A stretch of 64,000 nt of DNA. It comes from Azospirillum cavernae (GTDB lineage Bacteria; Pseudomonadota; Alphaproteobacteria; Azospirillales; Azospirillaceae). The notes below the pieces were generated by a model that was given only the letters and a program-made list of their open reading frames with translations, was not told where the DNA came from and ran no database searches. A program made the translations under genes and the position numbers. Location of the stretch: contig NZ_QYUL01000001.1 in NCBI RefSeq assembly GCF_003590795.1, positions 699,001-763,000 of the forward strand, given 5' to 3'. Positions 1-64,000 of the stretch are shown in pieces; within the stretch, counting starts at the first letter, position 1, and each line of letters starts with the position of its first letter.

Positions 1-237
1 AATCTGGTTTCCGGAAATCAACCCCATGGTCGCCGGGTTGTAGAACATGGCGCTGGCGTCGCCGTTGCCACCCGCCGTGACGCCGGCATAGGCGGTTCCC
101 TGGCCAGAAACGCTCTGTTCCTTCAGCGCAAAACCTGCGGCCAGAACGGAGGACGGAGCGGCGATCGGAGCGGCCACGGCAATGGCGGCGGCGGCGGCGG
201 CGGTCAGAAGACGGGCTTTCAGCGTCATAGGAGACAT
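1..237 (-). CDS. FadL/OmpP1-family outer-membrane transport protein, N-terminal part
   Basis: The first 79 codons are present and the gene runs off the left edge. An N-terminal Ala-rich signal peptide (about residues 4-33) ends near SSVLAAG. The following segment GFALKEQSVSGQGTAYAG, then DASAMFYNPATMG, is the typical N-terminal hatch signature of FadL-type barrels, which carry long-chain fatty acids or other hydrophobic compounds across the outer membrane. Start chosen at ATG 237-235 because GGAAGG precedes it at close spacing; a second in-frame ATG at 228 lacks such a site. The family call is firm; the substrate is not determinable. Confidence 0.85.
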   Translation of the reverse strand, partial: MSPMTLKARLLTAAAAAAIAVAAPIAAPSSVLAAGFALKEQSVSGQGTAYAGVTAGGNGDASAMFYNPATMGLISGNQI

Positions 238-460
238 AGTTCCTTCCCCAGATTGTGTTGTTGACGCTATGATACACAAACTGACGCATAGGTAAATAGC
301 GCGCAGGAGATTAATTGATCGAACGTACAAAGGGTCGCGCCGACCGTTGGCCTTTGCCAAGCGATCTTCGTTCAAACGGTTTGATTTTTTCAAAGAGAGA
401 GGCTTTTTCGCAACGTTGTTGCGTTGCAAAATCTGGCGGAGGGCCAGAACAGAGAATTTT
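238..460 (-). promoter_or_regulatory. Upstream region of the FadL-like gene
   Basis: No credible gene lies here. The part next to the FadL start is AT-richer than its surroundings and carries a short direct repeat, TGACGC at 262-267 and at 282-287, with similar following bases (TATG and ATAG). The repeats are 20 bases apart, about two helical turns, so a regulator site is possible, but this is inference only. Nothing else is recognisable. Confidence 0.35.
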
Positions 461-1267
461 TTACACGAACCAGCCGAGCAGGGAGGCGAAAGCCACGCGT
501 AAAATGTTGCTTTCATCCGTCCACACCAACTTCACGGTGATGGCGATGGACGCGGTGACAAGCATAGGGCGCACGATTCGCGCCCCGTTGCGGATGACCA
601 TATGGGCGCCAAGCTGCGCGCCAATGTACTGACCGGCCCCCATCAGAAGGCCGACGATCCACACCACATGCCCGCCGAGGATGAAGAACAGCAGGGCGGC
701 GAGGTTGCTGGTCAGGTTCAGCACCTTGGTGTGGGCGGTGGCCCGGCGGAAATTATGGCCGAGCAGGGAGACGAAGGCGATGGCGAAGAAGGTGCCGGTT
801 CCCGGCCCGAAAAACCCGTCGTAAAAGCCGATTCCGGTGCCGATGGACAGGGCGAAGGCGTGCTCGCCGATGCGCTGGTGGGCGTCGAGATCGCCCGCCT
901 TGGGCGACAGGAGCAGATACACGGCGATGCCGATCAGCAGGATCGGAATCACGTCGCGCATGAAGCTGGGATTCAGCATCTGAACGACCGTCGCCCCCGC
1001 CGCCGCGCCGACGAAGGTGCAGGCGATCATCGGCAGCATGGCGCGCGGGTTGACCTCGCCGCGTTGGACGAACTTGATGGTGGCGGACAGAGCGCCAAAG
1101 CTCGATTGCAGCTTGCCGGTCGCCAGCGTTTCGGCGGGCGGCAACCCGGCGGCGAGCAGGGCGGGAATCGCCAGCAGGCCGCCGCCGCCAGCGATGGAAT
1201 CGACGAAGCCCGCCAGCAGACCGACCGCGAACAACAGGCCCAAAGTCTCGGGCGTCAGAAAATCCAT
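461..1267 (-). CDS. TSUP (TauE/SafE, YfcA-like) family permease
   Basis: A 268-residue hydrophobic protein with about seven or eight membrane segments, of normal length for the sulfite exporter TauE/SafE (DUF81) family. The N-terminal stretch LLAGFVDSIAGGGGLLAIPAL is the hallmark first repeat; the second half has GFYDGFFGPGTGTF, the matching repeat motif. Members move organosulfur compounds, sulfite or other anions across the inner membrane; the substrate here is unknown. It ends at GWFV close to the FadL upstream region. It lies 25 bases downstream of thiE on the same strand, so it may be read through from that operon. Confidence 0.85.
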   Translation of the reverse strand: MDFLTPETLGLLFAVGLLAGFVDSIAGGGGLLAIPALLAAGLPPAETLATGKLQSSFGALSATIKFVQRGEVNPRAMLPMIACTFVGAAAGATVVQMLNPSFMRDVIPILLIGIAVYLLLSPKAGDLDAHQRIGEHAFALSIGTGIGFYDGFFGPGTGTFFAIAFVSLLGHNFRRATAHTKVLNLTSNLAALLFFILGGHVVWIVGLLMGAGQYIGAQLGAHMVIRNGARIVRPMLVTASIAITVKLVWTDESNILRVAFASLLGWFV

Positions 1268-1292
1268 GGTCGTTCCGTCGCGACGCCGACGA

Positions 1293-1997
1293 TCAATCGG
1301 CGTCGGCCTCGTCGGTTTCGGTGATCGTCGTCCAAACCTTTGGCGCGGCGGCGATGGCGGCGTGCAACGCCCTCACGCCCGCGCCCGGCCCGTCGGAGTG
1401 ATCCCAAACGGCGCTGACCACCGCCAGGAAATCCGCGCCCGCCGTCACCAGCGGGGCGCAATTGGCCGCCGTGATTCCGCCGATGGCGACGCAGGGAACC
1501 TCCATCAACTCCGACCACCAATGCAGAATCTCAGGTTCGGCGTGGTGTTCGGCGATTTTGGTGGCGGTGGGGAAGAACGCGCCGAAGGCGACGTAATCGG
1601 CCCCTTCCTCCGCCGCGACCATGGCGAGATGGCGGCTGTCATGGCAGGTCACGCCGACAATGGCGTCGGCCCCCATGATCTTGCGCGCGTCGCGGTACGG
1701 CGTGTCGGTCTGGCCGACATGGACGCCGTCGCAGCCCATCTCGCGGGCCAGACGGGGGTGATCGTTCAGGATGAAGGCGACGTCGCGGTCTTGCGCGATC
1801 GGGCGCAGGACGTCGCAGGCCCGGCGCACGTCGTCGTCCGAGCAATTTTTGAGACGAAGCTGAAGACAGGCGACGTCGCCCGCGTCCAGCGCGTCGATCA
1901 AACGCGGCGCGAACGCCGCCGGTTCCAGGACCGGCGGCGTCACGAGGTACAGTCGGCAGGCGGATGTCTCCGCCTGGGACGGCTTGCCCTTGGCCAA
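1293..1997 (-). CDS. thiE: Thiamine-phosphate synthase
   Basis: ThiE joins the pyrimidine and thiazole moieties to make thiamine monophosphate. The 234-residue protein shows the family landmarks in order: LQLRLK (about 45-50), GVHVGQTD (91-98), the pyrophosphate-binding segment [10 protein letters not shown] (138-147) and the thiazole-phosphate loop AIGGIT (171-176). It follows the aldolase gene by three bases, a tight pair often seen in alphaproteobacteria. A GACGCCGA/TCGGCGTC inverted repeat overlaps its stop codon. No TPP riboswitch was seen upstream, consistent with it being carried on a carbon-metabolism transcript. Confidence 0.92.
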
Positions 1998-2000
1998 GGA

Positions 2001-2930
2001 TTACTCCTTGCCCTGATAGATCTTCATGATCCGGTCGAGCAGCTTCAACGCCTCGTCGCGCGGGCGCTGGAAGGCGTTGCGGCCGATGATCGAGCCGTTG
2101 CCGCCGCCGTCGCGGATGGCGCGGGCGTCGTCGAACACCGCGTCCTCGCCCTTGGTGGCGCCGCCGGAGAAGACCACGATGCGGCGGCCGTTGAAGGCGC
2201 ACTGCATGATGTGCTTCACACGCTCGGCCTGGGTGCCGATGGCGATCTGCTTGGCCTCATAGACCTTCTTGGCCTCGGCCTGTTCCAGATGCGCCGACGG
2301 CAGCTTGACCTTGATGATGTGGGCGCCGAGCAGGGCCGCCATGTGGGCGGCGTAGCCGATCACGTCGATCGCCAGTTCACCGTCCTTGGTGACGGCGCCG
2401 CCGCGCGGGTAGGACCACAGAACGGTGGCGAGGCCATAGGATTTGGCCTCCTTCGACAGCTCGCGGAACTCCTCATACTGGTCGTACATGCAGTCGGAGC
2501 CGGGGTAGATGGTGAAGCCGATGGCCGACGCGCCGATGCGCAGGGCGTCCTGGACCGAGGCGGTCACGGCCTGGTCGGCGGCTTCCTTCTGGGTGGACAG
2601 GCTGTTCGCGCTGTTCATCTTCAAGATCAGCGGGATCGAACCGGCAAAGGTGCTGGCGCCAGCCTCCAACGAACCCAGGGGGGCGGCGTAGGCGTTGCAG
2701 CCCGCGTCGATGGCGAGCTGGTAGTGATAGTGCGGGTCGTAACCCGGATCGTTCGGCGCGAAGCTGCGAGCCGGACCATGCTCGAAGCCCTGGTCGACCG
2801 GCAGAATCACCAGCTTGCCGGTGCCGCCAAGCTTGCCTTCCATCAGGATGCGGGCGAGGTTCGCCTTGGTGCCGGGATTGTCGCTCTCGTAATTGGCGAG
2901 GATGTCTTTGACGCGGCGCGTGAGCTTCAT
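2001..2930 (-). CDS. fbaB: Class I fructose-bisphosphate aldolase (DhnA/FbaB type)
   Basis: The 309-residue protein splits or forms fructose-1,6-bisphosphate through a lysine Schiff base. It belongs to the DhnA/archaeal-type class I family: VDQGFEHGP (45-53), the strand AHIIKVKLP (203-211) carrying the likely Schiff-base lysine (K207 or K209), and the phosphate-binding IVVFSGGATKGE. Length is normal. It is the first gene of the fba-thiE pair. In many Rhodospirillales it follows tkt-gap-pgk; here pgk is missing and unrelated plus-strand genes separate it from gap. Confidence 0.9.
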   Translation of the reverse strand: MKLTRRVKDILANYESDNPGTKANLARILMEGKLGGTGKLVILPVDQGFEHGPARSFAPNDPGYDPHYHYQLAIDAGCNAYAAPLGSLEAGASTFAGSIPLILKMNSANSLSTQKEAADQAVTASVQDALRIGASAIGFTIYPGSDCMYDQYEEFRELSKEAKSYGLATVLWSYPRGGAVTKDGELAIDVIGYAAHMAALLGAHIIKVKLPSAHLEQAEAKKVYEAKQIAIGTQAERVKHIMQCAFNGRRIVVFSGGATKGEDAVFDDARAIRDGGGNGSIIGRNAFQRPRDEALKLLDRIMKIYQGKE

Positions 2931-3233
2931 TGTGGCTCTTCCCCTGGGGCGTTTTCTGTAAATGGCGCCGTCTTAGCCCAGACAGCGCCGCTTTGCAACG
3001 GGCCGACCGGCCTAAGGCGGCCTTTTGCCACGGCATAGGGCGCGGATTGGCCCGAGCGCGCTGGTTGGCCCGGCGTCGTTTGGTTCCACAGCGTTTCGCG
3101 CTATTCCCTTCGGTTGTGAAAATTGAGGCAGGTCAAACCACCGTCGAACAGTCCAGGGTTATGGTTGGGGACAGAGGACATGGCGGCGTTCGCAGCCTGT
3201 GATTTTTGGAATCGCCCTTTCAGGAACACCGGC
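2931..3233. other. Intergenic region, divergent upstream of fbaB and hicB
   Basis: About 300 bases without a convincing gene. It must hold the promoter of the fbaB-thiE pair (minus) and of the HicB-like gene (plus). I looked specifically for a small HicA-type toxin gene upstream of HicB and saw no ORF with its features. No strong promoter or operator stood out. Confidence 0.5.
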
Positions 3234-3578
3234 ATGATGGAATACAAGGGTTACAAGGCCCAGATCGACTTCGACAACGAGGCGGGATTGTTCGTCGGCG
3301 AGGTCATCAACACCCATGACGGCATCGGTTTTTCCGGGCGGTCGGTGGACGAGCTGAAGGACGCCTTCCATCGGGCGGTCGAGGATTATCTTGAGTTGTC
3401 GTGCGACATGGGGGGGGAGGTCAACCAGCCCTTTTCCGGCCAACTCGCCATCCGCGTGAATCCCATGCTGCACCGGGCCATCGCCACCTGCGCCGAACGG
3501 GAAGGCAAGAGCGTGACCGCCTGGATCGCCGAATGCCTGAGCCGGGCGACGGGCGTGTCCAACCAGCGCGACGGCTGA
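3234..3578 (+). CDS. HicB-family protein without a HicA partner
   Basis: A 114-residue protein starting MMEYKGYKAQIDFD. The N-terminal part is the partly degraded RNase-H-like HicB fold (EAGLFVGEVINTHDGIGFSG, then DELKDAFHRAVEDYLE); the C-terminal part (RVNPMLHRAIATCAEREGKSVTAWIAECL) is a ribbon-helix-helix DNA-binding domain. AGGA lies eight bases before ATG 3234, which decides the start over longer in-frame readings. HicB proteins normally neutralise HicA mRNases and autoregulate; no HicA gene is seen on either side, so this is a solitary antitoxin-like regulator or a remnant. Its stop codon sits in a 14-bp tandem duplication. Confidence 0.82.
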   Translation: MMEYKGYKAQIDFDNEAGLFVGEVINTHDGIGFSGRSVDELKDAFHRAVEDYLELSCDMGGEVNQPFSGQLAIRVNPMLHRAIATCAEREGKSVTAWIAECLSRATGVSNQRDG

Positions 3579-3600
3579 CCGGATTCGGCTGACCGGATTC
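3573..3600. repeat. 14-bp tandem duplication over the hicB stop codon
   Basis: Two perfect, immediately adjacent copies of GGCTGACCGGATTC. The first contains the hicB stop TGA (3576-3578), the second repeats it at 3590-3592. One of at least seven similar duplications in the window. Confidence 0.95.
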
Positions 3601-3799
3601 GCGTTTTGCAAAGCCCTTTGCGATTGAATTGTTCAGTCTTTGCAACACGCAACATGTCCCGAAGCCCAAAGCGGGCGGAAAATGGTCCGACGCCTGCGGT
3701 TTGGTGATGTTTCGTTTCTGAAACGCATTGTTTGGCAGGCCGCAAGATTGGCATTCCGTTTGCTTGCCTCCCCTGAAATGAGAATCAAAGGGGGACGCC

Positions 3800-5488
3800 A
3801 TGAGCGGAACAAAACTAACCTTGCGGGCCAAGCTCTGGGCGTTGGTCGCGTTGGCGAGCGTCGCGTCCATCAGCATCGCGGCGGCGGGCTTGTGGCTGAA
3901 CAAGCAAAGCATGCTTCAGGACCGCAAGGCCTCTCTCCAGCATGTCGTTGAAATCGCCCATGGTTTGGCCACTGGCTATGACGCCGAGGTCAAAGCCGGG
4001 CGGTTGACAAAGGAACAGGCCTTTGAACGTTACAAGGCCAACGTAAACACGATGCTTTACAACGGCAAAGATTACATCTTTGTCCAAAATCTCCAATACC
4101 AGACGGTCATCCACCCGTTCCGTCCCGACGTAATCGGCAAGGACCAGCGCGACAACAAGGATTCCAACGGGGTCTATTTCGTCCGCAATCTGGTGGACAC
4201 CGCCCGCAACAAGGGGCAGGGCTTCGTCGAATACATGTATCCGAAGCCAAACTCCGACATTCCTTTGCCCAAGCTCAGCTTTGTGAAGTTCTTCGAACCG
4301 TGGCAGCTTGAAATCGGCACGGGCGTCTACATCGACGATCTCGACGCGCGGTTCAACGAGAACCTCGTCAAGGTCATGGGCGTGGTCGCGCTGCTGGCGC
4401 TGCCGGTGATCGTTCTGATCGCGCTGGTCGGCAACGGCATCAGCACCCGCGTGCGCCGTTTGGCCGCCGCGATGGGGACGCTGGCGCAGGGGGACCTGTC
4501 GGTCGCCGTGCCGGAGACCACGCGCCAGGACGAGTTGGGCGACATGGGCCGCGCGGTGCAGGTCTTCAAGGAAAACGCCGAGGCCCGCCGCCGTTTGGAA
4601 GCCGAACAGGTCGCCGTGACCCAGCGCGCCGAACAGGACAAGCGTCAGTCGATGGACCGGCTGGCCCATGGTTTTGAAGGATCGGTCGGCGGCATGATTC
4701 AAGCGGTGACGGCGACGACCAGCGAATTGGAACAGAAGGTCCGCGCCATGTCGCAGGCGGCCGACCAGACCAACCATCTGGCGAGCGTTGTCGCGATGGC
4801 CAGCGACACCACGGCGGCCAACGTGCAGACGGTGGCGGCGGCCTCGCAGCAACTCAGCAGCTCGATTGTTGAGATTGGTCAGCAGGTGACGGAAGCCAGC
4901 CGGGTGGCCGAGGAAGCGGTCGGCTTGGCCCAGCAGGCCAACAACCGAATCGGCAGCTTGGCCGACGCGGTGGACAAGATCGGCGCCGTGGTCGGCCTTA
5001 TCAACTCCATCGCCGGGCAAACCAACCTGTTGGCGCTGAACGCCACCATCGAAGCGGCGCGGGCTGGCGAGGCTGGCAAGGGCTTCGCCGTGGTGGCGTC
5101 GGAGGTCAAGGCGCTGGCCAACCAGACCGCCAAGGCCACCGATGAAATCGGCGGACAGATGAGCGGCATCCAATCCGTGACCGGACAGGCGGTGATGGAA
5201 ATCCAGCGCGTCGCCGCCGTGATCGACCGGCTGAGCAACATCGCCACGGCAATTTCGGCGGCGGTCGAGGAGCAGAACGCCGCCACCGCCGAAATTTCCC
5301 GTAGCGTCCAGCAGGCCGCCGCCGGAACCGGCGAGGTGTCGAGCAGCATCGCGGGCGTCACCGTGGCGTCGGACCAAAGCGGGCGGACGGCGCGCGAGTT
5401 GGTGGACGCGCTGGGCAAGCTCAGCGGGCAGGCCGACGGGCTGAAGAGTCAGGTCAGCAGCTTCCTCAACACCGTGCGCGCGGCCTGA
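3800..5488 (+). CDS. Methyl-accepting chemotaxis protein with periplasmic Cache domain
   Basis: A 562-residue transmembrane chemoreceptor. Order: first membrane segment (about 10-30), a periplasmic single-Cache domain (about 35-185; note [13 protein letters not shown] and [13 protein letters not shown]), second membrane segment (about 190-212), HAMP (about 213-265), then the cytoplasmic signalling domain with the conserved hairpin tip [20 protein letters not shown]. Cache domains of this type bind small carboxylates or similar ligands; the ligand is unknown. GGGGG precedes the ATG. The gene stands alone, interrupting the gap/fba neighbourhood. It ends before a palindromic repeat and a two-way terminator. 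Confidence 0.93.
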
Positions 5489-5510
5489 TCGGACAGGGGC
5501 TGGCGCGCTC

Positions 5511-5620
5511 TGCCCCCTCCCTAACCCTCCCCCGCTTTGCGGGAGAGGGGACAAGGCTGAAGCCCGACAAAGCTCCTGTCTCCCTCTCCCGCAAAGCGGG
5601 GGAGGGTTAGGGAGGGGGCA
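5511..5620. repeat. Nested palindromic intergenic repeat, copy A
   Basis: Two 40-base arms (5511-5550 and 5581-5620) are inverted complements with 39 of 40 matches, around a 30-base centre. Each arm contains its own small palindrome CCCGCTTTGCGGG. The core of an arm, CCCTCCCCCGCTTTGCGGGA, recurs with one change at 44633, so this is a dispersed family. It lies between the chemoreceptor and the terminator. Transcribed, it would fold into a very stable cruciform or hairpin. Confidence 0.95.
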
Positions 5621-5651
5621 AGCAACCCCCACCACATCCTCCACACAAACA

Positions 5652-5685
5652 AAAAGGGCGCTCCCCATCAGGGAAGCGCCCTTTT
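5652..5685. terminator. Bidirectional intrinsic terminator between the chemoreceptor and gap
   Basis: Stem AAAAGGGCGCT / AGCGCCCTTTT with extra CCC/GGG pairs inside. The A tract on one side and T tract on the other allow it to stop transcription from both the chemoreceptor (plus) and gap (minus), which converge here. Confidence 0.9.
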
Positions 5686-5710
5686 CTCAATCCGGCGAGC
5701 CGGTAAGCGG

Positions 5711-6718
5711 TTACTTCGCGTTGACCATGGCGACGGCGGTGTCGCTCATGCGGTTCGAGAAGCCCCACTCATTGTCGTACCAGGTCATGATGCGGACGAA
5801 GTTGCCGCCGATCACCTTGGTCTCGTTCAGCGCGAAGATCGAGCTGTGCGGATCATGGTTGAAGTCGGTCGACACCAGCGCTTCCGTGTAGGCGCCCAGG
5901 ATGCCCTTCAGCGGGCCGTTGGCGGCGTCGGAGATCGCCTTGGTGATCTCCTCCACCGTGGTGGCGCGCTTGGAGTTGAACTTGAAATCGACGACCGAGA
6001 CGTTCGGGGTCGGCACGCGGATGGCGGTGCCGTCCAGCTTGCCCTTCAGGCCCGGCAGAACCTTGCCGACGGCCTTGGCGGCGCCGGTCGAGGTCGGGAT
6101 CATGTTCAGCGCGGCGGCGCGGGCGCGGTGCAGGTCGCTGTGGTTGGTGTCCACAATGCGCTGGTCGCCGGTGTAGGAGTGGATGGTGGTCATGAAGCCG
6201 TGTTCGATGCCGACGAGGTTGTCGAGCACGAAGGCGACCGGCGCCAGGCAGTTGGTGGTGCAGGAGGCGTTGGAGACGATGCGGTGCTCCGCCTTCAACT
6301 GGTCATGGTTGACGCCATAGACGACCGTGATGTCTTCGTCGGTGGCCGGGGCGGAGATCAGCACCTTCTCGGCGCCCGCTTCCAGATGCTTGGCGGCGGC
6401 GTCGCGCTTGGTGAAGATGCCCGAGCATTCCATGGCGACCTGGACGCCCAGATCCTTCCAGGGCAGCTTGGCCGGGTCACGCTCCTGCACGACCTTGATC
6501 TCGTGGCCGTTGACGATCAGAACGCCGTCGCGGGTCTCGATGGTGCCGGGGAAACGGCCATGGACGCTGTCATACTTCAGCAGATGGGCGTTGGCCTTGA
6601 GGTCGGCGAGGTCGTTGATCGCCACGACCTCGACGTCCTTGCGGCCGCTCTCATAGATGGCCCGCAGAACCAGACGGCCGATGCGGCCAAAACCGTTGAT
6701 CGCTACCCGAACAGCCAT
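5711..6718 (-). CDS. gap: Glyceraldehyde-3-phosphate dehydrogenase, type I
   Basis: The 335-residue enzyme oxidises glyceraldehyde-3-phosphate with phosphate and NAD. The N-terminal Rossmann motif INGFGRIGR (7-15), an aspartate after the second strand (IND, residue 36, favouring NAD), and the catalytic segment SNASCTTNC (Cys153) are intact. Start at ATG 6718 is fixed by GGAGGA five bases upstream; an upstream TTG is ignored. It lies about 60 bases downstream of tkt on the same strand, forming a tkt-gap pair. The phosphoglycerate kinase gene usually next in line is absent; the operon ends at the terminator at 5652. Confidence 0.96.
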   Translation of the reverse strand: MAVRVAINGFGRIGRLVLRAIYESGRKDVEVVAINDLADLKANAHLLKYDSVHGRFPGTIETRDGVLIVNGHEIKVVQERDPAKLPWKDLGVQVAMECSGIFTKRDAAAKHLEAGAEKVLISAPATDEDITVVYGVNHDQLKAEHRIVSNASCTTNCLAPVAFVLDNLVGIEHGFMTTIHSYTGDQRIVDTNHSDLHRARAAALNMIPTSTGAAKAVGKVLPGLKGKLDGTAIRVPTPNVSVVDFKFNSKRATTVEEITKAISDAANGPLKGILGAYTEALVSTDFNHDPHSSIFALNETKVIGGNFVRIMTWYDNEWGFSNRMSDTAVAMVNAK

Positions 6719-6781
6719 GTCTTCCTCCAATATGAAAATTGACGGCGCCCTTTGGATGCCGGGCGCCGCCGCCGCTTTTTC

Positions 6782-8779
6782 TCAGAGACGCGCCTTGACG
6801 GCGGCTGTGACCGCTTCGGCGGTGATGCCGAAGTGCTTGTAAAGCTCTTGATAGGGGGCCGACTCGCCGAAACCGGCCATGCCGATGAACACCCCGTCGC
6901 TGCCCAGCCAGCGGTCCCAGCCCAGCCGGATCGCCGCCTCGACGCCGACGCGCACGCCGTCGCCCAGAACCGCCGCCTGATAGGCCGAATCCTGCTCGGC
7001 GAACAGCTCCCAGCTCGGCATCGACACCACGGCGGTCCCGATCCCGTCGGCCTGGAGCGCCGCGCGGGCCTCCATCGCCAACGACACCTCGGAGCCGGTG
7101 GCGAGGATGGTCGCCTTGCGGTCGCCCTCGGCCTCGGCCAGAACATAGGCGCCGCGCGCGCTGCGGTTTTCCGCCGTGTGCTCGGTGCGCAGGGTCGGAA
7201 CGTTCTGACGGGTCAGCGCCAGCACCGACGGGCCGTTCACCCGCTCCAGCGCGATCTGCCAGCATTCGGCGGTTTCCACCGCGTCGCCGGGGCGCAGAAC
7301 CAGCAGGTTGGGGATGGCGCGCAGGGCTGCCAGATGCTCGACCGGCTGGTGGGTCGGGCCGTCTTCGCCCAGACCAATGGAGTCGTGCGTCATCACGAAG
7401 ATGGAGCGCTGCTTCATCAGCGCGGCCAGACGGATCGCCGGGCGGCAGTAATCGGCGAACTGCATGAAGGTGCCGCCGTAGGGAATGACGCCGCCATGCA
7501 GCGCCATGCCGTTCATCAGCGTGGCCATGCCATGCTCGCGCACGCCATAGCGGACATACTGACCGGCGAATTCGCCCCGGCCCTTCACGTCGACGCTGCC
7601 CTTGGCCTTGGTGTTGTTCGACGGCGTCAGGTCGGCGGAGCCGCCGACCATCTCCGGGATCAACGGAACCAGGATGTCCAGCGTGTTGCCCGAGGCGACG
7701 CGGGTGGCCCAGCTCGGCTTGTCGGCGCTGATTTTGGCCTTGAAGGCGACGATGGCGTCGTTCAGCGCGGCGGGAACGCCACGGCTGACGGCCTGCGCGA
7801 AGGCGGCTTGCGTGGCGGAATCCTGCGCGTTCAGGCGGGCGGTCCAGGCGGCGAGCGCGTCGGCGCTGCGGGCGCCGGCGGCGCGCCAGGCCGACAGAAC
7901 ATCGTCGGGAACGACGAAGGGCGCGTGCGGCCAGTCGATGGCGACGCGGGTCGCGGCGATTTCATCGGCGCCCAGCGGCGAGCCGTGGCAGCCATGGGTG
8001 TTCGCCTTGGTCGGCGCGCCCTTGCCGATGATGGTGCGGCAGGCGATCAGCGTCGGCTTGTCGGTCGAGGCGCGGGCCTGGGTGATGGCGGCCTCGACGG
8101 CGGCCATGTCGTGGCCGTCCACGGAGATCGTGTTCCAGCCATAGGAGCGGAAGCGCGCCGGGGTGTCGTCGGTGAAGCTGAGGTCGGTCGAGCCGTCGAT
8201 GGAGATGTGGTTGTCGTCCCACAGCACGATCAGGCGGTTCAGCCCCAGATGACCGGCCAGCGAGCACGCCTCGTGGCTGACGCCCTCCATCAAATCGCCG
8301 TCCGACGCGATGACGTAGGTGGTGTGATCGACCAGCGCGTCGCCAAAGCGGGCGTTGGTGATCCGCTCGGCCAGCGCGAAGCCGACGGCGGTGGACACGC
8401 CCTGACCCAGCGGGCCGGTGGTCATCTCGATGCCCAGCGACGGATCGACCTCCGGGTGGCCTGGGGTCAGGCTGCCCAACTGGCGGAAGCGCTTGATCTC
8501 CTCGATCGTCATCCGCTCATAGCCGGTCAGATAGCCCAGCGCGTAGATGAGCGCGGAGCCGTGACCGGCGGACAGGATGAAGCGGTCGCGGTCGGCCCAG
8601 TTCGGGGTTTTCGGATCGAACTTCAGGAATTTGGTGAACAGGACCGTCGCGACGTCGGCCATGCCCATCGGCATGCCGGGGTGGCCGGACTTCGCGGCCT
8701 CGACCGCGTCCATGGCGAGCGCGCGGATCGCGTTCGCCATCGTCTGAAGGGAAGGCTGGGCGGAAGAGGCTGCGGACAT
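6782..8779 (-). CDS. tkt: Transketolase
   Basis: A 665-residue thiamine-diphosphate enzyme moving two-carbon units in the pentose-phosphate or Calvin cycle. Motifs seen: SGHPGMPMG near the N terminus, the ThDP/Mg motif [13 protein letters not shown] followed by NHISIDG, and the pyrimidine domain with [15 protein letters not shown]. Start chosen at ATG 8779 (MSAASSAQ) with AGGA about ten bases upstream. It heads the tkt-gap transcript. In related bacteria it lies directly opposite the DUF4164-zapA genes; here an unknown gene has been placed between them. Confidence 0.95.
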
Positions 8780-9233
8780 CGGGGCGGTTTCCTGAGGTCG
8801 AACGCGTGGGACGCGCGATGGGCGACAACCGCGCGGGAGGCGCGATGGGCACAACAGAGTTGCGGGCGCCTGTCAAGGCTCCACAAGACGCGCGCACCAT
8901 GCCGCTCCCTCGCCCCTAGGTCAACATGGGAATGGGGCGTCGTATGGCATGGCTGACGGGGTGGGAATGGCGGCGGGCGTCGGCCACAGATGAAAAATCC
9001 GAGAGAAAATATTACGAATAAAACATATCAAAAGATGCAGCGTTGATTCAACTTGTCTTAAAAAGTAGTATTAATTCTCTATACAACATCGAGTTGCTAG
9101 TGCGAAAAATCGTTCAGCAAATTTGGAGACAAATCCAATCTTGCTCGTGATTGTCGCAGAAGAAAATCGAAAATCACGCGTTGAAAGGATGAAAAATCCT
9201 CCTAAAAATCCCTCATTTTTGAAATGGTGACGC
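8780..9233. promoter_or_regulatory. AT-rich divergent region between tkt and the unknown 512-residue gene
   Basis: The tkt-proximal third is GC-rich like the rest of the window; from about 8990 the sequence becomes strongly AT-rich up to the next start codon. A reasonable plus-strand promoter is TTGATT (9043-9048), 17-base spacer, TAGTAT (9066-9071), giving a long leader of about 150 bases. A small hairpin GGAT-GAAAA-ATCC lies near 9187. The abrupt base-composition change suggests acquired DNA. A short minus-strand frame here (9071-9271) has no supporting features. Confidence 0.5.
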
Positions 9234-10772
9234 ATGTCTAACGGCTTTCCGTACAACCAAATTCTCACCACCTATTCGCCGAGTGCAGGAACGTACGAAG
9301 GTTATACTTTTGCCGCCGCCGTGTGGGCCAACGGGTTGACGATGGTGGAGCTGCAAAACGGCACGGATTCGAGTGGAACTCCGGGGTACAGCTATCAATG
9401 CGTTCCCGGCATTGACGCCAATGGAGATTCCAACACCAGCCTGACGTTCCTGGTCAACACCAACAACGCCACGCAGGATCCGCCATATTATTTCCTGTGC
9501 GGATCAACGGCCAAACACGTCATTCTTTATTCGTTCACGCCGCAGGCCACGCCATCCGATTTGACGTCGGATTGCATCTCGCAAATGTCCACGGTCATCA
9601 CGCTGGACTGCCCGGTGGCCAGCGTGATGTTCTATCCGCCGACGGGGGTTCTGTACGTCGCTGGCTCGAATGGCGATTTGTCGACCTGGACGGTGACGTT
9701 CGACAGTGAGACCGGAATCCCCTCCGTCGCCTCGATCAACAGCACCAACGTCTATGATTCCGCGCCCAATGGGCAGATCCAGCTTTTCCTGGTCAACACG
9801 GGGAGCGGTTCTCCCTACGCGGTGGCCACCGGGCTGTGCACCTCGACGCAAAATGGGCTGGTGTATTTCAGCGCGGATTTGCAGGAAACCGGCTTCCTGA
9901 GCGACACCCCCGCCGACACGGTCGCGATCGCCCCGGCGCCCAACGGTCTCTACGCCGTCACCGCCACCACGTTGCAGTATTACAACGCGGCCAACATCAA
10001 GACGTCGCAGGCGCTCGCGGACTCGTTCACGGCGCCTTGGCAAACGCAGGTCACGGCGCCAAGTGGGACGACGTTCACCTCGGCGACCTTCTGCGCAATG
10101 CCCGGCGTGACCGACTATCCGCAGGGGCTGTTGCTGATCGGCGGTTACATCGGATCGTCCGACAACAGCGACGAAAACGGCGTGGTGTACGCCTACAATC
10201 CGGCGACCGGAAGCAGCGAGGAGCTGGAGAGCAGCATCTCTGGACCCGTCTATGGCATTATCGGCGATTGCGTCACCCACGCGTTGTATTGCAACGGTTC
10301 CAACGGGTTGGGCTTTCTCAATCTGAATCCTGGCGCGGATGGCGCGTTGAACACCACCCTCGTGGTGAACACGCCAACGAAGTCAAACGGGAAGGGATGG
10401 CTGCACATTCTTGAAGACATCGCTTTTGCGGCGATCGTCGTCGCCACGACCGCCGTCGGCGCGCCGGAGGTCGCCGTCGAGGAGGTGGAGTTGGACGCCG
10501 GAGCCGACGCCGTTGTTGATGAGAGTGGCTATGACGCTGATTCAGAAGACAACGATGACACCGATTCTGAAGGCGGTGATGACGATGACGCGCCGGTGAA
10601 CGACGCTCAACTGGCGCAGTCCCAGGCGGTGCAGGCTCCGCCGCCGGTTGATGGAACGCCGACCGATGGCGTTGACGCGCCGATGAACGACGCTCAACTG
10701 GCGCAGTCCCAGGTGAACCAGGCTCAGCCGCCGGTCGATGGAACGCCGACGGCCGGGGCCAACAACGTCTGA
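9234..10772 (+). CDS. Unknown protein: beta-rich body, hydrophobic segment, acidic and repeat tail
   Basis: I do not recognise the 512-residue product. Residues about 1-390 are rich in Gly, Ser, Thr, Asn, Tyr and short beta-type segments (for example SVMFYPPTGVLYVAGSNG, VYAYNPATGSSEELESS), resembling a beta-propeller in texture. There is no N-terminal signal peptide. A hydrophobic stretch follows (HILEDIAFAAIVVATTAV, about 388-405), then an acidic linker with DADSEDNDDTDSEGGDDDD, then two 29-residue repeats starting DAPVNDAQLAQSQ and DAPMNDAQLAQSQ, with PPPVDGTPT. GGTGA precedes ATG. Codon use is less GC-biased than its neighbours. It stands alone between tkt and the DUF4164-zapA group, probably acquired. 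A surface or structural role is only a guess. Confidence 0.7.
   Translation: MSNGFPYNQILTTYSPSAGTYEGYTFAAAVWANGLTMVELQNGTDSSGTPGYSYQCVPGIDANGDSNTSLTFLVNTNNATQDPPYYFLCGSTAKHVILYSFTPQATPSDLTSDCISQMSTVITLDCPVASVMFYPPTGVLYVAGSNGDLSTWTVTFDSETGIPSVASINSTNVYDSAPNGQIQLFLVNTGSGSPYAVATGLCTSTQNGLVYFSADLQETGFLSDTPADTVAIAPAPNGLYAVTATTLQYYNAANIKTSQALADSFTAPWQTQVTAPSGTTFTSATFCAMPGVTDYPQGLLLIGGYIGSSDNSDENGVVYAYNPATGSSEELESSISGPVYGIIGDCVTHALYCNGSNGLGFLNLNPGADGALNTTLVVNTPTKSNGKGWLHILEDIAFAAIVVATTAVGAPEVAVEEVELDAGADAVVDESGYDADSEDNDDTDSEGGDDDDAPVNDAQLAQSQAVQAPPPVDGTPTDGVDAPMNDAQLAQSQVNQAQPPVDGTPTAGANNV
10587..10760 (+). repeat. 87-bp tandem repeat, two copies, inside the unknown gene
   Basis: Copies start at 10587 and 10674, encoding the 29-residue units. 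The shared run GACGCTCAACTGGCGCAGTC is identical and the rest is near-identical, so the duplication is recent at DNA level. Confidence 0.9.
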
Positions 10773-10849
10773 AATCGACAGCGACGCGTCCGCTTCCGAA
10801 CCTCCCGGTTTGTGGCGCTTGGACGGGTGGGCGCGTGGTTTTGCAGGTT

Positions 10850-10896
10850 TTCCGAACCCGCCCTTGCGTGGGCCGGGTTCGGAACGCCGATTTTCA
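10850..10896 (+). terminator. Likely terminator of the unknown 512-residue gene
   Basis: Perfect 11-base inverted repeat TTCCGAACCCG (10850-10860) / CGGGTTCGGAA (10874-10884), extended inward by CCC/GGG around a TTGCGT loop. A short GATTTTC tract follows, so termination is likely but the U-run is weak and slightly displaced. Confidence 0.6.
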
Positions 10897-11097
10897 GGGG
10901 GCCGTCGCCCACAGTTCTAAACGGGGCGGCGGGCCGAGGGCGCGACGCTCCGTCTCTTCCCACCGCGATGATTGGGTGTTGACGTCGCCCGGCGGGCGGC
11001 CCAACTCTAGGCGTCCGAGCGGAGGACAACCGCCGTCGCGGGCGTCCGCGATGGTTTGGGTTTTCGTCAAAAGCTCTCTCGTCAAAGGCTTTGGCCC
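10897..11097 (+). other. Leader of the DUF4164-zapA genes
   Basis: No gene is visible. The 12-mer GATTGGGTGTTG occurs here at 10971-10982 and again at 11641-11652, the 5' end of the 6S RNA candidate. Within it TTGACG (10978-10983) could act as a -35 element, but no good -10 follows. Confidence 0.3.
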
Positions 11098-11322
11098 ATG
11101 GAATCCGTAAAAGCCGCGCTTGAGCGCCTCAACCGCGCGGTGGACCGTTTGGAGCACGCGGCGACGGCGCGCGAAGCCCGCGTGACGCGCCGCCATCAGG
11201 AACTGAGCCAGGCGCTGGACACGGCGCGGGCGGAGCGGGCGACCGCGCAGGCCACCGCCGACACGGTGTCGCAGCGGTTGGAGGTCGCCATCGGCCGTCT
11301 CGAACAGGTGCTGGAGAACTGA
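11098..11322 (+). CDS. DUF4164-type small coiled-coil protein
   Basis: A 74-residue, almost wholly helical protein (MESVKAALERLNRAVDRLEH to VAIGRLEQVLEN) with heptad-like Leu/Val/Ala spacing across its length. It matches the DUF4164 family that precedes zapA in many alphaproteobacteria and is thought to be connected to cell division; its biochemical role is not established. Start ATG 11098 is supported by AAAGG nine bases upstream. Four bases separate its stop from the zapA start, so the two are co-translated. Confidence 0.8.
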   Translation: MESVKAALERLNRAVDRLEHAATAREARVTRRHQELSQALDTARAERATAQATADTVSQRLEVAIGRLEQVLEN

Positions 11323-11326
11323 CGCC

Positions 11327-11641
11327 ATGGCCCAGGTCGACATCGAGGTCAACGGACGCGCCTATCGGATGCTCTGCGAAGACGGGCAGGAGGGGCGGTT
11401 GCGCGAACTGGCCGCCTATGTCGATGGCCGTCTGAAGCATCTGACCGGCGGCGGCAAATCCGGGTCGGACGCGCAGATGATGCTGATGACCTGTCTGGTG
11501 ATGGCCGACGAGCTGCAAGACCTGCTGGCCGGGCGCGGAGTCGTTCCGGTGTCGGTCGTCGAGCAGGCCGACGTGGTCGCCGGACTCGATCTCGTCACAA
11601 AACGCATCGAAGAGGTTGCTGTTCGGCTCGAGCGCGCCTAG
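11327..11641 (+). CDS. zapA: Cell-division protein ZapA
   Basis: A 104-residue protein of ZapA type, which crosslinks FtsZ filaments at midcell. The N-terminal globular part has VDIEVNGRAYRMLCEDGQEGRLRELAAYVD in family form, followed by an alpha-helical dimerisation tail (about 50-104). It is followed directly by the 6S RNA candidate and the 5-formyl-THF cyclo-ligase gene, the same order as zapA-ssrS-ygfA in E. coli, which supports both calls. Confidence 0.92.
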   Translation: MAQVDIEVNGRAYRMLCEDGQEGRLRELAAYVDGRLKHLTGGGKSGSDAQMMLMTCLVMADELQDLLAGRGVVPVSVVEQADVVAGLDLVTKRIEEVAVRLERA

Positions 11642-11775
11642 ATTGGGTGTTGGAAGGTCGCTGCCCGGTTCGACAGATCGCAATAATCCCCAGGGCCGAT
11701 AACCTTGATCCATTAGGGAGCTGTCCCTGTCCAGGCCTTGGCCTGATTACACGGCGCCCACCTGCTCATGCAGGC
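11640..11775 (+). ncRNA. ssrS: 6S RNA (RNA polymerase regulator), approximate ends
   Basis: 6S RNA mimics an open promoter and sequesters the housekeeping RNA polymerase in stationary phase. Position between zapA and the formyl-THF ligase gene is the conserved locus. Sequence features: closing stem GGGTGT (11645-11650) with GCGCCC (11754-11759), the left side of the central bubble AATAATCCCCAGGGCC, the internal hairpin AGGGAGCTGTCCCT, and CCAGGCCTTGGCCTG before the closing strand. A small CCTGC-TCAT-GCAGG hairpin follows at 11761-11774. Ends are estimated, not mapped. Confidence 0.75.
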
Positions 11776-11853
11776 CATGGAGGATAGGCATATGATCACC
11801 GGCCATGGCGGCCCCTTCCGCTTCCTTCTTTCCCTTGCTCCGCGACTCTGCTG

Positions 11854-12444
11854 ATGACCGACCCGCTGGGGACCGACCCGCTGGGCAAGGACGCTGCCCG
11901 TGCTGTGGCGCGCGTCGTGCGCGACTCCATCGCCGACCCGGACCCGCGCGACCGCGCGGCTTTGGCGGTGCGCGACCGGCTCGCGCAACTCGCCCTTCCC
12001 ATGGCGAGCGTTGGCGGCTACTGGCCGCTTGGGTCGGAACTCGACGTTCGGCCCGCTTTGCTCCATTTTAAACAAGCAGGTTACGCGGTGGCGCTGCCGG
12101 TCTCCGGGCCGCGCGGCACGGCGCTGGTCTTTCGCGATTGGGATCCGGCGCTGCCGATGGCGGCGGGCCGCTATGGGATTCAGGAGCCGGACGCGAGCCG
12201 TCCAGTGCTTCAGCCTGGGGTTCTGCTGGTGCCGTTGCTGGCCTTCGACCGCAGCGGCCAGCGTTTGGGCTATGGGGCGGGTTATTACGACCGGACGCTC
12301 GACGCGCTGCGCGCGCGTGGTCCGGTGGTCGCGGTCGGCGTCGCCTTCGCGGCGCAGGAGGTTGCGGCGGTGCCCTGCGGCCCGCATGACGAGCGGTTGG
12401 ATTGGATTGTGACGGAGCGCGAGACGCTCCGTTTTGGGGAATAA
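11854..12444 (+). CDS. 5-formyltetrahydrofolate cyclo-ligase
   Basis: A 196-residue protein that converts 5-formyl-THF to methenyl-THF using ATP. The family signature LGYGAGYYDRTLD (about 141-153) and the preceding PGVLLVPLLAFD are intact. The first residues MTDPLGTDPLGKD come from a perfect 15-bp tandem duplication, which inserted five codons right after the ATG. No strong ribosome binding site is visible before ATG 11854. It follows the 6S RNA candidate, as in E. coli, where the RNA and this gene are co-transcribed, and precedes a YmdB-type gene by ten bases. Confidence 0.92.
   Translation: MTDPLGTDPLGKDAARAVARVVRDSIADPDPRDRAALAVRDRLAQLALPMASVGGYWPLGSELDVRPALLHFKQAGYAVALPVSGPRGTALVFRDWDPALPMAAGRYGIQEPDASRPVLQPGVLLVPLLAFDRSGQRLGYGAGYYDRTLDALRARGPVVAVGVAFAAQEVAAVPCGPHDERLDWIVTERETLRFGE
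11856..11885. repeat. 15-bp tandem duplication at the start of the cyclo-ligase gene
   Basis: Two perfect adjacent copies of GACCGACCCGCTGGG starting in the ATG codon itself; in frame, it duplicates the pentapeptide TDPLG. Confidence 0.95.
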
Positions 12445-12454
12445 GGCGGGAACG

Positions 12455-13279
12455 ATGCGGATTTTGTTTTTCGGCGACGTGGTGGGCCGGGCCGGGCGGG
12501 ACGCGGTGATCGCGCACATGCCAGCGCTGCGCGAGCGGCTGGACCCCGACCTGACCGTGGTCAACGGCGAGAACGCCGCCGGGGGCTATGGCGTCACCGT
12601 CAAAATCGCCGAAGAATTCTTCGCCGCCGGGATCGACGTGGTGACTCTGGGCAACCACACCTGGGACCAGAAAGAGCTGGTCGGCACCATCGAGCAGCAA
12701 CCGCGCATCGTCCGCCCGGTGAATTACCCGGAAGGCACGCCGGGGCGCGGCTTCGTCCTGTTGCAGGCGCGTGGCGGGCGCAAGGTGCTGGTCATCAACG
12801 TGCTGCTGCGCCTGTTCATGGAGCCGATGGACGACCCGTTCGCGGCGGTGGACCGGGTGCTGAAGGCGCACCGGCTGGGCGCGGGCGGGGTGGACGCCAT
12901 CCTGATCGACGTCCATGGCGAGGCGACCAGCGAGAAGATGATTATGGGCCATTTCTGCGATGGCCGCGCCTCGCTGGTGGTGGGAACCCACAGCCATGTG
13001 CCGACCGCCGACCACACGGTCTTGCCCAAGGGAACCGCCTATCAGACCGACGCGGGCATGTGCGGCGATTACGACAGCGCCATCGGCATGAAAAAAGAGG
13101 TGGCGATGGCCAAGATGGTCCGCAAGCTGCCAACCGAGCGGCTGTCTCCGGCGGAAGGCGAGGGGACGGTCTGCGGCTGCTATGTGGAGACCGACGACCG
13201 CACCGGGCTGGCCCTGCGCATCGAGCCGCTGCGGATCGGCGGGCGGCTGAGCCAGACCTTCCCGGAACGGAGCCAGTGA
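12455..13279 (+). CDS. YmdB-type (TIGR00282) metallophosphoesterase
   Basis: A 274-residue protein of the family that includes Bacillus YmdB and DR1281, phosphodiesterases acting on 2',3'-cyclic nucleotides. Metal-binding motifs are in order: FGDVVGRAGR (6-15), NGENAAGG, LGNHTWDQKE, DVHGEATSEK and GTHSHVPTAD. Start at ATG 12455 is supported by AAGG eight bases upstream. It directly follows the cyclo-ligase gene, so the two are probably one transcript. The cellular substrate in alphaproteobacteria is unknown. Confidence 0.9.
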   Translation: MRILFFGDVVGRAGRDAVIAHMPALRERLDPDLTVVNGENAAGGYGVTVKIAEEFFAAGIDVVTLGNHTWDQKELVGTIEQQPRIVRPVNYPEGTPGRGFVLLQARGGRKVLVINVLLRLFMEPMDDPFAAVDRVLKAHRLGAGGVDAILIDVHGEATSEKMIMGHFCDGRASLVVGTHSHVPTADHTVLPKGTAYQTDAGMCGDYDSAIGMKKEVAMAKMVRKLPTERLSPAEGEGTVCGCYVETDDRTGLALRIEPLRIGGRLSQTFPERSQ

Positions 13280-13312
13280 CGGGACAGCCGGGGCGCTGAG
13301 ACGAAAAGCGGC

Positions 13313-13333
13313 GCGCGGCGGTCTGCGCCGCGC
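13313..13333 (+). terminator. GC-rich hairpin after the YmdB-type gene
   Basis: Perfect 8-bp stem GCGCGGCG / CGCCGCGC with a GTCTG loop. The following TCTCGCC is not a proper U-run, so intrinsic termination is weakly supported. Confidence 0.4.
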
Positions 13334-13470
13334 TCTCGCCATATTGACTTTCTAATCCGGTGGGTGTCGTCTGCCGCGCCGAAAGCGTGCGGTGGCGTGA
13401 CGGACCTGTTACATGTGTTCTGCGCCCATCCACCGATTTAACCCGTTCTTGTTCGAGGCTCGTTCGCCCC

Positions 13471-14223
13471 ATGGCCGGTCATTCCCAATTTAAGAACATC
13501 ATGCACCGCAAGGGCGCGCAGGACGCCAAGCGGTCCAAGATTTTCAACAAGCTCGCCCGCGAAATCACCGTGGCGGCCAAAGCGGGCCTGCCCGACCCGG
13601 CGGCCAACCCGCGCCTGCGCGCCGCCATTCTGGCGGGCCGCGCGCAAAACATGCCGCGCGACCGCATCGACCGCGCCATCAAGCAGGGCACGCCCGGCGG
13701 CGGCGACGACGCCAACTATGAAGAGATCCGCTACGAGGGTTACGGCCCCGGCGGCACCGCGCTGATTGTCGAGGCGCTGACCGACAACCGCAACCGCACC
13801 GCCTCGGAAGTGCGTTCCGCCTTCACCAAGCATGGCGGCAGCCTGGGCGAGACCAATTCGGTCAGCTTCATGTTCAACCGGGTCGGCGCGATCCTCTACC
13901 CCGTCGCCGCCGCCAGCGCCGACGTCATGTTCGAAGCGGCCCTGGAGGCGGGCGCCGACAATGTGGAATCGGACGAAGACGGCCATCAGGTGACGAGCAC
14001 GATCGAGAATTTCGGTCTGGTGCGCGACGCGCTGGAAGCCAAGTTCGGCGCCCCGGAAAGCGCGCGTCTGACCTGGCTGCCGTTGAACACCGTCGCCCCC
14101 AGCGAAGAGGCGGCGGCCAGCCTGTTGAAGCTGATCGACGTGTTGGAAGACAACGACGACGTTCAGGTGGTCGAAGGCAACTTCGACATCTCCGACGAGC
14201 TGATGCAAAAGCTCACCGCCTGA
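13471..14223 (+). CDS. YebC/PmpR family protein
   Basis: A 250-residue protein starting [18 protein letters not shown], the conserved N terminus of the family, followed by [13 protein letters not shown] and the NPRLRAAI segment. The family was long described as transcriptional regulators; some members have been reported to help ribosomes through proline-rich stretches, which is notable here because tolA a few genes downstream has long polyproline runs. It sits just upstream of ruvC, the common arrangement. An in-frame extension to 13360 lacks the conserved start and is rejected. Confidence 0.93.
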
Positions 14224-14274
14224 ATTTGGGCGGGGCCTGATTGGGCTTGGGTTGGGGCGAACGGGGGCAGGGTT

Positions 14275-14985
14275 GTGTTTGCGCAGGCCGGACGACACGG
14301 AACGGCGCCGCCTTCGGCGGTTCGTCTGCTGGGGATCGACCCTGGCCTGCGCCACACCGGGTGGGGCGTCATTGACGTCGTCGGCAACCGCCTGACCCAC
14401 GTCGCCGACGGCGCGGTCCATTCCGACGCCAATTGCACGTTGGCCGAACGTCTGGTCCAGCTTCACGACGCCCTGTCGGCGGTGCTGGAGCGATACGCCC
14501 CGGACGAGGCGGCGGTCGAGGAGACCTTCGTCAACGCCAACGCCGCGTCCACCCTGAAGTTGGGGCAGGCCCGCGCGGTGGCGCTGCTGGTTCCGGCGCT
14601 GGCCGGTCTGGCGGTGGCGGAATACGCCAACAATATGGTCAAAAAGGCCGTCGTCGGGCAGGGCCGGGCGGACAAGGCGCAGGTGCAGGCGATGATCCGC
14701 CTGCTGTTGCCCGGCTGCGCCATCACCACCGCCGACGCCGCCGACGCGCTCGCCGTGGCGATCTGCCACGCCCATCATCGGTCCAGTTGGACGATGTGGC
14801 GCCGTGGCGGCGGGGTGTTTCCGGTGAAGAGGTCCCTCTCCCCTGAGAGAGCTGAGGCGCGCGTCCTGGAAACCCTCTCCCCCCGGGGAGAGGGCTGGGT
14901 GAGGGGGACGCGTCGCGGATCCTCTCGGGTTCGGCCAGCGCCCCCCCCTCACCCCAACCCTCTCCCCGGGGGGGAGAGGGGGTGA
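14275..14985 (+). CDS. ruvC: Holliday-junction resolvase RuvC with repeat-derived C-terminal extension
   Basis: RuvC cuts Holliday junctions loaded with RuvAB. The acidic catalytic residues are in place: LLGIDPGLR (about residue 21), AVEETFVN (about 82-83) and [16 protein letters not shown] (about 155-160). Family members are usually about 165-180 residues; this one is 236. From about residue 180 the sequence is encoded by the palindromic repeat at 14826 ([13 protein letters not shown], then [12 protein letters not shown]), so the natural end was replaced by a low-complexity tail. Start is GTG 14275 after a GGGGGCAGGG stretch. The stop overlaps the start of the DUF559 gene (GTGA). Confidence 0.9.
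14826..14985. repeat. Palindromic repeat, copy B, at the end of ruvC
   Basis: Arms at 14873-14907 and about 14945-14981 are inverted complements with a few mismatches; each contains a palindromic core (CCCTCTCCCC-CC-GGGGAGAGGG in the left arm). Further family-like sequence (CCCTCTCCCCTGAGAG) lies at 14833. It encodes the last roughly 55 codons of ruvC and supplies the overlapping stop and GTG start of the next gene. More diverged than the copies at 5511 and 44620. Confidence 0.88.
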
Positions 14986-15395
14986 AGCCGGTCGCGGCGG
15001 CCAAGGCGAAGCCCAGCGATTTTTTGACCGAACGCGCGCGCGATTTGCAGCAGTCGGCCACCGATGTCGAGAAGATGGTCTGGCAGAAACTGCGCAACGC
15101 CCAGCTTGGGGCGAAATTCCGCCGACAGGAGCCGATCCTTGGCTATGTGGCGGATTTCGTGTCGCACGATCACCGGCTGATCGTCGAACTTGATGGCGGG
15201 CAGCACGCCGAGCAAACCGCCGCCCACGACGAACGACGGACCAAGCTGCTGGAGCAGGCCGGTTTCCGCGTCCTACGCTTTTGGAACACCGACGTGATCG
15301 CGAATCTCGACGGCGTTCTGGAAACCATCCGCGCCCGTCTGGACGAAACGCCGACGCTCCGCCATCAACCATCCGGTCGGGAAACGCTTCTATGA
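14982..15395 (+). CDS. DUF559 (VSR-related, PD-(D/E)XK-like) putative nuclease
   Basis: A 137-residue protein. After a helical N terminus ([20 protein letters not shown]) comes the family core: [39 protein letters not shown] with the acidic D...E-L-D pattern of restriction-like nucleases, and [20 protein letters not shown]. Function of DUF559 is not established; the fold is related to very-short-patch-repair endonucleases. It starts with GTG inside the palindromic repeat, overlapping the ruvC stop, and its TGA overlaps the ruvA ATG. It is therefore an insertion into the usual ruvC-ruvA junction, fully embedded in the operon and probably co-translated. Confidence 0.88.
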
Positions 15396-16018
15396 TCGCC
15401 AAACTCACCGGAATCGTCGATTCCACCGGAACCGACTGGGTCGTTCTGGACGTCAACGGGGTCGGCTATCTGCTGTCCTGCTCCAACCGCACGCTGTCGC
15501 GGATGGTTGTGGGGGAGCGGGCCTCGCTGGTGGTGGAAACCTTCATCCGCGAGGAGCGCATCGTTCTGCACGGCTTCGGCGATCCGGGCGAGCGCGATTG
15601 GTTCAAGCTGTTGACCACCATCCAGGGCGTCGGCGCGCGGCTGGCCCTGTCGATCCTGGGCGTGCTCGACCCCGACCAGCTCACCCGCGCCATCGCCGCG
15701 CAGGACAAGACCGCGCTGATCCGCGCCGACGGCGTCGGGCCGAAGGTGGCGGCGCGCATTCTGAACGAGTTGAAGGACAAGGTCGGCAATCTGACGCTCG
15801 GCCCCGCCGCCGCGCCCGCGACGCCGGTCAAGGGCGCCCCGGCGCTGGCGGCGTCCACCGCCAACGCGGCCTTGGCCGACGCGGTGTCGGCGCTGGTCAA
15901 TCTCGGCTATGGCCGGTCGGAAGCCTTTGGCGCGGTGGTCGCCGCCGGGCGGGCGCTGGGCGATGACGCCAGCGTCTCCGACCTGATCCGCCAGGGCCTG
16001 AAGGAATTGAGCCAATGA
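15392..16018 (+). CDS. ruvA: Holliday-junction DNA-binding protein RuvA
   Basis: A 208-residue protein that binds four-way junctions and loads RuvB. Domain I ([26 protein letters not shown]), the two helix-hairpin-helix elements around [17 protein letters not shown] and [20 protein letters not shown], an Ala/Pro linker and the C-terminal RuvB-contacting domain ([16 protein letters not shown]) are all present. ATG overlaps the stop of the DUF559 gene, and the TGA overlaps the ruvB start. Confidence 0.96.
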
Positions 16019-17085
16019 CCGGGCCGGACCGTCTGGTGCAGCCGGGCCAAGGGCAGGGCGACGGGGCGGAATCCTCGATCCGGCCCTTGACCCTGGCTGA
16101 GTTCATCGGCCAGCGGCAAGCGCGGGAAAACCTGTCGATCTTCATCCAGGCCGCCCGCTCGCGCGGGGAGGCGCTGGACCATGTGCTGCTGTTCGGCCCG
16201 CCGGGGCTGGGCAAGACGACGCTGGCGCAGATCGTGGCGCGCGAGCTGGGCGTGGGATTCCGCGCCACCTCCGGCCCGGTGATCGCGCGGGCGGGGGATT
16301 TGGCGGCGCTGCTGACCAACCTCCAGCCCCACGATGTTTTGTTCATCGACGAGATTCACCGCCTTAATCCCGCCGTGGAAGAGGTGTTGTATCCCGCTAT
16401 GGAGGATTTCCAACTCGACCTCATCATCGGCGAAGGGCCGTCGGCGCGCTCGATCCGCATCGATCTGCCGCCCTTCACGCTGGTCGGCGCGACGACGCGC
16501 AGCGGCCTCATCACGCGCCCCTTGCGCGAACGCTTCGGCATTCCGGTGCGGTTGCAATTTTACGAACCCGACGAGCTGGAGCTGATCGTCCGCCGCGCCG
16601 CCGGGGTGCTGAACATGGCGATCACGCCGGAAGGCGCGCGGGAAATCGCCAACCGGGCGCGCGGCACCCCGCGCGTGTCGGGGCGCCTGCTGCGCCGGGT
16701 GCGCGACATCGCCGCCGTGGCGGGGGTGGACGAGGTGGACAAGCGGGTGGCCGACGCCGCCCTGACCCGGCTGGAGGTGGATCGGCTGGGGCTGGACAGC
16801 ATGGACCGCCGCTATCTTGGGCTGGTCGCCACCAATTACGGCGGCGGGCCGGTCGGGGTGGAGACTCTGGGCGCGGCGCTGGGCGAACAGCGCGACGTGC
16901 TGGAAGAGGTGGTCGAACCCTATCTGATTCAGCAGGGCTTTCTGCAACGCACGCCGCGCGGGCGCATGCTGACCGACCAGGGATTCCGCTATCTCGGCCT
17001 CAACCCGCCGAGCGCGCCGATCCGCCAATTCGACATGCTCGACCGTCTGGCCGACAGCGCGGAGGGGGAGGGCGACGATGCCTGA
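16015..17085 (+). CDS. ruvB: Holliday-junction branch-migration ATPase RuvB
   Basis: A 356-residue AAA+ motor driving branch migration with RuvA. Walker [10 protein letters not shown] (about residues 62-70), Walker [12 protein letters not shown], the sensor segment [10 protein letters not shown] and the C-terminal winged-helix ([15 protein letters not shown]) are intact. N-terminal [11 protein letters not shown] is the family start. Its ATG overlaps the ruvA stop and its end overlaps ybgC by eight bases, so ruvCAB and tol genes look transcriptionally linked. Confidence 0.97.
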
Positions 17086-17593
17086 TCCGGCGCTTTCCCT
17101 GTCCGGCTGGTTCGCCGAGGACGGCACGCACCGTTTTCCCGTGCGCGTCTATTACGAGGACACCGACGCGGGCGGCATCGTCTACCACGCCAATTACCTG
17201 CGCTTCGTCGAACGGGCGCGGTCGGAGATGCTCTATCTTCTGGGCTTTCGCCAGACCGCCATGGCGGCGGGCGGCCCGGATTCGCCAAGTGTGTCATTTG
17301 CGGTACGGCGGACGACGATTGACTTCGCCGCCCCGGCCCGGCTTGAGGATACGCTTGAAGTGGAGACCAGGATCGCCGATATCGGCGGTGCCTCCTTCGC
17401 AGTTGCACAATTCATCCGCCGCGATGGGCGCTTGCTCGTCCGCGCCGATCTGCAATTGGTGACGATCAACGCGGCGGGACGCGCCGTGCGCCTGCCCGGT
17501 TCGGTGCGCGCGGCGATGGATCGGCTGCGTCGGACGCAAGAATCGTTTCAACCCGGCCCCAATCGGCCCAACACCCTGCAAACACGAGACTGA
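17078..17593 (+). CDS. ybgC: Tol-Pal-associated acyl-CoA thioesterase
   Basis: A 171-residue hotdog-fold thioesterase, the usual first gene of tol-pal operons. The 4HBT signature [19 protein letters not shown] (about 23-41) carries the catalytic aspartate in DTDAGG. Family members hydrolyse short-chain or ACP-linked acyl groups near the inner membrane. The gene overlaps ruvB and precedes tolQ by five bases. Confidence 0.95.
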
Positions 17594-17598
17594 CCGCG

Positions 17599-18333
17599 AT
17601 GGATGCCCTGCAAACCGCCCAAATGGTCGGCGCCGCCGCCGCCACCAAGGCTCCCGAGATCACGATCCTCGGCCTGTTCTGGCAGGCTGACGCGGTCGTC
17701 AAGATCGTCATGCTGATGCTCGTCGTCGCCTCGGTCTGGTGCTGGGCGATCATCATCGAAAAGCTGATGCGCATCCGCCGCCTGAACGCCCAGGCCGACG
17801 CCTTTGAAGAGGGCTTCTGGTCGGGCGGGTCGCTGGACACGCTCTATGACCGCATCGGCCAGAATCCGGGCGACCCGATGGCGGCGACCTTCGCCGCTGG
17901 GATGCGCGAATGGCGGCTGGCCGCCGACCGTGGCCTGTCCGGCACCATGAAAGGCTCGCTGCAACAGCGGGTCGAGCGGGTGATGGCCGTGACCATCGGG
18001 CGCGAGATGGCGCGGGCCGAACGCTACATGACCTTCCTGGCCTCGGTCGGTTCGACGGCCCCCTTCATCGGGCTGTTCGGCACGGTGTGGGGCATCATGA
18101 ACTCCTTCACCTCCATCGCCGGGTCGGGCAACACCAGCCTCGCCGTGGTGGCGCCGGGCATCGCCGAGGCGCTGTTCGCCACCGCCATGGGCCTGCTGGC
18201 CGCCATTCCCGCCGTGCTGTCCTACAACAAATTCTCCACCGACCTTGGCCGTTACGCCGACCGGCTGGACACCTTCTCGGGCGAGTTCGCGGCGATTTTG
18301 TCGCGCCACCTCGAGGAGCGGGGAGCCGCCTGA
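17599..18333 (+). CDS. tolQ: Tol-Pal system proton-channel subunit TolQ
   Basis: A 244-residue inner-membrane protein with three membrane segments: [19 protein letters not shown], and two near the C terminus, including [20 protein letters not shown], the conserved MotA/TolQ/ExbB signature. With TolR it converts proton-motive force into TolA motion for outer-membrane constriction during division. It starts five bases after ybgC. Confidence 0.97.
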
Positions 18334-18336
18334 ACC

Positions 18337-18816
18337 ATGGCCGGACAACTCGCAGGCAAATCCCACGGGCGCGGCAAGCGCCGGGGCTATCGCGCGATGG
18401 CCGACATCAACATGACGCCGTTCATCGACGTCATGCTGGTGCTGCTGATCGTCTTCATGGTCGCCGCCCCGATGCTGACCGTCGGCGTGCCGGTCGATCT
18501 GCCCAAGACCAACGCCGCCCCGCTGGAGCAGCAAAAGGATCCGCTGTTCGTCACCGTGCAGACCGATGGACAGATCTTCGTCCAGGAATCGGCGGTGGAA
18601 CTGGGCAACATGGTGCCGCTGCTGATCGCCGTGACCAACAACAACCCCGAAGCCCGCATCCTGGTGCGCGGCGACCGGACGATCGCCTATGGCAAGATGC
18701 TGGAAGTGATGGGCACGATGAGCGCCGCCGGTTTCAAAAAGGTCGGTCTGGTGGCTGAGATGCCAAGCGGCCCCGCCGCGACCTCGGCGCGCGTCGGCGC
18801 TGCCCCGGTGCGTTGA
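18337..18816 (+). CDS. tolR: Tol-Pal system protein TolR
   Basis: A 159-residue ExbD/TolR protein. A short cytoplasmic, basic N terminus is followed by the membrane segment NMTPFIDVMLVLLIVFMVAA, whose aspartate (FIDVM) is the proton-relay residue, then a periplasmic domain with DPLFVTVQTDGQIF and VRGDRTIAYGKMLEVMG. It starts three bases after tolQ. Confidence 0.97.
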   Translation: MAGQLAGKSHGRGKRRGYRAMADINMTPFIDVMLVLLIVFMVAAPMLTVGVPVDLPKTNAAPLEQQKDPLFVTVQTDGQIFVQESAVELGNMVPLLIAVTNNNPEARILVRGDRTIAYGKMLEVMGTMSAAGFKKVGLVAEMPSGPAATSARVGAAPVR

Positions 18817-18831
18817 GGCGGGCGGATCTCC

Positions 18832-20136
18832 ATGCGCAAGCCCCTGATCGCCTCGGCTGTTCTGCACGTCGCGTTTGTCGCGTTGATGGTGCTCGGCATG
18901 CCGCCCAGCGATCGCAAGCTCGAAATCACCCCGTCGATCCCGATTGAGATCGTCGAGATGGGCGAGGTGACGCAGGCCGCCCGCGTTGAAAAGGGCGAGA
19001 CCAAGCCCGCCAACGCGGTTCCGCACCCGCCGGTGCCGGAAACCAAGCCGACGCCGCCCGCCCCGACGCCGCCCGACGAGCAGGACGAGCCGCCGCCCCC
19101 ACCGCCGCCGCCAACCCGCACGCCGGAGCCGCCGAAGGTCGCCCAGGTCCCGCCGCCGCCGCGCGAGCCGACCCCGCCGCCCAAACCGACGCCTCCGCCG
19201 CCGCCACCTCCCCCGGCGCCGCCGCCCCCACCTCCGCCGCCTCCCGCGCCGCCGCCTCCGCCGGAGCCGTCGCCCGTTCCCACGCCCAAGCCCCCGGAAC
19301 CCAAGCCGGAGCCGAAGCCGGAACCGCCGCGCCCGCCGGAACCGCCACGGCCTGAGCCGCCCAAACCGGAACCGCCGAAGCCGCCCGAGCCTCCCCGGCC
19401 GCCCGAGCCGCCGAAGCCGGAACCGAAAAAGCCGGAGCCGCCCAAGCCGGAGCCTAAGAAGGCTGAGCCTGCGCCCGCCAAACCGGAACCGGCCAAGCCC
19501 GAACCGGCGAAGCCCGCGCCCGCCAAACCGGCGGAACCGGCCAAACCGACGGAAACCGCCAAGGGCGATCCGAAAAAGACCGACGCCCCGGCCAAAACGG
19601 CGGAAAAGGCGGCGGCCAAGACGGATCCGCTGTCGGACCTGCTGTCGAACGTCGGCAAGCTGAAGCCGTCGGACAACCCGAAGGCCGACGGCAAGCCGTC
19701 CGCTTCGGCGTCGGCCAAGGCGGACAGCGCGGCCAAGCCCAGCCAGCAAACCGCCTCGGCGGCGCCCGCTGGCGCGACCAAGGCGGTGAACGGCCCCGAC
19801 AAGCCGTTCAAGCCGTCGGGCCGGGCGCTGGACGCCATCCGTGGCCAGCTCAGCAAGAACTGGAACTTCGATTCCGGCCGCAAGGACTCGAACTCGATGC
19901 AGATCGAGATTCACGTCGAGGTGGGCCGTGACCGTTCCGTCATCCAGGCCTACATCGACGAGAAGTACCGTTCGCGCTATATGACCGACGCGGCCTTCCG
20001 CGCGTCCGCCGACGCCGCCGTTCGCGCGGTCAAGCGCTCCAGCCCGCTGGAGCTGCTGACCAGCGAGTTCACGGCGGACAAATACGACCAGTGGCGTTAC
20101 ATCGTGTTCAATTTTGACCCGAGGGACATGTTCTGA
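18832..20136 (+). CDS. tolA: TolA with an extreme proline-rich periplasmic rod
   Basis: A 434-residue energy-coupling protein. One N-terminal membrane segment (about 5-22) anchors it. Residues about 62-255 are a low-complexity rod dominated by Pro, Lys, Glu and Ala, including runs of eight and nine consecutive prolines; classical TolA has a long helix here instead, so this one resembles TonB. The C-terminal domain (about 320-434, from [19 protein letters not shown]) is the TolA domain that contacts TolB and Pal. The polyproline codon runs should stall ribosomes and require EF-P. It follows tolR by 15 bases. Confidence 0.93.
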
Positions 20137-20138
20137 CC

Positions 20139-21491
20139 ATGACGACGAAGACGAGGCTTCTGCTGAAGCTCGCTGGCTTGACCGGCGCGCTTCTCTTGTC
20201 CCTCGGCGTTGCCGCTCCGCAGGAGGCGCGCGCCGAGTTGCGCATCGACATCACGCGGGGCGTGGTCGAACCGCTGCCCATCGCCATCACCAGCTTCGCC
20301 GGGGCCGGTGGACGCGACGCCCAGACCGGGGCCGACATCGCCAAGGTGATTTCCGCCGATCTGGAACGGTCGGGCCTGTTCCGTCCGCTCGACCCGCGCG
20401 GCTTCCTGCAAACGCCCGAACAGCTTCGCGCCGGCGATCCGCGTTACCAGGATTGGAAGGCGTTGGGCGCGCAGGCGCTGGTCGCGGGCAACACCACCAC
20501 CGGGTCCGATGGCCGCATGAAGGTGGATTTCCGCCTGTGGGACATCGCGTCCAGCCAATACATGCACGGGCTGAGCTACACCGCGCCGGTCCAGGAATGG
20601 CGCCGCATCGCCCACATCGTCGCCGACGCCATTTACAAGCGTCTGACTGGCGAGGACGGCTATTTCGACACGCGCATCGTCTATGTGGCCGAATCCGGCC
20701 CGGCGAACGTGCGCAAGAAGCAGCTCGCCATCATGGATCAGGACAGCGAGAACCACCAGTTCCTGACCGACGGGCAATCTTTGGTCCTGACGCCGCGCTT
20801 CTCGCCGACGACTCAGGAAATCACCTACATGTCGTACTTCAACAAGAAGCCGCGCGTGTATCTGTTCAACATCGACACGGGTCGGCAAGAGGTGCTGGGC
20901 GATTTCCCCGGCATGACCTTCGCCCCGCGCTTCTCGCCCGACGGCAACCGCGTCATCATGAGCATGGCGCAGAACGGCAACACCGACATCTACACGCTGG
21001 ATCTGCGGACCCGCCGCCAGACCCAGTTGACCGACTCGCCGGGCATCGACACCGCGCCCAGCTATTCGCCGGACGGCCAGCGCATCGTCTTCGAGTCGGA
21101 CCGGGGCGGCAGCCAACAGCTTTATCTGATGGGCGCCGACGGGTCGGGCGTGAAGCGTTTGAGCTTTGGCGAGGGGCGTTACGGCACGCCGGTCTGGTCG
21201 CCGCGCGGCGATTTGATCGCATTCACGCGTCAGCGTGGTAGCAGCTTTGCAGTGGGCGTGATCCGCCCGGACGGTTCGGGCGAGCGAATCCTGAGCGAAG
21301 GCTACCATGTGGAAGGCCCCACCTGGGCGCCCAATGGCCGCGTCTTGATGTTTTTCAAAGACTTGCCGTCGGGTGACGGGCGTGGACGGAACGCCAAGCT
21401 TTATTCCATCGACATTACGGGGGCGAACGAGCGCCGTGTCAGCACGCCGTTGGACGCGTCCGATCCGGCGTGGTCGCCCTTGATTCCCTAA
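20139..21491 (+). CDS. tolB: Tol-Pal system periplasmic protein TolB
   Basis: A 450-residue protein with a Sec signal peptide (about 1-31, ending EARA). The N-terminal domain (to about 165) is followed by a six-bladed WD-like propeller with repeating FSPDG, YSPDG and WSPRG motifs, the face that binds Pal. It starts two bases after tolA. Length is normal for the family. Confidence 0.97.
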
Positions 21492-21641
21492 TCAACTGCT
21501 CCTATTTTGCGGCAGCGCGAAGACAACGCTTGCAGGCGGTGGTCGGACGTCGGTTTTCCGTCGGGGTTGGCGGAAAAGAGCGGTCTTCGCAATGCTGATC
21601 CGACCATCCGAACAGACGTTGTTTCTAAGGGGTCCCTGAAC

Positions 21642-22106
21642 ATGCGCATGAAATTCCTGGCTTTGGCCGCCGTCGCCCTGCTCGCCGCTTGCGAAACCGC
21701 TCCGAAGGACGCCAACACCGGCGCCGCCACCGGCACGAACGCGATCCGTCCCGGCTCGCAGGAAGACCTGGCCGTCAATGTTGGCGACCGTGTTTTCTTC
21801 GGTCTGGACCGCTATGACCTGTCGCCGGAAGCCCGCGCCACCCTGGACCGTCAGTCCAAGTGGATGCAGACCTATGGTTCGGTCACTGTGACCGTCGAAG
21901 GCCATGCCGACGAGCGCGGCACCCGCGAGTACAACCTGGCGCTCGGCGAGCGTCGCGCCAACTCGGTGAAGAACTACCTGGCCGCCAAGGGCGTCCCGGC
22001 CAACCGCGTCAAGGTCGTGTCCTACGGCAAGGAAAAGCCGGCCGTCGTCGGTTCGACCGAAGCCGCCTGGTCGCAGAACCGCCGTGGCGTGACCGTCGTC
22101 GACTAA
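21642..22106 (+). CDS. pal: Peptidoglycan-associated lipoprotein Pal
   Basis: A 154-residue outer-membrane lipoprotein. Signal peptide MRMKFLALAAVALLAAC ends with a lipobox (LLAAC). The C-terminal OmpA-like domain has VTVEGHADERGTREYNLALG and RRANSVKNYL, the diaminopimelate-binding motif. Start at ATG 21642 is set by AAGGGG nine bases upstream. A 150-base gap separates it from tolB, and a strong terminator follows, so pal ends the first tol transcript. Confidence 0.96.
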   Translation: MRMKFLALAAVALLAACETAPKDANTGAATGTNAIRPGSQEDLAVNVGDRVFFGLDRYDLSPEARATLDRQSKWMQTYGSVTVTVEGHADERGTREYNLALGERRANSVKNYLAAKGVPANRVKVVSYGKEKPAVVGSTEAAWSQNRRGVTVVD

Positions 22107-22136
22107 GGTCGGCACGGAACCGTTCGGGTTCAAAAG

Positions 22137-22172
22137 AACGCCGCGCCGGGGAAACCGGGCGCGGCGTTTTTT
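22137..22172 (+). terminator. Intrinsic terminator after pal
   Basis: Stem AACGCCGCGCC / GGCGCGGCGTT followed by TTTT. Strong canonical plus-strand terminator. Confidence 0.93.
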
Positions 22173-22331
22173 ATGCCCGGTCTCGGGGCCGCTGCGGCGG
22201 TCTTTGGCTGTGTCGGGTGATCGGGGCGGGTGCGCTCGGCGCTCTCTTCTGCTAAACAGCGGTCATCACTTTGCCTTTTTGACTTGGCACCGTCACAACG
22301 GGATCCTCAAGCCCGGACAGGAAGATTGCGC

Positions 22332-23186
22332 ATGACCAAAGCCTCCTCCGTCGCCGCTCTGCTGTTGAGCGGTCTGCTGTGCGGGACCTCCGCCCTTGCT
22401 CAAACGGCGTCCCAGATCGACCGTGTTCAGCGGTTGGAGGGGCAGGTCGCCGCGCTTGGCGGGACTGTGCAGGTGGCTCAGGATTCGTCGCTCGCCGCCG
22501 ATTTCGAGGTGCGGCTCCAGCGGTTGGAGCGCGACGTGTCGGTGATGACCGGGCGCTATGAGGAGACCACCTATCAGATTTCGCAAATGCGCGAACGTCT
22601 GGAAAAGATGAACGCCGACATTGATTTCCGCCTGAAGGACGTGGAGTCCAAGGGCGGCGGGGCGATGGGCGGCAACGCCATGGGCGACGGCGCGTTGGGG
22701 CCGTCGAAGGCGGCCAAGGGAGCGGACAAGCCGCAAGAACGCGCGCCGGAGAAGGCCCCGGAAAAACCGTCCGCCGTTGCGGCGTTGCCCGCCAACGCCA
22801 CGCCGGAAAAGCAGTATGAGCGCGCTTTTGAACTGTTGCGCCAGGCGGACTATGACAAGGCGGAAAAGGCGTTGCAGGAGTTCATCACCAAGAACAAGAC
22901 CCACGCCTACGCCAGCAACGCGCAATATTGGCTGGGCGAAAGCTATTACGTCCGCAACAAGTTCCCCGAAGCGGCGCAGGCCTTCGCCGAAAACCTGTCG
23001 AAATACCCGAAGAATCCCAAGGCGCCGGACAGCCTGCTGAAACTTGGCATGACCTTGCAGCAGTTGAACAAAAAGTCGGACGCCTGCACCGCCTTCAACC
23101 AGTTGATGACCAAATTTCCCGAAGCCTCGGCCAGCGTGAAGCGGCGCGCCGACACGGAGCGCAAGCGCATCAATTGCCCGACCTGA
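22332..23186 (+). CDS. cpoB: Tol-Pal accessory protein CpoB (YbgF)
   Basis: A 284-residue periplasmic protein. Signal peptide (about 1-23, ending SALA), a coiled-coil trimerisation region (about 28-110), an Ala/Pro/Lys linker, and a TPR domain (about 160-284) with QYERAFELLRQADYDKAEKA and NAQYWLGESYYVRNKFPEAA. CpoB links peptidoglycan synthesis to Tol-driven constriction. Start ATG 22332 has AGGA about ten bases upstream. It lies after the pal terminator and so needs its own promoter; tilS overlaps its end. Confidence 0.93.
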   Translation: MTKASSVAALLLSGLLCGTSALAQTASQIDRVQRLEGQVAALGGTVQVAQDSSLAADFEVRLQRLERDVSVMTGRYEETTYQISQMRERLEKMNADIDFRLKDVESKGGGAMGGNAMGDGALGPSKAAKGADKPQERAPEKAPEKPSAVAALPANATPEKQYERAFELLRQADYDKAEKALQEFITKNKTHAYASNAQYWLGESYYVRNKFPEAAQAFAENLSKYPKNPKAPDSLLKLGMTLQQLNKKSDACTAFNQLMTKFPEASASVKRRADTERKRINCPT

Positions 23187-24535
23187 CGACCCGCCCGCCA
23201 GCGGCGGCGGCTCCGGTTTCCGACGCGGAGTTCGCCCGGTTGATGGCGCGTCTGGGTGGTTTTGAGTCCGCCCCCCGGCTGGCGGTCGGCGTTTCGGGCG
23301 GCGGCGACAGTCTGGCCCTGACCCTGCTTCTGCATCGCTGGGCGACGGAGCGGGGCGGGGCGCTGTTGGCGCTGACGGTCGATCACGCCTTGCGCCCGGA
23401 ATCGGCGGCGGAAGCCGCCGGGGTCGCGCAGACGATGGCGCGGATCGGCGTTCCCCACCGCGTCTTGCGCTGGGAGGGGGAGAAGCCCCACGCCGGTCTT
23501 CAGGCGGCGGCGCGCGAAGCCCGGCATCGCTTGCTGATCGCCGCCTGCGTTGAGGCGGGCGTCCTTCATTTGGCGCTGGCCCACAATCAAGAGGATCAAG
23601 CGGAAACCCTTCTGCTGCGCCTGTCGCGCGGATCCGGGGTGGATGGGCTGGCCGGGATGGCGCCGAGTCGTTCCGCCGGACCCATCCGGTTGATCCGCCC
23701 CTGTCTGGATCTGCCGCATGAACGGTTGCTGGCGACCTGCCGGGCGGCGGGGCTGGACTGGGTCGAGGATCCCTCCAACCAAAACCCGCGCTTCGCCCGC
23801 GCCCGATTGCGCGCGGTTGGGGCTTTGTTGGCCGACGAGGGGCTGACCGCCGAGCGGTTGGCCGAAACCGCCCGCCGCGCCGCCCGCGCCCGCGCCGCGC
23901 TGGACCGCGCCACGGCGGACCTGCTGGCCGTGGCGGCGTCGCTGCGTCCCGAAGGCTGGATCCGCCTGGACCCGGCGCCGGTGATGGACGCCCCGGAGGA
24001 AATCGCGCTGCGGGCGTTGACCCGCTGTCTGACCGTGGTTGGCGGCGGGGCGCGCCCGATCCGCGACGCGGCGGTGGAACGGCTGTATGGCGAGCTGCGG
24101 ACGGGGCTGGAGCGGGGGCGAACGCTGGCGGGGTGTCGGGCGCTGCGCCGCCGGGGCGCCGTCCTGATCGCGCGGGAGGCCGAGGCCGCCACGGATCGTC
24201 GCGTCGTCGCGCCGGGGGAGTGCGTGTGGTGGGACCGCCGCTTCACCGTCGCGCCGTCCGCCGCTCGACGCTCGCCCGTGGAGGTGGCGCGTTTGGGCGT
24301 TTCCGGCTGGTCGCGCGTGGTCGCGGAAAAACCCGAGTTGCGGCGGCTCGATCTGCATGCGACGGTGCGGGAGACACTGCCAGGTCTGTGGTCGGATGGG
24401 CGGCTGCTGGCGGTTCCGACGCTGGGATTTGCCGGGGATGACCAACCGATGACCGACCATGTGCGCTTTTCTCCGGCCTTGCCGTTGGCAGGGCCAGCTT
24501 TTCCGGTTGTTTTGGCAAGCGGCGGCATTATTTAA
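23174..24535 (+). CDS. tilS: tRNA(Ile)-lysidine synthase
   Basis: TilS modifies C34 of the CAU-anticodon tRNA-Ile to lysidine. The ATP-pyrophosphatase P-loop SGGGDSLALTL is close to the N terminus; NQEDQAETLLLRLSRGSGVDGLAGM and the DPSNQNPRFARARLR motif follow. The start is uncertain: no ATG precedes the conserved EFARLMARLGGFE segment, so I chose TTG 23174, overlapping the end of cpoB; ATG 23243 would cut into conserved sequence. With TTG the product is 453 residues, normal for the family. Confidence 0.88.
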   Translation: MPDLTTRPPAAAAPVSDAEFARLMARLGGFESAPRLAVGVSGGGDSLALTLLLHRWATERGGALLALTVDHALRPESAAEAAGVAQTMARIGVPHRVLRWEGEKPHAGLQAAAREARHRLLIAACVEAGVLHLALAHNQEDQAETLLLRLSRGSGVDGLAGMAPSRSAGPIRLIRPCLDLPHERLLATCRAAGLDWVEDPSNQNPRFARARLRAVGALLADEGLTAERLAETARRAARARAALDRATADLLAVAASLRPEGWIRLDPAPVMDAPEEIALRALTRCLTVVGGGARPIRDAAVERLYGELRTGLERGRTLAGCRALRRRGAVLIAREAEAATDRRVVAPGECVWWDRRFTVAPSAARRSPVEVARLGVSGWSRVVAEKPELRRLDLHATVRETLPGLWSDGRLLAVPTLGFAGDDQPMTDHVRFSPALPLAGPAFPVVLASGGII

Positions 24536-24616
24536 TCTGGGAACGTGCCCGTGGAGACCGGGGTGCGGCCTTGTCGGCGCACCGCACGGCGATGGGTTCG
24601 CAGAAAGGCGTGTGAC

Positions 24617-26551
<1,935 letters not shown>

Positions 26552-26567
26552 TCGCCGCTCAGGCTTG

Positions 26568-26655
26568 CCGGAGGCGTTTCGCCTCCGGTGGGCTTGGCGG
26601 GTGAGGGTTCGCGCACAAAAAAGCCGACGCATTCCTGGGGATGCGTCGGCTTTTT
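26568..26655. terminator. Hairpin plus bidirectional terminator between ftsH and the unknown 26.7-kb gene
   Basis: First a perfect hairpin CCGGAGGCG-TTT-CGCCTCCGG (26568-26588), then a canonical two-way terminator with stem AAAAAGCCGACGCAT (26619-26633) / ATGCGTCGGCTTTTT (26641-26655). It serves ftsH (plus) and the convergent minus-strand gene. Confidence 0.93.
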
Positions 26656-26679
26656 CTTTGATGGCGTTCTGGAAGAGGC

Positions 26680-27855
26680 TTAGAAAGACCCCTTCTGCTC
26701 GCGCCGACGGTCCAGCGCGATGTCGAACTGACGTAGCAGCTTTTGGGTGCCTTCAAAATACAGCTTGCGCGAGGGCGTGTTCTTCATGCAGCGGGCGTCA
26801 AGATGGGACACGCTGGTCAGCGCCGACACGCAATAGCCGAGCAGCCAATAGCGCGACCGGATGGTGCGCAGATACTCGCGGAATGGTTCGGGCTTTCCGG
26901 CCATGAACGAGCTGAAGGCCGTTTCGTAATCGGCCAGAATGCCCCGAATGTCCATCAAGGTGGTGTCCAGCAGCTTGCCCACCTTTTCGATGTGCATCAG
27001 CAACTGGGTCTCATAGGGTTTGTGCATGCGGATGTCGACCGGCACGCAATCCTTGGATTTCAGCCAGTTCAGGATCACACGCGCGCGCGGGGCGATGCGG
27101 CGCAACTGGTATTCGTAGAAGGTGGTTCCCTTCCAGGCGCTGAAAATCGTGTCGGCTTCGCTGCGTTCGATGCCGAAGGCGGACACGAACAGCCCGGCCT
27201 CTTCCAGGTTGGGGTTCCAGATGGCTTCCAGGAAGCGCTCGATGCTCTGGGCGTTGCCGCCGCCGCCGCTGCCACCCAACGCCTTGCGGACGATGGGTTC
27301 GATGCGGGCGCGGATGAGGCGGCGAAGCTGGTGGTCTTCCTCGTTGCTGATGAGCCAATGGCGGGGATCGACGTTGACCTTTTCCGCCTCAAAACAGGTT
27401 TTCAGCAGGAAGGCGTCGAGCGACGGGACTTCGTCGATCATCGACAGCATTTTCATGTCGCCGATGATGCCATTTTCCCCCGGGCCGTTCTTGATGCCGA
27501 ACTGTTCTTCCAGCAACAGCGCGCTGTTGTGGCCGCGCAGATAAACGGCGACCCCGCCGGATTCCGGCGACTTTGCGTTGTGCGGCACATAGATGCCGGT
27601 TTCGACCGGCCGTCCGCCACCCTCGGCTATGTCGTCATCATCCCCCGAGATCGGGCCGCCGCCGCCGTCGTCAAGGCCGTTGAAGCTGGGGTATTTGAAC
27701 AAAATCGAGCTGTTCAGCCCCTGCGCCTTGAACATTCTCTGCTCTTCGGGGATGTCGCGCGTGATCGCGATGAGATTCATCGACACGCTGGAGCCGCCGT
27801 AGAGAATCTGTTCCAGAATCGGGGAGACCGAATCCATAGTCTTGCGAGCGCGCAT
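26680..27855 (-). CDS. Conserved-looking protein of unknown function, 391 residues
   Basis: I do not recognise a family. The soluble protein has no signal peptide or membrane segment. Residues about 65-80 form a Gly/Asp linker (LDDGGGGPISGDDDDIAEGG), another Gly-rich loop (GGSGGGG) lies near 195, and the C-terminal 180 residues are mainly helical, ending in a basic tail (ALDRRREQKGSF). Codon use matches the surrounding genes, so it looks native. ATG 27855 was chosen; an adjacent TTG is less likely, and MDSVSPIL seven codons further in is an alternative. It is a single-gene unit between the ftsH terminator and fabI. Confidence 0.75.
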   Translation of the reverse strand: MRARKTMDSVSPILEQILYGGSSVSMNLIAITRDIPEEQRMFKAQGLNSSILFKYPSFNGLDDGGGGPISGDDDDIAEGGGRPVETGIYVPHNAKSPESGGVAVYLRGHNSALLLEEQFGIKNGPGENGIIGDMKMLSMIDEVPSLDAFLLKTCFEAEKVNVDPRHWLISNEEDHQLRRLIRARIEPIVRKALGGSGGGGNAQSIERFLEAIWNPNLEEAGLFVSAFGIERSEADTIFSAWKGTTFYEYQLRRIAPRARVILNWLKSKDCVPVDIRMHKPYETQLLMHIEKVGKLLDTTLMDIRGILADYETAFSSFMAGKPEPFREYLRTIRSRYWLLGYCVSALTSVSHLDARCMKNTPSRKLYFEGTQKLLRQFDIALDRRREQKGSF

Positions 27856-27969
27856 CAAAATTACCCGATCTCAGGAATTATGGGCAGAGCATAGACGGCA
27901 TGGGCACAAACGGAAAGGGGGATCGGCTGAGCGATCCCCCTTTGCAATCTATGGATGTATTGTTGAACG

Positions 27970-28818
27970 TTAGCCCGCTTTCGGCGCGCCGCCCAGCGAG
28001 TTCAGAAGCTGGGCCACCCCGGCGGCCTCATCCACCGCAACCATGCCAACGGTGTGATAGCCGCTGTCGACATGCATCACCTCGCCGGTGACGCCGCTGC
28101 CCAGATCGGACAGCAGGAACAGGCCGGCGCCGCCGACCTCCTGGATGGTGACGTTGCGCTTCAGCGGGGCGTTCAGCTCGTTCCACTTCAGGATGTAGCG
28201 GAAATCGCCGATGCCGCTGGCGGCCAGCGTCTTGATCGGACCGGCGGAAATGGCGTTGACACGGATGTTCCGGCCCCCCAGATCGACGGCGAGGTAACGC
28301 ACGCTGGCTTCCAAGGCCGCCTTGGCGACGCCCATGACGTTGTAGTGCGGCATGACGCGCTCAGCCCCATAGTAGGATAGGGTGATCATGCTGCCGCCGT
28401 CGGTCATCAACGGCACGGCGCGTTGCGCCACGGCGGTGAAGGAGTAGCAGGAGATGTCCATGGTGCGGAGGAAGTTGCTCCGCGTGGTGTCGAGATACAG
28501 GCCGTCCAACTCGTTCTTGTCGGAAAACGCGATCGCATGAACCACGAAATCCAGCTTGCCCCATTCCGCTTCGATGGCGGCGAACGTCGCGTCGATGCTG
28601 GCCTCGTCGGTCACGTCGCAGGGCAGAACAAGGCGCGCGCCGACCTGATCGGCCAGCGGCTTCACCCGCTTCAACAGGGCGTCGCCCTGATAGGTGAAGG
28701 CCAACTCCGCCCCGTGCTGGGCCAGGGTGGACGCAATCCCCCAGGCGATCGAGCGGTCGTTCGCCACGCCCATAATCAGGCCACGCTTGCCAGCCATGAG
28801 CGGCATCGGATTGGACAT
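27970..28818 (-). CDS. fabI: Enoyl-[acyl-carrier-protein] reductase (NADH)
   Basis: A 282-residue short-chain dehydrogenase-type enzyme finishing each fatty-acid elongation cycle. Cofactor motif GVANDRSIAWGIA near the N terminus, and the catalytic pair in YNVMGVAK (Tyr-x6-Lys), are typical of FabI. Start at ATG 28818 is set by GAGG five bases upstream. It is divergent from the YihY-type gene, about 100 bases apart. Confidence 0.95.
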   Translation of the reverse strand: MSNPMPLMAGKRGLIMGVANDRSIAWGIASTLAQHGAELAFTYQGDALLKRVKPLADQVGARLVLPCDVTDEASIDATFAAIEAEWGKLDFVVHAIAFSDKNELDGLYLDTTRSNFLRTMDISCYSFTAVAQRAVPLMTDGGSMITLSYYGAERVMPHYNVMGVAKAALEASVRYLAVDLGGRNIRVNAISAGPIKTLAASGIGDFRYILKWNELNAPLKRNVTIQEVGGAGLFLLSDLGSGVTGEVMHVDSGYHTVGMVAVDEAAGVAQLLNSLGGAPKAG

Positions 28819-28924
28819 TGGTACCTCGTGAACTGGGCTATTGCCGCGAAAAGTGGGGCGCATCCTACACGAAAGCGTCGGCCGGTCAAACCGACGCCGC
28901 AGAATCCGGGGCAGGAGATTCACC

Positions 28925-30253
28925 ATGACGCCGCTTGAACGCCGGTTGGCCCAATCGCGCCGGATGGTCGCGCGCTTGCGTGATTGGGGCGGCTTCTTCG
29001 GCCATTCGATGCTGCGCTTTTACAACGACAATTGTTTCCAGACCGCCGCGTCGCTGACCTACACCTCGTTGCTGGCCATCGTGCCGCTGATGACCATCGG
29101 CTTCGCCATCTTCTCCGCCTTTCCGGCTTTCAGCGCCTTGCAGACGCAGATCCAGATGACGATTTTCAAGAATCTGGTGCCGGAGATCGGCGACGCGATT
29201 CTGGATTATCTGAGCCGCTTCATGGCCAACGCCGGGCAGATGCCGATTTTTGGCGTCATTGGGCTGGCGGTGTCGGCGGTGCTGCTGATCTGGACCATCG
29301 AGGGGGCCTTCGCAACCGTCTGGCGGGTGCGGGAGCCGCGCTCCTACGTCACCCGCATCCTGTCCTTCTGGGCTGTGGTGTCGCTGACGCCGCTGTTCGT
29401 CGGGGCCAGCCTGTCGCTGTCGAGCACGCTGTGGACGGCCCTGGAGTTCGCCCATCTCGACGGCGTGGCCTATCCCCTGGCCGGTGTCGGCGTGCTGCTG
29501 CCGCTAGCGCTGCAATTGGTCGGCTGCTCGCTGCTCTACCTCATCATTCCCAACCGCGAGGTGTTTTGGCTCGACGCCTTTTGCGGCGGCGCGGTGGGGG
29601 CGGTGTTGTTGGAGGGATCAAAGGCGGTGTTCGCCTGGTACATGCGTGAATATCCGGCCTATCAAACCATCTATGGGGCGCTGTCCACCGTTCCGATCTT
29701 CCTGTTCTGGCTCTACATCGCCTGGTCGACGGTCCTGTTCGGCGCGGTGGTGACGGCGTCCCTGCCGGAATGGCGGGCGGGAAAGATCACGCGCGGCGGG
29801 CCGGAAGGCTTGTCGCCCGCCCAGCGGCTGGCGCTGGCGTTGGCGGTGCTGGCCGAGTTGAAGGAGGCGAGCCGACTCGGCGTTGGCTTGCCGCGTCGGA
29901 CGCTGGTGGCGCGGGTGCCGGTGGGCAGCCTGTTGATCGACGGCATTCTGGACCAACTGCTCGACGCCCATTGGGTCGCTCACACCACCCGCGACTCGTG
30001 GGTGGCGACGCGCGATCTCGCCGAATCGACTCTGCTCGACCTCATCAAGGCGCTGGGCATCGGCATGCGCGGGTCGGTGCGGGAACTGGGCGATCTGAAC
30101 CGCCCGTGGCAGGAGCGAACCGCCCGCCTGCTGGAACTGGCCGACGGACGCCAGGGCGAGGTGCTGAACGTGTCGATCAAGAGTCTGCTGGCCGACGGCG
30201 TGGCGGAAGAGAACAGCTCGACCACGCTGTCGGTTCGCGCGGTGAAGGGGTAG
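28925..30253 (+). CDS. YihY/virulence factor BrkB family membrane protein
   Basis: A 442-residue protein with about six membrane segments in the first 290 residues (for example AASLTYTSLLAIVPLMTIGF and FGVIGLAVSAVLLIWTIEG) and a cytoplasmic C-terminal domain of about 150 residues with a winged-helix texture. The family was once called RNase BN by mistake; its true role is unsettled. AGGAG lies eight bases before ATG 28925. Confidence 0.9.
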   Translation: MTPLERRLAQSRRMVARLRDWGGFFGHSMLRFYNDNCFQTAASLTYTSLLAIVPLMTIGFAIFSAFPAFSALQTQIQMTIFKNLVPEIGDAILDYLSRFMANAGQMPIFGVIGLAVSAVLLIWTIEGAFATVWRVREPRSYVTRILSFWAVVSLTPLFVGASLSLSSTLWTALEFAHLDGVAYPLAGVGVLLPLALQLVGCSLLYLIIPNREVFWLDAFCGGAVGAVLLEGSKAVFAWYMREYPAYQTIYGALSTVPIFLFWLYIAWSTVLFGAVVTASLPEWRAGKITRGGPEGLSPAQRLALALAVLAELKEASRLGVGLPRRTLVARVPVGSLLIDGILDQLLDAHWVAHTTRDSWVATRDLAESTLLDLIKALGIGMRGSVRELGDLNRPWQERTARLLELADGRQGEVLNVSIKSLLADGVAEENSSTTLSVRAVKG

Positions 30254-30271
30254 GGGGCTTGCTCTCCAAAG

Positions 30272-30302
30272 AAAATGGCCCGCCAAAGGACGGGCCGGTT
30301 TT
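30272..30302 (+). terminator. Terminator after the YihY-type gene
   Basis: Stem GGCCCG (30277-30282) / CGGGCC (30291-30296) followed by GGTTTTC, with a matching AAAAT before the left arm. It may act from both sides, since the J-domain gene converges here. Confidence 0.7.
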
Positions 30303-30329
30303 CAGAAGTCGCACAGGCCAATTAGGCTA

Positions 30330-31301
30330 TCAGTCCAGCCCCGCCTTTTTGCGGACGTCGTAGCTGCGGGTCTTGGACCATTGCTCCATGAACTTGACCA
30401 GCTCGGCGTCGGGCGGGTCGGGCAGCATGACCTTCAGCTTCACATACTGGTCGCCCGCCGTTCCGCCGGATTGGCTGGCGACGCCCTTGCCGCGCAGGCG
30501 CAGGACCGATCCGGTGTTGGCGCCGGGCGGCACCTTCACCGCCACCTTGCCGCTGATCGTCGGCACATGGATGGTGGCGCCCAGAACCGCCTCGTTCAGG
30601 GTGATGGGCACCTCGACATGGATGTCGCCGTCCTGGCGGGTGAAGAAGGGATGGGCCTCGACATGCACCTCGATGATGGCGTCGCCGTTGGGCATGCCGC
30701 CCATGCCGGGCAGACCCTGACCCTTCAACCGCAGCTTCTGCTCGTTCTCCGTGCCGGGGGGAACCGCCACGTCGATGCTTTTGCCGTTGGACAGGCTGAT
30801 GCGCCGCTTGGTGCCTTGGGCGGCCTCGACGAACGGGACCGACACCGAATAGGCGATGTCGCTGCCGCGCACCTTCGGCCCGCTGGACGATCCGGCGCCG
30901 GGGCCGCCGGTGGGGCCAGCCCCCGCGCCGCCGCGACGGCGGGCGCCGCCGAACAGGTCGGAAAACCAATCGTCGCCACCGCCGGCGCCGCCGAAGAATG
31001 AATCATCGGCGGCGCCGCTGTAGGCGCGTCCACGTCCGGCATGGCCGCGTGGACCCGCGTGACGTTCCTGGCCCGAGGAGTCGATCTCCCCCCGGTCGAA
31101 CTTGGCGCGTTTCTCGGAGTCGGACAGCAGGGTGTAGGCCGCTGAAATCTCCTTGAAACGCTCCTCATTGGCGGCGTCGCCCGGTTTCAGATCCGGGTGA
31201 TGCAGCTTGGCAAGTTTCCGGTACGCCTTCTTAATGTCATCGGCGCTGGATGATCGGCTGACGCCAAGAACGCTGTAGGGGTCACGCGTGGCCACGGGCA
31301 A
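30330..31301 (-). CDS. J-domain co-chaperone, CbpA/DnaJ type II
   Basis: A 323-residue protein. The J domain (about 5-70) has the essential HPD in [13 protein letters not shown]; a long Gly/Arg-rich linker follows (about 85-140); the C-terminal substrate-binding domains include [16 protein letters not shown] and [17 protein letters not shown]. There is no zinc-finger region, so it is type II, like CbpA, stimulating DnaK. The start is probably TTG 31301, with AGGA five bases upstream; GTG 31295 is the alternative. It is one strand-unit with the lipoprotein gene upstream. Confidence 0.92.
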
Positions 31302-31336
31302 AGCAATCCTGCCCCCAGGAGCGGGGCATCAAAAGG

Positions 31337-31810
31337 TTACTGATTGGCGATGATCTTCCACGTTCCATCGGGTTGTTTGCAAGCGGTTCCGTAAGCAAGC
31401 TCCGTCCGACCGCCAACCGTGACCGTCTGTTGATACTCGCGGCAATAGGTTCCGCCGTTGCTGTAGCCGTCGCGCGTGGTGGTGACGGTGCCGGAATTGC
31501 CCGATTGCGGGTTGTTCCAGGCGATCCGATCGCCCACCGGGGCGGCGTAGGCGCGGCGCGCGGCGGTGCTGGCGAAATCGGCGTCGGCCTTGTCCAGCGA
31601 CGCTCCGATCTCCTTGCCGACGAAGGCGCCCAGCAGCGTGCCGACGCCGGTGGCGATCAGCTTGCCCGATCCGCCGCCGATCTGCGACCCGATCAGGCCG
31701 CCGGCCACGGCGCCGCCGACGGTGCCGAAGGTTTCCTTGGTGCCGCCGGTGGTGCAACCGGCGAGCAGGGCCACGGCCAGAACGGTCGGGACGAGTTTCT
31801 TCACGAACAT
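31337..31810 (-). CDS. Glycine-zipper surface lipoprotein (17-kDa antigen type)
   Basis: A 157-residue lipoprotein: signal peptide ending in LLAGC (lipobox cysteine 19), then two glycine-zipper helices ([19 protein letters not shown] and [16 protein letters not shown]) as in the Rickettsia 17-kDa antigen group, then a C-terminal domain with two cysteines ([21 protein letters not shown]). It is expected at the outer membrane; precise role unknown. The J-domain gene lies 35 bases downstream; pdxH diverges upstream. Confidence 0.88.
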
Positions 31811-31983
31811 CTGCGCCTCAAAAAGGTTTGGGTCCCGCCCGCGCCTTATCCGATGGCGCGGTGGTGGACAGTGATATAAGCGACCCTATCCTTGCTGTGA
31901 ATTGGCATGACGGTGGGCGCCATCGTTTTTCACAGCTTTACAACAGCCCGCCCTTGCCCCCGGATGGAACAGGACGATCCGCG

Positions 31984-32583
31984 ATGACCGACACGAGTGA
32001 CCGCAACCCGTATGAGCTGTTCGCCGAATGGCTGGACGAGGCCGGACGAAGCGAGCCGAACGACCCGAACGCCATGGCGCTGGCCACCGCCGACCCGGCG
32101 GGCGCGCCGTCGGTGCGCATGGTGCTGTTGAAGGGGGTGGATGACCGGGGTTTCGTCTTCTACACCAACACGGAAAGCCGCAAGGGCGAACAGCTTCTGG
32201 CCAACGCCAACGCCGCGCTGTGCTTTCACTGGAAATCACTGCGCCGCTCGATTCGGGTCGAAGGCCGGGTGGAGCAGGTGACGGACGCCGAGGCCGACGC
32301 CTATTTCGACAGCCGTCCGCGCGAAAGCCGCATCGGGGCCTGGGCCTCGCAGCAGTCGCGCCCGCTGGAAGGGCGGTGGGAGCTGGAAAAGCGGGTGGCT
32401 CAATTCGCCGCCAAACACGCCATTGGCCGCGTGCCGCGCCCGCCGCACTGGACTGGATTCCGCGTGCTGCCCGCCCGCATCGAGTTCTGGCAGGATCGTC
32501 CCTTCCGTTTGCACGACCGGCTGCTCTATCTCAGGGACGAGGCGCAAGCGACGGGGTGGACCACGGACCGGCTCTATCCTTAA
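31984..32583 (+). CDS. pdxH: Pyridoxamine/pyridoxine 5'-phosphate oxidase
   Basis: A 199-residue FMN enzyme making pyridoxal 5'-phosphate. Family motifs: [21 protein letters not shown] (FMN binding), [15 protein letters not shown], and the C-terminal substrate loop [21 protein letters not shown] lies ten bases before ATG 31984; longer in-frame readings have no family similarity. Confidence 0.95.
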
Positions 32584-32887
32584 GCGACCTCCCGTCGCGG
32601 GGCGCGCCCACCGAACGGGCGCGCTTCCGGCGCCGATTTTCGCGCGTGTCTTCGCGTGCGTCTCCCAATCGGGATGGTTGTTACCGGTCCGGGAAAACCC
32701 GAATGTTACGCTCTTGCGGCATTTGACACAATCTTGAGGCGCTCGTTCACGCTTGGGTATTCGACCAATGGACAAGGGGTAGGCCCCTCAGTTTGGGGTT
32801 CCATCGGTTGCGAGAAAACTTAAATAGCGTAATAATTGTGCGCGGGAGTGAGCGTTCAGAAACAAATCTACAAAAACGGTGGTGGAC
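32584..32887 (+). other. Intergenic region: pdxH terminator and chemoreceptor promoter
   Basis: After pdxH a perfect hairpin GCGCGCCC (32602-32609) / GGGCGCGC (32617-32624) followed by TT is a likely weak terminator. Before the next gene the sequence turns AT-rich, with a good promoter match TTGCGA (32808-32813), 16-base spacer, TAATAA (32830-32835). No gene is visible between. Confidence 0.6.
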
Positions 32888-34279
32888 ATGGACAGCGGGT
32901 TCGGAATTCGGCCTCACCTGATTGAAGACATCGCCAAAGAGGCGGGCAATCTGGGCATTGAGATCGCGGACATCGCCGGACACATTGAGGACGTCAACGC
33001 GCGCGTCAACCGGCAATCCACGGTGTTTGTTGAGCTTCGCGACACCGGCGCCAAGATGTCGCAAAGCACCCAACGGATTTCCGCCGCCTCCACCGTCGCG
33101 CGCGCCGTCACCGAACAGGCCCGGCAGGAGGTGGAAAGCTCCCACGACCGGGTCCAGACCTCGCTGACCGACATTCACGCGCTGGTGTCCTCGGTGGCCG
33201 GGATTGAGCAGCAGATCATCGGGCTGCGCGGCGCGCTGGACCGCGTCGGCAAGGTGGCCAAGGAAATCTTCACCATCGCCAAGCAAACCAACCTGTTGGC
33301 GTTGAACGCCACCATAGAGGCGGCGCGGGCGGGGGAGGCCGGGCGCGGCTTCGCCGTCGTCGCCAACGAGGTCAAGGCGCTGTCGTCCAAAACCAGCGAG
33401 GCGACGACGGAAATCGACTCGACGCTGAAATATCTGAACGAGCAGGCGCAGCGGTTGATGACCGAAAGCTCGGCCAGCGCGGTCAAGGCCCGCGCGGTGA
33501 GCGAGGGCACCACCGCCATCGGCGCGGTGATCGAAACCGTCGGTCGGGCGATGCGCGAACTGCACGGCGAAACCGACAAGATCGAATCGGCGTCGGCGGA
33601 GATCGGGGCCAACTGCGCCGATCTGGAGCATGAGATCGCCGATCTGGCGGTGGGCGTGAAGCTGTCGAGCGAAAACCTGTCGCAAGCGCGCGATCGGGTG
33701 AACACCCTGGTCGGCATGAGCGAGCGTTTGATCGGCATCACCGCCGAATTGAACATCGAGACGGTGGACACCCCCTTCATCAAGCTGGTGACGGAGGCGG
33801 CGGCGAAGGTCTCGGCGGCGTTCGAGGACGCGGTCGCCCGTGGCGAGGTGGGCGAGGCTGACCTGTTCGACCGCGCTTATCAGCCGGTGTCGGGATCGGA
33901 TCCGCAGCAATTCACCACGCGCTTCACCCAGATTTGCGACCGCCTGCTGCCGGACATTCAAGAGCGGGTGTTGGCGGGGAACGAGCGAATCGTCTTTTGC
34001 GTGGCGCTGGACGAAAACGGCTATCTGCCGACTCACAATCGGAAATTCAGCCAGCCGCAAGGGCGCGACGCGGTGTGGAACGCCGCCAATTGCCGGAATC
34101 GGCGGATGTTCAACGACCGCGTCGGCTTGGCCGCCGGGCGCAACACCAAGCCGTTTTTGCTGCAAACCTACCGTCGCGACATGGGCGGCGGCAATTTTGC
34201 GCTGATGAAGGACGTTTCCGCCCCGGTGATGGTGCGTGGCCGCCATTGGGGCGGCTTGCGCGTCGCGTATAAGGTGTAA
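32888..34279 (+). CDS. Cytoplasmic chemoreceptor with N-terminal MCP domain and C-terminal sensor
   Basis: A 463-residue protein with no membrane segment and reversed order: the coiled-coil signalling domain comes first, with the tip [21 protein letters not shown] at about residues 133-153, and an unnamed globular domain follows (about 310-463; [22 protein letters not shown], then [19 protein letters not shown] and [11 protein letters not shown]). The same type of C-terminal domain occurs after MCP domains in other alphaproteobacteria, from memory of the family; its ligand is unknown. Start codon is uncertain: ATG 32888, or GTG at 32879/32882. Confidence 0.88.
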
Positions 34280-34354
34280 GAGCGCCGCGTTTGCGCTAAA
34301 CTCGCGCCACAACGGCAAAAGGGCGCGGGTCTTCGCGCGTGAAGGGGCGGGCGC

Positions 34355-35179
34355 ATGGGGTTTTCTGTCACCTTTTGGGGCGTCCGGGGAACCATCCCAT
34401 GCCCGATGGCGTCGCATCTGGGCTTTGGCGGCAACACCTCTTGCGTCGAGGTGATCGCGGGCGACCAGCGGATCATTCTGGACGCGGGCACCGGCCTGCG
34501 CCCGTTGGGGCGCAAGCTGCTGGCGGAGGGGGTGACGTCGGCCACCCTGCTGCTCAGCCACACCCATCTCGACCACATCAGCGGCTTTCCCTTTTTCGCC
34601 CCGGCCTACACCAAGGGATTCGGGCTGCGCGTGATGTCCGGCCATCTGATGGGCAGCCCGAACATCGAAGCGGTGATGTCCCGCCAGATGGAGCGGCCCC
34701 TGTTTCCGGTGCCGCTGCGCACGATGGGCGGCGACATCAGCTTCATCGAGATACCGGCGGGCCACAGCTTCAAGCTGGCGGGCGGCGTGCGCATCCACAC
34801 CGCCGCCCTGAACCACCCGGACGGGGCCACCGGCTACCGAATCGAGCATCAGGGCCATTCGGTCGCCTACGTCACCGACACCGAACATGTGACCGACCAT
34901 CTTGACCGCAACATCCTCAACCTTGTCGATGGCGTCGATCTGCTGCTTTATGATTCGACCTACACCGACGAGGAATGGACGCAGCGAATCGGCTGGGGCC
35001 ATTCGACCTGGATGGAGGCGGTGCGCATCGCCCGCACGGCCCATGTCAAACAACTGGGGCTGTTCCACCACGACCCCGACCATGACGACGCGGCGATGAC
35101 GGCCATCGAAACGGCGGCGCGGGCCGAATTTCCGAATTGCTTCGCCGCGCGCGAAGGGACGACGCTGGTCCTGGGATGA
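34355..35179 (+). CDS. MBL-fold metal-dependent hydrolase (RNase Z-like)
   Basis: A 274-residue metallo-beta-lactamase-fold protein. MGFSVTFWGVRGTIPCP is the start typical of the group; SHTHLDHISGFPFF gives the HxHxDH metal motif, VTDTEH and FHHDPDHDD the later ligands. Related proteins are phosphodiesterases; many lie near chemotaxis or c-di-GMP genes, as here beside a chemoreceptor and an HD-GYP protein. Substrate not determinable. Confidence 0.88.
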   Translation: MGFSVTFWGVRGTIPCPMASHLGFGGNTSCVEVIAGDQRIILDAGTGLRPLGRKLLAEGVTSATLLLSHTHLDHISGFPFFAPAYTKGFGLRVMSGHLMGSPNIEAVMSRQMERPLFPVPLRTMGGDISFIEIPAGHSFKLAGGVRIHTAALNHPDGATGYRIEHQGHSVAYVTDTEHVTDHLDRNILNLVDGVDLLLYDSTYTDEEWTQRIGWGHSTWMEAVRIARTAHVKQLGLFHHDPDHDDAAMTAIETAARAEFPNCFAAREGTTLVLG

Positions 35180-35219
35180 GCTATAGGGAGGGCCGTGTTA
35201 CTCCCCCTTGGTTTTCCCC

Positions 35220-36449
35220 ATGACCGCCACCATCCTCGGGCTGTTCGCCATCACCTATCTGGGCATGGCGCTTGGCCGCTTTCCCGGTCTCAGCATCGAC
35301 CGCACCGGCATCGCGCTGGTGGCGGCCATTCTGCTGTTGGCCGTTGGCGCGCTCGACACCAAACAGGCGGTCGAGGCCATTGATTTCCCCACCATCTTCA
35401 TCCTGCTGGGTCTGATGATCCTGTCGGCGCAATACGCGGGCAGCGGTTTTTACGATTGGTGCGCCCTGCGGGTGGCGCGGGCGGCGCGGTCTCCGGCCCG
35501 CCTTTTGGCGGTGATCGTCGCGGTGGGCGGCGGGCTGTCGGCGGTGTTGGCCAACGACGTGGTGGTGTTCGCCATGACGCCGATGCTGTGCGTCGGGCTG
35601 TCGGCGCGGCGACTCGACCCGCGTCCGTATTTGATCGCGCTGGCCGGGGCGGCCAACGCCGGATCGGCGGCGACGATGATCGGCAACCCGCAGAACATCC
35701 TGATCGGGCAGGTCGGTCATCTCAATTTCTGGCGCTTTCTGGAGGTCTGCGCGATTCCGGCCCTGGCGGCGTTGCTGATCGTCTACGCCGTCGTCTGGCT
35801 GGTGTGGCGGGGCCGCTTCGGCGAACCGCAGGGGGACGGGCAAGTGGCCGAGGCGCCGTTGGACCGTTGGCAGTTGGGCAAGGCGGTGACGGCCACGGCG
35901 GCGCTGCTGGCGCTGTTCGCCCTGCCGATCCCGCAGGAGCATGCGGTGCTGCTGGTGGCGGGCGTCATGATGATAAGCCGCCGCATGGCCAGCCGCGACA
36001 TGCTGGGGACGGTGGATTGGCATCTGCTGGTGCTGTTCGCCGCGCTGTTCGCCATCAACCACGCGCTGGGGCTGACCGGCCTTCCGGCGGCCTTGATTGG
36101 CGATCTGACGGCGGCGGGCTGGCTCCCCGACCGGCTGGCGGTGATGGCGCCGCTGGCGCTGGTGGGCAGCAACAGCATCGGCAATGTCCCGGCGGTCATC
36201 CTGCTGCTGGCGGCGTGGCCAACCCCGCCCGAAGGGGCGCTGTACGGCTTGGCCCTGCTGACGACGCTGGCCGGAAATCTGCTGCTGCCCGGCAGCCTCG
36301 CCAACATCATCGTGGCGGAGCGGGCGGCGGCGTCCGGCGTGCGGCTGGGCTTTGTCGAACACGCCCGTTGCGGCGTGCCGATGGCTCTGCTGTCCATGGC
36401 GGTCGCCGCCTTGTGGCTGTGGGCGCGGGGGTGGATGACGTTCGCTTGA
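35220..36449 (+). CDS. SLC13/ArsB/NhaD-type ion transporter
   Basis: A 409-residue inner-membrane protein with about eleven membrane segments and the internal duplication of the ion-transporter superfamily: AANAGSAATMIGNPQNILIGQ in the first half and LVGSNSIGNVPAVILLL in the second. It could move an anion (arsenite, sulfate, dicarboxylate) or exchange Na+/H+; the sequence does not decide. ATG 35220 chosen; TTG 35208 is possible. It starts about 40 bases after the MBL gene. Confidence 0.85.
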   Translation: MTATILGLFAITYLGMALGRFPGLSIDRTGIALVAAILLLAVGALDTKQAVEAIDFPTIFILLGLMILSAQYAGSGFYDWCALRVARAARSPARLLAVIVAVGGGLSAVLANDVVVFAMTPMLCVGLSARRLDPRPYLIALAGAANAGSAATMIGNPQNILIGQVGHLNFWRFLEVCAIPALAALLIVYAVVWLVWRGRFGEPQGDGQVAEAPLDRWQLGKAVTATAALLALFALPIPQEHAVLLVAGVMMISRRMASRDMLGTVDWHLLVLFAALFAINHALGLTGLPAALIGDLTAAGWLPDRLAVMAPLALVGSNSIGNVPAVILLLAAWPTPPEGALYGLALLTTLAGNLLLPGSLANIIVAERAAASGVRLGFVEHARCGVPMALLSMAVAALWLWARGWMTFA

Positions 36450-36502
36450 TCGGGCGCGTTCTTTCTTCTGCCAGACTTCGCGCATGAGGTAGGGTTGAGG
36501 GC

Positions 36503-37771
36503 GTGCGGGCGGGTTGCTGGGGGAGTGTGGGCGCCGTGGGTCTCGTCGGTCAGTTTCTGGAATTCATCGAACAGACGCCCAACCAGTCCCTGCGGGCGTT
36601 GAGCGACCGCGTGCTGCGCAAATGCCGCGAGTTGACCGAAGCCGAGGCCGGCAGCGTCTTCATGCTGCGCGGCCAGGGGCGGGGGCGGCATCTGGAGGCT
36701 GTCAGCGTTCAGAACGACGTGGTCCGAGCCAAGACCGCCGCCTTCACCATCCCGCTCGACACCACCTCCATCGCCGGTTATGTGGCGATGACTGGCCACA
36801 CGCTTCTGATTGAGGACGCCTACGCCATCGCCGAGGATCGGCCCTACCGCTTCAATCCGGCGTTCGACCAGCGCACCGGCTTCCGCACCGGCTCGATCAT
36901 GGCCTTCGCCCTGAAGGGTTTTCGCGGCAAGCCGGTCGGGGTGGTGCAACTCATGAACCGCCGTCCGGGCGCGGATGGCGCGCCGCTGACCTTTCTGCCG
37001 GGTCACGAGGCGATGATCGCCCCGGTCAATCATCTGGTTGGGCGGGCGCTGGAACGCGCGGCGACGCTGGAGCGGTTGAAGGAACGCAACCGCGAACTGA
37101 CGCAGGAGCGCCGTCGCGTCGCCGAATTGCAGGCGGAGACGGAACGCGCCTTCATGATCTCGGTCAATCTGCTGGCCAAGGCCGCCGAGGTCCATGACGA
37201 GGACACCGGCAACCACATTCTGCGGGTCAACGAATACTCCCACGCGCTGGCGGTCTGGGCGGGCTGTTCGCGCGCCTTTTGCGAGGAGATCCGCTTTTCC
37301 GCCGCCCTGCACGACGTCGGGAAGATGAGCGTCGATCAGGCCGTGCTGCACAAGCAGGGGCGGTTGGACGAGCGCGAGTTGGCCGAGATGAAACGCCATC
37401 CGGTCTATGGCTATGAAATCCTGTCGGCCTCCGACCGGCTGAAGATGGCCGCCGAAATCGCCCACTGCCATCATGAGCAATGGGCCGGAACCGGCTATCC
37501 GCGCCAGTTGAAGGGGGAGGAGATCCCGCTGGCCGCGCGCATCGTGTCCATCGCCGATTGTTACGACGCGCTGCGCAGCAAGCGGCCCTACAAGCCGTCC
37601 TTCAGCCACGACAAGACGGTGTCGATCATGACGCAAGGCGACGACCGCATCGACCCGGCCCGCCATTTCGACCCGCGCCTGATGGCGCTGTTCGCCGAAA
37701 ACCACGCGGAGTTCGACCGCATTTGGAACGAACTCCGCGATGAGGAGGAGGAGGGCGCGGTCAAGGCCTGA
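36503..37771 (+). CDS. GAF/HD-GYP domain protein, probable c-di-GMP phosphodiesterase
   Basis: A 422-residue cytoplasmic protein: GAF sensor domain (about 15-185), a coiled-coil linker (about 188-215), and an HD-GYP domain (about 215-410). The catalytic AALHDVGKM and the full HHEQWAGTGYP motif are present, so c-di-GMP hydrolysis is likely. It begins with GTG 36503 after GAGGG; in-frame GTG codons at 36527 (just after GGGGGAG) and 36536 are alternatives. Confidence 0.9.
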   Translation: MRAGCWGSVGAVGLVGQFLEFIEQTPNQSLRALSDRVLRKCRELTEAEAGSVFMLRGQGRGRHLEAVSVQNDVVRAKTAAFTIPLDTTSIAGYVAMTGHTLLIEDAYAIAEDRPYRFNPAFDQRTGFRTGSIMAFALKGFRGKPVGVVQLMNRRPGADGAPLTFLPGHEAMIAPVNHLVGRALERAATLERLKERNRELTQERRRVAELQAETERAFMISVNLLAKAAEVHDEDTGNHILRVNEYSHALAVWAGCSRAFCEEIRFSAALHDVGKMSVDQAVLHKQGRLDERELAEMKRHPVYGYEILSASDRLKMAAEIAHCHHEQWAGTGYPRQLKGEEIPLAARIVSIADCYDALRSKRPYKPSFSHDKTVSIMTQGDDRIDPARHFDPRLMALFAENHAEFDRIWNELRDEEEEGAVKA

Positions 37772-37789
37772 CCGCGCGCGTCCCGCGCC

Positions 37790-38986
37790 TTACGCCGCCG
37801 GGGCCTCGCCCTCGCCCCAGACCAGGCTGTTGAACAGGGGTTCGATCACCGTCGGCCCCAGATCGCGGGTGATGAAGACCAGCTTGGTGCGTTGATCCTC
37901 GCTGGGCCATTCCTCCAGCCGGACGGGGGGATGGAACATGTGCTGGACGCCATGGACCACCACCGGCAGGTCGCTTTCCTGGACGTTCAACAGCCCCTTC
38001 ACCCGCAACAGATTGTCGCCGCCCTGGGCGATCAGCGCCTCCATGAAATCGACGAAGCCGTTCCAGGGAACGCGGCGGTCGATCACCATGCAGAAGGCGC
38101 GGATGTGGTCGTCGTGGCGGTTGGCGTCATGGTGGTGGTGATCGTGGCCGCAATCGGCGGCGCAATGATCGCCATGCTCATGCTCATGCTCATGCTCATG
38201 ATCGTGGTGATGATCGTCATGCGTGTGGTCATGCCCATGCTCACCATGCTCATGATGCTCATGTCCATGATGCCCATCTTCATGATGGTCATGGCCGCGC
38301 GCCTGTTCGTCGCGATAGGCCTCTTCGCGCAGCCAGCGGACGACGTCCGGGCTTTTGGTCTCCGGGTTGTAGAGACCGGCGTCGAACAGCACGGCCGGGT
38401 CGATGGCGCCATGGGCGGCGGGGATGATCGGGGCCGCCGGGTTGATGGCGTTCAGCCGCTTCATCAGCGCGACGGTCGCGGCGGGGGCGGCCACGTCGGT
38501 CTTGGTCAGCACGATGCGGTCGGCGACGGCGGCCTGTTTGACGCTTTCCGGCTGGCGGTCAAGCTGGCTGGAGCCGTGGGCGGCGTCCACCGTGGCGATG
38601 ACGCCGTCCAGACGGAAGCGGGCGGCCAGCAGCGGATCGGTCATCAGCGTGTGGATGATCGGCGCGGGATCGGCGAGGCCCGTGGTTTCCACCACCACCC
38701 GCTCGAAATCCGGCACCTCGCCGCGCACCCGCTTCAGGAACAGGTCGCGCAGCGTGTCCACCAGATCGCCCCGGATGGTGCAGCACAGGCAGCCGCTGTC
38801 CATCAGCACCATGTTTTCCGACGCCTTGGCGACCAGCAGATGGTCCAGCCCGACCTCGCCAAACTCGTTGATGATGACGGCGGTGCGGGCCATGGCGGGA
38901 TGGCGCAGCAACGCTTGCAGCAGCGTGGTCTTGCCGCTGCCGAGAAAGCCGGTGAGCACCGAAACGGGCAGGCGGGGGGAGGTCAC
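37790..38986 (-). CDS. Histidine-rich G3E-family GTPase (CobW/ZNG1-like zinc chaperone)
   Basis: A 398-residue metal-chaperone GTPase. Walker A GFLGSGKTT (13-21), the metal-binding CxCC in GCLCCTIR (66, 68, 69), the guanine motif LTKTD, and a histidine-rich loop (about 234-292, HHEDGHHGHEHHEHGEHGHD and further HxHxH runs) that would bind zinc. A CobW_C domain follows. Its start overlaps the zur stop, so both are one operon; members under Zur control deliver zinc to priority enzymes during starvation. Confidence 0.93.
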   Translation of the reverse strand: MTSPRLPVSVLTGFLGSGKTTLLQALLRHPAMARTAVIINEFGEVGLDHLLVAKASENMVLMDSGCLCCTIRGDLVDTLRDLFLKRVRGEVPDFERVVVETTGLADPAPIIHTLMTDPLLAARFRLDGVIATVDAAHGSSQLDRQPESVKQAAVADRIVLTKTDVAAPAATVALMKRLNAINPAAPIIPAAHGAIDPAVLFDAGLYNPETKSPDVVRWLREEAYRDEQARGHDHHEDGHHGHEHHEHGEHGHDHTHDDHHHDHEHEHEHEHGDHCAADCGHDHHHHDANRHDDHIRAFCMVIDRRVPWNGFVDFMEALIAQGGDNLLRVKGLLNVQESDLPVVVHGVQHMFHPPVRLEEWPSEDQRTKLVFITRDLGPTVIEPLFNSLVWGEGEAPAA

Positions 38987-39483
38987 GGGTGTTTCTCCTG
39001 ACAGTCTTTGCAGACGCCGCGCACCTCGACGGTGGGGCGTTGCACGCGAAAGCCGCGCACGGTGGCGGCGGCGTCGATGGCGGATCGGATCGACGGGTCG
39101 TCAATCTCGGCGGCGTCGCCGCAGCCCTCGCACACCAGGAATTGCCCGGAATGCGAGGCGCCGGGGGCGGCGCAGCCGACATAGGCGTTGAGCGATTCGA
39201 TGCGGTGGACCAGCCCCTGATCGACCAGAAACTCCAGGGCGCGGTAAACGGTCAAGGGCGCGGTCGCCTTGCCGTCCTGCTGGCTCAGATCCTCAAGAAT
39301 GGCGTAGGCCCCGCGCGGGCGGTGGCTCGACCACACCAGCTCCAGCACCCGGCGGCGCAGGATGGTCAGGCGGGCGCCGCGCTCCGCGCACAGCGCGTCG
39401 GCGCGGGTCAGCGCGTCGGCGACGCAATGGGCGTGGTCGTGCGGCGCGGCGGCGGTGTGGGCGTGGTCGGTGTGAGCGCTCAT
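38983..39483 (-). CDS. zur: Zinc uptake regulator, Fur family
   Basis: A 166-residue repressor. A His-rich N terminus (MSAHTDHAHTAAAPHDHAHC) is followed by the winged helix (LTILRRRVLELVWSSHRPRGAYAIL, then TAPLTVYRALEFLVDQGLVHRIE) and the metal/dimer domain with paired cysteines CEGC and CKDC for the structural zinc. The assignment to Zur rather than Fur rests on these features and on the linked zinc-chaperone GTPase. A palindrome touches its start codon; no normal ribosome binding site is visible, so the mRNA may be leaderless. Confidence 0.9.
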   Translation of the reverse strand: MSAHTDHAHTAAAPHDHAHCVADALTRADALCAERGARLTILRRRVLELVWSSHRPRGAYAILEDLSQQDGKATAPLTVYRALEFLVDQGLVHRIESLNAYVGCAAPGASHSGQFLVCEGCGDAAEIDDPSIRSAIDAAATVRGFRVQRPTVEVRGVCKDCQEKHP

Positions 39484-39484
39484 G

Positions 39485-39501
39485 ATGTTATTTTATAACA
39501 T
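39485..39501. promoter_or_regulatory. Palindromic Zur-box candidate at the zur start
   Basis: ATGTTAT-TTT-ATAACAT, a perfect 7-3-7 palindrome one base before the zur ATG. AT-rich palindromes of this form are known Zur operators in proteobacteria. Its position implies autorepression of the zur-GTPase operon. Confidence 0.75.
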
Positions 39502-39560
39502 TTCTAAGCGCGATGAAAACCCCGCTTCGTCGTCGCGGGCGGAAAAAGCGTGGGCAAGGA

Positions 39561-39594
39561 AAAGGGGCGGCCCCTTGCGGAGCCGCCCCCTTCT
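39561..39594 (-). terminator. Terminator after phoX
   Basis: Stem GGGGCGGC / GCCGCCCC followed, on the minus strand, by TTTT. It lies downstream of phoX and upstream of the divergent end of zur. Confidence 0.85.
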
Positions 39595-39632
39595 GTGTCA
39601 GGCGCGTGTTCGCGGTCTGGCGGCTGTGCCGG

Positions 39633-41666
39633 TCAGAGGCCGAGGACCCCGCCGTCCTTCTTGGTGATGACGATGACCGAGGGGCGCGGCGGCATGCCCG
39701 GCTTGAAGTCGGGCCAGCGGGTGGCCGGCTCCTCAAAGGTGGAAAGCTTGCCGAAGGGCTTGTACAGCTCCACGCCGTCGGTCGCCGGGTGCTGGACGGA
39801 GATGAACAGCGCCTTGTCGTCGGGGGTGAAGAAGGGGCCGCAGATTTCGGCGCCGACCGGGTTGCGGTAGAACATGCGCGACAAGCCGCGCAGTTCGCCG
39901 TCGGTTTCCACCGCCCAGATTCCGTCGGCGGTGCCCGACGCCTTGGCCCAATTCTCGCCCTGGTCGGTGCCGACCCACAGGCGGCCATGATTGTCCACGG
40001 CGACGTTGTCGGGACAGGCGAACCAACCGTTGGCGCTGGTGTCGGCGTGATATTGGCCGCCAACCTTCGCGTCCTTCGGATTGCCGCCGCGCAGCAGCAT
40101 CTTCCAGGTCGCCTTGGTCGCCGTGTGGTCGCCGTCGTTCGGGGTGATCTCCACAATCTGGCCCCAATCGTTGACGGCGCGCGGGTTGGCGGCGTCGATC
40201 TGTTCGGGCTTGCGCTTGTTGTTGTTGGTCAGGACGACGTAAACCGTGTCCTTCTTCAGATTGATTTCAACGTCTTCCGGGCGGTCCATCTTGGTCGCGC
40301 CCAAAATGTCGGAGGCCATGCGGGCGTTGATGAGGACGGTCGCCTGATCGGGGAAGCCCTTCTCCGCCGTCAGACCATTCTGGCCTTGGACCAGCGGCAG
40401 CCACGTCACCGATCCATCGGCGCCGAACTTGCCGACATAGAGCGTGCCTTCGTCCAGGATGCCCAGATTGGCGGCGCGGTTGGTCGGGTCGTACTTTTTG
40501 GCGGCGACGAATTTGTAGACATACTCGAACCGCTCGTCATCGCCCATGTAGGCGACGACCGTGCGGTTCTTCATGACGACGACGTTGCAGGCTTCGTGCT
40601 TGAAACGCCCCAGCGCGGTGCGCTTGCGCGGGGCGGAGGTCGGGTTGTAGGGGTCGATTTCGACGATCCAGCCAAAGCGGTTGGCCTCGTTGGCTTCCTT
40701 CGTCACGTCGAAACGGTCGTGGTAGGCCCCCCAATTGTACCAGGCGCCCGGAATGCCGTAGCGCTTGAACGCGGCGGCGTTCTTGTGGTCGTCGGCCATC
40801 TTGCCCCAGAAATAGCCGTTGATGTTCTCTTCCGCCGACAGCCAGGTGCCCCACGGGGTCATCCCGCCGGCGCAGTTGTTCAGCATGCCGCGCACCACGG
40901 TTCCGGTGGGGTCGGCGGCGGTGCGCATCAGGGGATGACCAGCGGCCGGGCCGGTGATGCGGCATTCGGTCTCGCCGGTGATCCGGCGGTTGTATTTGGA
41001 CGCGGCGTCGTACGTCCACTTCCCCTTGACCTTGCGGATTTCGACGACCGAACCGCCATGGGCGGCGATTTCGATGTCGGCCAGATCCTTGGTCATCCGG
41101 GCGAAGTTGGCCTTCTGCTGCTCTCCGTTCAGGCCGGGGAACATGACCTCTTCGTCGGTGTACTCATGGTTGGTGCAGAGCAGCCCATGGTCGGCGGTCT
41201 TGGAACCGAGCGGCAACGGCGCGAAGCCATTGAAATCATTGTTGTAGCCGAACTGCGTCGCCTGAGCGGCGGCGGTCTGCTTCATCGGGTCGAAGGCGGG
41301 CGCGCCGGGCAACACCGGGTCGCCCCAGCGAATCAGCACGTTGACGTCGTGACCCGGCGCGACATGATGAGTTTCATCCACGCCATGGGCGATTTCTTCA
41401 AAGCGGAAGCTTGGCGTCGCGGCGCCGGGGGCGGCGTTCGGCGTGGCGGCTTCCGCCTCGGCGGGGGCGCTGAACAGGGCGACCGGGCCGACCAGCGCGC
41501 TGAGCGCCGAACTGGCCAGCATGCCGCCGATCAAGCCACGGCGACCAACGCGCTCGTTCAACACGTCACCCAGCGTCGGGTTGGACGACGGGTTGACGCC
41601 GACGTCTTCCTGGCTGTCGAAGGTGAGGTATTTGGTGCCCTTGCGGGTGATTTCGTCGCCGTTCAT
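39633..41666 (-). CDS. phoX: PhoX-family alkaline phosphatase (DUF839)
   Basis: A 677-residue secreted phosphatase using calcium and iron cofactors. The twin-arginine signal VGRRGLIGG (about 40-48) plus hydrophobic stretch and AEAEA cleavage area show Tat export. Family segments include GYNNDFNGFAPLP, NHEYTDEEVMFPG, NCAGGMTPWGTWLSAEEN and HEACNVVVMKN. Start ATG 41666 follows AGGCAGG. I looked for a Pho box upstream and did not find a convincing one. Confidence 0.93.
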   Translation of the reverse strand: MNGDEITRKGTKYLTFDSQEDVGVNPSSNPTLGDVLNERVGRRGLIGGMLASSALSALVGPVALFSAPAEAEAATPNAAPGAATPSFRFEEIAHGVDETHHVAPGHDVNVLIRWGDPVLPGAPAFDPMKQTAAAQATQFGYNNDFNGFAPLPLGSKTADHGLLCTNHEYTDEEVMFPGLNGEQQKANFARMTKDLADIEIAAHGGSVVEIRKVKGKWTYDAASKYNRRITGETECRITGPAAGHPLMRTAADPTGTVVRGMLNNCAGGMTPWGTWLSAEENINGYFWGKMADDHKNAAAFKRYGIPGAWYNWGAYHDRFDVTKEANEANRFGWIVEIDPYNPTSAPRKRTALGRFKHEACNVVVMKNRTVVAYMGDDERFEYVYKFVAAKKYDPTNRAANLGILDEGTLYVGKFGADGSVTWLPLVQGQNGLTAEKGFPDQATVLINARMASDILGATKMDRPEDVEINLKKDTVYVVLTNNNKRKPEQIDAANPRAVNDWGQIVEITPNDGDHTATKATWKMLLRGGNPKDAKVGGQYHADTSANGWFACPDNVAVDNHGRLWVGTDQGENWAKASGTADGIWAVETDGELRGLSRMFYRNPVGAEICGPFFTPDDKALFISVQHPATDGVELYKPFGKLSTFEEPATRWPDFKPGMPPRPSVIVITKKDGGVLGL

Positions 41667-41790
41667 TTGCCTGCCTCGCCTGGCGCCGCCGGATGGATCC
41701 GGGGGCGTGTCTCTGGGTTGGCGACACACTAGTTTGGATTCATGACGTTTTCTTTGCGGCTCCATAACGGTCCTATGAAATGACGGGCCG

Positions 41791-43269
41791 TCAGAGCGTT
41801 CGCCCCTTTTGTTCGGCGAACAGCGACAGCGCCCGGTTGCGGGCCAGCGCGTGGTCGATGATCGGGCGTGGGTAGCTCTCGCCCAGCCGCACCCCGGCCT
41901 GTCGCAGAATCTCCGGCGGGGCGTCCCACGGCTTGTGGATCCAGCGCGGCGGCAGGCGGCGGAGTTCGGGGACGAAGCGGCGGACGTAATCGCCCTCGGG
42001 ATCGAACTTCTCGCCTTGCAGCACCGGGTTGAAGATACGGAAGAAGGGGGCGGCGTCGGCCCCGCAACCGGCGGTCCATTGCCAGCCCCCGGCGTTGTTG
42101 GCCAGATCGGCGTCCACCAGCGTGTCCCAGAACCAGCGCTCCCCCGTCTGCCAGGGCAGCAGCAGATCCTTGACCAGGAACGAGGCGGCGATCATCCGCA
42201 CCCGGTTGTGCATCCAGCCGGTTTCCCAGAGCTGCCGCATCCCGGCGTCCACGATCGGATAGCCGGTGCGCCCGCGCGTCCAGGCCGCCAACCCGGCGGG
42301 GTCGTCGCGCCAGGGGAAGGCGGCGAACCGCTCGTCCAGCGGCTGGTCGGCCAGATGGGGGGCGTGGTGCAATAGATGGTGATTGAACTCGCGCCAGCCG
42401 ATTTCCCGCAGGAACGACTCGACGCCGGTCTGCCGGTCGGGGTGGGCGTCCGCCGTGTGGCGGGCGGCGTGCCAGATCTGGCGCGGCCCGATCTCGCCAA
42501 AGGCCAAATGGGGCGACAGGCGGGCGGTGCCGTCCTGGTCGGGGCGGTCGCGTTCGGTCGGGTAGCGGGCGACCGGTCCGTCGAGGAACGCGGCCAGTGC
42601 GTCGCGCGCCGCCGCCTCCCCCGGACTCCAGGCCGCCCGCAGGCCGCCTGCCCAATCCGGGGCGGTGGGCGCCAGGCCCCAGGACTCCAGCGGGTCGGAG
42701 GCGGGCGGCGTCGCCGGGGCGATCAGCCGTTGGGCGGGCAGCAGGGCGGGAACGGGCAGGGGCAGGGGCGGGGCCAGCGTGGCCGACAGGCTGCGCCAGA
42801 AGGGGGTGAAGACCTTGAACGGCCCGCCGCTTTTGTTCTGCACGGTCCAGGGTTCGGCCAGCAGATTGGCGTTGAAGCTGCGCGCCTCGACTCCGTCGCG
42901 CTTCAGCGCCTCCTTGATCGCCGCGTCGCGGGCGGTCTGGGCGGGGGCGTAGCGCCGGTTCCAAAACACCGCCCCGGCCCCGCTCTCGCCGATCAGGGCG
43001 GGCAGGATCGCCGCCGGATCGCCGCGCCGCAAAATCAGCGGCGCACCCAGGGCGGCGCAGGCCGCGCCCAGCCGTTCCAAACTGCCACGCAGCCACCAGC
43101 GCGACGCGCCGCCCAGCGGGCGGGGGTCGCCGGGGACCTCCTCCAGCACATAAAGCGGCAGGATCGGCGCGCCGAGGCTGGCGGCGGCGTGGAGCGCCGG
43201 GTTGTCGGCCAGACGCAGATCGTTGCGGAACCAGACGATGACCGGCGTGGCGCTGAGGGGGGCGGGCAT
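41791..43269 (-). CDS. phrB: Deoxyribodipyrimidine photo-lyase (class I CPD type)
   Basis: A 492-residue light-driven DNA repair enzyme. N-terminal antenna domain starts VIVWFRNDLRLADNPAL; the FAD-binding helical domain has GVESFLREIGWREFNHHLL, TGYPIVDAGMRQLWETGWMHNR and NAGGWQWTAGCGADAAPFFRIFNP. All landmarks of active photolyases are kept. It lies about 70 bases downstream of pdeM on the same strand, making a small repair cluster. Confidence 0.95.
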   Translation of the reverse strand: MPAPLSATPVIVWFRNDLRLADNPALHAAASLGAPILPLYVLEEVPGDPRPLGGASRWWLRGSLERLGAACAALGAPLILRRGDPAAILPALIGESGAGAVFWNRRYAPAQTARDAAIKEALKRDGVEARSFNANLLAEPWTVQNKSGGPFKVFTPFWRSLSATLAPPLPLPVPALLPAQRLIAPATPPASDPLESWGLAPTAPDWAGGLRAAWSPGEAAARDALAAFLDGPVARYPTERDRPDQDGTARLSPHLAFGEIGPRQIWHAARHTADAHPDRQTGVESFLREIGWREFNHHLLHHAPHLADQPLDERFAAFPWRDDPAGLAAWTRGRTGYPIVDAGMRQLWETGWMHNRVRMIAASFLVKDLLLPWQTGERWFWDTLVDADLANNAGGWQWTAGCGADAAPFFRIFNPVLQGEKFDPEGDYVRRFVPELRRLPPRWIHKPWDAPPEILRQAGVRLGESYPRPIIDHALARNRALSLFAEQKGRTL

Positions 43270-43339
43270 GAGGGCGGCTCGTGCGATGGGCGGCGGCGAG
43301 CCTTCGGATATAGGCGGTTGGGCCGGTTCGACCAGGGGG

Positions 43340-44071
43340 TCAGCCGCCGCGATCCGGCGACAGACGGTCGCGGGGGAAGCGATGGACCCGCCCGCGCGCC
43401 GTCAACAGAACTTGGAAGTTCGGCCCCAGCAGCCCGGCGATGGCCGGATTCAGAACGTTCAGCCCGCCGGTGAAGGCCCCGAAGGCGGGCAGGATCAGCT
43501 TGGCCCCGTCGGTGACGAAACAGCGGTCGCGCAGCCGCCGCCCGGCCAGCGCCAGCGCCGCCGCCGGGTGCAGATGGCCGGACAGCTCGCCCACCGCGCC
43601 AGGTTGCGCCTCGTGCCGGAACACCAGCGGGCCGAGCCGAACCTCGGCGGCGGCGCGCCCGCCCAGCCCCTCCGGCGGATCGGGGTCGTGGTTGCCGGTG
43701 ATCCACACCCAATCGACGGCGGCGGTCAGCGCCCGCAGCCGCGCCGAATCCTCCGCCGTGATGCGCCCGCCCGCCCGGCGGTCGTGGAAGCTGTCGCCCA
43801 GGCACAACACCCGGCTTGGCCGCTCCCGCTCGATCACCGCCGCCAGTCGGTCCAGCGTCGCCCGCGTGTCATAGGGCGGCAGCATCCGGCCCCGCGCGGC
43901 GAAGGACGATCCTTTCTCCAAATGCAGGTCGGCGACCGCCAGAACCCCTTCGCCCGGCCACAGCAGCGCGCCCGACGCGTCGGCCAGCAACGCCGCCCCG
44001 CACAGGGTCAGCGCCGCCCGGCTGTCGTCAGTCGGACAGGGTTGGGCGTCGGCTTGCGGGAAACCCGACAT
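43340..44071 (-). CDS. pdeM: Ligase-associated DNA-damage-response endonuclease PdeM
   Basis: A 243-residue metallophosphoesterase. Metal motifs: VADLHLEKGSSF, CLGDSFHDRRAG, ITGNHDPDPP and SGHLHPAA. In most bacteria pdeM is adjacent to a ligase-associated DEXH helicase, an exonuclease and an ATP-dependent ligase. Here the helicase is 0.6 kb away, separated by a ferredoxin gene and a palindromic repeat; ligase and exonuclease are not in the window. ATG 44071 chosen; GTG 44095 is an alternative. Confidence 0.88.
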   Translation of the reverse strand: MSGFPQADAQPCPTDDSRAALTLCGAALLADASGALLWPGEGVLAVADLHLEKGSSFAARGRMLPPYDTRATLDRLAAVIERERPSRVLCLGDSFHDRRAGGRITAEDSARLRALTAAVDWVWITGNHDPDPPEGLGGRAAAEVRLGPLVFRHEAQPGAVGELSGHLHPAAALALAGRRLRDRCFVTDGAKLILPAFGAFTGGLNVLNPAIAGLLGPNFQVLLTARGRVHRFPRDRLSPDRGG

Positions 44072-44123
44072 TGTTCGTTCACCGGCTTTCGTCACGGACG
44101 GCTCAAATCCTTAAAAAATTTGT

Positions 44124-44139
44124 GGGCATAGAGCTTGCA
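44124..44139 (+). promoter_or_regulatory. Sigma-54-like -24/-12 promoter for the ferredoxin gene
   Basis: GGGCAT-AGAGC-TTGCA: the GG and GC dinucleotides have the required ten-base separation and the -12 part TTGCA is perfect; the -24 part differs from TGGCAC at two positions. An A/T tract (TTAAAAAATTT) lies just upstream. The ATG is 65 bases downstream. No clear NifA-type TGT-N10-ACA site was seen. Confidence 0.55.
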
Positions 44140-44204
44140 CGGAAGGGCGTGGCCGCCGCGACGCCCGTCGCGGCGAACCCGCAACCACACCCGGAGGAAA
44201 GACC

Positions 44205-44594
44205 ATGGCCACCGTGACCTTCGCAGGCCCGACCCTGCCGAAAGACGTGACCGTCTACGCCATCGCCGGCGACACCAGCACGCTGCTGGCGTTGGCGAAA
44301 AAGAACAACATCACCATCCCCTTCCAGTGCCAGGACGGCGAGTGCGGCTCCTGCCTCGTCAAAGTGACCTATCTGGACGGCAAGACCCCGATGGCCATCC
44401 ACCTGACGGAAAAGGAAAAGGTCACTCTGTCGGTCAACGGCAAGCTGACCAAGGATCTGCTGGCCCAGGCCGAGGTGAACGACCGTCCGCCGCCCTACCG
44501 TCTGGCCTGCCAGTTCATCGTCCGCGACGAGAACATCCGCATCGAGTTCAGCGGCGAGCCGGGCGTCGAACCGGAACTGCGCAAGTCGGCCTGA
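44205..44594 (+). CDS. 2Fe-2S plant-type ferredoxin
   Basis: A 129-residue electron carrier. The cluster ligands are C42, C47 and C50 (FQCQDGECGSCLV) with the fourth at C102 (YRLACQF). The insert between third and fourth cysteine is longer than in minimal ferredoxins. GGAGG precedes ATG at normal spacing. The sigma-54-like promoter suggests nitrogen-, energy- or NifA-linked expression. The partner reductase is unknown. Its stop codon lies in a 15-bp tandem duplication. Confidence 0.92.
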   Translation: MATVTFAGPTLPKDVTVYAIAGDTSTLLALAKKNNITIPFQCQDGECGSCLVKVTYLDGKTPMAIHLTEKEKVTLSVNGKLTKDLLAQAEVNDRPPPYRLACQFIVRDENIRIEFSGEPGVEPELRKSA

Positions 44595-44615
44595 GGAGTC
44601 TCGGCCTGAGGAGTC
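44586..44615. repeat. 15-bp tandem duplication over the ferredoxin stop codon
   Basis: Two perfect adjacent copies of TCGGCCTGAGGAGTC; the ferredoxin TGA (44592-44594) is in the first copy. Confidence 0.95.
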
Positions 44616-44619
44616 GCCA

Positions 44620-44725
44620 GCCCCCTCCCTGACCCTCCCCCGCTTCGCGGGAGAGGGAAACGCGGCCCTCTCCCGCGAAGCGGGGGAGGGAGGGACCCAT
44701 GCGTCCGCATGGGGGGGAGGGGGCC
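44620..44725. repeat. Nested palindromic intergenic repeat, copy C
   Basis: Arms 44633-44657 and 44666-44690 are perfect 25-base inverted complements, each holding CCCGC-TTC/GAA-GCGGG. The outer right arm is interrupted by a small extra hairpin CCCATGCG-TC-CGCATGGG (44697-44714). The core differs from copy A (5511) by one base. It separates the ferredoxin from the end of the helicase gene. Confidence 0.93.
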
Positions 44726-44740
44726 TTGGCGGGGGCGGCG

Positions 44741-47224
44741 TCACAACAGCCGCCCCTGCCGGTCAGGCTCGGCCCGTTTGGGCGGCGGGCGCAGCTCCGG
44801 CATCGCCTCCGCGACCAGTTCGGCGGCGGCGGCCAGCAGCTCGTCCGTGGCGTCGCCGTCGATCCGCTCGCGCCCGATTTCCAGGATCACCGGCACGGCC
44901 AGCGGGGAAATCCGGTCGAGATCCTTGCGGGCGATCCGCCCGCGCACCCGCGCCAGAAAATCGGCCAGCCGCCGGATGTCGGTCAGCCCGCCCGCCGCGT
45001 CGGCCCGCGTCGCCCGCAGCAGCACATGCCCCGGATCATGCTTGCGCAGCACGTCGTAAATCAGGTCGGACGAGACGGTGACTTGCCGCCCGCTCTTTTC
45101 CTGGCCCGGATGGCGGCGTTCGATCACCCCGGCGATCAGCGCCACGTTGCGGAAGGTCCGCCGCAGCATCGAGGATTCCTCCATCCAGGCTTCCAGATCG
45201 TCGCCCAGCATGTCCTGGTCGAACAGCGCGTCGAGATCGTCGGGGGAGCGCAGCGACCACACCGCCAGCACGTAATCGGTGGCGACGAAGCCCAGCGGCC
45301 CCAGCCCCAACCGCTCCATCCGTCGGGTCAGCAGCATCCCCAGCGTCTGATGCGCGTTGCGCCCCTCAAAGGCGTAGGCGACGAGGAAGCGTTTGCCGTT
45401 GCGCGGAAACAGCTCCACCAGCAGCCCGTCGCGCGCGGGCAGGACCGAGCGCAGGCGCTGAAGCTCCAGCCACTCGCGCACGTCGTCGGGCAGATCCCGC
45501 CAGCCCGCCGGGTCCGCCAAAATAGCCCGCACCCGTTCGGCCAGATGGGTGGTCAGCGGCAGCCGCCCCCCGGCGTAGGCGGGGATCTTCGGGTCGCCGG
45601 TTCCGCCCTTGGCGACCTGCGCCTCCATCTCGCGCACGCCCAGGAATTTCAGCAATTGCCCGGCGAAAAGAAAGGTGTCGCCCGGCGTCAACCCCTGGAT
45701 GAAATACTCCTCCACCTCGCCCAGAACCGGGCCGCGATTCAGGCGGACGCGCAGCAGCGGCTCCTGCGTGATGGTCCCGACATTCATCCGGTAGAGCCGG
45801 GCGACCGCCGGGCCGCTCACCGCCATCCGCCCGTCGTCGCCCCGGCGCAGGCGTTGGAACCGCTCATACGCGCCCAGCGCGTAGCCGCCGGTCGCCACGA
45901 AATCCAGAACATCGTCGAATTCGTCGCGGCTGAGGTCGGCGTAGGGGGCGGCGGAGACCACCTCCTCATAGAGCGCGTCTGGGTGGAAGGGCGCGGCGCA
46001 GGCCATGCCGAGCATGTGCTGGGCCAGCACGTCGAAGCCGCCGGGGCGGAGCGTGTCGCCGTCCAACGCGCCTTCGCGCACGGCGTCCAGCGCGGCGCGG
46101 CATTCCAGCACCTCGAAACGGTTGGCGGGAACCAGCAGGGCGCGGCTTGGCTCGTCCAGCCGGTGGTTGGCCCGGCCAATCCGCTGAATGAGGCGGCTCG
46201 ATCCCTTGGGCGCGCCGATCTGCACCACCAGATCGACCGCCGCCCAATCAATGCCGAGATCGAGGGAGGAGGTGGCGACCACCGCCCGCAAATCCCCCCG
46301 CGCCATCGCCGCCTCCACCTTGCGCCGCTGCTCCACCGCCAGCGATCCGTGATGCAGGGCGATGGGCAGGGTGTCGTCGTTGACCTTCCACAGCGCCTGA
46401 AACACCATTTCGGCCTGGGCGCGGGTGTTGACGAACACCAGGGTCGTGCGCTGCTGGCGGATCTGTTGATAGAGTTCGGCCATGGCGTGTTGGGCGGTGT
46501 GCCCGGCCCAGGGCAGCCGTTCGCGGCTGTCGAGAATCGCGATGTAGGGGGCGGCGCCGCTGCGCCCCAGCACCAGCTTGACGTCGCCGCCGTCCTTCCG
46601 CCCGCTGCGCGACAGCCACGCCAGCAATTGGTCGGGCGCCGCCACCGTCGCCGACAGCCCGACCCGCCGCGCCGCCGGGGCCAAGCGCCCGAGCCGCGCC
46701 AGCGCCAGCGCCAGCAGGTCGCCGCGCTTGGTCCCGGCCAGCGCGTGCAGCTCATCGACGATGACGCAGCGCAGGGGGTGGAACAGCCGGTCGCTGTCGC
46801 TGTAGGACAGCAGGAGGGCCAGACTTTCCGGCGTCGTCATCAGGATGTGCGGCGGGTGGGCGCGTTGCCGCCGCCGCTTGGCCTCCGGCGTGTCGCCGGT
46901 GCGCGTCTCGGCCCGGATGGGCAGGCGCATTTCGGCGATGGGGCTTTCCAGATTGCGCTGGATGTCCACCGCCAGCGCCTTCAGCGGCGAAATGTAGAGC
47001 GTGTGCAGCCCGTCGCGCGGCCGCTCCGCCAACTCGATCAACGAGGGCAGGAACCCCGCCAGCGTCTTGCCGCCGCCGGTCGGCGCGATCAGCAGCGCGC
47101 TCGCCCCCTCGTCCGCCGCCGCGACCATGGCGAGCTGGTGGGCGTGCGGCGCCCAACCGCGCGAACGGAACCATCCGGCGACGTTGGGCGGGATGAGATC
47201 GGTCGGGGCGGCGGGGGAGGGCAT
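44741..47224 (-). CDS. Ligase-associated DNA-damage-response DEXH-box helicase (Lhr-like)
   Basis: An 827-residue superfamily 2 helicase. Q-motif region GWAPHAHQLAM, Walker A IAPTGGGKT, DEXH as VIVDELHAL, SAT motif LSATVAAP, and motif VI RLIQRIGRANHRLDEPS are present, followed by the Lhr-core and DUF4175-like C-terminal part (RRTFRNVALIAGVIERRHPG). It is the normal partner of PdeM. ATG 47224 chosen; an upstream ATG at 47278 is possible, neither has a clear ribosome binding site. Confidence 0.92.
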   Translation of the reverse strand: MPSPAAPTDLIPPNVAGWFRSRGWAPHAHQLAMVAAADEGASALLIAPTGGGKTLAGFLPSLIELAERPRDGLHTLYISPLKALAVDIQRNLESPIAEMRLPIRAETRTGDTPEAKRRRQRAHPPHILMTTPESLALLLSYSDSDRLFHPLRCVIVDELHALAGTKRGDLLALALARLGRLAPAARRVGLSATVAAPDQLLAWLSRSGRKDGGDVKLVLGRSGAAPYIAILDSRERLPWAGHTAQHAMAELYQQIRQQRTTLVFVNTRAQAEMVFQALWKVNDDTLPIALHHGSLAVEQRRKVEAAMARGDLRAVVATSSLDLGIDWAAVDLVVQIGAPKGSSRLIQRIGRANHRLDEPSRALLVPANRFEVLECRAALDAVREGALDGDTLRPGGFDVLAQHMLGMACAAPFHPDALYEEVVSAAPYADLSRDEFDDVLDFVATGGYALGAYERFQRLRRGDDGRMAVSGPAVARLYRMNVGTITQEPLLRVRLNRGPVLGEVEEYFIQGLTPGDTFLFAGQLLKFLGVREMEAQVAKGGTGDPKIPAYAGGRLPLTTHLAERVRAILADPAGWRDLPDDVREWLELQRLRSVLPARDGLLVELFPRNGKRFLVAYAFEGRNAHQTLGMLLTRRMERLGLGPLGFVATDYVLAVWSLRSPDDLDALFDQDMLGDDLEAWMEESSMLRRTFRNVALIAGVIERRHPGQEKSGRQVTVSSDLIYDVLRKHDPGHVLLRATRADAAGGLTDIRRLADFLARVRGRIARKDLDRISPLAVPVILEIGRERIDGDATDELLAAAAELVAEAMPELRPPPKRAEPDRQGRLL

Positions 47225-47444
47225 CGGCACGGCGCTGGACGACAATGGGCTGGGAGGAAACGCCGCCCAGCATGGCACAGGGAACGGCCCAACGCGTGGC
47301 CGTTCCGTCTGCGCGCTGAAAACAGCGTCGGTGGGGATAGCCTTGCTTCCCCATACTCTCGAGAGGATCGCAGGCTATCGAACGCTCGACGCTGCTGGAA
47401 ACATAGAAAACGTCTACGACGCGTCAAGGCTGCGGGGAACCCGA

Positions 47445-49454
47445 TCAGGCCGCCCGCACCGTGGCGATGAAGTTGGCGACCTCGCTGCGCAGGCGTTCGG
47501 CGTCGCGGGCCAGACCGCCAGCGGCGTCGAGAACCAGGGTGGCCGCCGATCCGGTTTCCGACGCGGCCTGGGTCACGCCGGTGATGTTGCTCGACACCTC
47601 GCCGGTGCCAAGGGCCGCTTGCGACACGTTGTTGGCGATGTCGCCGGTGGCGGCGTTCTGCTCTTCGATGGCCGCCGCGATGCCAGTGGCGATGTCGTTG
47701 ATCTGGTTGATCGTGCTGGCGATGCCGCCGATGGCCGATTGCGCGCCGCCGGTGGCGGCCTGGATTTCCTTCACCTTCACCTGGATGTCTTCGGTGGCTT
47801 TGGCCGTCTGGTTGGCGAGCGCCTTGACCTCCGACGCGACCACGGCGAAGCCCTTGCCGGCCTCTCCGGCGCGGGCGGCTTCGATGGTGGCGTTCAGCGC
47901 CAGCAGGTTGGTTTGTCCGGCGATCGAGTTGATGAGGACGACGACCTGTTCAATCTGTTGGGCCGCCTGCACCAACCCTTCGATGGCCAGCCCGGTGCGC
48001 TTGGCGTCTTCCACCGCCTGCGCGGCGACGCGGGTGGAGCTGGTGACTTGCCGACCGATTTCACCGATGGAGGCCGACAATTCTTCGGTCGCCGCCGCCA
48101 CGGTCTGGACGTTGGCCGAGGCCTGTTCCGCCGCCGCCGCCACATTGTTCGCTTGGGTGCTGGTTTGGGTGGCGGTGGAAGACATGGCGGTCGCCGTGCT
48201 TTGCATGTCGGTCGCCGCCGTGGCCACCGTCTCGACGATGCCCTGGACGCTGCTTTCAAAGCGGTCGGCCAGTTGGAGCATCGACGCGCGGCGGTCCGCC
48301 GCCGCTTTGGCGCTGGCCTGCTTGGCCTCGTCTTCCAGAAGCTTGGCTTGGTTCATGTTGTCGCGGAACACCTGCACGGCGTCGGCCATGTCGCCGATTT
48401 CATCCTTGCGGCCAATGGCGGGAATCGCCGCCGTCAGATCGCCGCGCGCCAATTGCCCCATGGCGCGGGTCATCGCCACGACCGGAGTCGCGACGCTGCG
48501 GCTGATGGCCCAGGCCATCACCACGGCCAGCAGAGCGGCGATGGGCGTCAGGGTTTTGGTGGTCGTCTCGGCGAAGTTGGCGGTCGCCACCGCGTTTTCG
48601 CGGAGCTTGGTTTGTGAGGCGCTGGCCGTGTCACGAATGTCTTTGAGCTTAGCCGCGACCTCGGTGGCGATGGGGGTCAGTTGGGTGTTGAGAATGTTGT
48701 CCAGGGCCGCCATGCGCTTTTCCATGTCGGACAGACCGGCGCTGAAGGTCTGGAACAATTCCGTCGCCTTTTTGATGCGGTCGGCCTGACCGTCGGCAAG
48801 CGGGAGGGCGGCCAATTCCTTCAGCCCATCGCGGGATTGGGCGAGGCGGTATTGGACGCGAGCAAAATCATACTCCTTGTCGCCATCCAGCAGCCGAAAG
48901 ATCAGGATGCGCGACGTCCACACGCCTTCGCTGATGCGGTCGATGGTCGCCAGCGTGGCGAGATGCTCAGCCTGGATCTCGGCGTCCCGCATTTCTACCA
49001 GCAGGGTGCGGATGTTCGATCCAGTTTCATAAACAATGGTCTTGTTCAGGCGATCCTGTTCAATCCGGTTCGCCACATAACTCTTGGTGGTCGCGTCGTA
49101 TTGACGGATTTTCTCAATGGCGGCGTCAGCCTGCGATTGTTCGGCGGCGGTTTGCATCAGCTTTCGGCTTGCTGCCAACTCAGCGACCGAGGCGCTCAAT
49201 TCCTTTTCCGTGGTTTCCGCGTTGCTGGCGGTTCCAGACATGACATAGCGCATGAAAGCCACTCTGGCCCGCAACAGCGCAAGGTCCGCGTACTGCACCT
49301 GGCGAACCACCTGCCCTTGGTCGGCGAAGTCGGACAGGCTCTCTTCGGATTGCTGGGTTGTCTGCCATGATACGCCGCCAAGCAGAAGAAGCAAAAAGAC
49401 CACGACAGCAAAGCCCAAGGATATCCTGAGGCTGATTTTCAGATTTCCAAACAT
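47445..49454 (-). CDS. Methyl-accepting chemotaxis protein with helical periplasmic sensor
   Basis: A 669-residue chemoreceptor starting [19 protein letters not shown], the usual beginning of this group. First membrane segment about 10-30; a long all-helical periplasmic domain (about 31-285) resembling helical bimodular (HBM) or four-helix sensors; second membrane segment; HAMP; signalling domain with [20 protein letters not shown]. It ends FIATVRAA like the receptor at 3.8 kb. Upstream in-frame ATGs at 49469 and 49514 are less likely starts. Its promoter lies in the AT-rich island. Ligand unknown. Confidence 0.92.
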
Positions 49455-50052
49455 TTCGTATCCAAACATTTTTAGGAAACGCCACCAACCGATCTCATTT
49501 GCCGGATTTGACATCGGTCAAGAGAGCGTTCATGTCATTGGTGTCGATTGACGTTAACGTAACATAGTAATTTTTAGGATATCAGGAGAAAAATGAAACA
49601 TAATTCTTAATGATTAAATGCCATAATTTATCTGTATGCTATCCATAAATTATTATTATTTTAAGAAACACCACAATATTAGAGAATAATAAAATATCAG
49701 CAATTGCGGAATATTGAGTAAATACCCAAGTATGCAGTGTAATCGCGCAAAGGCGCGACCTGCATACTTTTTGTATTTTTTAAAAATTGCCGGTGACGTG
49801 TTGCTCACGCCGACGCCCAAAAGCAAAAATCAGCTTCATTGGTGACGTTGGGTCGCACGTCTGGCGCGTTGGCGACAGCGGCGGCGCAAGGATCGCCGCC
49901 ACTGGTGCTTTTTAAGAAATTATCAAGAGTCTTTTTGAGTCATTTTTTGTCGTGTGGAACGACGCCCCCTGAGCGACGGAAGCACGCCACCGAGGGGAGC
50001 GCCCCATCGCCGGTCAACCCCGCTGGCCCAAAATCCGCTGCGGGGCGCCGGA
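49455..50052. other. AT-rich island with possible small RNA
   Basis: No protein gene of normal size. From about 49540 to 49800 the DNA is strongly AT-rich, unlike the rest of the window. It contains the chemoreceptor promoter (minus strand), an isolated Shine-Dalgarno-like AGGAGAAAA followed by ATG 49593 and only five codons before TAA, and a strong plus-strand terminator at 49728-49778 with no gene ahead of it. The arrangement suggests a short plus-strand RNA or the remnant of an inserted element. Confidence 0.5.
49728..49778 (+). terminator. Orphan plus-strand intrinsic terminator
   Basis: Stem AAGTATGCAG (49728-49737) / CTGCATACTT (49760-49769), inner stem TCGCGC / GCGCGA with an AAAG loop, then TTTGTATTTTTT. 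The U-run is only on the plus strand; both flanking genes are on the minus strand. Confidence 0.88.
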
Positions 50053-50673
50053 TCAGGCGGCTTGCTTTCCCGCCCCGATCTTCGGCTCTTCGCCCTTCAG
50101 CAGGCGGCGGATGTTCGCCTCGTGGCGGATGAAGACCAGGATCGCGATGAACAGGCACAGGCCCGCCACCAGCGGCCCGCCGAACCACCACCCCGTCAGC
50201 GGGCTGAGCGCGATGGCGGTCAGCGCCGACAGGGAGGAGATGCGGAACAGCCCGGCCACCACCAGCCAGGTCAGGCAGGCCAGCAGGCCGACCGGCCAGC
50301 AGACGGCCAGCAGCACGCCGATGGCGGTGGCGACGCCCTTGCCGCCCTTGAAGCCCAACCACACCGGAAAGCTGTGGCCCAGCATGGCCCCGCCCGCCGC
50401 CAGAACCGCCGCCGTCATGGCCATATCTGGCCCGATGAAGCGACCGGCCAGATCCAGGGCGACCAGCGCGGCGACCGCGCCCTTGCCGCTGTCCAGCAGC
50501 AAGGTGGCGAGCGCCAGCGGTTTGTTGCCGGTGCGCAGGACGTTGGTCGCCCCGATGTTGCCCGATCCGATCTGGCGGATGTCCCCCAGACCGGCCAGAC
50601 GGGTCAGCACCAGACCGAAGGGGATGGACCCCAGCAGATAGCCCAGCAGGGCGGCGGCGACCAAAATCAGCAC
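50053..50673 (-). CDS. plsY: Acyl-phosphate glycerol-3-phosphate acyltransferase
   Basis: A 206-residue inner-membrane enzyme starting phospholipid synthesis from acyl-phosphate. Conserved motifs: GYLLGSIPFG, SGNIGATNVLRTG, GHSFPVWLGFKGGKGVAT, and FIRHEANIRRLL at the end. Start is GTG 50673, six bases after the pyrC stop, with GGAGGG overlapping the end of pyrC; longer frames to 50802 run inside pyrC and lack support. It is the last gene of pyrB-pyrC-plsY. Confidence 0.93.
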   Translation of the reverse strand: MLILVAAALLGYLLGSIPFGLVLTRLAGLGDIRQIGSGNIGATNVLRTGNKPLALATLLLDSGKGAVAALVALDLAGRFIGPDMAMTAAVLAAGGAMLGHSFPVWLGFKGGKGVATAIGVLLAVCWPVGLLACLTWLVVAGLFRISSLSALTAIALSPLTGWWFGGPLVAGLCLFIAILVFIRHEANIRRLLKGEEPKIGAGKQAA

Positions 50674-50678
50674 GGCGA

Positions 50679-51965
50679 TCAACCCTCCGACCAGACGGCG
50701 CGGCCATCGACGATGGTGCGCAGGGGGCGGCCCTGGACCGGGCGCTTGTCGAAGGGCGAGTTCTTCGACTTCGACTTGAAGCGGCTGACGTCGATTTGCC
50801 AAGGCTGGTCAAGGTCGAAGGCGACCAGATCGGCGGGACCGCCCTTGGTGATGCGGCCCAGCGGCAGGCCCAGAATGTCCGCCGGTTTCACCGTCACACA
50901 GGCCAGCGCCTGGGGCAGCGTCAGCGCGCCCTTGTGCACCAGCTCCAGCGTCAGCGGGAACAGGGTTTCCAGACCGCTGACGCCGCAGGCGGCTTGCCCG
51001 AAGGGCAGGCGCTTTTGATCCTGGTCCTGCGGGACATGGTCGGACGCGATGGCGTCGATGGTCCCGTCGGCCAGACCGACGACGATGGCGCGGCGGTCCA
51101 TTTCGCCGCGCAGGGGCGGCGACACCTTGGCGAAGGTGCGGTAATCGCCGACGTCGACCTCGGTCAGGGCGAAATAATGCGGGGCGGTGTCGCAGGTCAC
51201 GCGCAGGCCGCGTTCCTTGGCCCGGCGGATCAGATCGACCGATTCCCCGGTGGTGACATGGGCGAAATGCAGCCGCCCGCCGGTCAGCTCGACCAGACGC
51301 AAATCGCGTTCGATCATGATGATCTCGGCCTCGCGCGGGATGCCGACCAGCCCCAGGCGGGTGGCGATTTCGCCCGCGTTCATCATGCCGCCGCCCAGGC
51401 TCGGCTCTTCGGGATGTTGGACGATCAGCTTGTCGAAGGTCTTGGCGTAGCTGAGCGCCCGGCGCATCGTTTTGGCGCTGCCGATGGCCTTGGTCCCGTC
51501 GGTGAAGGCGACCGCCCCGGCCTGGGCCAGCAGGCCCATTTCGGTGATCTCGTTCCCCTCGGTCCCGCGCGTGGCGGAGCCGTAGGCGAAGACCTTGACC
51601 AGCTTGGCTTCGCGCGCGCGGCGGGCGACGAACTCCAGCCCGGCGACCTCGTCCAGCACCGGGTCGGTGTTGGGCAGCAGGGCCATGGCGGTGATGCCGC
51701 CGACGGCGGCGGCGCGGGACGCGCTCTTGATCGTGTCCTTTTCCTCGTCGCCCGGCTCGCCGATCAGGACGCGCATGTCGACCAGACCGGGGGCCAGGCA
51801 TTGGCCGGTCAGGTCGATGGCCTGGATTCCGTCGGGCACGCCGTCGGCGAACAGGCCGGGACCGAAATCGGCGATCCTGGACCCGTCGGTCAGCAGATTG
51901 GCGCGTTGGTCGAAGCCGGTCGCCGGGTCGATCACGCGGGCGTTCAGATAGGCGACGCGGCTCAT
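50679..51965 (-). CDS. pyrC: Pseudo-dihydroorotase (PyrC-like, catalytic HxH lost)
   Basis: A 428-residue amidohydrolase-fold protein. Active dihydroorotases have DMHVHLREPG; here the segment is [10 protein letters not shown] (residues 63-72), so both metal-binding histidines are gone, while [12 protein letters not shown] keeps the later part. Such proteins, known as PyrC' or PyrX in pseudomonads, are non-catalytic partners needed for aspartate transcarbamoylase assembly. Its ATG overlaps the pyrB stop (ATGA), as in those systems. A true dihydroorotase must be elsewhere. Often annotated simply as dihydroorotase. Confidence 0.88.
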
Positions 51966-52939
51966 TGGGCGGCTTCCCGGCAATCGGCGTTGCGGCGGTC
52001 ACGGGTGAGAAGGTCGAGCACGGCCATGCGGACGGCGACGCCCAGCTCGACCTGATCGAGGATCATGGAGCGCTTGAGGTCGTCGGCGACCTCCGAGGCG
52101 ATCTCCACCCCGCGATTCATCGGGCCGGGGTGCATGATGACCGCGTCGGGCTTGGCGACCTCCAGCTTTTCGTAATCCAGGCCGTAGAAGTAGAAATACT
52201 CCCGCGTCGAGGGGACATATTGGCCGCTCATCCGTTCGGTCTGAAGCCGCAGCATCATGACGACGTCGGCGTCCTTCAGCCCGGTCTTCATCGAATGGTG
52301 GACCTCGACGCCCAGCCGTTCGATCTGCGAGGGCAGCAGGGTCGGCGGCGCGACGCAGCGCACCCGCGCGCCCATGGCGTTCAACAGATGGATGTTGGAG
52401 CGCGCCACCCGGCTGTGCAGGATGTCGCCGCAGATCGCCACGATCAGCCCCTCCAGCCGCCCCAGACGGCGGCGAATGGCCAGCGCGTCGAGCAACGCCT
52501 GGGTCGGGTGTTCGTGGTGGCCGTCGCCCGCGTTGATGACCGAACAGTTGACCTTGTCGGCCAGCAGCTTCACCGCGCCCGATTCGGCGTGGCGGACCAC
52601 CAGCGCGTCGAGATGCATGGCGTTGAGCGTCATCGCCGTGTCGATCAGCGTCTCGCCCTTTTTCACCGAACTGCCGTCGGACGACATGTTTATGACGTCG
52701 GCGCCCAGCCGCTTTCCGGCCAGCTCGAAGCTGGTGCGGGTGCGGGTGGAGTTCTCGAAGAACAGGTTCACCAGCGTCCGCCCGTCGAGAAGATGGGACT
52801 TCTTCACGGGGCGCCGGTTCTGCTCGACATAGCCGTCGGCGAGGTCGAGGATCTGGGTGATCTCGGCGGACCGCAACCCCTCGATGCCGAGAAGGTGGCG
52901 GTGCGGAAAGATCGCTTCGGAGATGGGGTTCGCGCTCAT
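51962..52939 (-). CDS. pyrB: Aspartate carbamoyltransferase catalytic subunit
   Basis: A 325-residue enzyme making carbamoyl-aspartate in pyrimidine synthesis. The carbamoyl-phosphate motif [20 protein letters not shown] (62-81) and HPTQALLDA are intact; LQTERM near the C-terminal third is the aspartate-binding region. No regulatory subunit gene is present, in keeping with the pyrB-pyrC' type. The promoter must lie in the 86 bases before gcvA's end, or transcription comes from upstream. Confidence 0.96.
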
Positions 52940-53002
52940 GGGCGCGGACTATAGGAGCGGTGCGGGACGCCCGCAAGCGCCCGCGACGGGCCGCGCCGTG
53001 GT

Positions 53003-53032
53003 GGATCGGCTCAGGGCGGATCGGCTCAGGGC
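53003..53032. repeat. 15-bp tandem duplication over the GcvA-like gene's stop codon
   Basis: Two perfect adjacent copies of GGATCGGCTCAGGGC. The minus-strand stop (TGA, complement of 53026-53028) is in one copy and is repeated in the other. Confidence 0.95.
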
Positions 53033-53916
53033 GTTTTTCCGGCCTCCTCGAACAGCCAGTCGCGGAACGCCTTGACCTTGGGGCGGGTGAAGTAATGCGG
53101 CGGGGCGGCGACGTAATAGGCGAGGCTGCCGGGCAGATGCACGTCGAACAGTCGCACCAGCCGCCCGGCGGCGATGTCGTCGGCCACCAGAACGCCGCGC
53201 GCCAGGGCGATGCCGTGGCCGCTCATCGCCGCTTGCAGGGTGAAGGACGAATCGTCGAAGCGCAGGCCGCGCTCGACGTCCACCCCCTCGATCCCCGCCG
53301 CCCGGCACCACACCGCCCACGAGATGTTGTAATCATCATGCAACAGGGTGTGGTGACGCAGATCCTCCGGGCAAGTCAGCGGGTTGGCGTTTTTCAGCAA
53401 CGACGGATGGCTGACCGGGAAAATATCCTCGGTCAACAGCCGTTCGACCTGAAGATCTGGCCAATGGCCGCTGCCGAAGCGAATCGCCAAATCCACGTCC
53501 TGCCGGGCGAAATCGACGATCTGCGACGTGCTTTGCACCCGCACGTCCATGTCAGGGTAACGCTTTTGAAAGCGCATCAGGCGCGGCACCAGCCATTTCG
53601 ACGCGAAGCTCGGCATCGCCGAAATGGTCAGCGGCCCGGCGCTGTCGTTGCGGATCAGCCGTTCGGTCGCCTGGGACAGCGTGTCGAGCGCCTCGCGCAC
53701 CGACGGGACATAGCTCTGCCCGGCCTCCGTCAGGGCCAGCGCCCGGTTCATTCGGCGAAACAGAGGTAATCCGAGCCATTCCTCCAGCGCCTTGATTTGG
53801 TGGCTGACGGCGGCTTGGGTGACGTGCAGCTCGTCGGCGGCTTTTGTGAAAGACAGATGACGGGCGGCGGCGTCAAAGGCGCGAACCGCGTTCAGCGGCG
53901 GAAGTCGGCGGGACAT
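53026..53916 (-). CDS. LysR-family regulator, GcvA-like
   Basis: A 296-residue regulator. N-terminal winged helix RLPPLNAVRAFDAAARHLSF, with the recognition helix in LHVTQAAVSHQIKALEEWLG, then a linker helix and an effector domain (about 90-296) with the GcvA-type VDFARQDVDLAIRFGSG. Members bind small effectors such as amino acids. The target is unclear; no glycine-cleavage gene is near, so the name refers to similarity only. Confidence 0.88.
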   Translation of the reverse strand: MSRRLPPLNAVRAFDAAARHLSFTKAADELHVTQAAVSHQIKALEEWLGLPLFRRMNRALALTEAGQSYVPSVREALDTLSQATERLIRNDSAGPLTISAMPSFASKWLVPRLMRFQKRYPDMDVRVQSTSQIVDFARQDVDLAIRFGSGHWPDLQVERLLTEDIFPVSHPSLLKNANPLTCPEDLRHHTLLHDDYNISWAVWCRAAGIEGVDVERGLRFDDSSFTLQAAMSGHGIALARGVLVADDIAAGRLVRLFDVHLPGSLAYYVAAPPHYFTRPKVKAFRDWLFEEAGKTP

Positions 53917-54089
53917 CGGAAACCAAATGTGGGGGTGATCGGATTAGCTTTCCTAATTCAGTCTATGAGAAAGCGTCGTTTGTCCGCAAGAACCGGGTGG
54001 TTCATGGTTGGCCTCACGACAGACAGTCAGCGTGGCGCTGCCGACCGGCCCCTCGGTCCAGCCACCCTTTGATCCGATGGAGACCGACC

Positions 54090-54341
54090 ATGAGCCAGAC
54101 CACTCCCTCCGCTTTCGACGCGTCCGGCATCGCGGCCCCGCAGGCCGTCGCGTCGCCCCGCCGCGCTGGCGTCGGCGTCGGCGGCGTTGTCGCCGCGCTG
54201 TTCGACGGTCTGGCGACCTGGACGGAGCGCCGCCGCCAGCGCCGGGCGTTGGAACGGATGCCCGACCATATGCTGGCGGACATCGGCCTGTCGCGCGCCG
54301 ACGCCGAACAGGAAACCGAAAAGCCCTTCTGGCGGGGTTGA
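54090..54341 (+). CDS. DUF1127 small protein
   Basis: An 83-residue protein; the C-terminal part (WTERRRQRRALERMPDHMLA, then DIGLSRADAEQETEKPFW) is the DUF1127 domain, an Arg-rich helix-turn-helix-like RNA-binding module in alphaproteobacteria, where small members influence RNA turnover and phosphate or carbon metabolism. GGAG is eight bases before ATG 54090. It precedes the GFA gene by five bases. Confidence 0.85.
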   Translation: MSQTTPSAFDASGIAAPQAVASPRRAGVGVGGVVAALFDGLATWTERRRQRRALERMPDHMLADIGLSRADAEQETEKPFWRG

Positions 54342-54346
54342 GCGCG

Positions 54347-54769
54347 ATGAGCGGGGTTGCGGAACCGCAGGATCTGACCGGGCGCTGCCTGTGCGGCGGC
54401 TTGCGGTTCCGGCTGACCGAACGGCCCATGGGGGTGGTGAATTGCCATTGCGGCCAGTGCCGCCGCTTCCATGGCCATTTCGGCGCCTATGTCAGCGTGC
54501 CGCGCCCGACGGTGCGGTTCGAGGCGGAGGAGACGCTGCGCTGGTTCCAGTCGTCCGCCAAGGCGCAGCGTGGTTTTTGCGGGACCTGCGGCTCCTCCCT
54601 GTTCTGGAAGGGCGACGACAGCCCGTTTCTGGACGTCACGGCGGGGTGCTTGGACGCGCCGACCGGGCTGACCACGCTGCGGCATATTTTTGTCGCCGAC
54701 CAGGGTGATTATTACGTCATCGACGACGCGTTGGAGCGTTTCCCCGGAACCGCGTCGGAACCACCGTGA
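54347..54769 (+). CDS. GFA-family (glutathione-dependent formaldehyde-activating type) zinc protein
   Basis: A 140-residue protein with paired zinc-binding cysteines: GRCLCGGLRF, NCHCGQCRRFHG and FCGTCGSSLFW, the pattern of GFA/CENP-V family proteins. The family binds zinc and sometimes glutathione; whether this member acts on formaldehyde is unknown. Linked to the DUF1127 gene; a strong terminator follows. Confidence 0.9.
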   Translation: MSGVAEPQDLTGRCLCGGLRFRLTERPMGVVNCHCGQCRRFHGHFGAYVSVPRPTVRFEAEETLRWFQSSAKAQRGFCGTCGSSLFWKGDDSPFLDVTAGCLDAPTGLTTLRHIFVADQGDYYVIDDALERFPGTASEPP

Positions 54770-54808
54770 TCGGGACGGATCGCTGGTTTTTTGCAACACG
54801 CGCCCGCC

Positions 54809-54834
54809 GGGCCGGACTCCGTCCGGCCCTTTTT
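54809..54834 (+). terminator. Intrinsic terminator after the GFA gene
   Basis: Stem GGGCCGGAC / GTCCGGCCC with a TCC loop followed by TTTTT. Confidence 0.95.
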
Positions 54835-54942
54835 GTGTGTTTTGTCAGCGGGTTGGCGGTGGGGTTTTGAAGCTGCGCGATTCGGTCGCAGGTGTTGTGC
54901 GCTTGCAGCAAAAAGCTTTTGATTGACCGAAGGACCTATGGG

Positions 54943-54957
54943 TGAGAATGATTTGCA
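54943..54957 (+). promoter_or_regulatory. Fur-box candidate before the cupredoxin-FTR1 operon
   Basis: TGAGAATGATTTGCA matches the 7-1-7 Fur pattern TGATAATNATTATCA at eleven of fourteen defined positions. A promoter TTGACC (54923-54928) with a possible -10 AATGAT (54947-54952) overlaps it, so iron-bound Fur would block transcription. It is 38 bases before the cupredoxin ATG. Confidence 0.65.
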
Positions 54958-54995
54958 GACGCACATGCATTCCTTTCCCCTGAGGTCTCTTCCCG

Positions 54996-55331
54996 ATGCG
55001 CCCTTTGATCGCTCCGCTCGCCCTGTGCGCCGCTCTGCTGGCGCCGATGACGTCCGCGCTGGCCGATGACGCGCCGATCACCATCGTCATCAAGGACCAC
55101 ATGTTCACCCCCGCCGAGGTGAAGGTCCCCGCCAACAAGCGGGTGACTCTGCTGGTCGACAACCAGGACGCGACGTCGGAAGAGTTCGAGAGCGCCGAGT
55201 TGAAGGTCGAAAAGATCGTCGGCGGGCGCAAGCAGATCAAGGTTAGTTTCGGCCCGCTGAAACCCGGCAAATACCCCTTCTTCGGCGAATTCCACGAAGC
55301 CACCGCCAAGGGCGTCGTCATCGCCGAATGA
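54996..55331 (+). CDS. Periplasmic cupredoxin-domain iron-uptake protein (EfeO-like)
   Basis: A 111-residue protein with a signal peptide (about 1-23, ending SALA) and one cupredoxin domain (ITIVIKDHMFTPAEVKVPANK through FGEFHEATAKGVVIAE). This matches the N-terminal cupredoxin of EfeO and stand-alone partners of FTR1 permeases, thought to bind or oxidise Fe2+ or carry copper. The FTR1 gene follows 93 bases later, so they form one iron-import unit, probably Fur-controlled. Confidence 0.87.
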   Translation: MRPLIAPLALCAALLAPMTSALADDAPITIVIKDHMFTPAEVKVPANKRVTLLVDNQDATSEEFESAELKVEKIVGGRKQIKVSFGPLKPGKYPFFGEFHEATAKGVVIAE

Positions 55332-55347
55332 GGCGGGATCGCAGGGA

Positions 55348-55377
55348 CTGACCGCGTTTCCCCTGACCGCGTTTCCT
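55348..55377. repeat. 15-bp tandem duplication downstream of the cupredoxin gene
   Basis: CTGACCGCGTTTCCC followed directly by CTGACCGCGTTTCCT, 14 of 15 identical, 17 bases after the cupredoxin stop; both copies contain an in-line TGA. Confidence 0.95.
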
Positions 55378-55424
55378 CGTAAGAACCGCCGCGCTTCGTT
55401 GTTTTTGTCGGATTGGAGAACCCC

Positions 55425-56273
55425 ATGCTCGCCAGCCTGATCATCGTCTTCCGCGAGGTTCTGGAGGCCGGTCTCATCATCGGCATCGTCATGGCGGCGA
55501 CAAAGGGCGTGGTCGGTCGCGGGCGCTGGGTCGCCATCGGCATTGGCGCGGGCATCGTCGGCTCCTGCGTGGTGGCGTGGTTCGCCGACGCGATCAGCGG
55601 CATGTTCGCCGACACCGGGCAGGAGATGTTCAACGCCTGCGTTCTGCTGGTCGCCGTCGTCATGCTGGCGTGGCACAACGCCTGGATGGCCCAGCATGGG
55701 CGGGAGATGGCGCGCGACATGGCGGCGGTGGGCCGCGCGGTGTCGAACGGCGAACAATCGCTCGCCGCGCTGGCCGTGGTGATCGGCGTCGCTGTCCTGC
55801 GCGAAGGGGCCGAGGTGGTCCTGTTCCTCACCGGCATTCTGGCGTCGGAAGAGGGCGGTTTGACGACGGTGCTGGCGGGCGGTCTGGGCGGCGTGGCCTT
55901 GGGCGCGCTGATGTCCACCCTGATGTATGTCGGCTTGCTGCGCATCCCGACCCGTCACCTGTTCCGGGTGACGACGTGGCTGTTGACCCTGCTGGCGGCG
56001 GGCATGGCGGCGACCGCCATGTCCTTCCTGGCGCAAGCGGGCGTTCTGGAAAGCGGCGGGACCATCTTGTGGGACAGCTCCTGGATTTTGCGCGACAAGA
56101 GCGTGCTGGGGCAGGCGCTGCACGTCCTAATCGGCTACACCGACCGCCCGACCGAGGCGCAGTTGGCGGCCTATGTCGCCACCGTGCTGGCCATTCTGGC
56201 GCTGACCCGTGTGGCGGGCGGCGGCGGCAAACCCGCGCTGGCGGATCGCCGCGTCGCCAACCCGGCAGAGTAA
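55425..56273 (+). CDS. FTR1/EfeU-family iron permease
   Basis: A 282-residue inner-membrane protein with seven membrane segments. Both iron-binding REXXE motifs are present: FREVLEAG in the first helix and LREGAEVV in the fourth. GGAG six bases before ATG 55425 fixes the start. It works with the preceding cupredoxin. Its stop codon lies in a triple 15-bp tandem repeat. Confidence 0.93.
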   Translation: MLASLIIVFREVLEAGLIIGIVMAATKGVVGRGRWVAIGIGAGIVGSCVVAWFADAISGMFADTGQEMFNACVLLVAVVMLAWHNAWMAQHGREMARDMAAVGRAVSNGEQSLAALAVVIGVAVLREGAEVVLFLTGILASEEGGLTTVLAGGLGGVALGALMSTLMYVGLLRIPTRHLFRVTTWLLTLLAAGMAATAMSFLAQAGVLESGGTILWDSSWILRDKSVLGQALHVLIGYTDRPTEAQLAAYVATVLAILALTRVAGGGGKPALADRRVANPAE

Positions 56274-56305
56274 GGCCCGGCGGAGTAAAGTCGGGCGGAG
56301 TAACG
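56261..56305. repeat. Triple 15-bp tandem repeat over the FTR1 stop codon
   Basis: Three adjacent 15-base units at 56261, 56276 and 56291: CCCGGCAGAGTAAGG, CCCGGCGGAGTAAAG, TCGGGCGGAGTAACG. Each carries GAGTAA, so the TAA stop is present three times with the same spacing. Confidence 0.92.
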
Positions 56306-56307
56306 CT

Positions 56308-56853
56308 TCAGCGTTCGCGGTCAGTCCATTCCTCGGCGGAATTTTCATCCTCGGCGTCGCGTTCGGCCTGACGGCGCTGGTTGGCCAGCATGTCGAGCGC
56401 GCCTTGCAGGATGTAGGCGGCGGCCATCTTGTCCACCACCTCGTCCCGCCTTTTGCGGGTCATGTCGGCCTCGCCGATCATGAAGCGCTCCACCGCCGAG
56501 GTGGACAGCCGCTCGTCCCAAAAGGCGATCTGCGCGTCCCAGCCCAGCAGGTCGGCGCGCTCTTCCAAATTCTTGGCGAAGGCGCGCACGGACTCGACGC
56601 GCGGCCCCTCGGTGCCGTCCATGTTCAACGGCAAGCCGACGACCAGCCCGCCGACGCTGTAATCGCGAATCGTCTTGGCCAGTTCGCGGGCGTCCTGGGT
56701 GAATTTCGTCCGCATCAGAACGCCGATGGGCGAGGCGACGATCAATCCGGGATCGGCGACGGCCAACCCGACGGTCTTGGAGCCAACATCCAGCCCAAGC
56801 AGGCGCTGGCCTCTGCCCAACCGGGCGGTGAGTTCGGGGAGTGTGTGAATCAT
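56308..56853 (-). CDS. ruvX: RuvX/YqgF-family RNase H-like nuclease
   Basis: A 181-residue protein of the YqgF family, required for 16S rRNA 5'-end maturation and also called a putative Holliday-junction resolvase. LLGLDVGSKTVGLAVAD is the RNase-H-fold start with the catalytic aspartate; GLPLNMDG, FWDERLSTSAVE and KMAAAYILQGALD follow in family order. ATG 56853 chosen over upstream in-frame ATGs. The acidic tail ENSAEEWTDRER is variable in the family. Confidence 0.93.
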   Translation of the reverse strand: MIHTLPELTARLGRGQRLLGLDVGSKTVGLAVADPGLIVASPIGVLMRTKFTQDARELAKTIRDYSVGGLVVGLPLNMDGTEGPRVESVRAFAKNLEERADLLGWDAQIAFWDERLSTSAVERFMIGEADMTRKRRDEVVDKMAAAYILQGALDMLANQRRQAERDAEDENSAEEWTDRER

Positions 56854-57278
56854 GCCCCGGACCATAGGATCCCGGACGTCCCCCGGCAAGATCGCTCATT
56901 GACGTGACGTCACGGGGGGAATCTGAAACCGTGAGCAAGAGGAAGCGATTTTCGGACACGGATGAACACGGATACCCACGGATGAACACGGATAAAAATT
57001 ATATGGCTTGATCCGTGTTCATCCGTTGGCCGACGACGTCGGCATCCGTGTTCATCCGTGTCAAAATTCCGCGCGATCAAACGGCCTTGTCCTGAGTGGG
57101 GCGCACGACTGTCGCCCGCGCGGCGCGCGTTTTGCGCCACGCCGTCATGCGCGAACGGCTGCGGCGGCGCAGCATCGGTTGGGTGACAAGGCCCGCTGTT
57201 GGCGTTACGGTGCGCCTTCGCTTTGCCGTGGCCCGTCGTCGGAGTGTTTCGCGGCGGACGGGCCGTTGACCAAGACGG
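56854..57278. other. Intergenic region between ruvX and serA
   Basis: Holds the four-copy 16-mer array (56958-57059, listed separately) and about 200 bases of serA upstream sequence. No gene or clear promoter was recognised; TGACGTCA-like palindrome CGTGACGTCACG lies at about 56903-56914. Confidence 0.5.
56958..57059. repeat. Four exact copies of a 16-mer, two direct then two inverted
   Basis: ACGGATGAACACGGAT at 56958-56973 and 56978-56993; its complement ATCCGTGTTCATCCGT at 57011-57026 and 57044-57059. The spacer between the last two contains the palindrome GCCGAC-GAC-GTCGGC. The whole block could extrude as a cruciform. No open reading frame crosses it meaningfully. Confidence 0.95.
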
Positions 57279-58532
57279 ATGCCGACCGTGACCAAGCTCT
57301 CGCTCTCCAAGGACAAGATCAACATCCTTCTGTTGGAAGGGGTTCACGACAACGCCATCGACGAGTTGGCGCGGGGCGGTTACGCCTCGGTCGAGCGCCT
57401 GCCGCGCGCGCTGGACGAAGAGGAATTGCTGGAGCGCATCGGCTCCGTCCATATTCTCGGCATCCGTTCGCGCACGCATCTGACCGCGCGCGTTCTGGAG
57501 GCGGCCAGCAAGCTGATGGCCGTCGGCTGTTTCTGCATCGGCACCAACCAGGTCGATCTGAAGGCGGCGCGCCGTCTGGGCATCCCCGTCTTCAACGCCC
57601 CCTATTCCAACACCCGGTCGGTGGCCGAGCTGGTGATCGGCGAGATCATCATGCTGATGCGCGGCATCTTCGAGAAGTCGGCGCTGGTCCATGGCGGCGG
57701 CTGGATGAAGTCGGCCAAGGATTCCTACGAGATTCGCGGCAAGACGCTGGGCATCGTCGGCTATGGCCACATCGGCACCCAGGTGTCGATCCTGGCCGAA
57801 GCGATGGGCATGCAGGTCCGTTATTACGACGTGGTCCGCAAGCTGGCCCTGGGCAACGCCCGTCCCTGCGAGACGCTGGAGGAGCTGCTTTCGGTCTCCG
57901 ACGTCGTCACTCTGCATGTGCCGGACACCCCGCAGACCCGCAACATGATCGGCGCGGCGGAACTGGCGTCGATGAAGCCGCGCAGCCATCTCATCAACGC
58001 CGCGCGCGGTCAGGTCGTGGACATTCCGGCGCTGGCCGCCGCGATGGAGTCGGGCCATGTGCTGGGCGCCGCCATCGACGTCTTCCCCAAGGAACCGGGG
58101 GCCGACAACGAGGTGTTCGAAAGCGCGCTGCGCGGCATCAAGACCGCCATCCTGACCCCGCACATCGGCGGTTCGACGGTGGAGGCGCAGGCCAACATCG
58201 GCACCGAGGTGGCGCAGAAGCTGATCGAGTATTCGGACAACGGATCCACCGTCGGGGCGGTCAATTTCCCGCAGGTGGCCTTGCCGGTGCAACTGGGCTG
58301 CACGCGCTTCCTGCACGTTCACGAAAACCGTCCGGGCATGCTGCGCAAGGTGAACGAGGTGTTTTCGGGCCGCGACCTGAACATCGCCGCGCAGTTCCTG
58401 CAAACCGATCCCGAGCTGGGCTATGTCGTCGTCGATGTCGATGGCGAGGTGGACGAGCTGGAGGTCACGAACGATCTGCGCGCCATCGACGGCACGCTGA
58501 AGGCGCGCTTCCTGTTTCCGGGCAAGCGTTGA
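57279..58532 (+). CDS. serA: D-3-phosphoglycerate dehydrogenase (ACT-domain type)
   Basis: A 417-residue enzyme starting serine synthesis. Substrate domain with FNAPYSNTRSVAELVIGEII, NAD motif GIVGYGHIGTQVS, catalytic arginine and histidine regions in LINAARGQVVDIPAL and LTPHIGGSTVEAQANIG, and a C-terminal ACT domain (VHENRPGMLRKVNEVFSG) that binds serine for feedback control. Length matches the E. coli-type enzyme. The terminator after it was formed by a 15-bp duplication. Confidence 0.95.
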   Translation: MPTVTKLSLSKDKINILLLEGVHDNAIDELARGGYASVERLPRALDEEELLERIGSVHILGIRSRTHLTARVLEAASKLMAVGCFCIGTNQVDLKAARRLGIPVFNAPYSNTRSVAELVIGEIIMLMRGIFEKSALVHGGGWMKSAKDSYEIRGKTLGIVGYGHIGTQVSILAEAMGMQVRYYDVVRKLALGNARPCETLEELLSVSDVVTLHVPDTPQTRNMIGAAELASMKPRSHLINAARGQVVDIPALAAAMESGHVLGAAIDVFPKEPGADNEVFESALRGIKTAILTPHIGGSTVEAQANIGTEVAQKLIEYSDNGSTVGAVNFPQVALPVQLGCTRFLHVHENRPGMLRKVNEVFSGRDLNIAAQFLQTDPELGYVVVDVDGEVDELEVTNDLRAIDGTLKARFLFPGKR

Positions 58533-58537
58533 TTTTG

Positions 58538-58567
58538 GCCTGAGGCTTTTTTGCCTGAGGCTTTTGT
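58538..58567 (+). terminator. serA terminator made of a 15-bp tandem duplication
   Basis: GCCTGAGGCTTTTTT followed by GCCTGAGGCTTTTGT, 14 of 15 identical. Because GCCTGAGGC is nearly self-complementary, the two copies pair with each other (eight of nine pairs) around a TTTTTT loop and are followed by TTTTGTT, giving an intrinsic terminator six bases after the serA stop. Confidence 0.8.
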
Positions 58568-58613
58568 TGCAAGGGGGCTTGCCGATGGGCGGCGGCGCGG
58601 CGACATTGGTCGC

Positions 58614-59336
58614 ATGATCGCCCATCGGCTTGCCATGATTGTCGTGTGTCTCGTCGCCGGGGCGTGCGTCGCGCCCCCCGCCGGGGCGCAGACCGCCGCA
58701 TGTCCGCCGATGGCGCGGGCGACCTTGTCCCTGGACATCGCGCTGGCCCCGATCCAGCGCGACGACGGGCTGTCCATCGCGCAGCTCGCCCGGCAGCCGG
58801 GGCGGGCGCCCGGCCCCGCAGGGTCGGCGCGCGGCCATGTGCTGGGGCTGACCCAGGCCCGCTATGGCGAACAAACCCAGGTCAGCGCGCTGTTCCAACC
58901 GATGGGCGACGGCAGTTTCTGCGCCTCGCCCAAAACGCTGACCGTGTCCTTCGGCTTTCAGCAGCGCGTGGTGCTCATCGCCCGCGAATTGCCTCCGGCG
59001 AGCTGCATTTTCCGCGAAGTGCTGGAGCATGAGATGAAGCACGTCGCGGTGGACGAGGCGCTGTTGCGCGACTTCGCCCCGCTGGTCCGCCGCCGTCTCG
59101 ACGACGTGGCGGCGCAACTGGCGCCGGTGCGGGCGCGCAGCCAAAACCAAGCCATGCAAGCCTTCCGCCGCAGCCTGGATTCGGCGATGCGGGCGACGAT
59201 GCAGGAGTTCGGGCGGGAACGCGACCGGCGGCAAGCCCTGGTGGACACCGCCGAAGAGTATGAGCGGGTTTCAAAATCCTGCGGCGGCGAGGTCCGCGAT
59301 TATCTGCCCAAACCGCCGACGCGGCGGCAGGGCTGA
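58614..59336 (+). CDS. Putative secreted zinc metalloprotein with HExxH motif
   Basis: A 240-residue exported protein: hydrophobic N terminus (HRLAMIVVCLVAGACVAPPAGA), with either signal-peptidase I cleavage or a non-canonical lipidation site at C18. The motif LEHEMKHVAVDEALL (137-151) contains HExxH (H139-H143) in a helix, typical of zinc proteases, followed by a helical C-terminal half. Five cysteines may form disulfides. I cannot assign a family with certainty. It begins about 80 bases after serA, beyond that gene's terminator. Confidence 0.72.
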   Translation: MIAHRLAMIVVCLVAGACVAPPAGAQTAACPPMARATLSLDIALAPIQRDDGLSIAQLARQPGRAPGPAGSARGHVLGLTQARYGEQTQVSALFQPMGDGSFCASPKTLTVSFGFQQRVVLIARELPPASCIFREVLEHEMKHVAVDEALLRDFAPLVRRRLDDVAAQLAPVRARSQNQAMQAFRRSLDSAMRATMQEFGRERDRRQALVDTAEEYERVSKSCGGEVRDYLPKPPTRRQG

Positions 59337-59370
59337 CGCGGGACCACGCCGGGCGTCAACGATCCTGCCC

Positions 59371-60882
59371 TCAACCCTGCGGTTCTTGCGGGCGTGGCGC
59401 GTGGCGCAGCGCGCAAAACACCAGGATCGTCAGGGCGCCGAGGAGCAAGGCGGCGGCGCCCAGGACCGTTTGGTGGGCGCTGGAAAAGGCGCGCGTCGCC
59501 GTCGCGATGATGGCGTCCCCCTCCGCGCCGCCGATGGTCTGAGCGGCGGTCATGGCGTCGTTGATCGAGTTCGCCGCTGTCGCTGGAACCATGCCAAGGA
59601 CTCCCATCGCGCCGCTGAAATGGGAATGATAGGCGGCCCCCAGCAACACCCCGAAAAAGGTGATTCCAAGCCCAGCGCCAAGTTCATAGCCGGTCGCCTC
59701 AAGAGAACCGGCGGCGCCCGCCTTGTCGGTGGGCGCGCTGCTCATGATGGCGACGGACGAGGCCAGAAGACCGCAGCCCAACGCCGTTCCAAGCAGGCCA
59801 AGCAACGCGGCGGCGATGAGGGGGGAGGCGTCGACGCTCACGCGCCCAAGCAGGAAGAAGGACGCCGCCGCCGCGCCCATGCTGGCCGTCGCGACCGCGC
59901 GCAGGCCAAAACGCTCAGTGAGCATCCCGGAAAACGGGCTGACGGCGGCGGACGCGGCGGCGAGCGGCAGCATGAACAGCCCCGCGTCCAGCGGCGTCTT
60001 GCCGAAGACATATTGAAGCTCCTGCGCCAGGACCAACTCAAAGCCCGCCATCGCGCCGGACGCGACGAAGGCCATCAGCAGGCCGACGCTGAAGACGGGC
60101 GTGGCGAACAGCGACAGATCCAGCATCGGCGTGGCCGACGCCCGCTGAATCCGGGCGAACCAAACGAGCATGGCGACGCCGAGAATCAGCGTCAGCGTGC
60201 CAAAGACTCCTTCGCCGGTCGGCATGAAGCCCGATTTGATGGCGTAGGCGGTCGCGATCAAGCCGAGGATGAGGATCAACGCCTGTTGGATGTTCCAAGC
60301 TCCCAGCGGTTTGGACGGCTGACGCGGCAGGACGAACCAGGCGGTCGGCAAGACCACCAGCATGACTGGCAGGTTGATGAGGAAAACCGACCCCCACCAG
60401 AAATGCTCCAGCAGGGCGCCCCCGGCGAGTGGACCCAACGCCGCGCCGACCGACGCGACCGCGCTCCAGACGCCAAGGCCCAAGGCGCGCTCCCGTTCAT
60501 CCTCGAAGCTCTGGCGGATCAGCGCCAGAATGGAGGGCATAATCATCGACCCGCCAACCGCCATCAGGGCGCGGGCGGCGATGAGCAGCAGAGGCGCCGG
60601 AGAAAAGGCGGCCATCACCGAGGCGATGGTAAAGACGGACAACCCGATCAGCATCATCGGGCGATGGCCGACGCGGTCGGCCAGGGTGCCCATCGGCACC
60701 AGAAGCCCGGCCATCATCAGCGAATAGATGTCGATGATCCAAAGCGCCTCGGTTGCGGACGCGCCAAGCGCGGCGGTCAGCGTGGGGACGGCGATGTGCA
60801 GAATCGTCATGTCGATGACGATTGGAATGAAGGCGAGAATGACGGTGGCGAGAACCAGCCATCGGTTCGGCTGCGGATGCAC
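59371..60882 (-). CDS. DHA2-type MFS multidrug efflux transporter (SmvA/QacA-like)
   Basis: A 503-residue drug:H+ antiporter with 14 membrane segments. Motif A as GTLADRVGHRPMMLIG, motif C as SVGAALGPLAGGALLEHFWW and the acidic residue in the first helix (VIDMTILHIAVPTL) are in place. It begins with GTG 60882 after AAGGAG. It is divergent from a TetR gene and shares an operator-like palindrome with it, so it is very likely induced by the pump's own substrates. Confidence 0.9.
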   Translation of the reverse strand: MHPQPNRWLVLATVILAFIPIVIDMTILHIAVPTLTAALGASATEALWIIDIYSLMMAGLLVPMGTLADRVGHRPMMLIGLSVFTIASVMAAFSPAPLLLIAARALMAVGGSMIMPSILALIRQSFEDERERALGLGVWSAVASVGAALGPLAGGALLEHFWWGSVFLINLPVMLVVLPTAWFVLPRQPSKPLGAWNIQQALILILGLIATAYAIKSGFMPTGEGVFGTLTLILGVAMLVWFARIQRASATPMLDLSLFATPVFSVGLLMAFVASGAMAGFELVLAQELQYVFGKTPLDAGLFMLPLAAASAAVSPFSGMLTERFGLRAVATASMGAAAASFFLLGRVSVDASPLIAAALLGLLGTALGCGLLASSVAIMSSAPTDKAGAAGSLEATGYELGAGLGITFFGVLLGAAYHSHFSGAMGVLGMVPATAANSINDAMTAAQTIGGAEGDAIIATATRAFSSAHQTVLGAAALLLGALTILVFCALRHAPRPQEPQG

Positions 60883-60933
60883 GATACACTCCTTGTCGGG
60901 CGTTCACAGGCCCCGACACAGGGGTTATATATA

Positions 60934-60951
60934 AATCCGTCCAGATGGATT
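60934..60951. promoter_or_regulatory. TetR operator candidate between the efflux pump and its regulator
   Basis: AATCCGT-CCAG-ATGGATT, a 7-4-7 palindrome with one mismatch, next to TATATATAA which gives a -10-like element for the pump on the minus strand. Confidence 0.65.
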
Positions 60952-60968
60952 GAAAAGAGGGGCGCCGA

Positions 60969-61553
60969 GTGGGAAGACGTCAATCGATTGATCGCGACAG
61001 CGTTCTGGAAGCCGCCGAACGGGTTGTGGCGCGGGATGGGGCGCTGGCCCTCACCCTGGACGCCGTCGCCACGGAGGCGGGCGTCAGCAAAGGCGGCGTG
61101 CAATATTGCTACAACACGAAGGACGCGCTGATCGAGGCGATGGTCGATCGGGTGATGAAGAGTTATGACGACAGCGTGAAGCGCTATTTGGCGGCGCATT
61201 CGGGTGAGCCGTCCGCCCGCGTTCTGGCGCATGTCGAGGCGACGCGGGCCGAGGACGTCGCCAGCGGCGCCCGATCATCGGCGCTGCTGGCGTCGTTGGT
61301 CCGCGCGCCCGACTATCAGCGCGCGATTAAGAAGGGCTATCGGGAGATTTTTGACGGCGTTGACGCCGGTTCCAACGCGGATTCCGGCGTCAACTCCAGC
61401 GCCAGGGACCGGGCGCTCATCGCGATGCTGGCCGCCGAGGGCGCGTTTCTGTTGCGCGGCCTTGGCCTGCACGACATCGGTGAACAGGAGTGGGAGCGGG
61501 TCTTCGCCGCGATCCGCAAACTCGTCACGGAAGCGCCCGCGCCGACCGAATAA
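60969..61553 (+). CDS. TetR-family repressor of the adjacent efflux pump
   Basis: A 194-residue regulator. The N-terminal helix-turn-helix (LTLDAVATEAGVSKGGVQYCYNTKDALIEAMV, here broken into LTLDAVATEAGVSKGG and QYCYNTKDAL) is followed by a helical ligand domain. Starts with GTG 60969, GAGGGG eight bases upstream. Divergent position and shared palindrome indicate control of the DHA2 pump. Confidence 0.9.
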   Translation: MGRRQSIDRDSVLEAAERVVARDGALALTLDAVATEAGVSKGGVQYCYNTKDALIEAMVDRVMKSYDDSVKRYLAAHSGEPSARVLAHVEATRAEDVASGARSSALLASLVRAPDYQRAIKKGYREIFDGVDAGSNADSGVNSSARDRALIAMLAAEGAFLLRGLGLHDIGEQEWERVFAAIRKLVTEAPAPTE

Positions 61554-61566
61554 GAACGGCGCGCCG

Positions 61567-61605
61567 GTCCGTCACACCCCCCGCCGCGCGGGAGATGTGA
61601 CGGAC
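61567..61605. terminator. Convergent hairpin between tetR and carA
   Basis: Perfect 10-base inverted repeat GTCCGTCACA / TGTGACGGAC with further CCGC/GCGG pairing inside. No U-run, but its location between two converging genes suits a transcription barrier. Confidence 0.55.
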
Positions 61606-61611
61606 GGAGCG

Positions 61612-62784
<1,173 letters not shown>

Positions 62785-63157
62785 TCCGTTGGACCTTCCA
62801 AAAACCGCGACCGTCGACGAATCGACCAAATTTTGCTGCGGCGGAACGGCGACGGTCTGGCGTCCCGCCGGGCGCGCACACGGACCCGCTCGCACCCCCT
62901 CTCCGCCGAAAGGGGCGGTTGACGGGATCGAGTGGGCGGATCAGGGCGGGCCGGACATCGTATAGGACGATTGCCGCCGCGATTTCCAGCAATAGCTTTG
63001 CAGAGCGGCGTTGCGGTCGCGCTTTCTCTGGCGTTTCATGGGGCGGGCCATGCGCCGCCGCTCCTATATAAGCATGGCAATCGGCGACCATATTCGAAAT
63101 AGTCGCCCTCCGCCGTTGGCCCTTCGCGCCATCGGCCAGACGATGAGGAACAGGAAC
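62785..63157. promoter_or_regulatory. Divergent upstream region of carA and yqeY
   Basis: No gene is visible in about 370 bases. It contains an inverted repeat GGCGAC (63083-63088) / GTCGCC (63102-63107) around ATATTCGAAATA, a likely operator, and a TATATAA at 63065-63071 that could be the yqeY -10. No canonical arginine or pyrimidine regulator site was recognised. Confidence 0.5.
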
Positions 63158-63619
63158 ATGCTGCGCACGCGGTTGAACGAGGCCTTGAAGGACTCCATGC
63201 GCGCCAAGGACGCGCGGGCCGTCTCCACCCTCCGCATGGTCCTGGCGGGCCTGAAGGACCGGGACATCGCCGCCCGCCCGCGCGGCGTGACCGACGGCGT
63301 CGACGAGGGCGAAATCATGTCGATGCTGCAAACCCTGATCAAGCAGCGCAACGAATCGGCGACGATGTACGATCAAGGCGGCCGCCCGGAACTCGCCCAG
63401 CAGGAGCGCGAGGAGATCGCCGTCATCGAACGCTTCCTGCCCAAGCAGATGACGGAGGAGGAGGTCCAGGCCGCCATCGCCGCCATCGTGGCCGAACTGG
63501 GCGCGTCGTCGATCAAGGACATGGGCAAGGTGATGGCCGAGCTGAAGAGCCGCCACGCCGGCGAGATGGACTTCGCCAAGGCCGGCCCCCTGGTCAAGCA
63601 ACGCCTGTCGGCGGGCTGA
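63158..63619 (+). CDS. yqeY: GatB/YqeY-domain protein
   Basis: A 153-residue protein homologous to the tail domain of the amidotransferase GatB, often encoded before dnaG and rpoD. MLRTRLNEALKDSMRAKDARAVSTLRMVLAGLK and IERFLPKQMTEEEV are family landmarks. AGGAAC before ATG 63158 decides the start. Role in translation fidelity is suspected, not proven. Confidence 0.93.
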   Translation: MLRTRLNEALKDSMRAKDARAVSTLRMVLAGLKDRDIAARPRGVTDGVDEGEIMSMLQTLIKQRNESATMYDQGGRPELAQQEREEIAVIERFLPKQMTEEEVQAAIAAIVAELGASSIKDMGKVMAELKSRHAGEMDFAKAGPLVKQRLSAG

Positions 63620-63625
63620 ACCGCG

Positions 63626-63660
63626 CCTGTTCCGAGTCGCGCGACTCGGGAACAAACAGG
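63626..63660. terminator. Perfect palindrome between yqeY and dnaG
   Basis: CCGAGTCGC-GCGACTCGG (63632-63649) is an 18-base perfect palindrome, extended by CCTGTT and AACAGG outside. It forms a strong hairpin without a U-run; it may be a partial terminator or RNA-processing site. Confidence 0.5.
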
Positions 63661-63680
63661 TCAGATCACCGCCGCCGCCG

Positions 63681-63709
63681 TTGGCGCGGCGCGCGGCGAT
63701 CTGTTATAG
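63681..63709 (+). promoter_or_regulatory. Probable dnaG promoter
   Basis: TTGGCG (63681-63686), 17-base spacer, TTATAG (63704-63709), 34 bases ahead of the dnaG ATG. Confidence 0.6.
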
Positions 63710-63742
63710 GCTGCCGCCCCGCGTGACCCGGTGATGTGAGCC

Positions 63743-64000
63743 ATGGCCTTTCCGCCCCAATTCCTGGAAGAGCTGCGCACCCGACTGGCTCTGTCGGACG
63801 TGGTGTCCAAACGGCTGCGCCTGATCCGCGCCGGGCGCGAGTTCAAGGCGCCCTGTCCCTTCCACAACGAAAAATCCCCGTCCTTCTACGTCAACGACCA
63901 GAAGGGCTTCTTTCATTGCTTCGGTTGCGGCGCTCATGGCGACGTCATCGGTTTCGTCATGCGCCACGACAACCTCGCCTTTCCCGAGGCGGTGGAGCAT
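63743..64000 (+). CDS. dnaG: DNA primase, N-terminal part
   Basis: The first 86 codons, running off the right edge. MAFPPQFLEELRTRLALSDV begins the protein; the CHC2 zinc-binding domain is complete with CPFHNEKSPSF and HCFGCGAHGD. DnaG makes RNA primers at replication forks. The order yqeY-dnaG is normal, and rpoD would be expected next. Confidence 0.95.
   Translation, partial: MAFPPQFLEELRTRLALSDVVSKRLRLIRAGREFKAPCPFHNEKSPSFYVNDQKGFFHCFGCGAHGDVIGFVMRHDNLAFPEAVEH

What the first reader, a model, noticed from the sequence alone, without database searches (positions are those of the whole stretch)
3573..58567. Recurrent 14-15-bp tandem duplications at gene ends
Seven separate loci carry immediately adjacent copies of a 14-15-base unit: 3573 (hicB stop, 14 bp), 11856 (cyclo-ligase start), 44586 (ferredoxin stop), 53003 (GcvA-like stop), 55348 (after cupredoxin), 56261 (FTR1 stop, three copies), 58538 (after serA). 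Six have period exactly 15. Units are unrelated in sequence, so this is not one repeat family but a shared process. By chance a perfect 14-base tandem match at a fixed period is expected far less than once in 64 kb. Copies survive where they do not disturb coding: next to stops, or in frame just after a start. A fill-in of staggered nicks, slippage over a fixed length, or an element that duplicates 15 bp are possible sources. I know of no described system that does this at stop codons.
Basis: seen in the sequence. Interest (0 to 1): 0.85.

Follow-up and report, generated by a model that had tools for sequence, protein, structure and literature searches.

The report
15-base tandem duplications across Azospirillum genomes
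Bacteria of the genus Azospirillum carry an unusual excess of small "stutter" insertions in which 14 or 15 DNA letters are repeated once in place, which points to a length-measuring mutation process of unknown cause rather than to a device that acts on stop codons.

Summary
The repeats are real. Four are perfect (3572, 11856, 44586, 53003); 55348 matches over 14 bases, 58538 over 14 of 15, and 56261 is three imperfect copies. The window is Azospirillum. A Markov control gave none at period 14-15. Perfect 14-15-bp duplications number 23 in 1.45 Mb of Azospirillum outside the window, against 2 in 1.45 Mb of other bacteria, mostly Alphaproteobacteria. With one mismatch allowed, and partly other controls, the excess is 3-4 fold. 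Between A. brasilense-group strains, distinct 12-17-bp indels number 51 beside 205 of 1-5 bp; in a smaller Sinorhizobium set, 2 beside 93. In noncoding DNA they form a hump at 14-16 bp. Perfect two-copy cases are 14 or 15 bp in 17 of 20 (a filtered set), mostly without microhomology, with no clear motif. Period 12 is also raised in coding DNA. Ku is absent from 42 of 42 Azospirillum genomes; the Pol I 5' nuclease domain is present in 41 of 42. Preference for gene ends is modest and partly reflects tolerance. I favour a fixed-stagger cut-and-fill process; the enzyme is unknown.

The parts
3572..3601 (.). 14-bp unit, two perfect copies (run 16), spanning the stop of the hicB-like ORF 3234-3578; aligned relatives have one copy
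11856..11885 (.). 15-bp unit, two perfect copies just after the start codon of the cyclo-ligase-like ORF 11854-12444, in frame; aligned relatives have one copy
44586..44615 (.). 15-bp unit, two perfect copies spanning the stop of the ferredoxin-like ORF 44205-44594
53003..53033 (.). 15-bp unit, two perfect copies (run 16) at the stop of the GcvA-like ORF 53026-53916 (minus strand)
55348..55376 (.). 15-bp period, 14 matching bases, 16 bases beyond the stop of the cupredoxin-like ORF ending 55331
56261..56303 (.). three imperfect 15-bp copies at the stop of the FTR1-like ORF 55413-56273
58533..58570 (.). 15-bp period, 14 of 15 matches beside a T-run, just beyond the stop of the serA-like ORF 57279-58532

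Best explanation
The seven repeats are independent members of a distinct mutational class in Azospirillum: tandem duplications of mostly 14-15 bp (range about 13-17), most of them made with little or no microhomology and with no clear target motif, and kept where they are harmless (between genes, across a stop, or in frame). Inferred mechanism: both strands are cut or nicked with a fixed stagger of about 15 nt, the ends stay held together, the single-stranded stretch is copied, and the product is sealed, as in the formation of a target-site duplication but with nothing inserted. Shown: the length class, the genus excess, mostly blunt junctions, strain polymorphism, and absence of Ku. Inferred only: the stagger, the filling-in, and the existence of one responsible enzyme.
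For: Length: near-perfect noncoding or edge duplications in 1.654 Mb of Azospirillum are 13:2, 14:11, 15:10, 16:3, 17:1, 18-20:3, 21-40:1; in coding DNA 15:25 against 18:0. Perfect two-copy cases number 13:1, 14:7, 15:10, 16:2, 17:0 (two sites appear twice, from different strains). Strain indels, noncoding: 7-11 bp, 4; 12-17 bp, 16; 18-23 bp, 2. Junctions in the filtered set: extra match of 0, 1, 2, 3 bases in 11, 5, 2, 2 cases, close to random duplications simulated (52, 28, 11, 5%). No position near the junctions carries more than 0.13 bits, with about 0.05 expected from sampling. Genus excess. Of 16 noncoding 12-17-bp strain indels, 11 are at least 80% tandem, so deletions of unique sequence of that size look rare.
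Against: No enzyme was identified. No mobile element with a 14-15-bp target duplication was found. Without the filter, 3 of 14 perfect noncoding cases have 4-6 bases of extra match, more than simulated (older gene calls), so some may be slippage. In coding DNA period 12 (52 cases) outnumbers period 15 (25) and is also above the controls (8 in 0.71 Mb of coding sequence), and strain indels of 12 bp are common there (12 beside 18 of 15 bp), which fits a fixed 14-15-bp ruler less well. The excess is only 3-4 fold when one mismatch is allowed (6 in 0.79 Mb of controls). Sister genus g15 (G032) shows 4 cases of period 14-15 in 80 kb. In coding DNA many 15-bp strain indels are not recognisably tandem: of 21 distinct 15-bp events 7 reach 80% and 9 match at 9 or fewer of 15 positions.
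Confidence: 0.42

Rival explanations
1. Ordinary replication slippage or Okazaki-flap mishandling makes small duplications of many sizes; the 14-15 bp peak is what is left after short ones escape detection and long perfect ones are lost again by slippage.
For: Other bacteria show a few duplications of 13-24 bp (older gene calls). 3 of 14 perfect noncoding cases have 4-6 bases of extra match. Period 12 is raised in coding DNA as well. Some loci hold arrays whose copy number changes between strains.
Against: Strain indels need no repeat detection and still dip at 7-11 bp and drop after 17 in noncoding DNA, though counts are small (4, 16, 2). The fall from 15 to 18 in coding DNA is 25 to 0. Most junctions in the filtered set have no microhomology. 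PF02739, the Pol I 5' nuclease domain, is present in 41 of 42 Azospirillum genomes.
Confidence: 0.27
2. Footprints of a mobile element or integrase (casposase-like or an insertion sequence) with a 14-15-bp target duplication that leaves or never inserts.
For: Fixed length, blunt junctions and no motif are typical of target-site duplications (general knowledge). [quoted passage not shown]
Against: No clear excess of spaced 14-15-bp direct repeats (older gene calls) and no strain-specific insert with a 14-15-bp overlap in the loci compared. Cas1-family genes are absent from 15 of 42 Azospirillum genomes, among them G002, G007 and G009, which have 3, 4 and 3 near-perfect 14-15-bp duplications in 80 kb each.
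Confidence: 0.12
3. Staggered breaks filled in and joined by Ku/LigD end joining, as in plant and animal cells.
For: Blunt tandem duplications are the expected product; in mammalian cells tandem duplications were 60.9% of mutagenic repair at breaks with 3' overhangs in wild type and 11.7% without Ku80 (PMC8355091, passages seen).
Against: Ku (PF02735) has no match in 42 of 42 Azospirillum genomes searched, the window's own included. The sister genome G049 (g14), which has Ku, shows no 14-15-bp duplications in 80 kb. Noncoding strain indels of 18-60 bp, which would hold the deletions of end joining, number 6.
Confidence: 0.04
4. Sequencing or assembly artefacts.
For: Only one assembly of the window's own genome is available here.
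Against: A. brasilense Sp7 and MTCC4038, two separate records, are identical over the 49 kb compared, so the 12-bp duplication of Sp7 is in both. Near-perfect 14-15-bp duplications occur in each of the eight Azospirillum genomes sampled and rarely shift the frame of a called gene.
Confidence: 0.03

Closest known systems
Small tandem duplications at staggered breaks in eukaryotes (Pol alpha-primase/CST and Ku dependent; rice insertions of Vaughn and Bennetzen 2014)
   Same: Short in-place duplications explained by copying of staggered single strands (PMC8355091, passages seen; the rice paper seen only as a citation there, not held)
   Different: Here a bacterium without Ku, a narrow length in noncoding DNA, and few candidate deletions
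Target-site duplication by casposases
   Same: 14-15-bp duplication at random sites (PMC6614799, passage seen)
   Different: No inserted element between the copies, and Cas1 genes are missing from 15 of 42 genomes
Replication slippage and minisatellites (VNTR)
   Same: Some loci hold three or more diverging copies and vary between strains
   Different: Most perfect two-copy duplications examined lack flanking repeats and have a preferred length
Duplications from defective flap processing (polA exonuclease or rad27 mutants; recalled, not read here)
   Same: Short tandem duplications
   Different: The Pol I 5' nuclease domain is present; the recalled cases involve flanking repeats

Membership tests
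Ku/LigD non-homologous end joining scar | Genome encodes Ku | tested here: not met
   0 of 42 Azospirillum genomes match PF02735; 10 of 37 genomes of other genera in the family do
Ku/LigD non-homologous end joining scar | Deletions of varied size accompany duplications | tested here: inconclusive
   6 noncoding indels of 18-60 bp between strains; not polarised
Replication slippage product | Flanking microhomology at the duplication ends | tested here: inconclusive
   16 of 20 perfect cases have 0-1 base of extra match in a set capped at 3; in an uncapped older set 3 of 14 noncoding cases have 4-6
Transposon target-site duplication or excision footprint | Occupied sites with 14-15-bp direct repeats around an insert | tested here: not met
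   None among the inserts found in strain comparisons and no clear excess of spaced repeats; limited sample
Casposase/Cas1 integrase product | Cas1-family gene present wherever duplications occur | tested here: not met
   15 of 42 Azospirillum genomes have no PF01867 match, including G002, G007 and G009, which have duplications
Pol I flap-processing defect | Loss of the Pol I 5' nuclease domain | tested here: not met
   PF02739 found in 41 of 42 Azospirillum genomes, own included; activity not testable
Staggered cut-and-fill duplication | A preferred duplication length | tested here: met
   Noncoding peak at 14-15 bp in static duplications and 14-16 bp in strain indels; coding DNA shows 12 as well as 15
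Staggered cut-and-fill duplication | Blunt junctions without microhomology | tested here: inconclusive
   Most but not all
Staggered cut-and-fill duplication | Two offset nicks observed in DNA | not testable with these tools
   Needs biochemistry or break mapping

The most novel reading that the evidence does not exclude
Azospirillum carries an enzyme or complex with a built-in 14-15-bp ruler that cuts both DNA strands with that stagger, holds the ends, and lets them be filled and sealed, so that it writes untargeted 15-bp duplications across the genome, somewhat more often near gene ends. It would be a bacterial indel process independent of Ku, of repeats and of mobile DNA.
Probability: 0.23. 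Interest if true: 0.8.

Novelty: new variant of a known kind. Interest (0 to 1): 0.55.

Why it matters
Bacterial indel spectra are usually taken to fall off smoothly with length (general knowledge). A separate hump at 14-16 bp in noncoding DNA, strong in one genus and weak in the neighbours sampled, would mean that insertion length can be set by a specific process that varies between lineages. Because 15 is a multiple of three, the same process adds five codons in frame, so it could feed protein evolution (25 such near-perfect cases in 1.45 Mb of coding DNA). It also offers strain markers, and a handle for finding the responsible enzyme by comparison of Azospirillum with its sister genera.

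Tried and rejected
Ku end joining: rejected, Ku absent. Loss of the Pol I 5' nuclease: rejected, domain present. Cas1/casposase: not in all genomes that show duplications. ATP-dependent ligase: matched in 71 of 79 genomes of the family, so it does not separate Azospirillum from its sisters. Mobile-element footprints: no clear excess of spaced repeats and no strain-specific inserts with a 14-15-bp overlap. Junction motif: none clear in 20 cases. A first gene finder mis-called several genes, serA among them; the class counts rest on it and are replaced, except where searches are still quoted and named as such. Rhizobium records gave no usable strain pair; the second Sinorhizobium region aligned only in part. 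Ten literature searches listed no paper on a 14-15-bp duplication class in bacteria; the library holds open papers only, and three listings were cut (12 of 41, 12 of 20 and 8 of 24 papers shown).
Full report
Observation. The window is Azospirillum (C1:699001-763000 of a 6.46 Mb genome; genus from named relatives). All seven repeats exist. Four are perfect two-copy duplications, 55348 is perfect over 14 bases, 58538 matches at 14 of 15, and 56261 is three imperfect copies. Random sequence with the same four-base context gave none at period 14 or 15 in five replicates of 464 kb, against 8 observed in 464 kb of real sequence.

Is it genus-wide? I sampled 864 kb of the own genome (13%), 400 kb from G014 and G011 together, 400 kb from five more Azospirillum genomes and 254 kb from named Azospirillum contigs. 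Controls were 400 kb from two distant genera of the class, 400 kb from five sister genera, and 1.05 Mb of other contigs, mostly Alphaproteobacteria. Perfect duplications of 14-15 bp: 27 in 1.52 Mb of Azospirillum (23 in 1.45 Mb without the window) against 2 in 1.45 Mb of the distant genera and other contigs (P = 2e-5). The Azospirillum count includes a few repeats in a proline-rich coding tract and one site present in two contigs. With one mismatch allowed, and the two distant and five sister genera as controls, the counts are 48 in 1.654 Mb against 6 in 0.79 Mb, a 3.8-fold excess (3.4 without the window). The eight Azospirillum genomes have 12-50 per Mb; the sister genera have 0, 0, 12, 0 and 50 per Mb, the last being G032 with GC-rich repeats; the distant genera have 0 and 5.

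Is there a preferred length? With improved gene calls (checked on S. meliloti locus L322, where 38 of 41 hand-listed annotated stops were recovered and 13 further calls made, some of them annotated genes that I had left off the list), near-perfect noncoding or edge duplications are 12:6, 13:2, 14:11, 15:10, 16:3, 17:1, 18:2, 19:1, 21:1. In coding DNA they are 12:52, 14:2, 15:25, 18:0, 21:1. Period 12 in coding DNA is also above the controls (8 in 0.71 Mb), and I ran no shuffled control at this tolerance; the class may therefore reach down to 12 where the frame bars 13 and 14, or coding repeats may be raised for other reasons. The fall from 15 to 18 in coding DNA is not explained by reading frame.

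Strain comparison. Two 49-kb regions of a large plasmid (chromid) from six strains of the A. brasilense group (91-97% identity) were aligned in all 15 pairs each. I kept indels with well-aligned 15-base flanks and merged like segments. Noncoding sizes: 1:99, 2:18, 3:11, 4:4, 5:3, 6:3, 7:1, 8:1, 11:2, 12:2, 13:1, 14:6, 15:3, 16:3, 17:1, 19:1, 21:1, 26:1, 28:1, 32:1, 45:1. Coding sizes include 3:30, 6:7, 9:5, 12:12 and 15:18. In all, 51 indels of 12-17 bp stand beside 205 of 1-5 bp; Sinorhizobium (three strains, 86-95% identity, 164 kb of pairwise alignment against 1.32 Mb) gives 2 beside 93 (odds ratio 11.6, P = 6e-6; noncoding alone 16/135 against 1/78, P = 0.008). Events at one locus are not fully independent. 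In one search, 7 of 21 distinct 15-bp events reach 80% tandem identity and 9 of 21 match at 9 or fewer of 15 positions; in noncoding DNA all 3 of the 15-bp events are tandem.

Junctions. Among 20 perfect two-copy duplications with at most 3 bases of extra match (two sites appear twice, from different strains), 11 have none, 5 have one, 2 have two and 2 have three; simulated duplications give 52, 28, 11 and 5%. Without the cap, 3 of 14 noncoding cases had 4-6 bases, and 8 of 12 coding ones had 4-9 (older gene calls). Many duplications therefore need no repeat, while some, above all in coding repeats, may be slippage. No clear motif surrounds the inferred cut positions.

Gene ends. Outside the window, 5 of 22 noncoding or edge duplications overlap a stop against 8% expected by position (P = 0.028). 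Between strains, 16 of 24 lie within -17 to +15 bp of a stop against 41 of 139 small indels (P = 0.0008), but these fall in 9 of 15 loci by my own grouping (P = 0.022 against ungrouped small indels), and against 2-5-bp indels P = 0.067. Small indels also crowd near stops, so tolerance explains a good part. A duplication that spans a stop leaves the protein unchanged, because the first copy keeps the stop. I conclude a modest preference, not a stop-codon device.

Mechanism. A narrow length in noncoding DNA, mostly blunt junctions, no clear motif and few candidate deletions argue for a fixed stagger that is filled and sealed without free ends. Ku is absent from all 42 Azospirillum genomes searched, the Pol I 5' nuclease domain is present in 41 of 42, Cas1 is missing from 15 of 42, and no mobile element with a matching target duplication was seen. 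The agent is unknown. The main rival is ordinary duplication followed by a length filter; the dip at 7-11 bp in strain indels and the genus difference speak against it but do not exclude it.

What was not shown: that the process is active now, that it acts through a stagger, that one enzyme does it, or that reads of the window's own strain carry the duplications.

Noticed in passing
window 44620-44724: A repeat that follows the ferredoxin duplication recurs widely; the 1.1-kb query holding it had 88 matches in the own genome, nearly all in this part and on both strands.
   Followed up: no
window 10578-10750: An 87-bp unit is repeated twice (89% matches) inside ORF 9234-10772, a multiple of three; a 27-bp repeat lies at 8803-8855.
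   Followed up: no
window 56956-57061: Copies of a CACGGATGAA-like 10-bp unit in direct and inverted orientation; similar units occur in another own stretch, L046.
   Followed up: no
window 38165-38293: Tract built of CATGCT and related repeats.
   Followed up: no
G000 C4:18175-18774: The own genome's only PF01068 ligase match is weak (52.7 bits) and on contig C4, unlike the match above 100 bits in most other Azospirillum genomes.
   Followed up: no
G000 C4:81297-81587: A second, shorter match to the Pol I 5' nuclease domain in a 291-aa frame; the other Azospirillum genomes searched have at most one match.
   Followed up: no
L288 46203, L289 46311 and the same site in other A. brasilense-group strains: An array of diverging 15-bp units containing TGA near a gene end, with copy number differing between strains.
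   Followed up: partly
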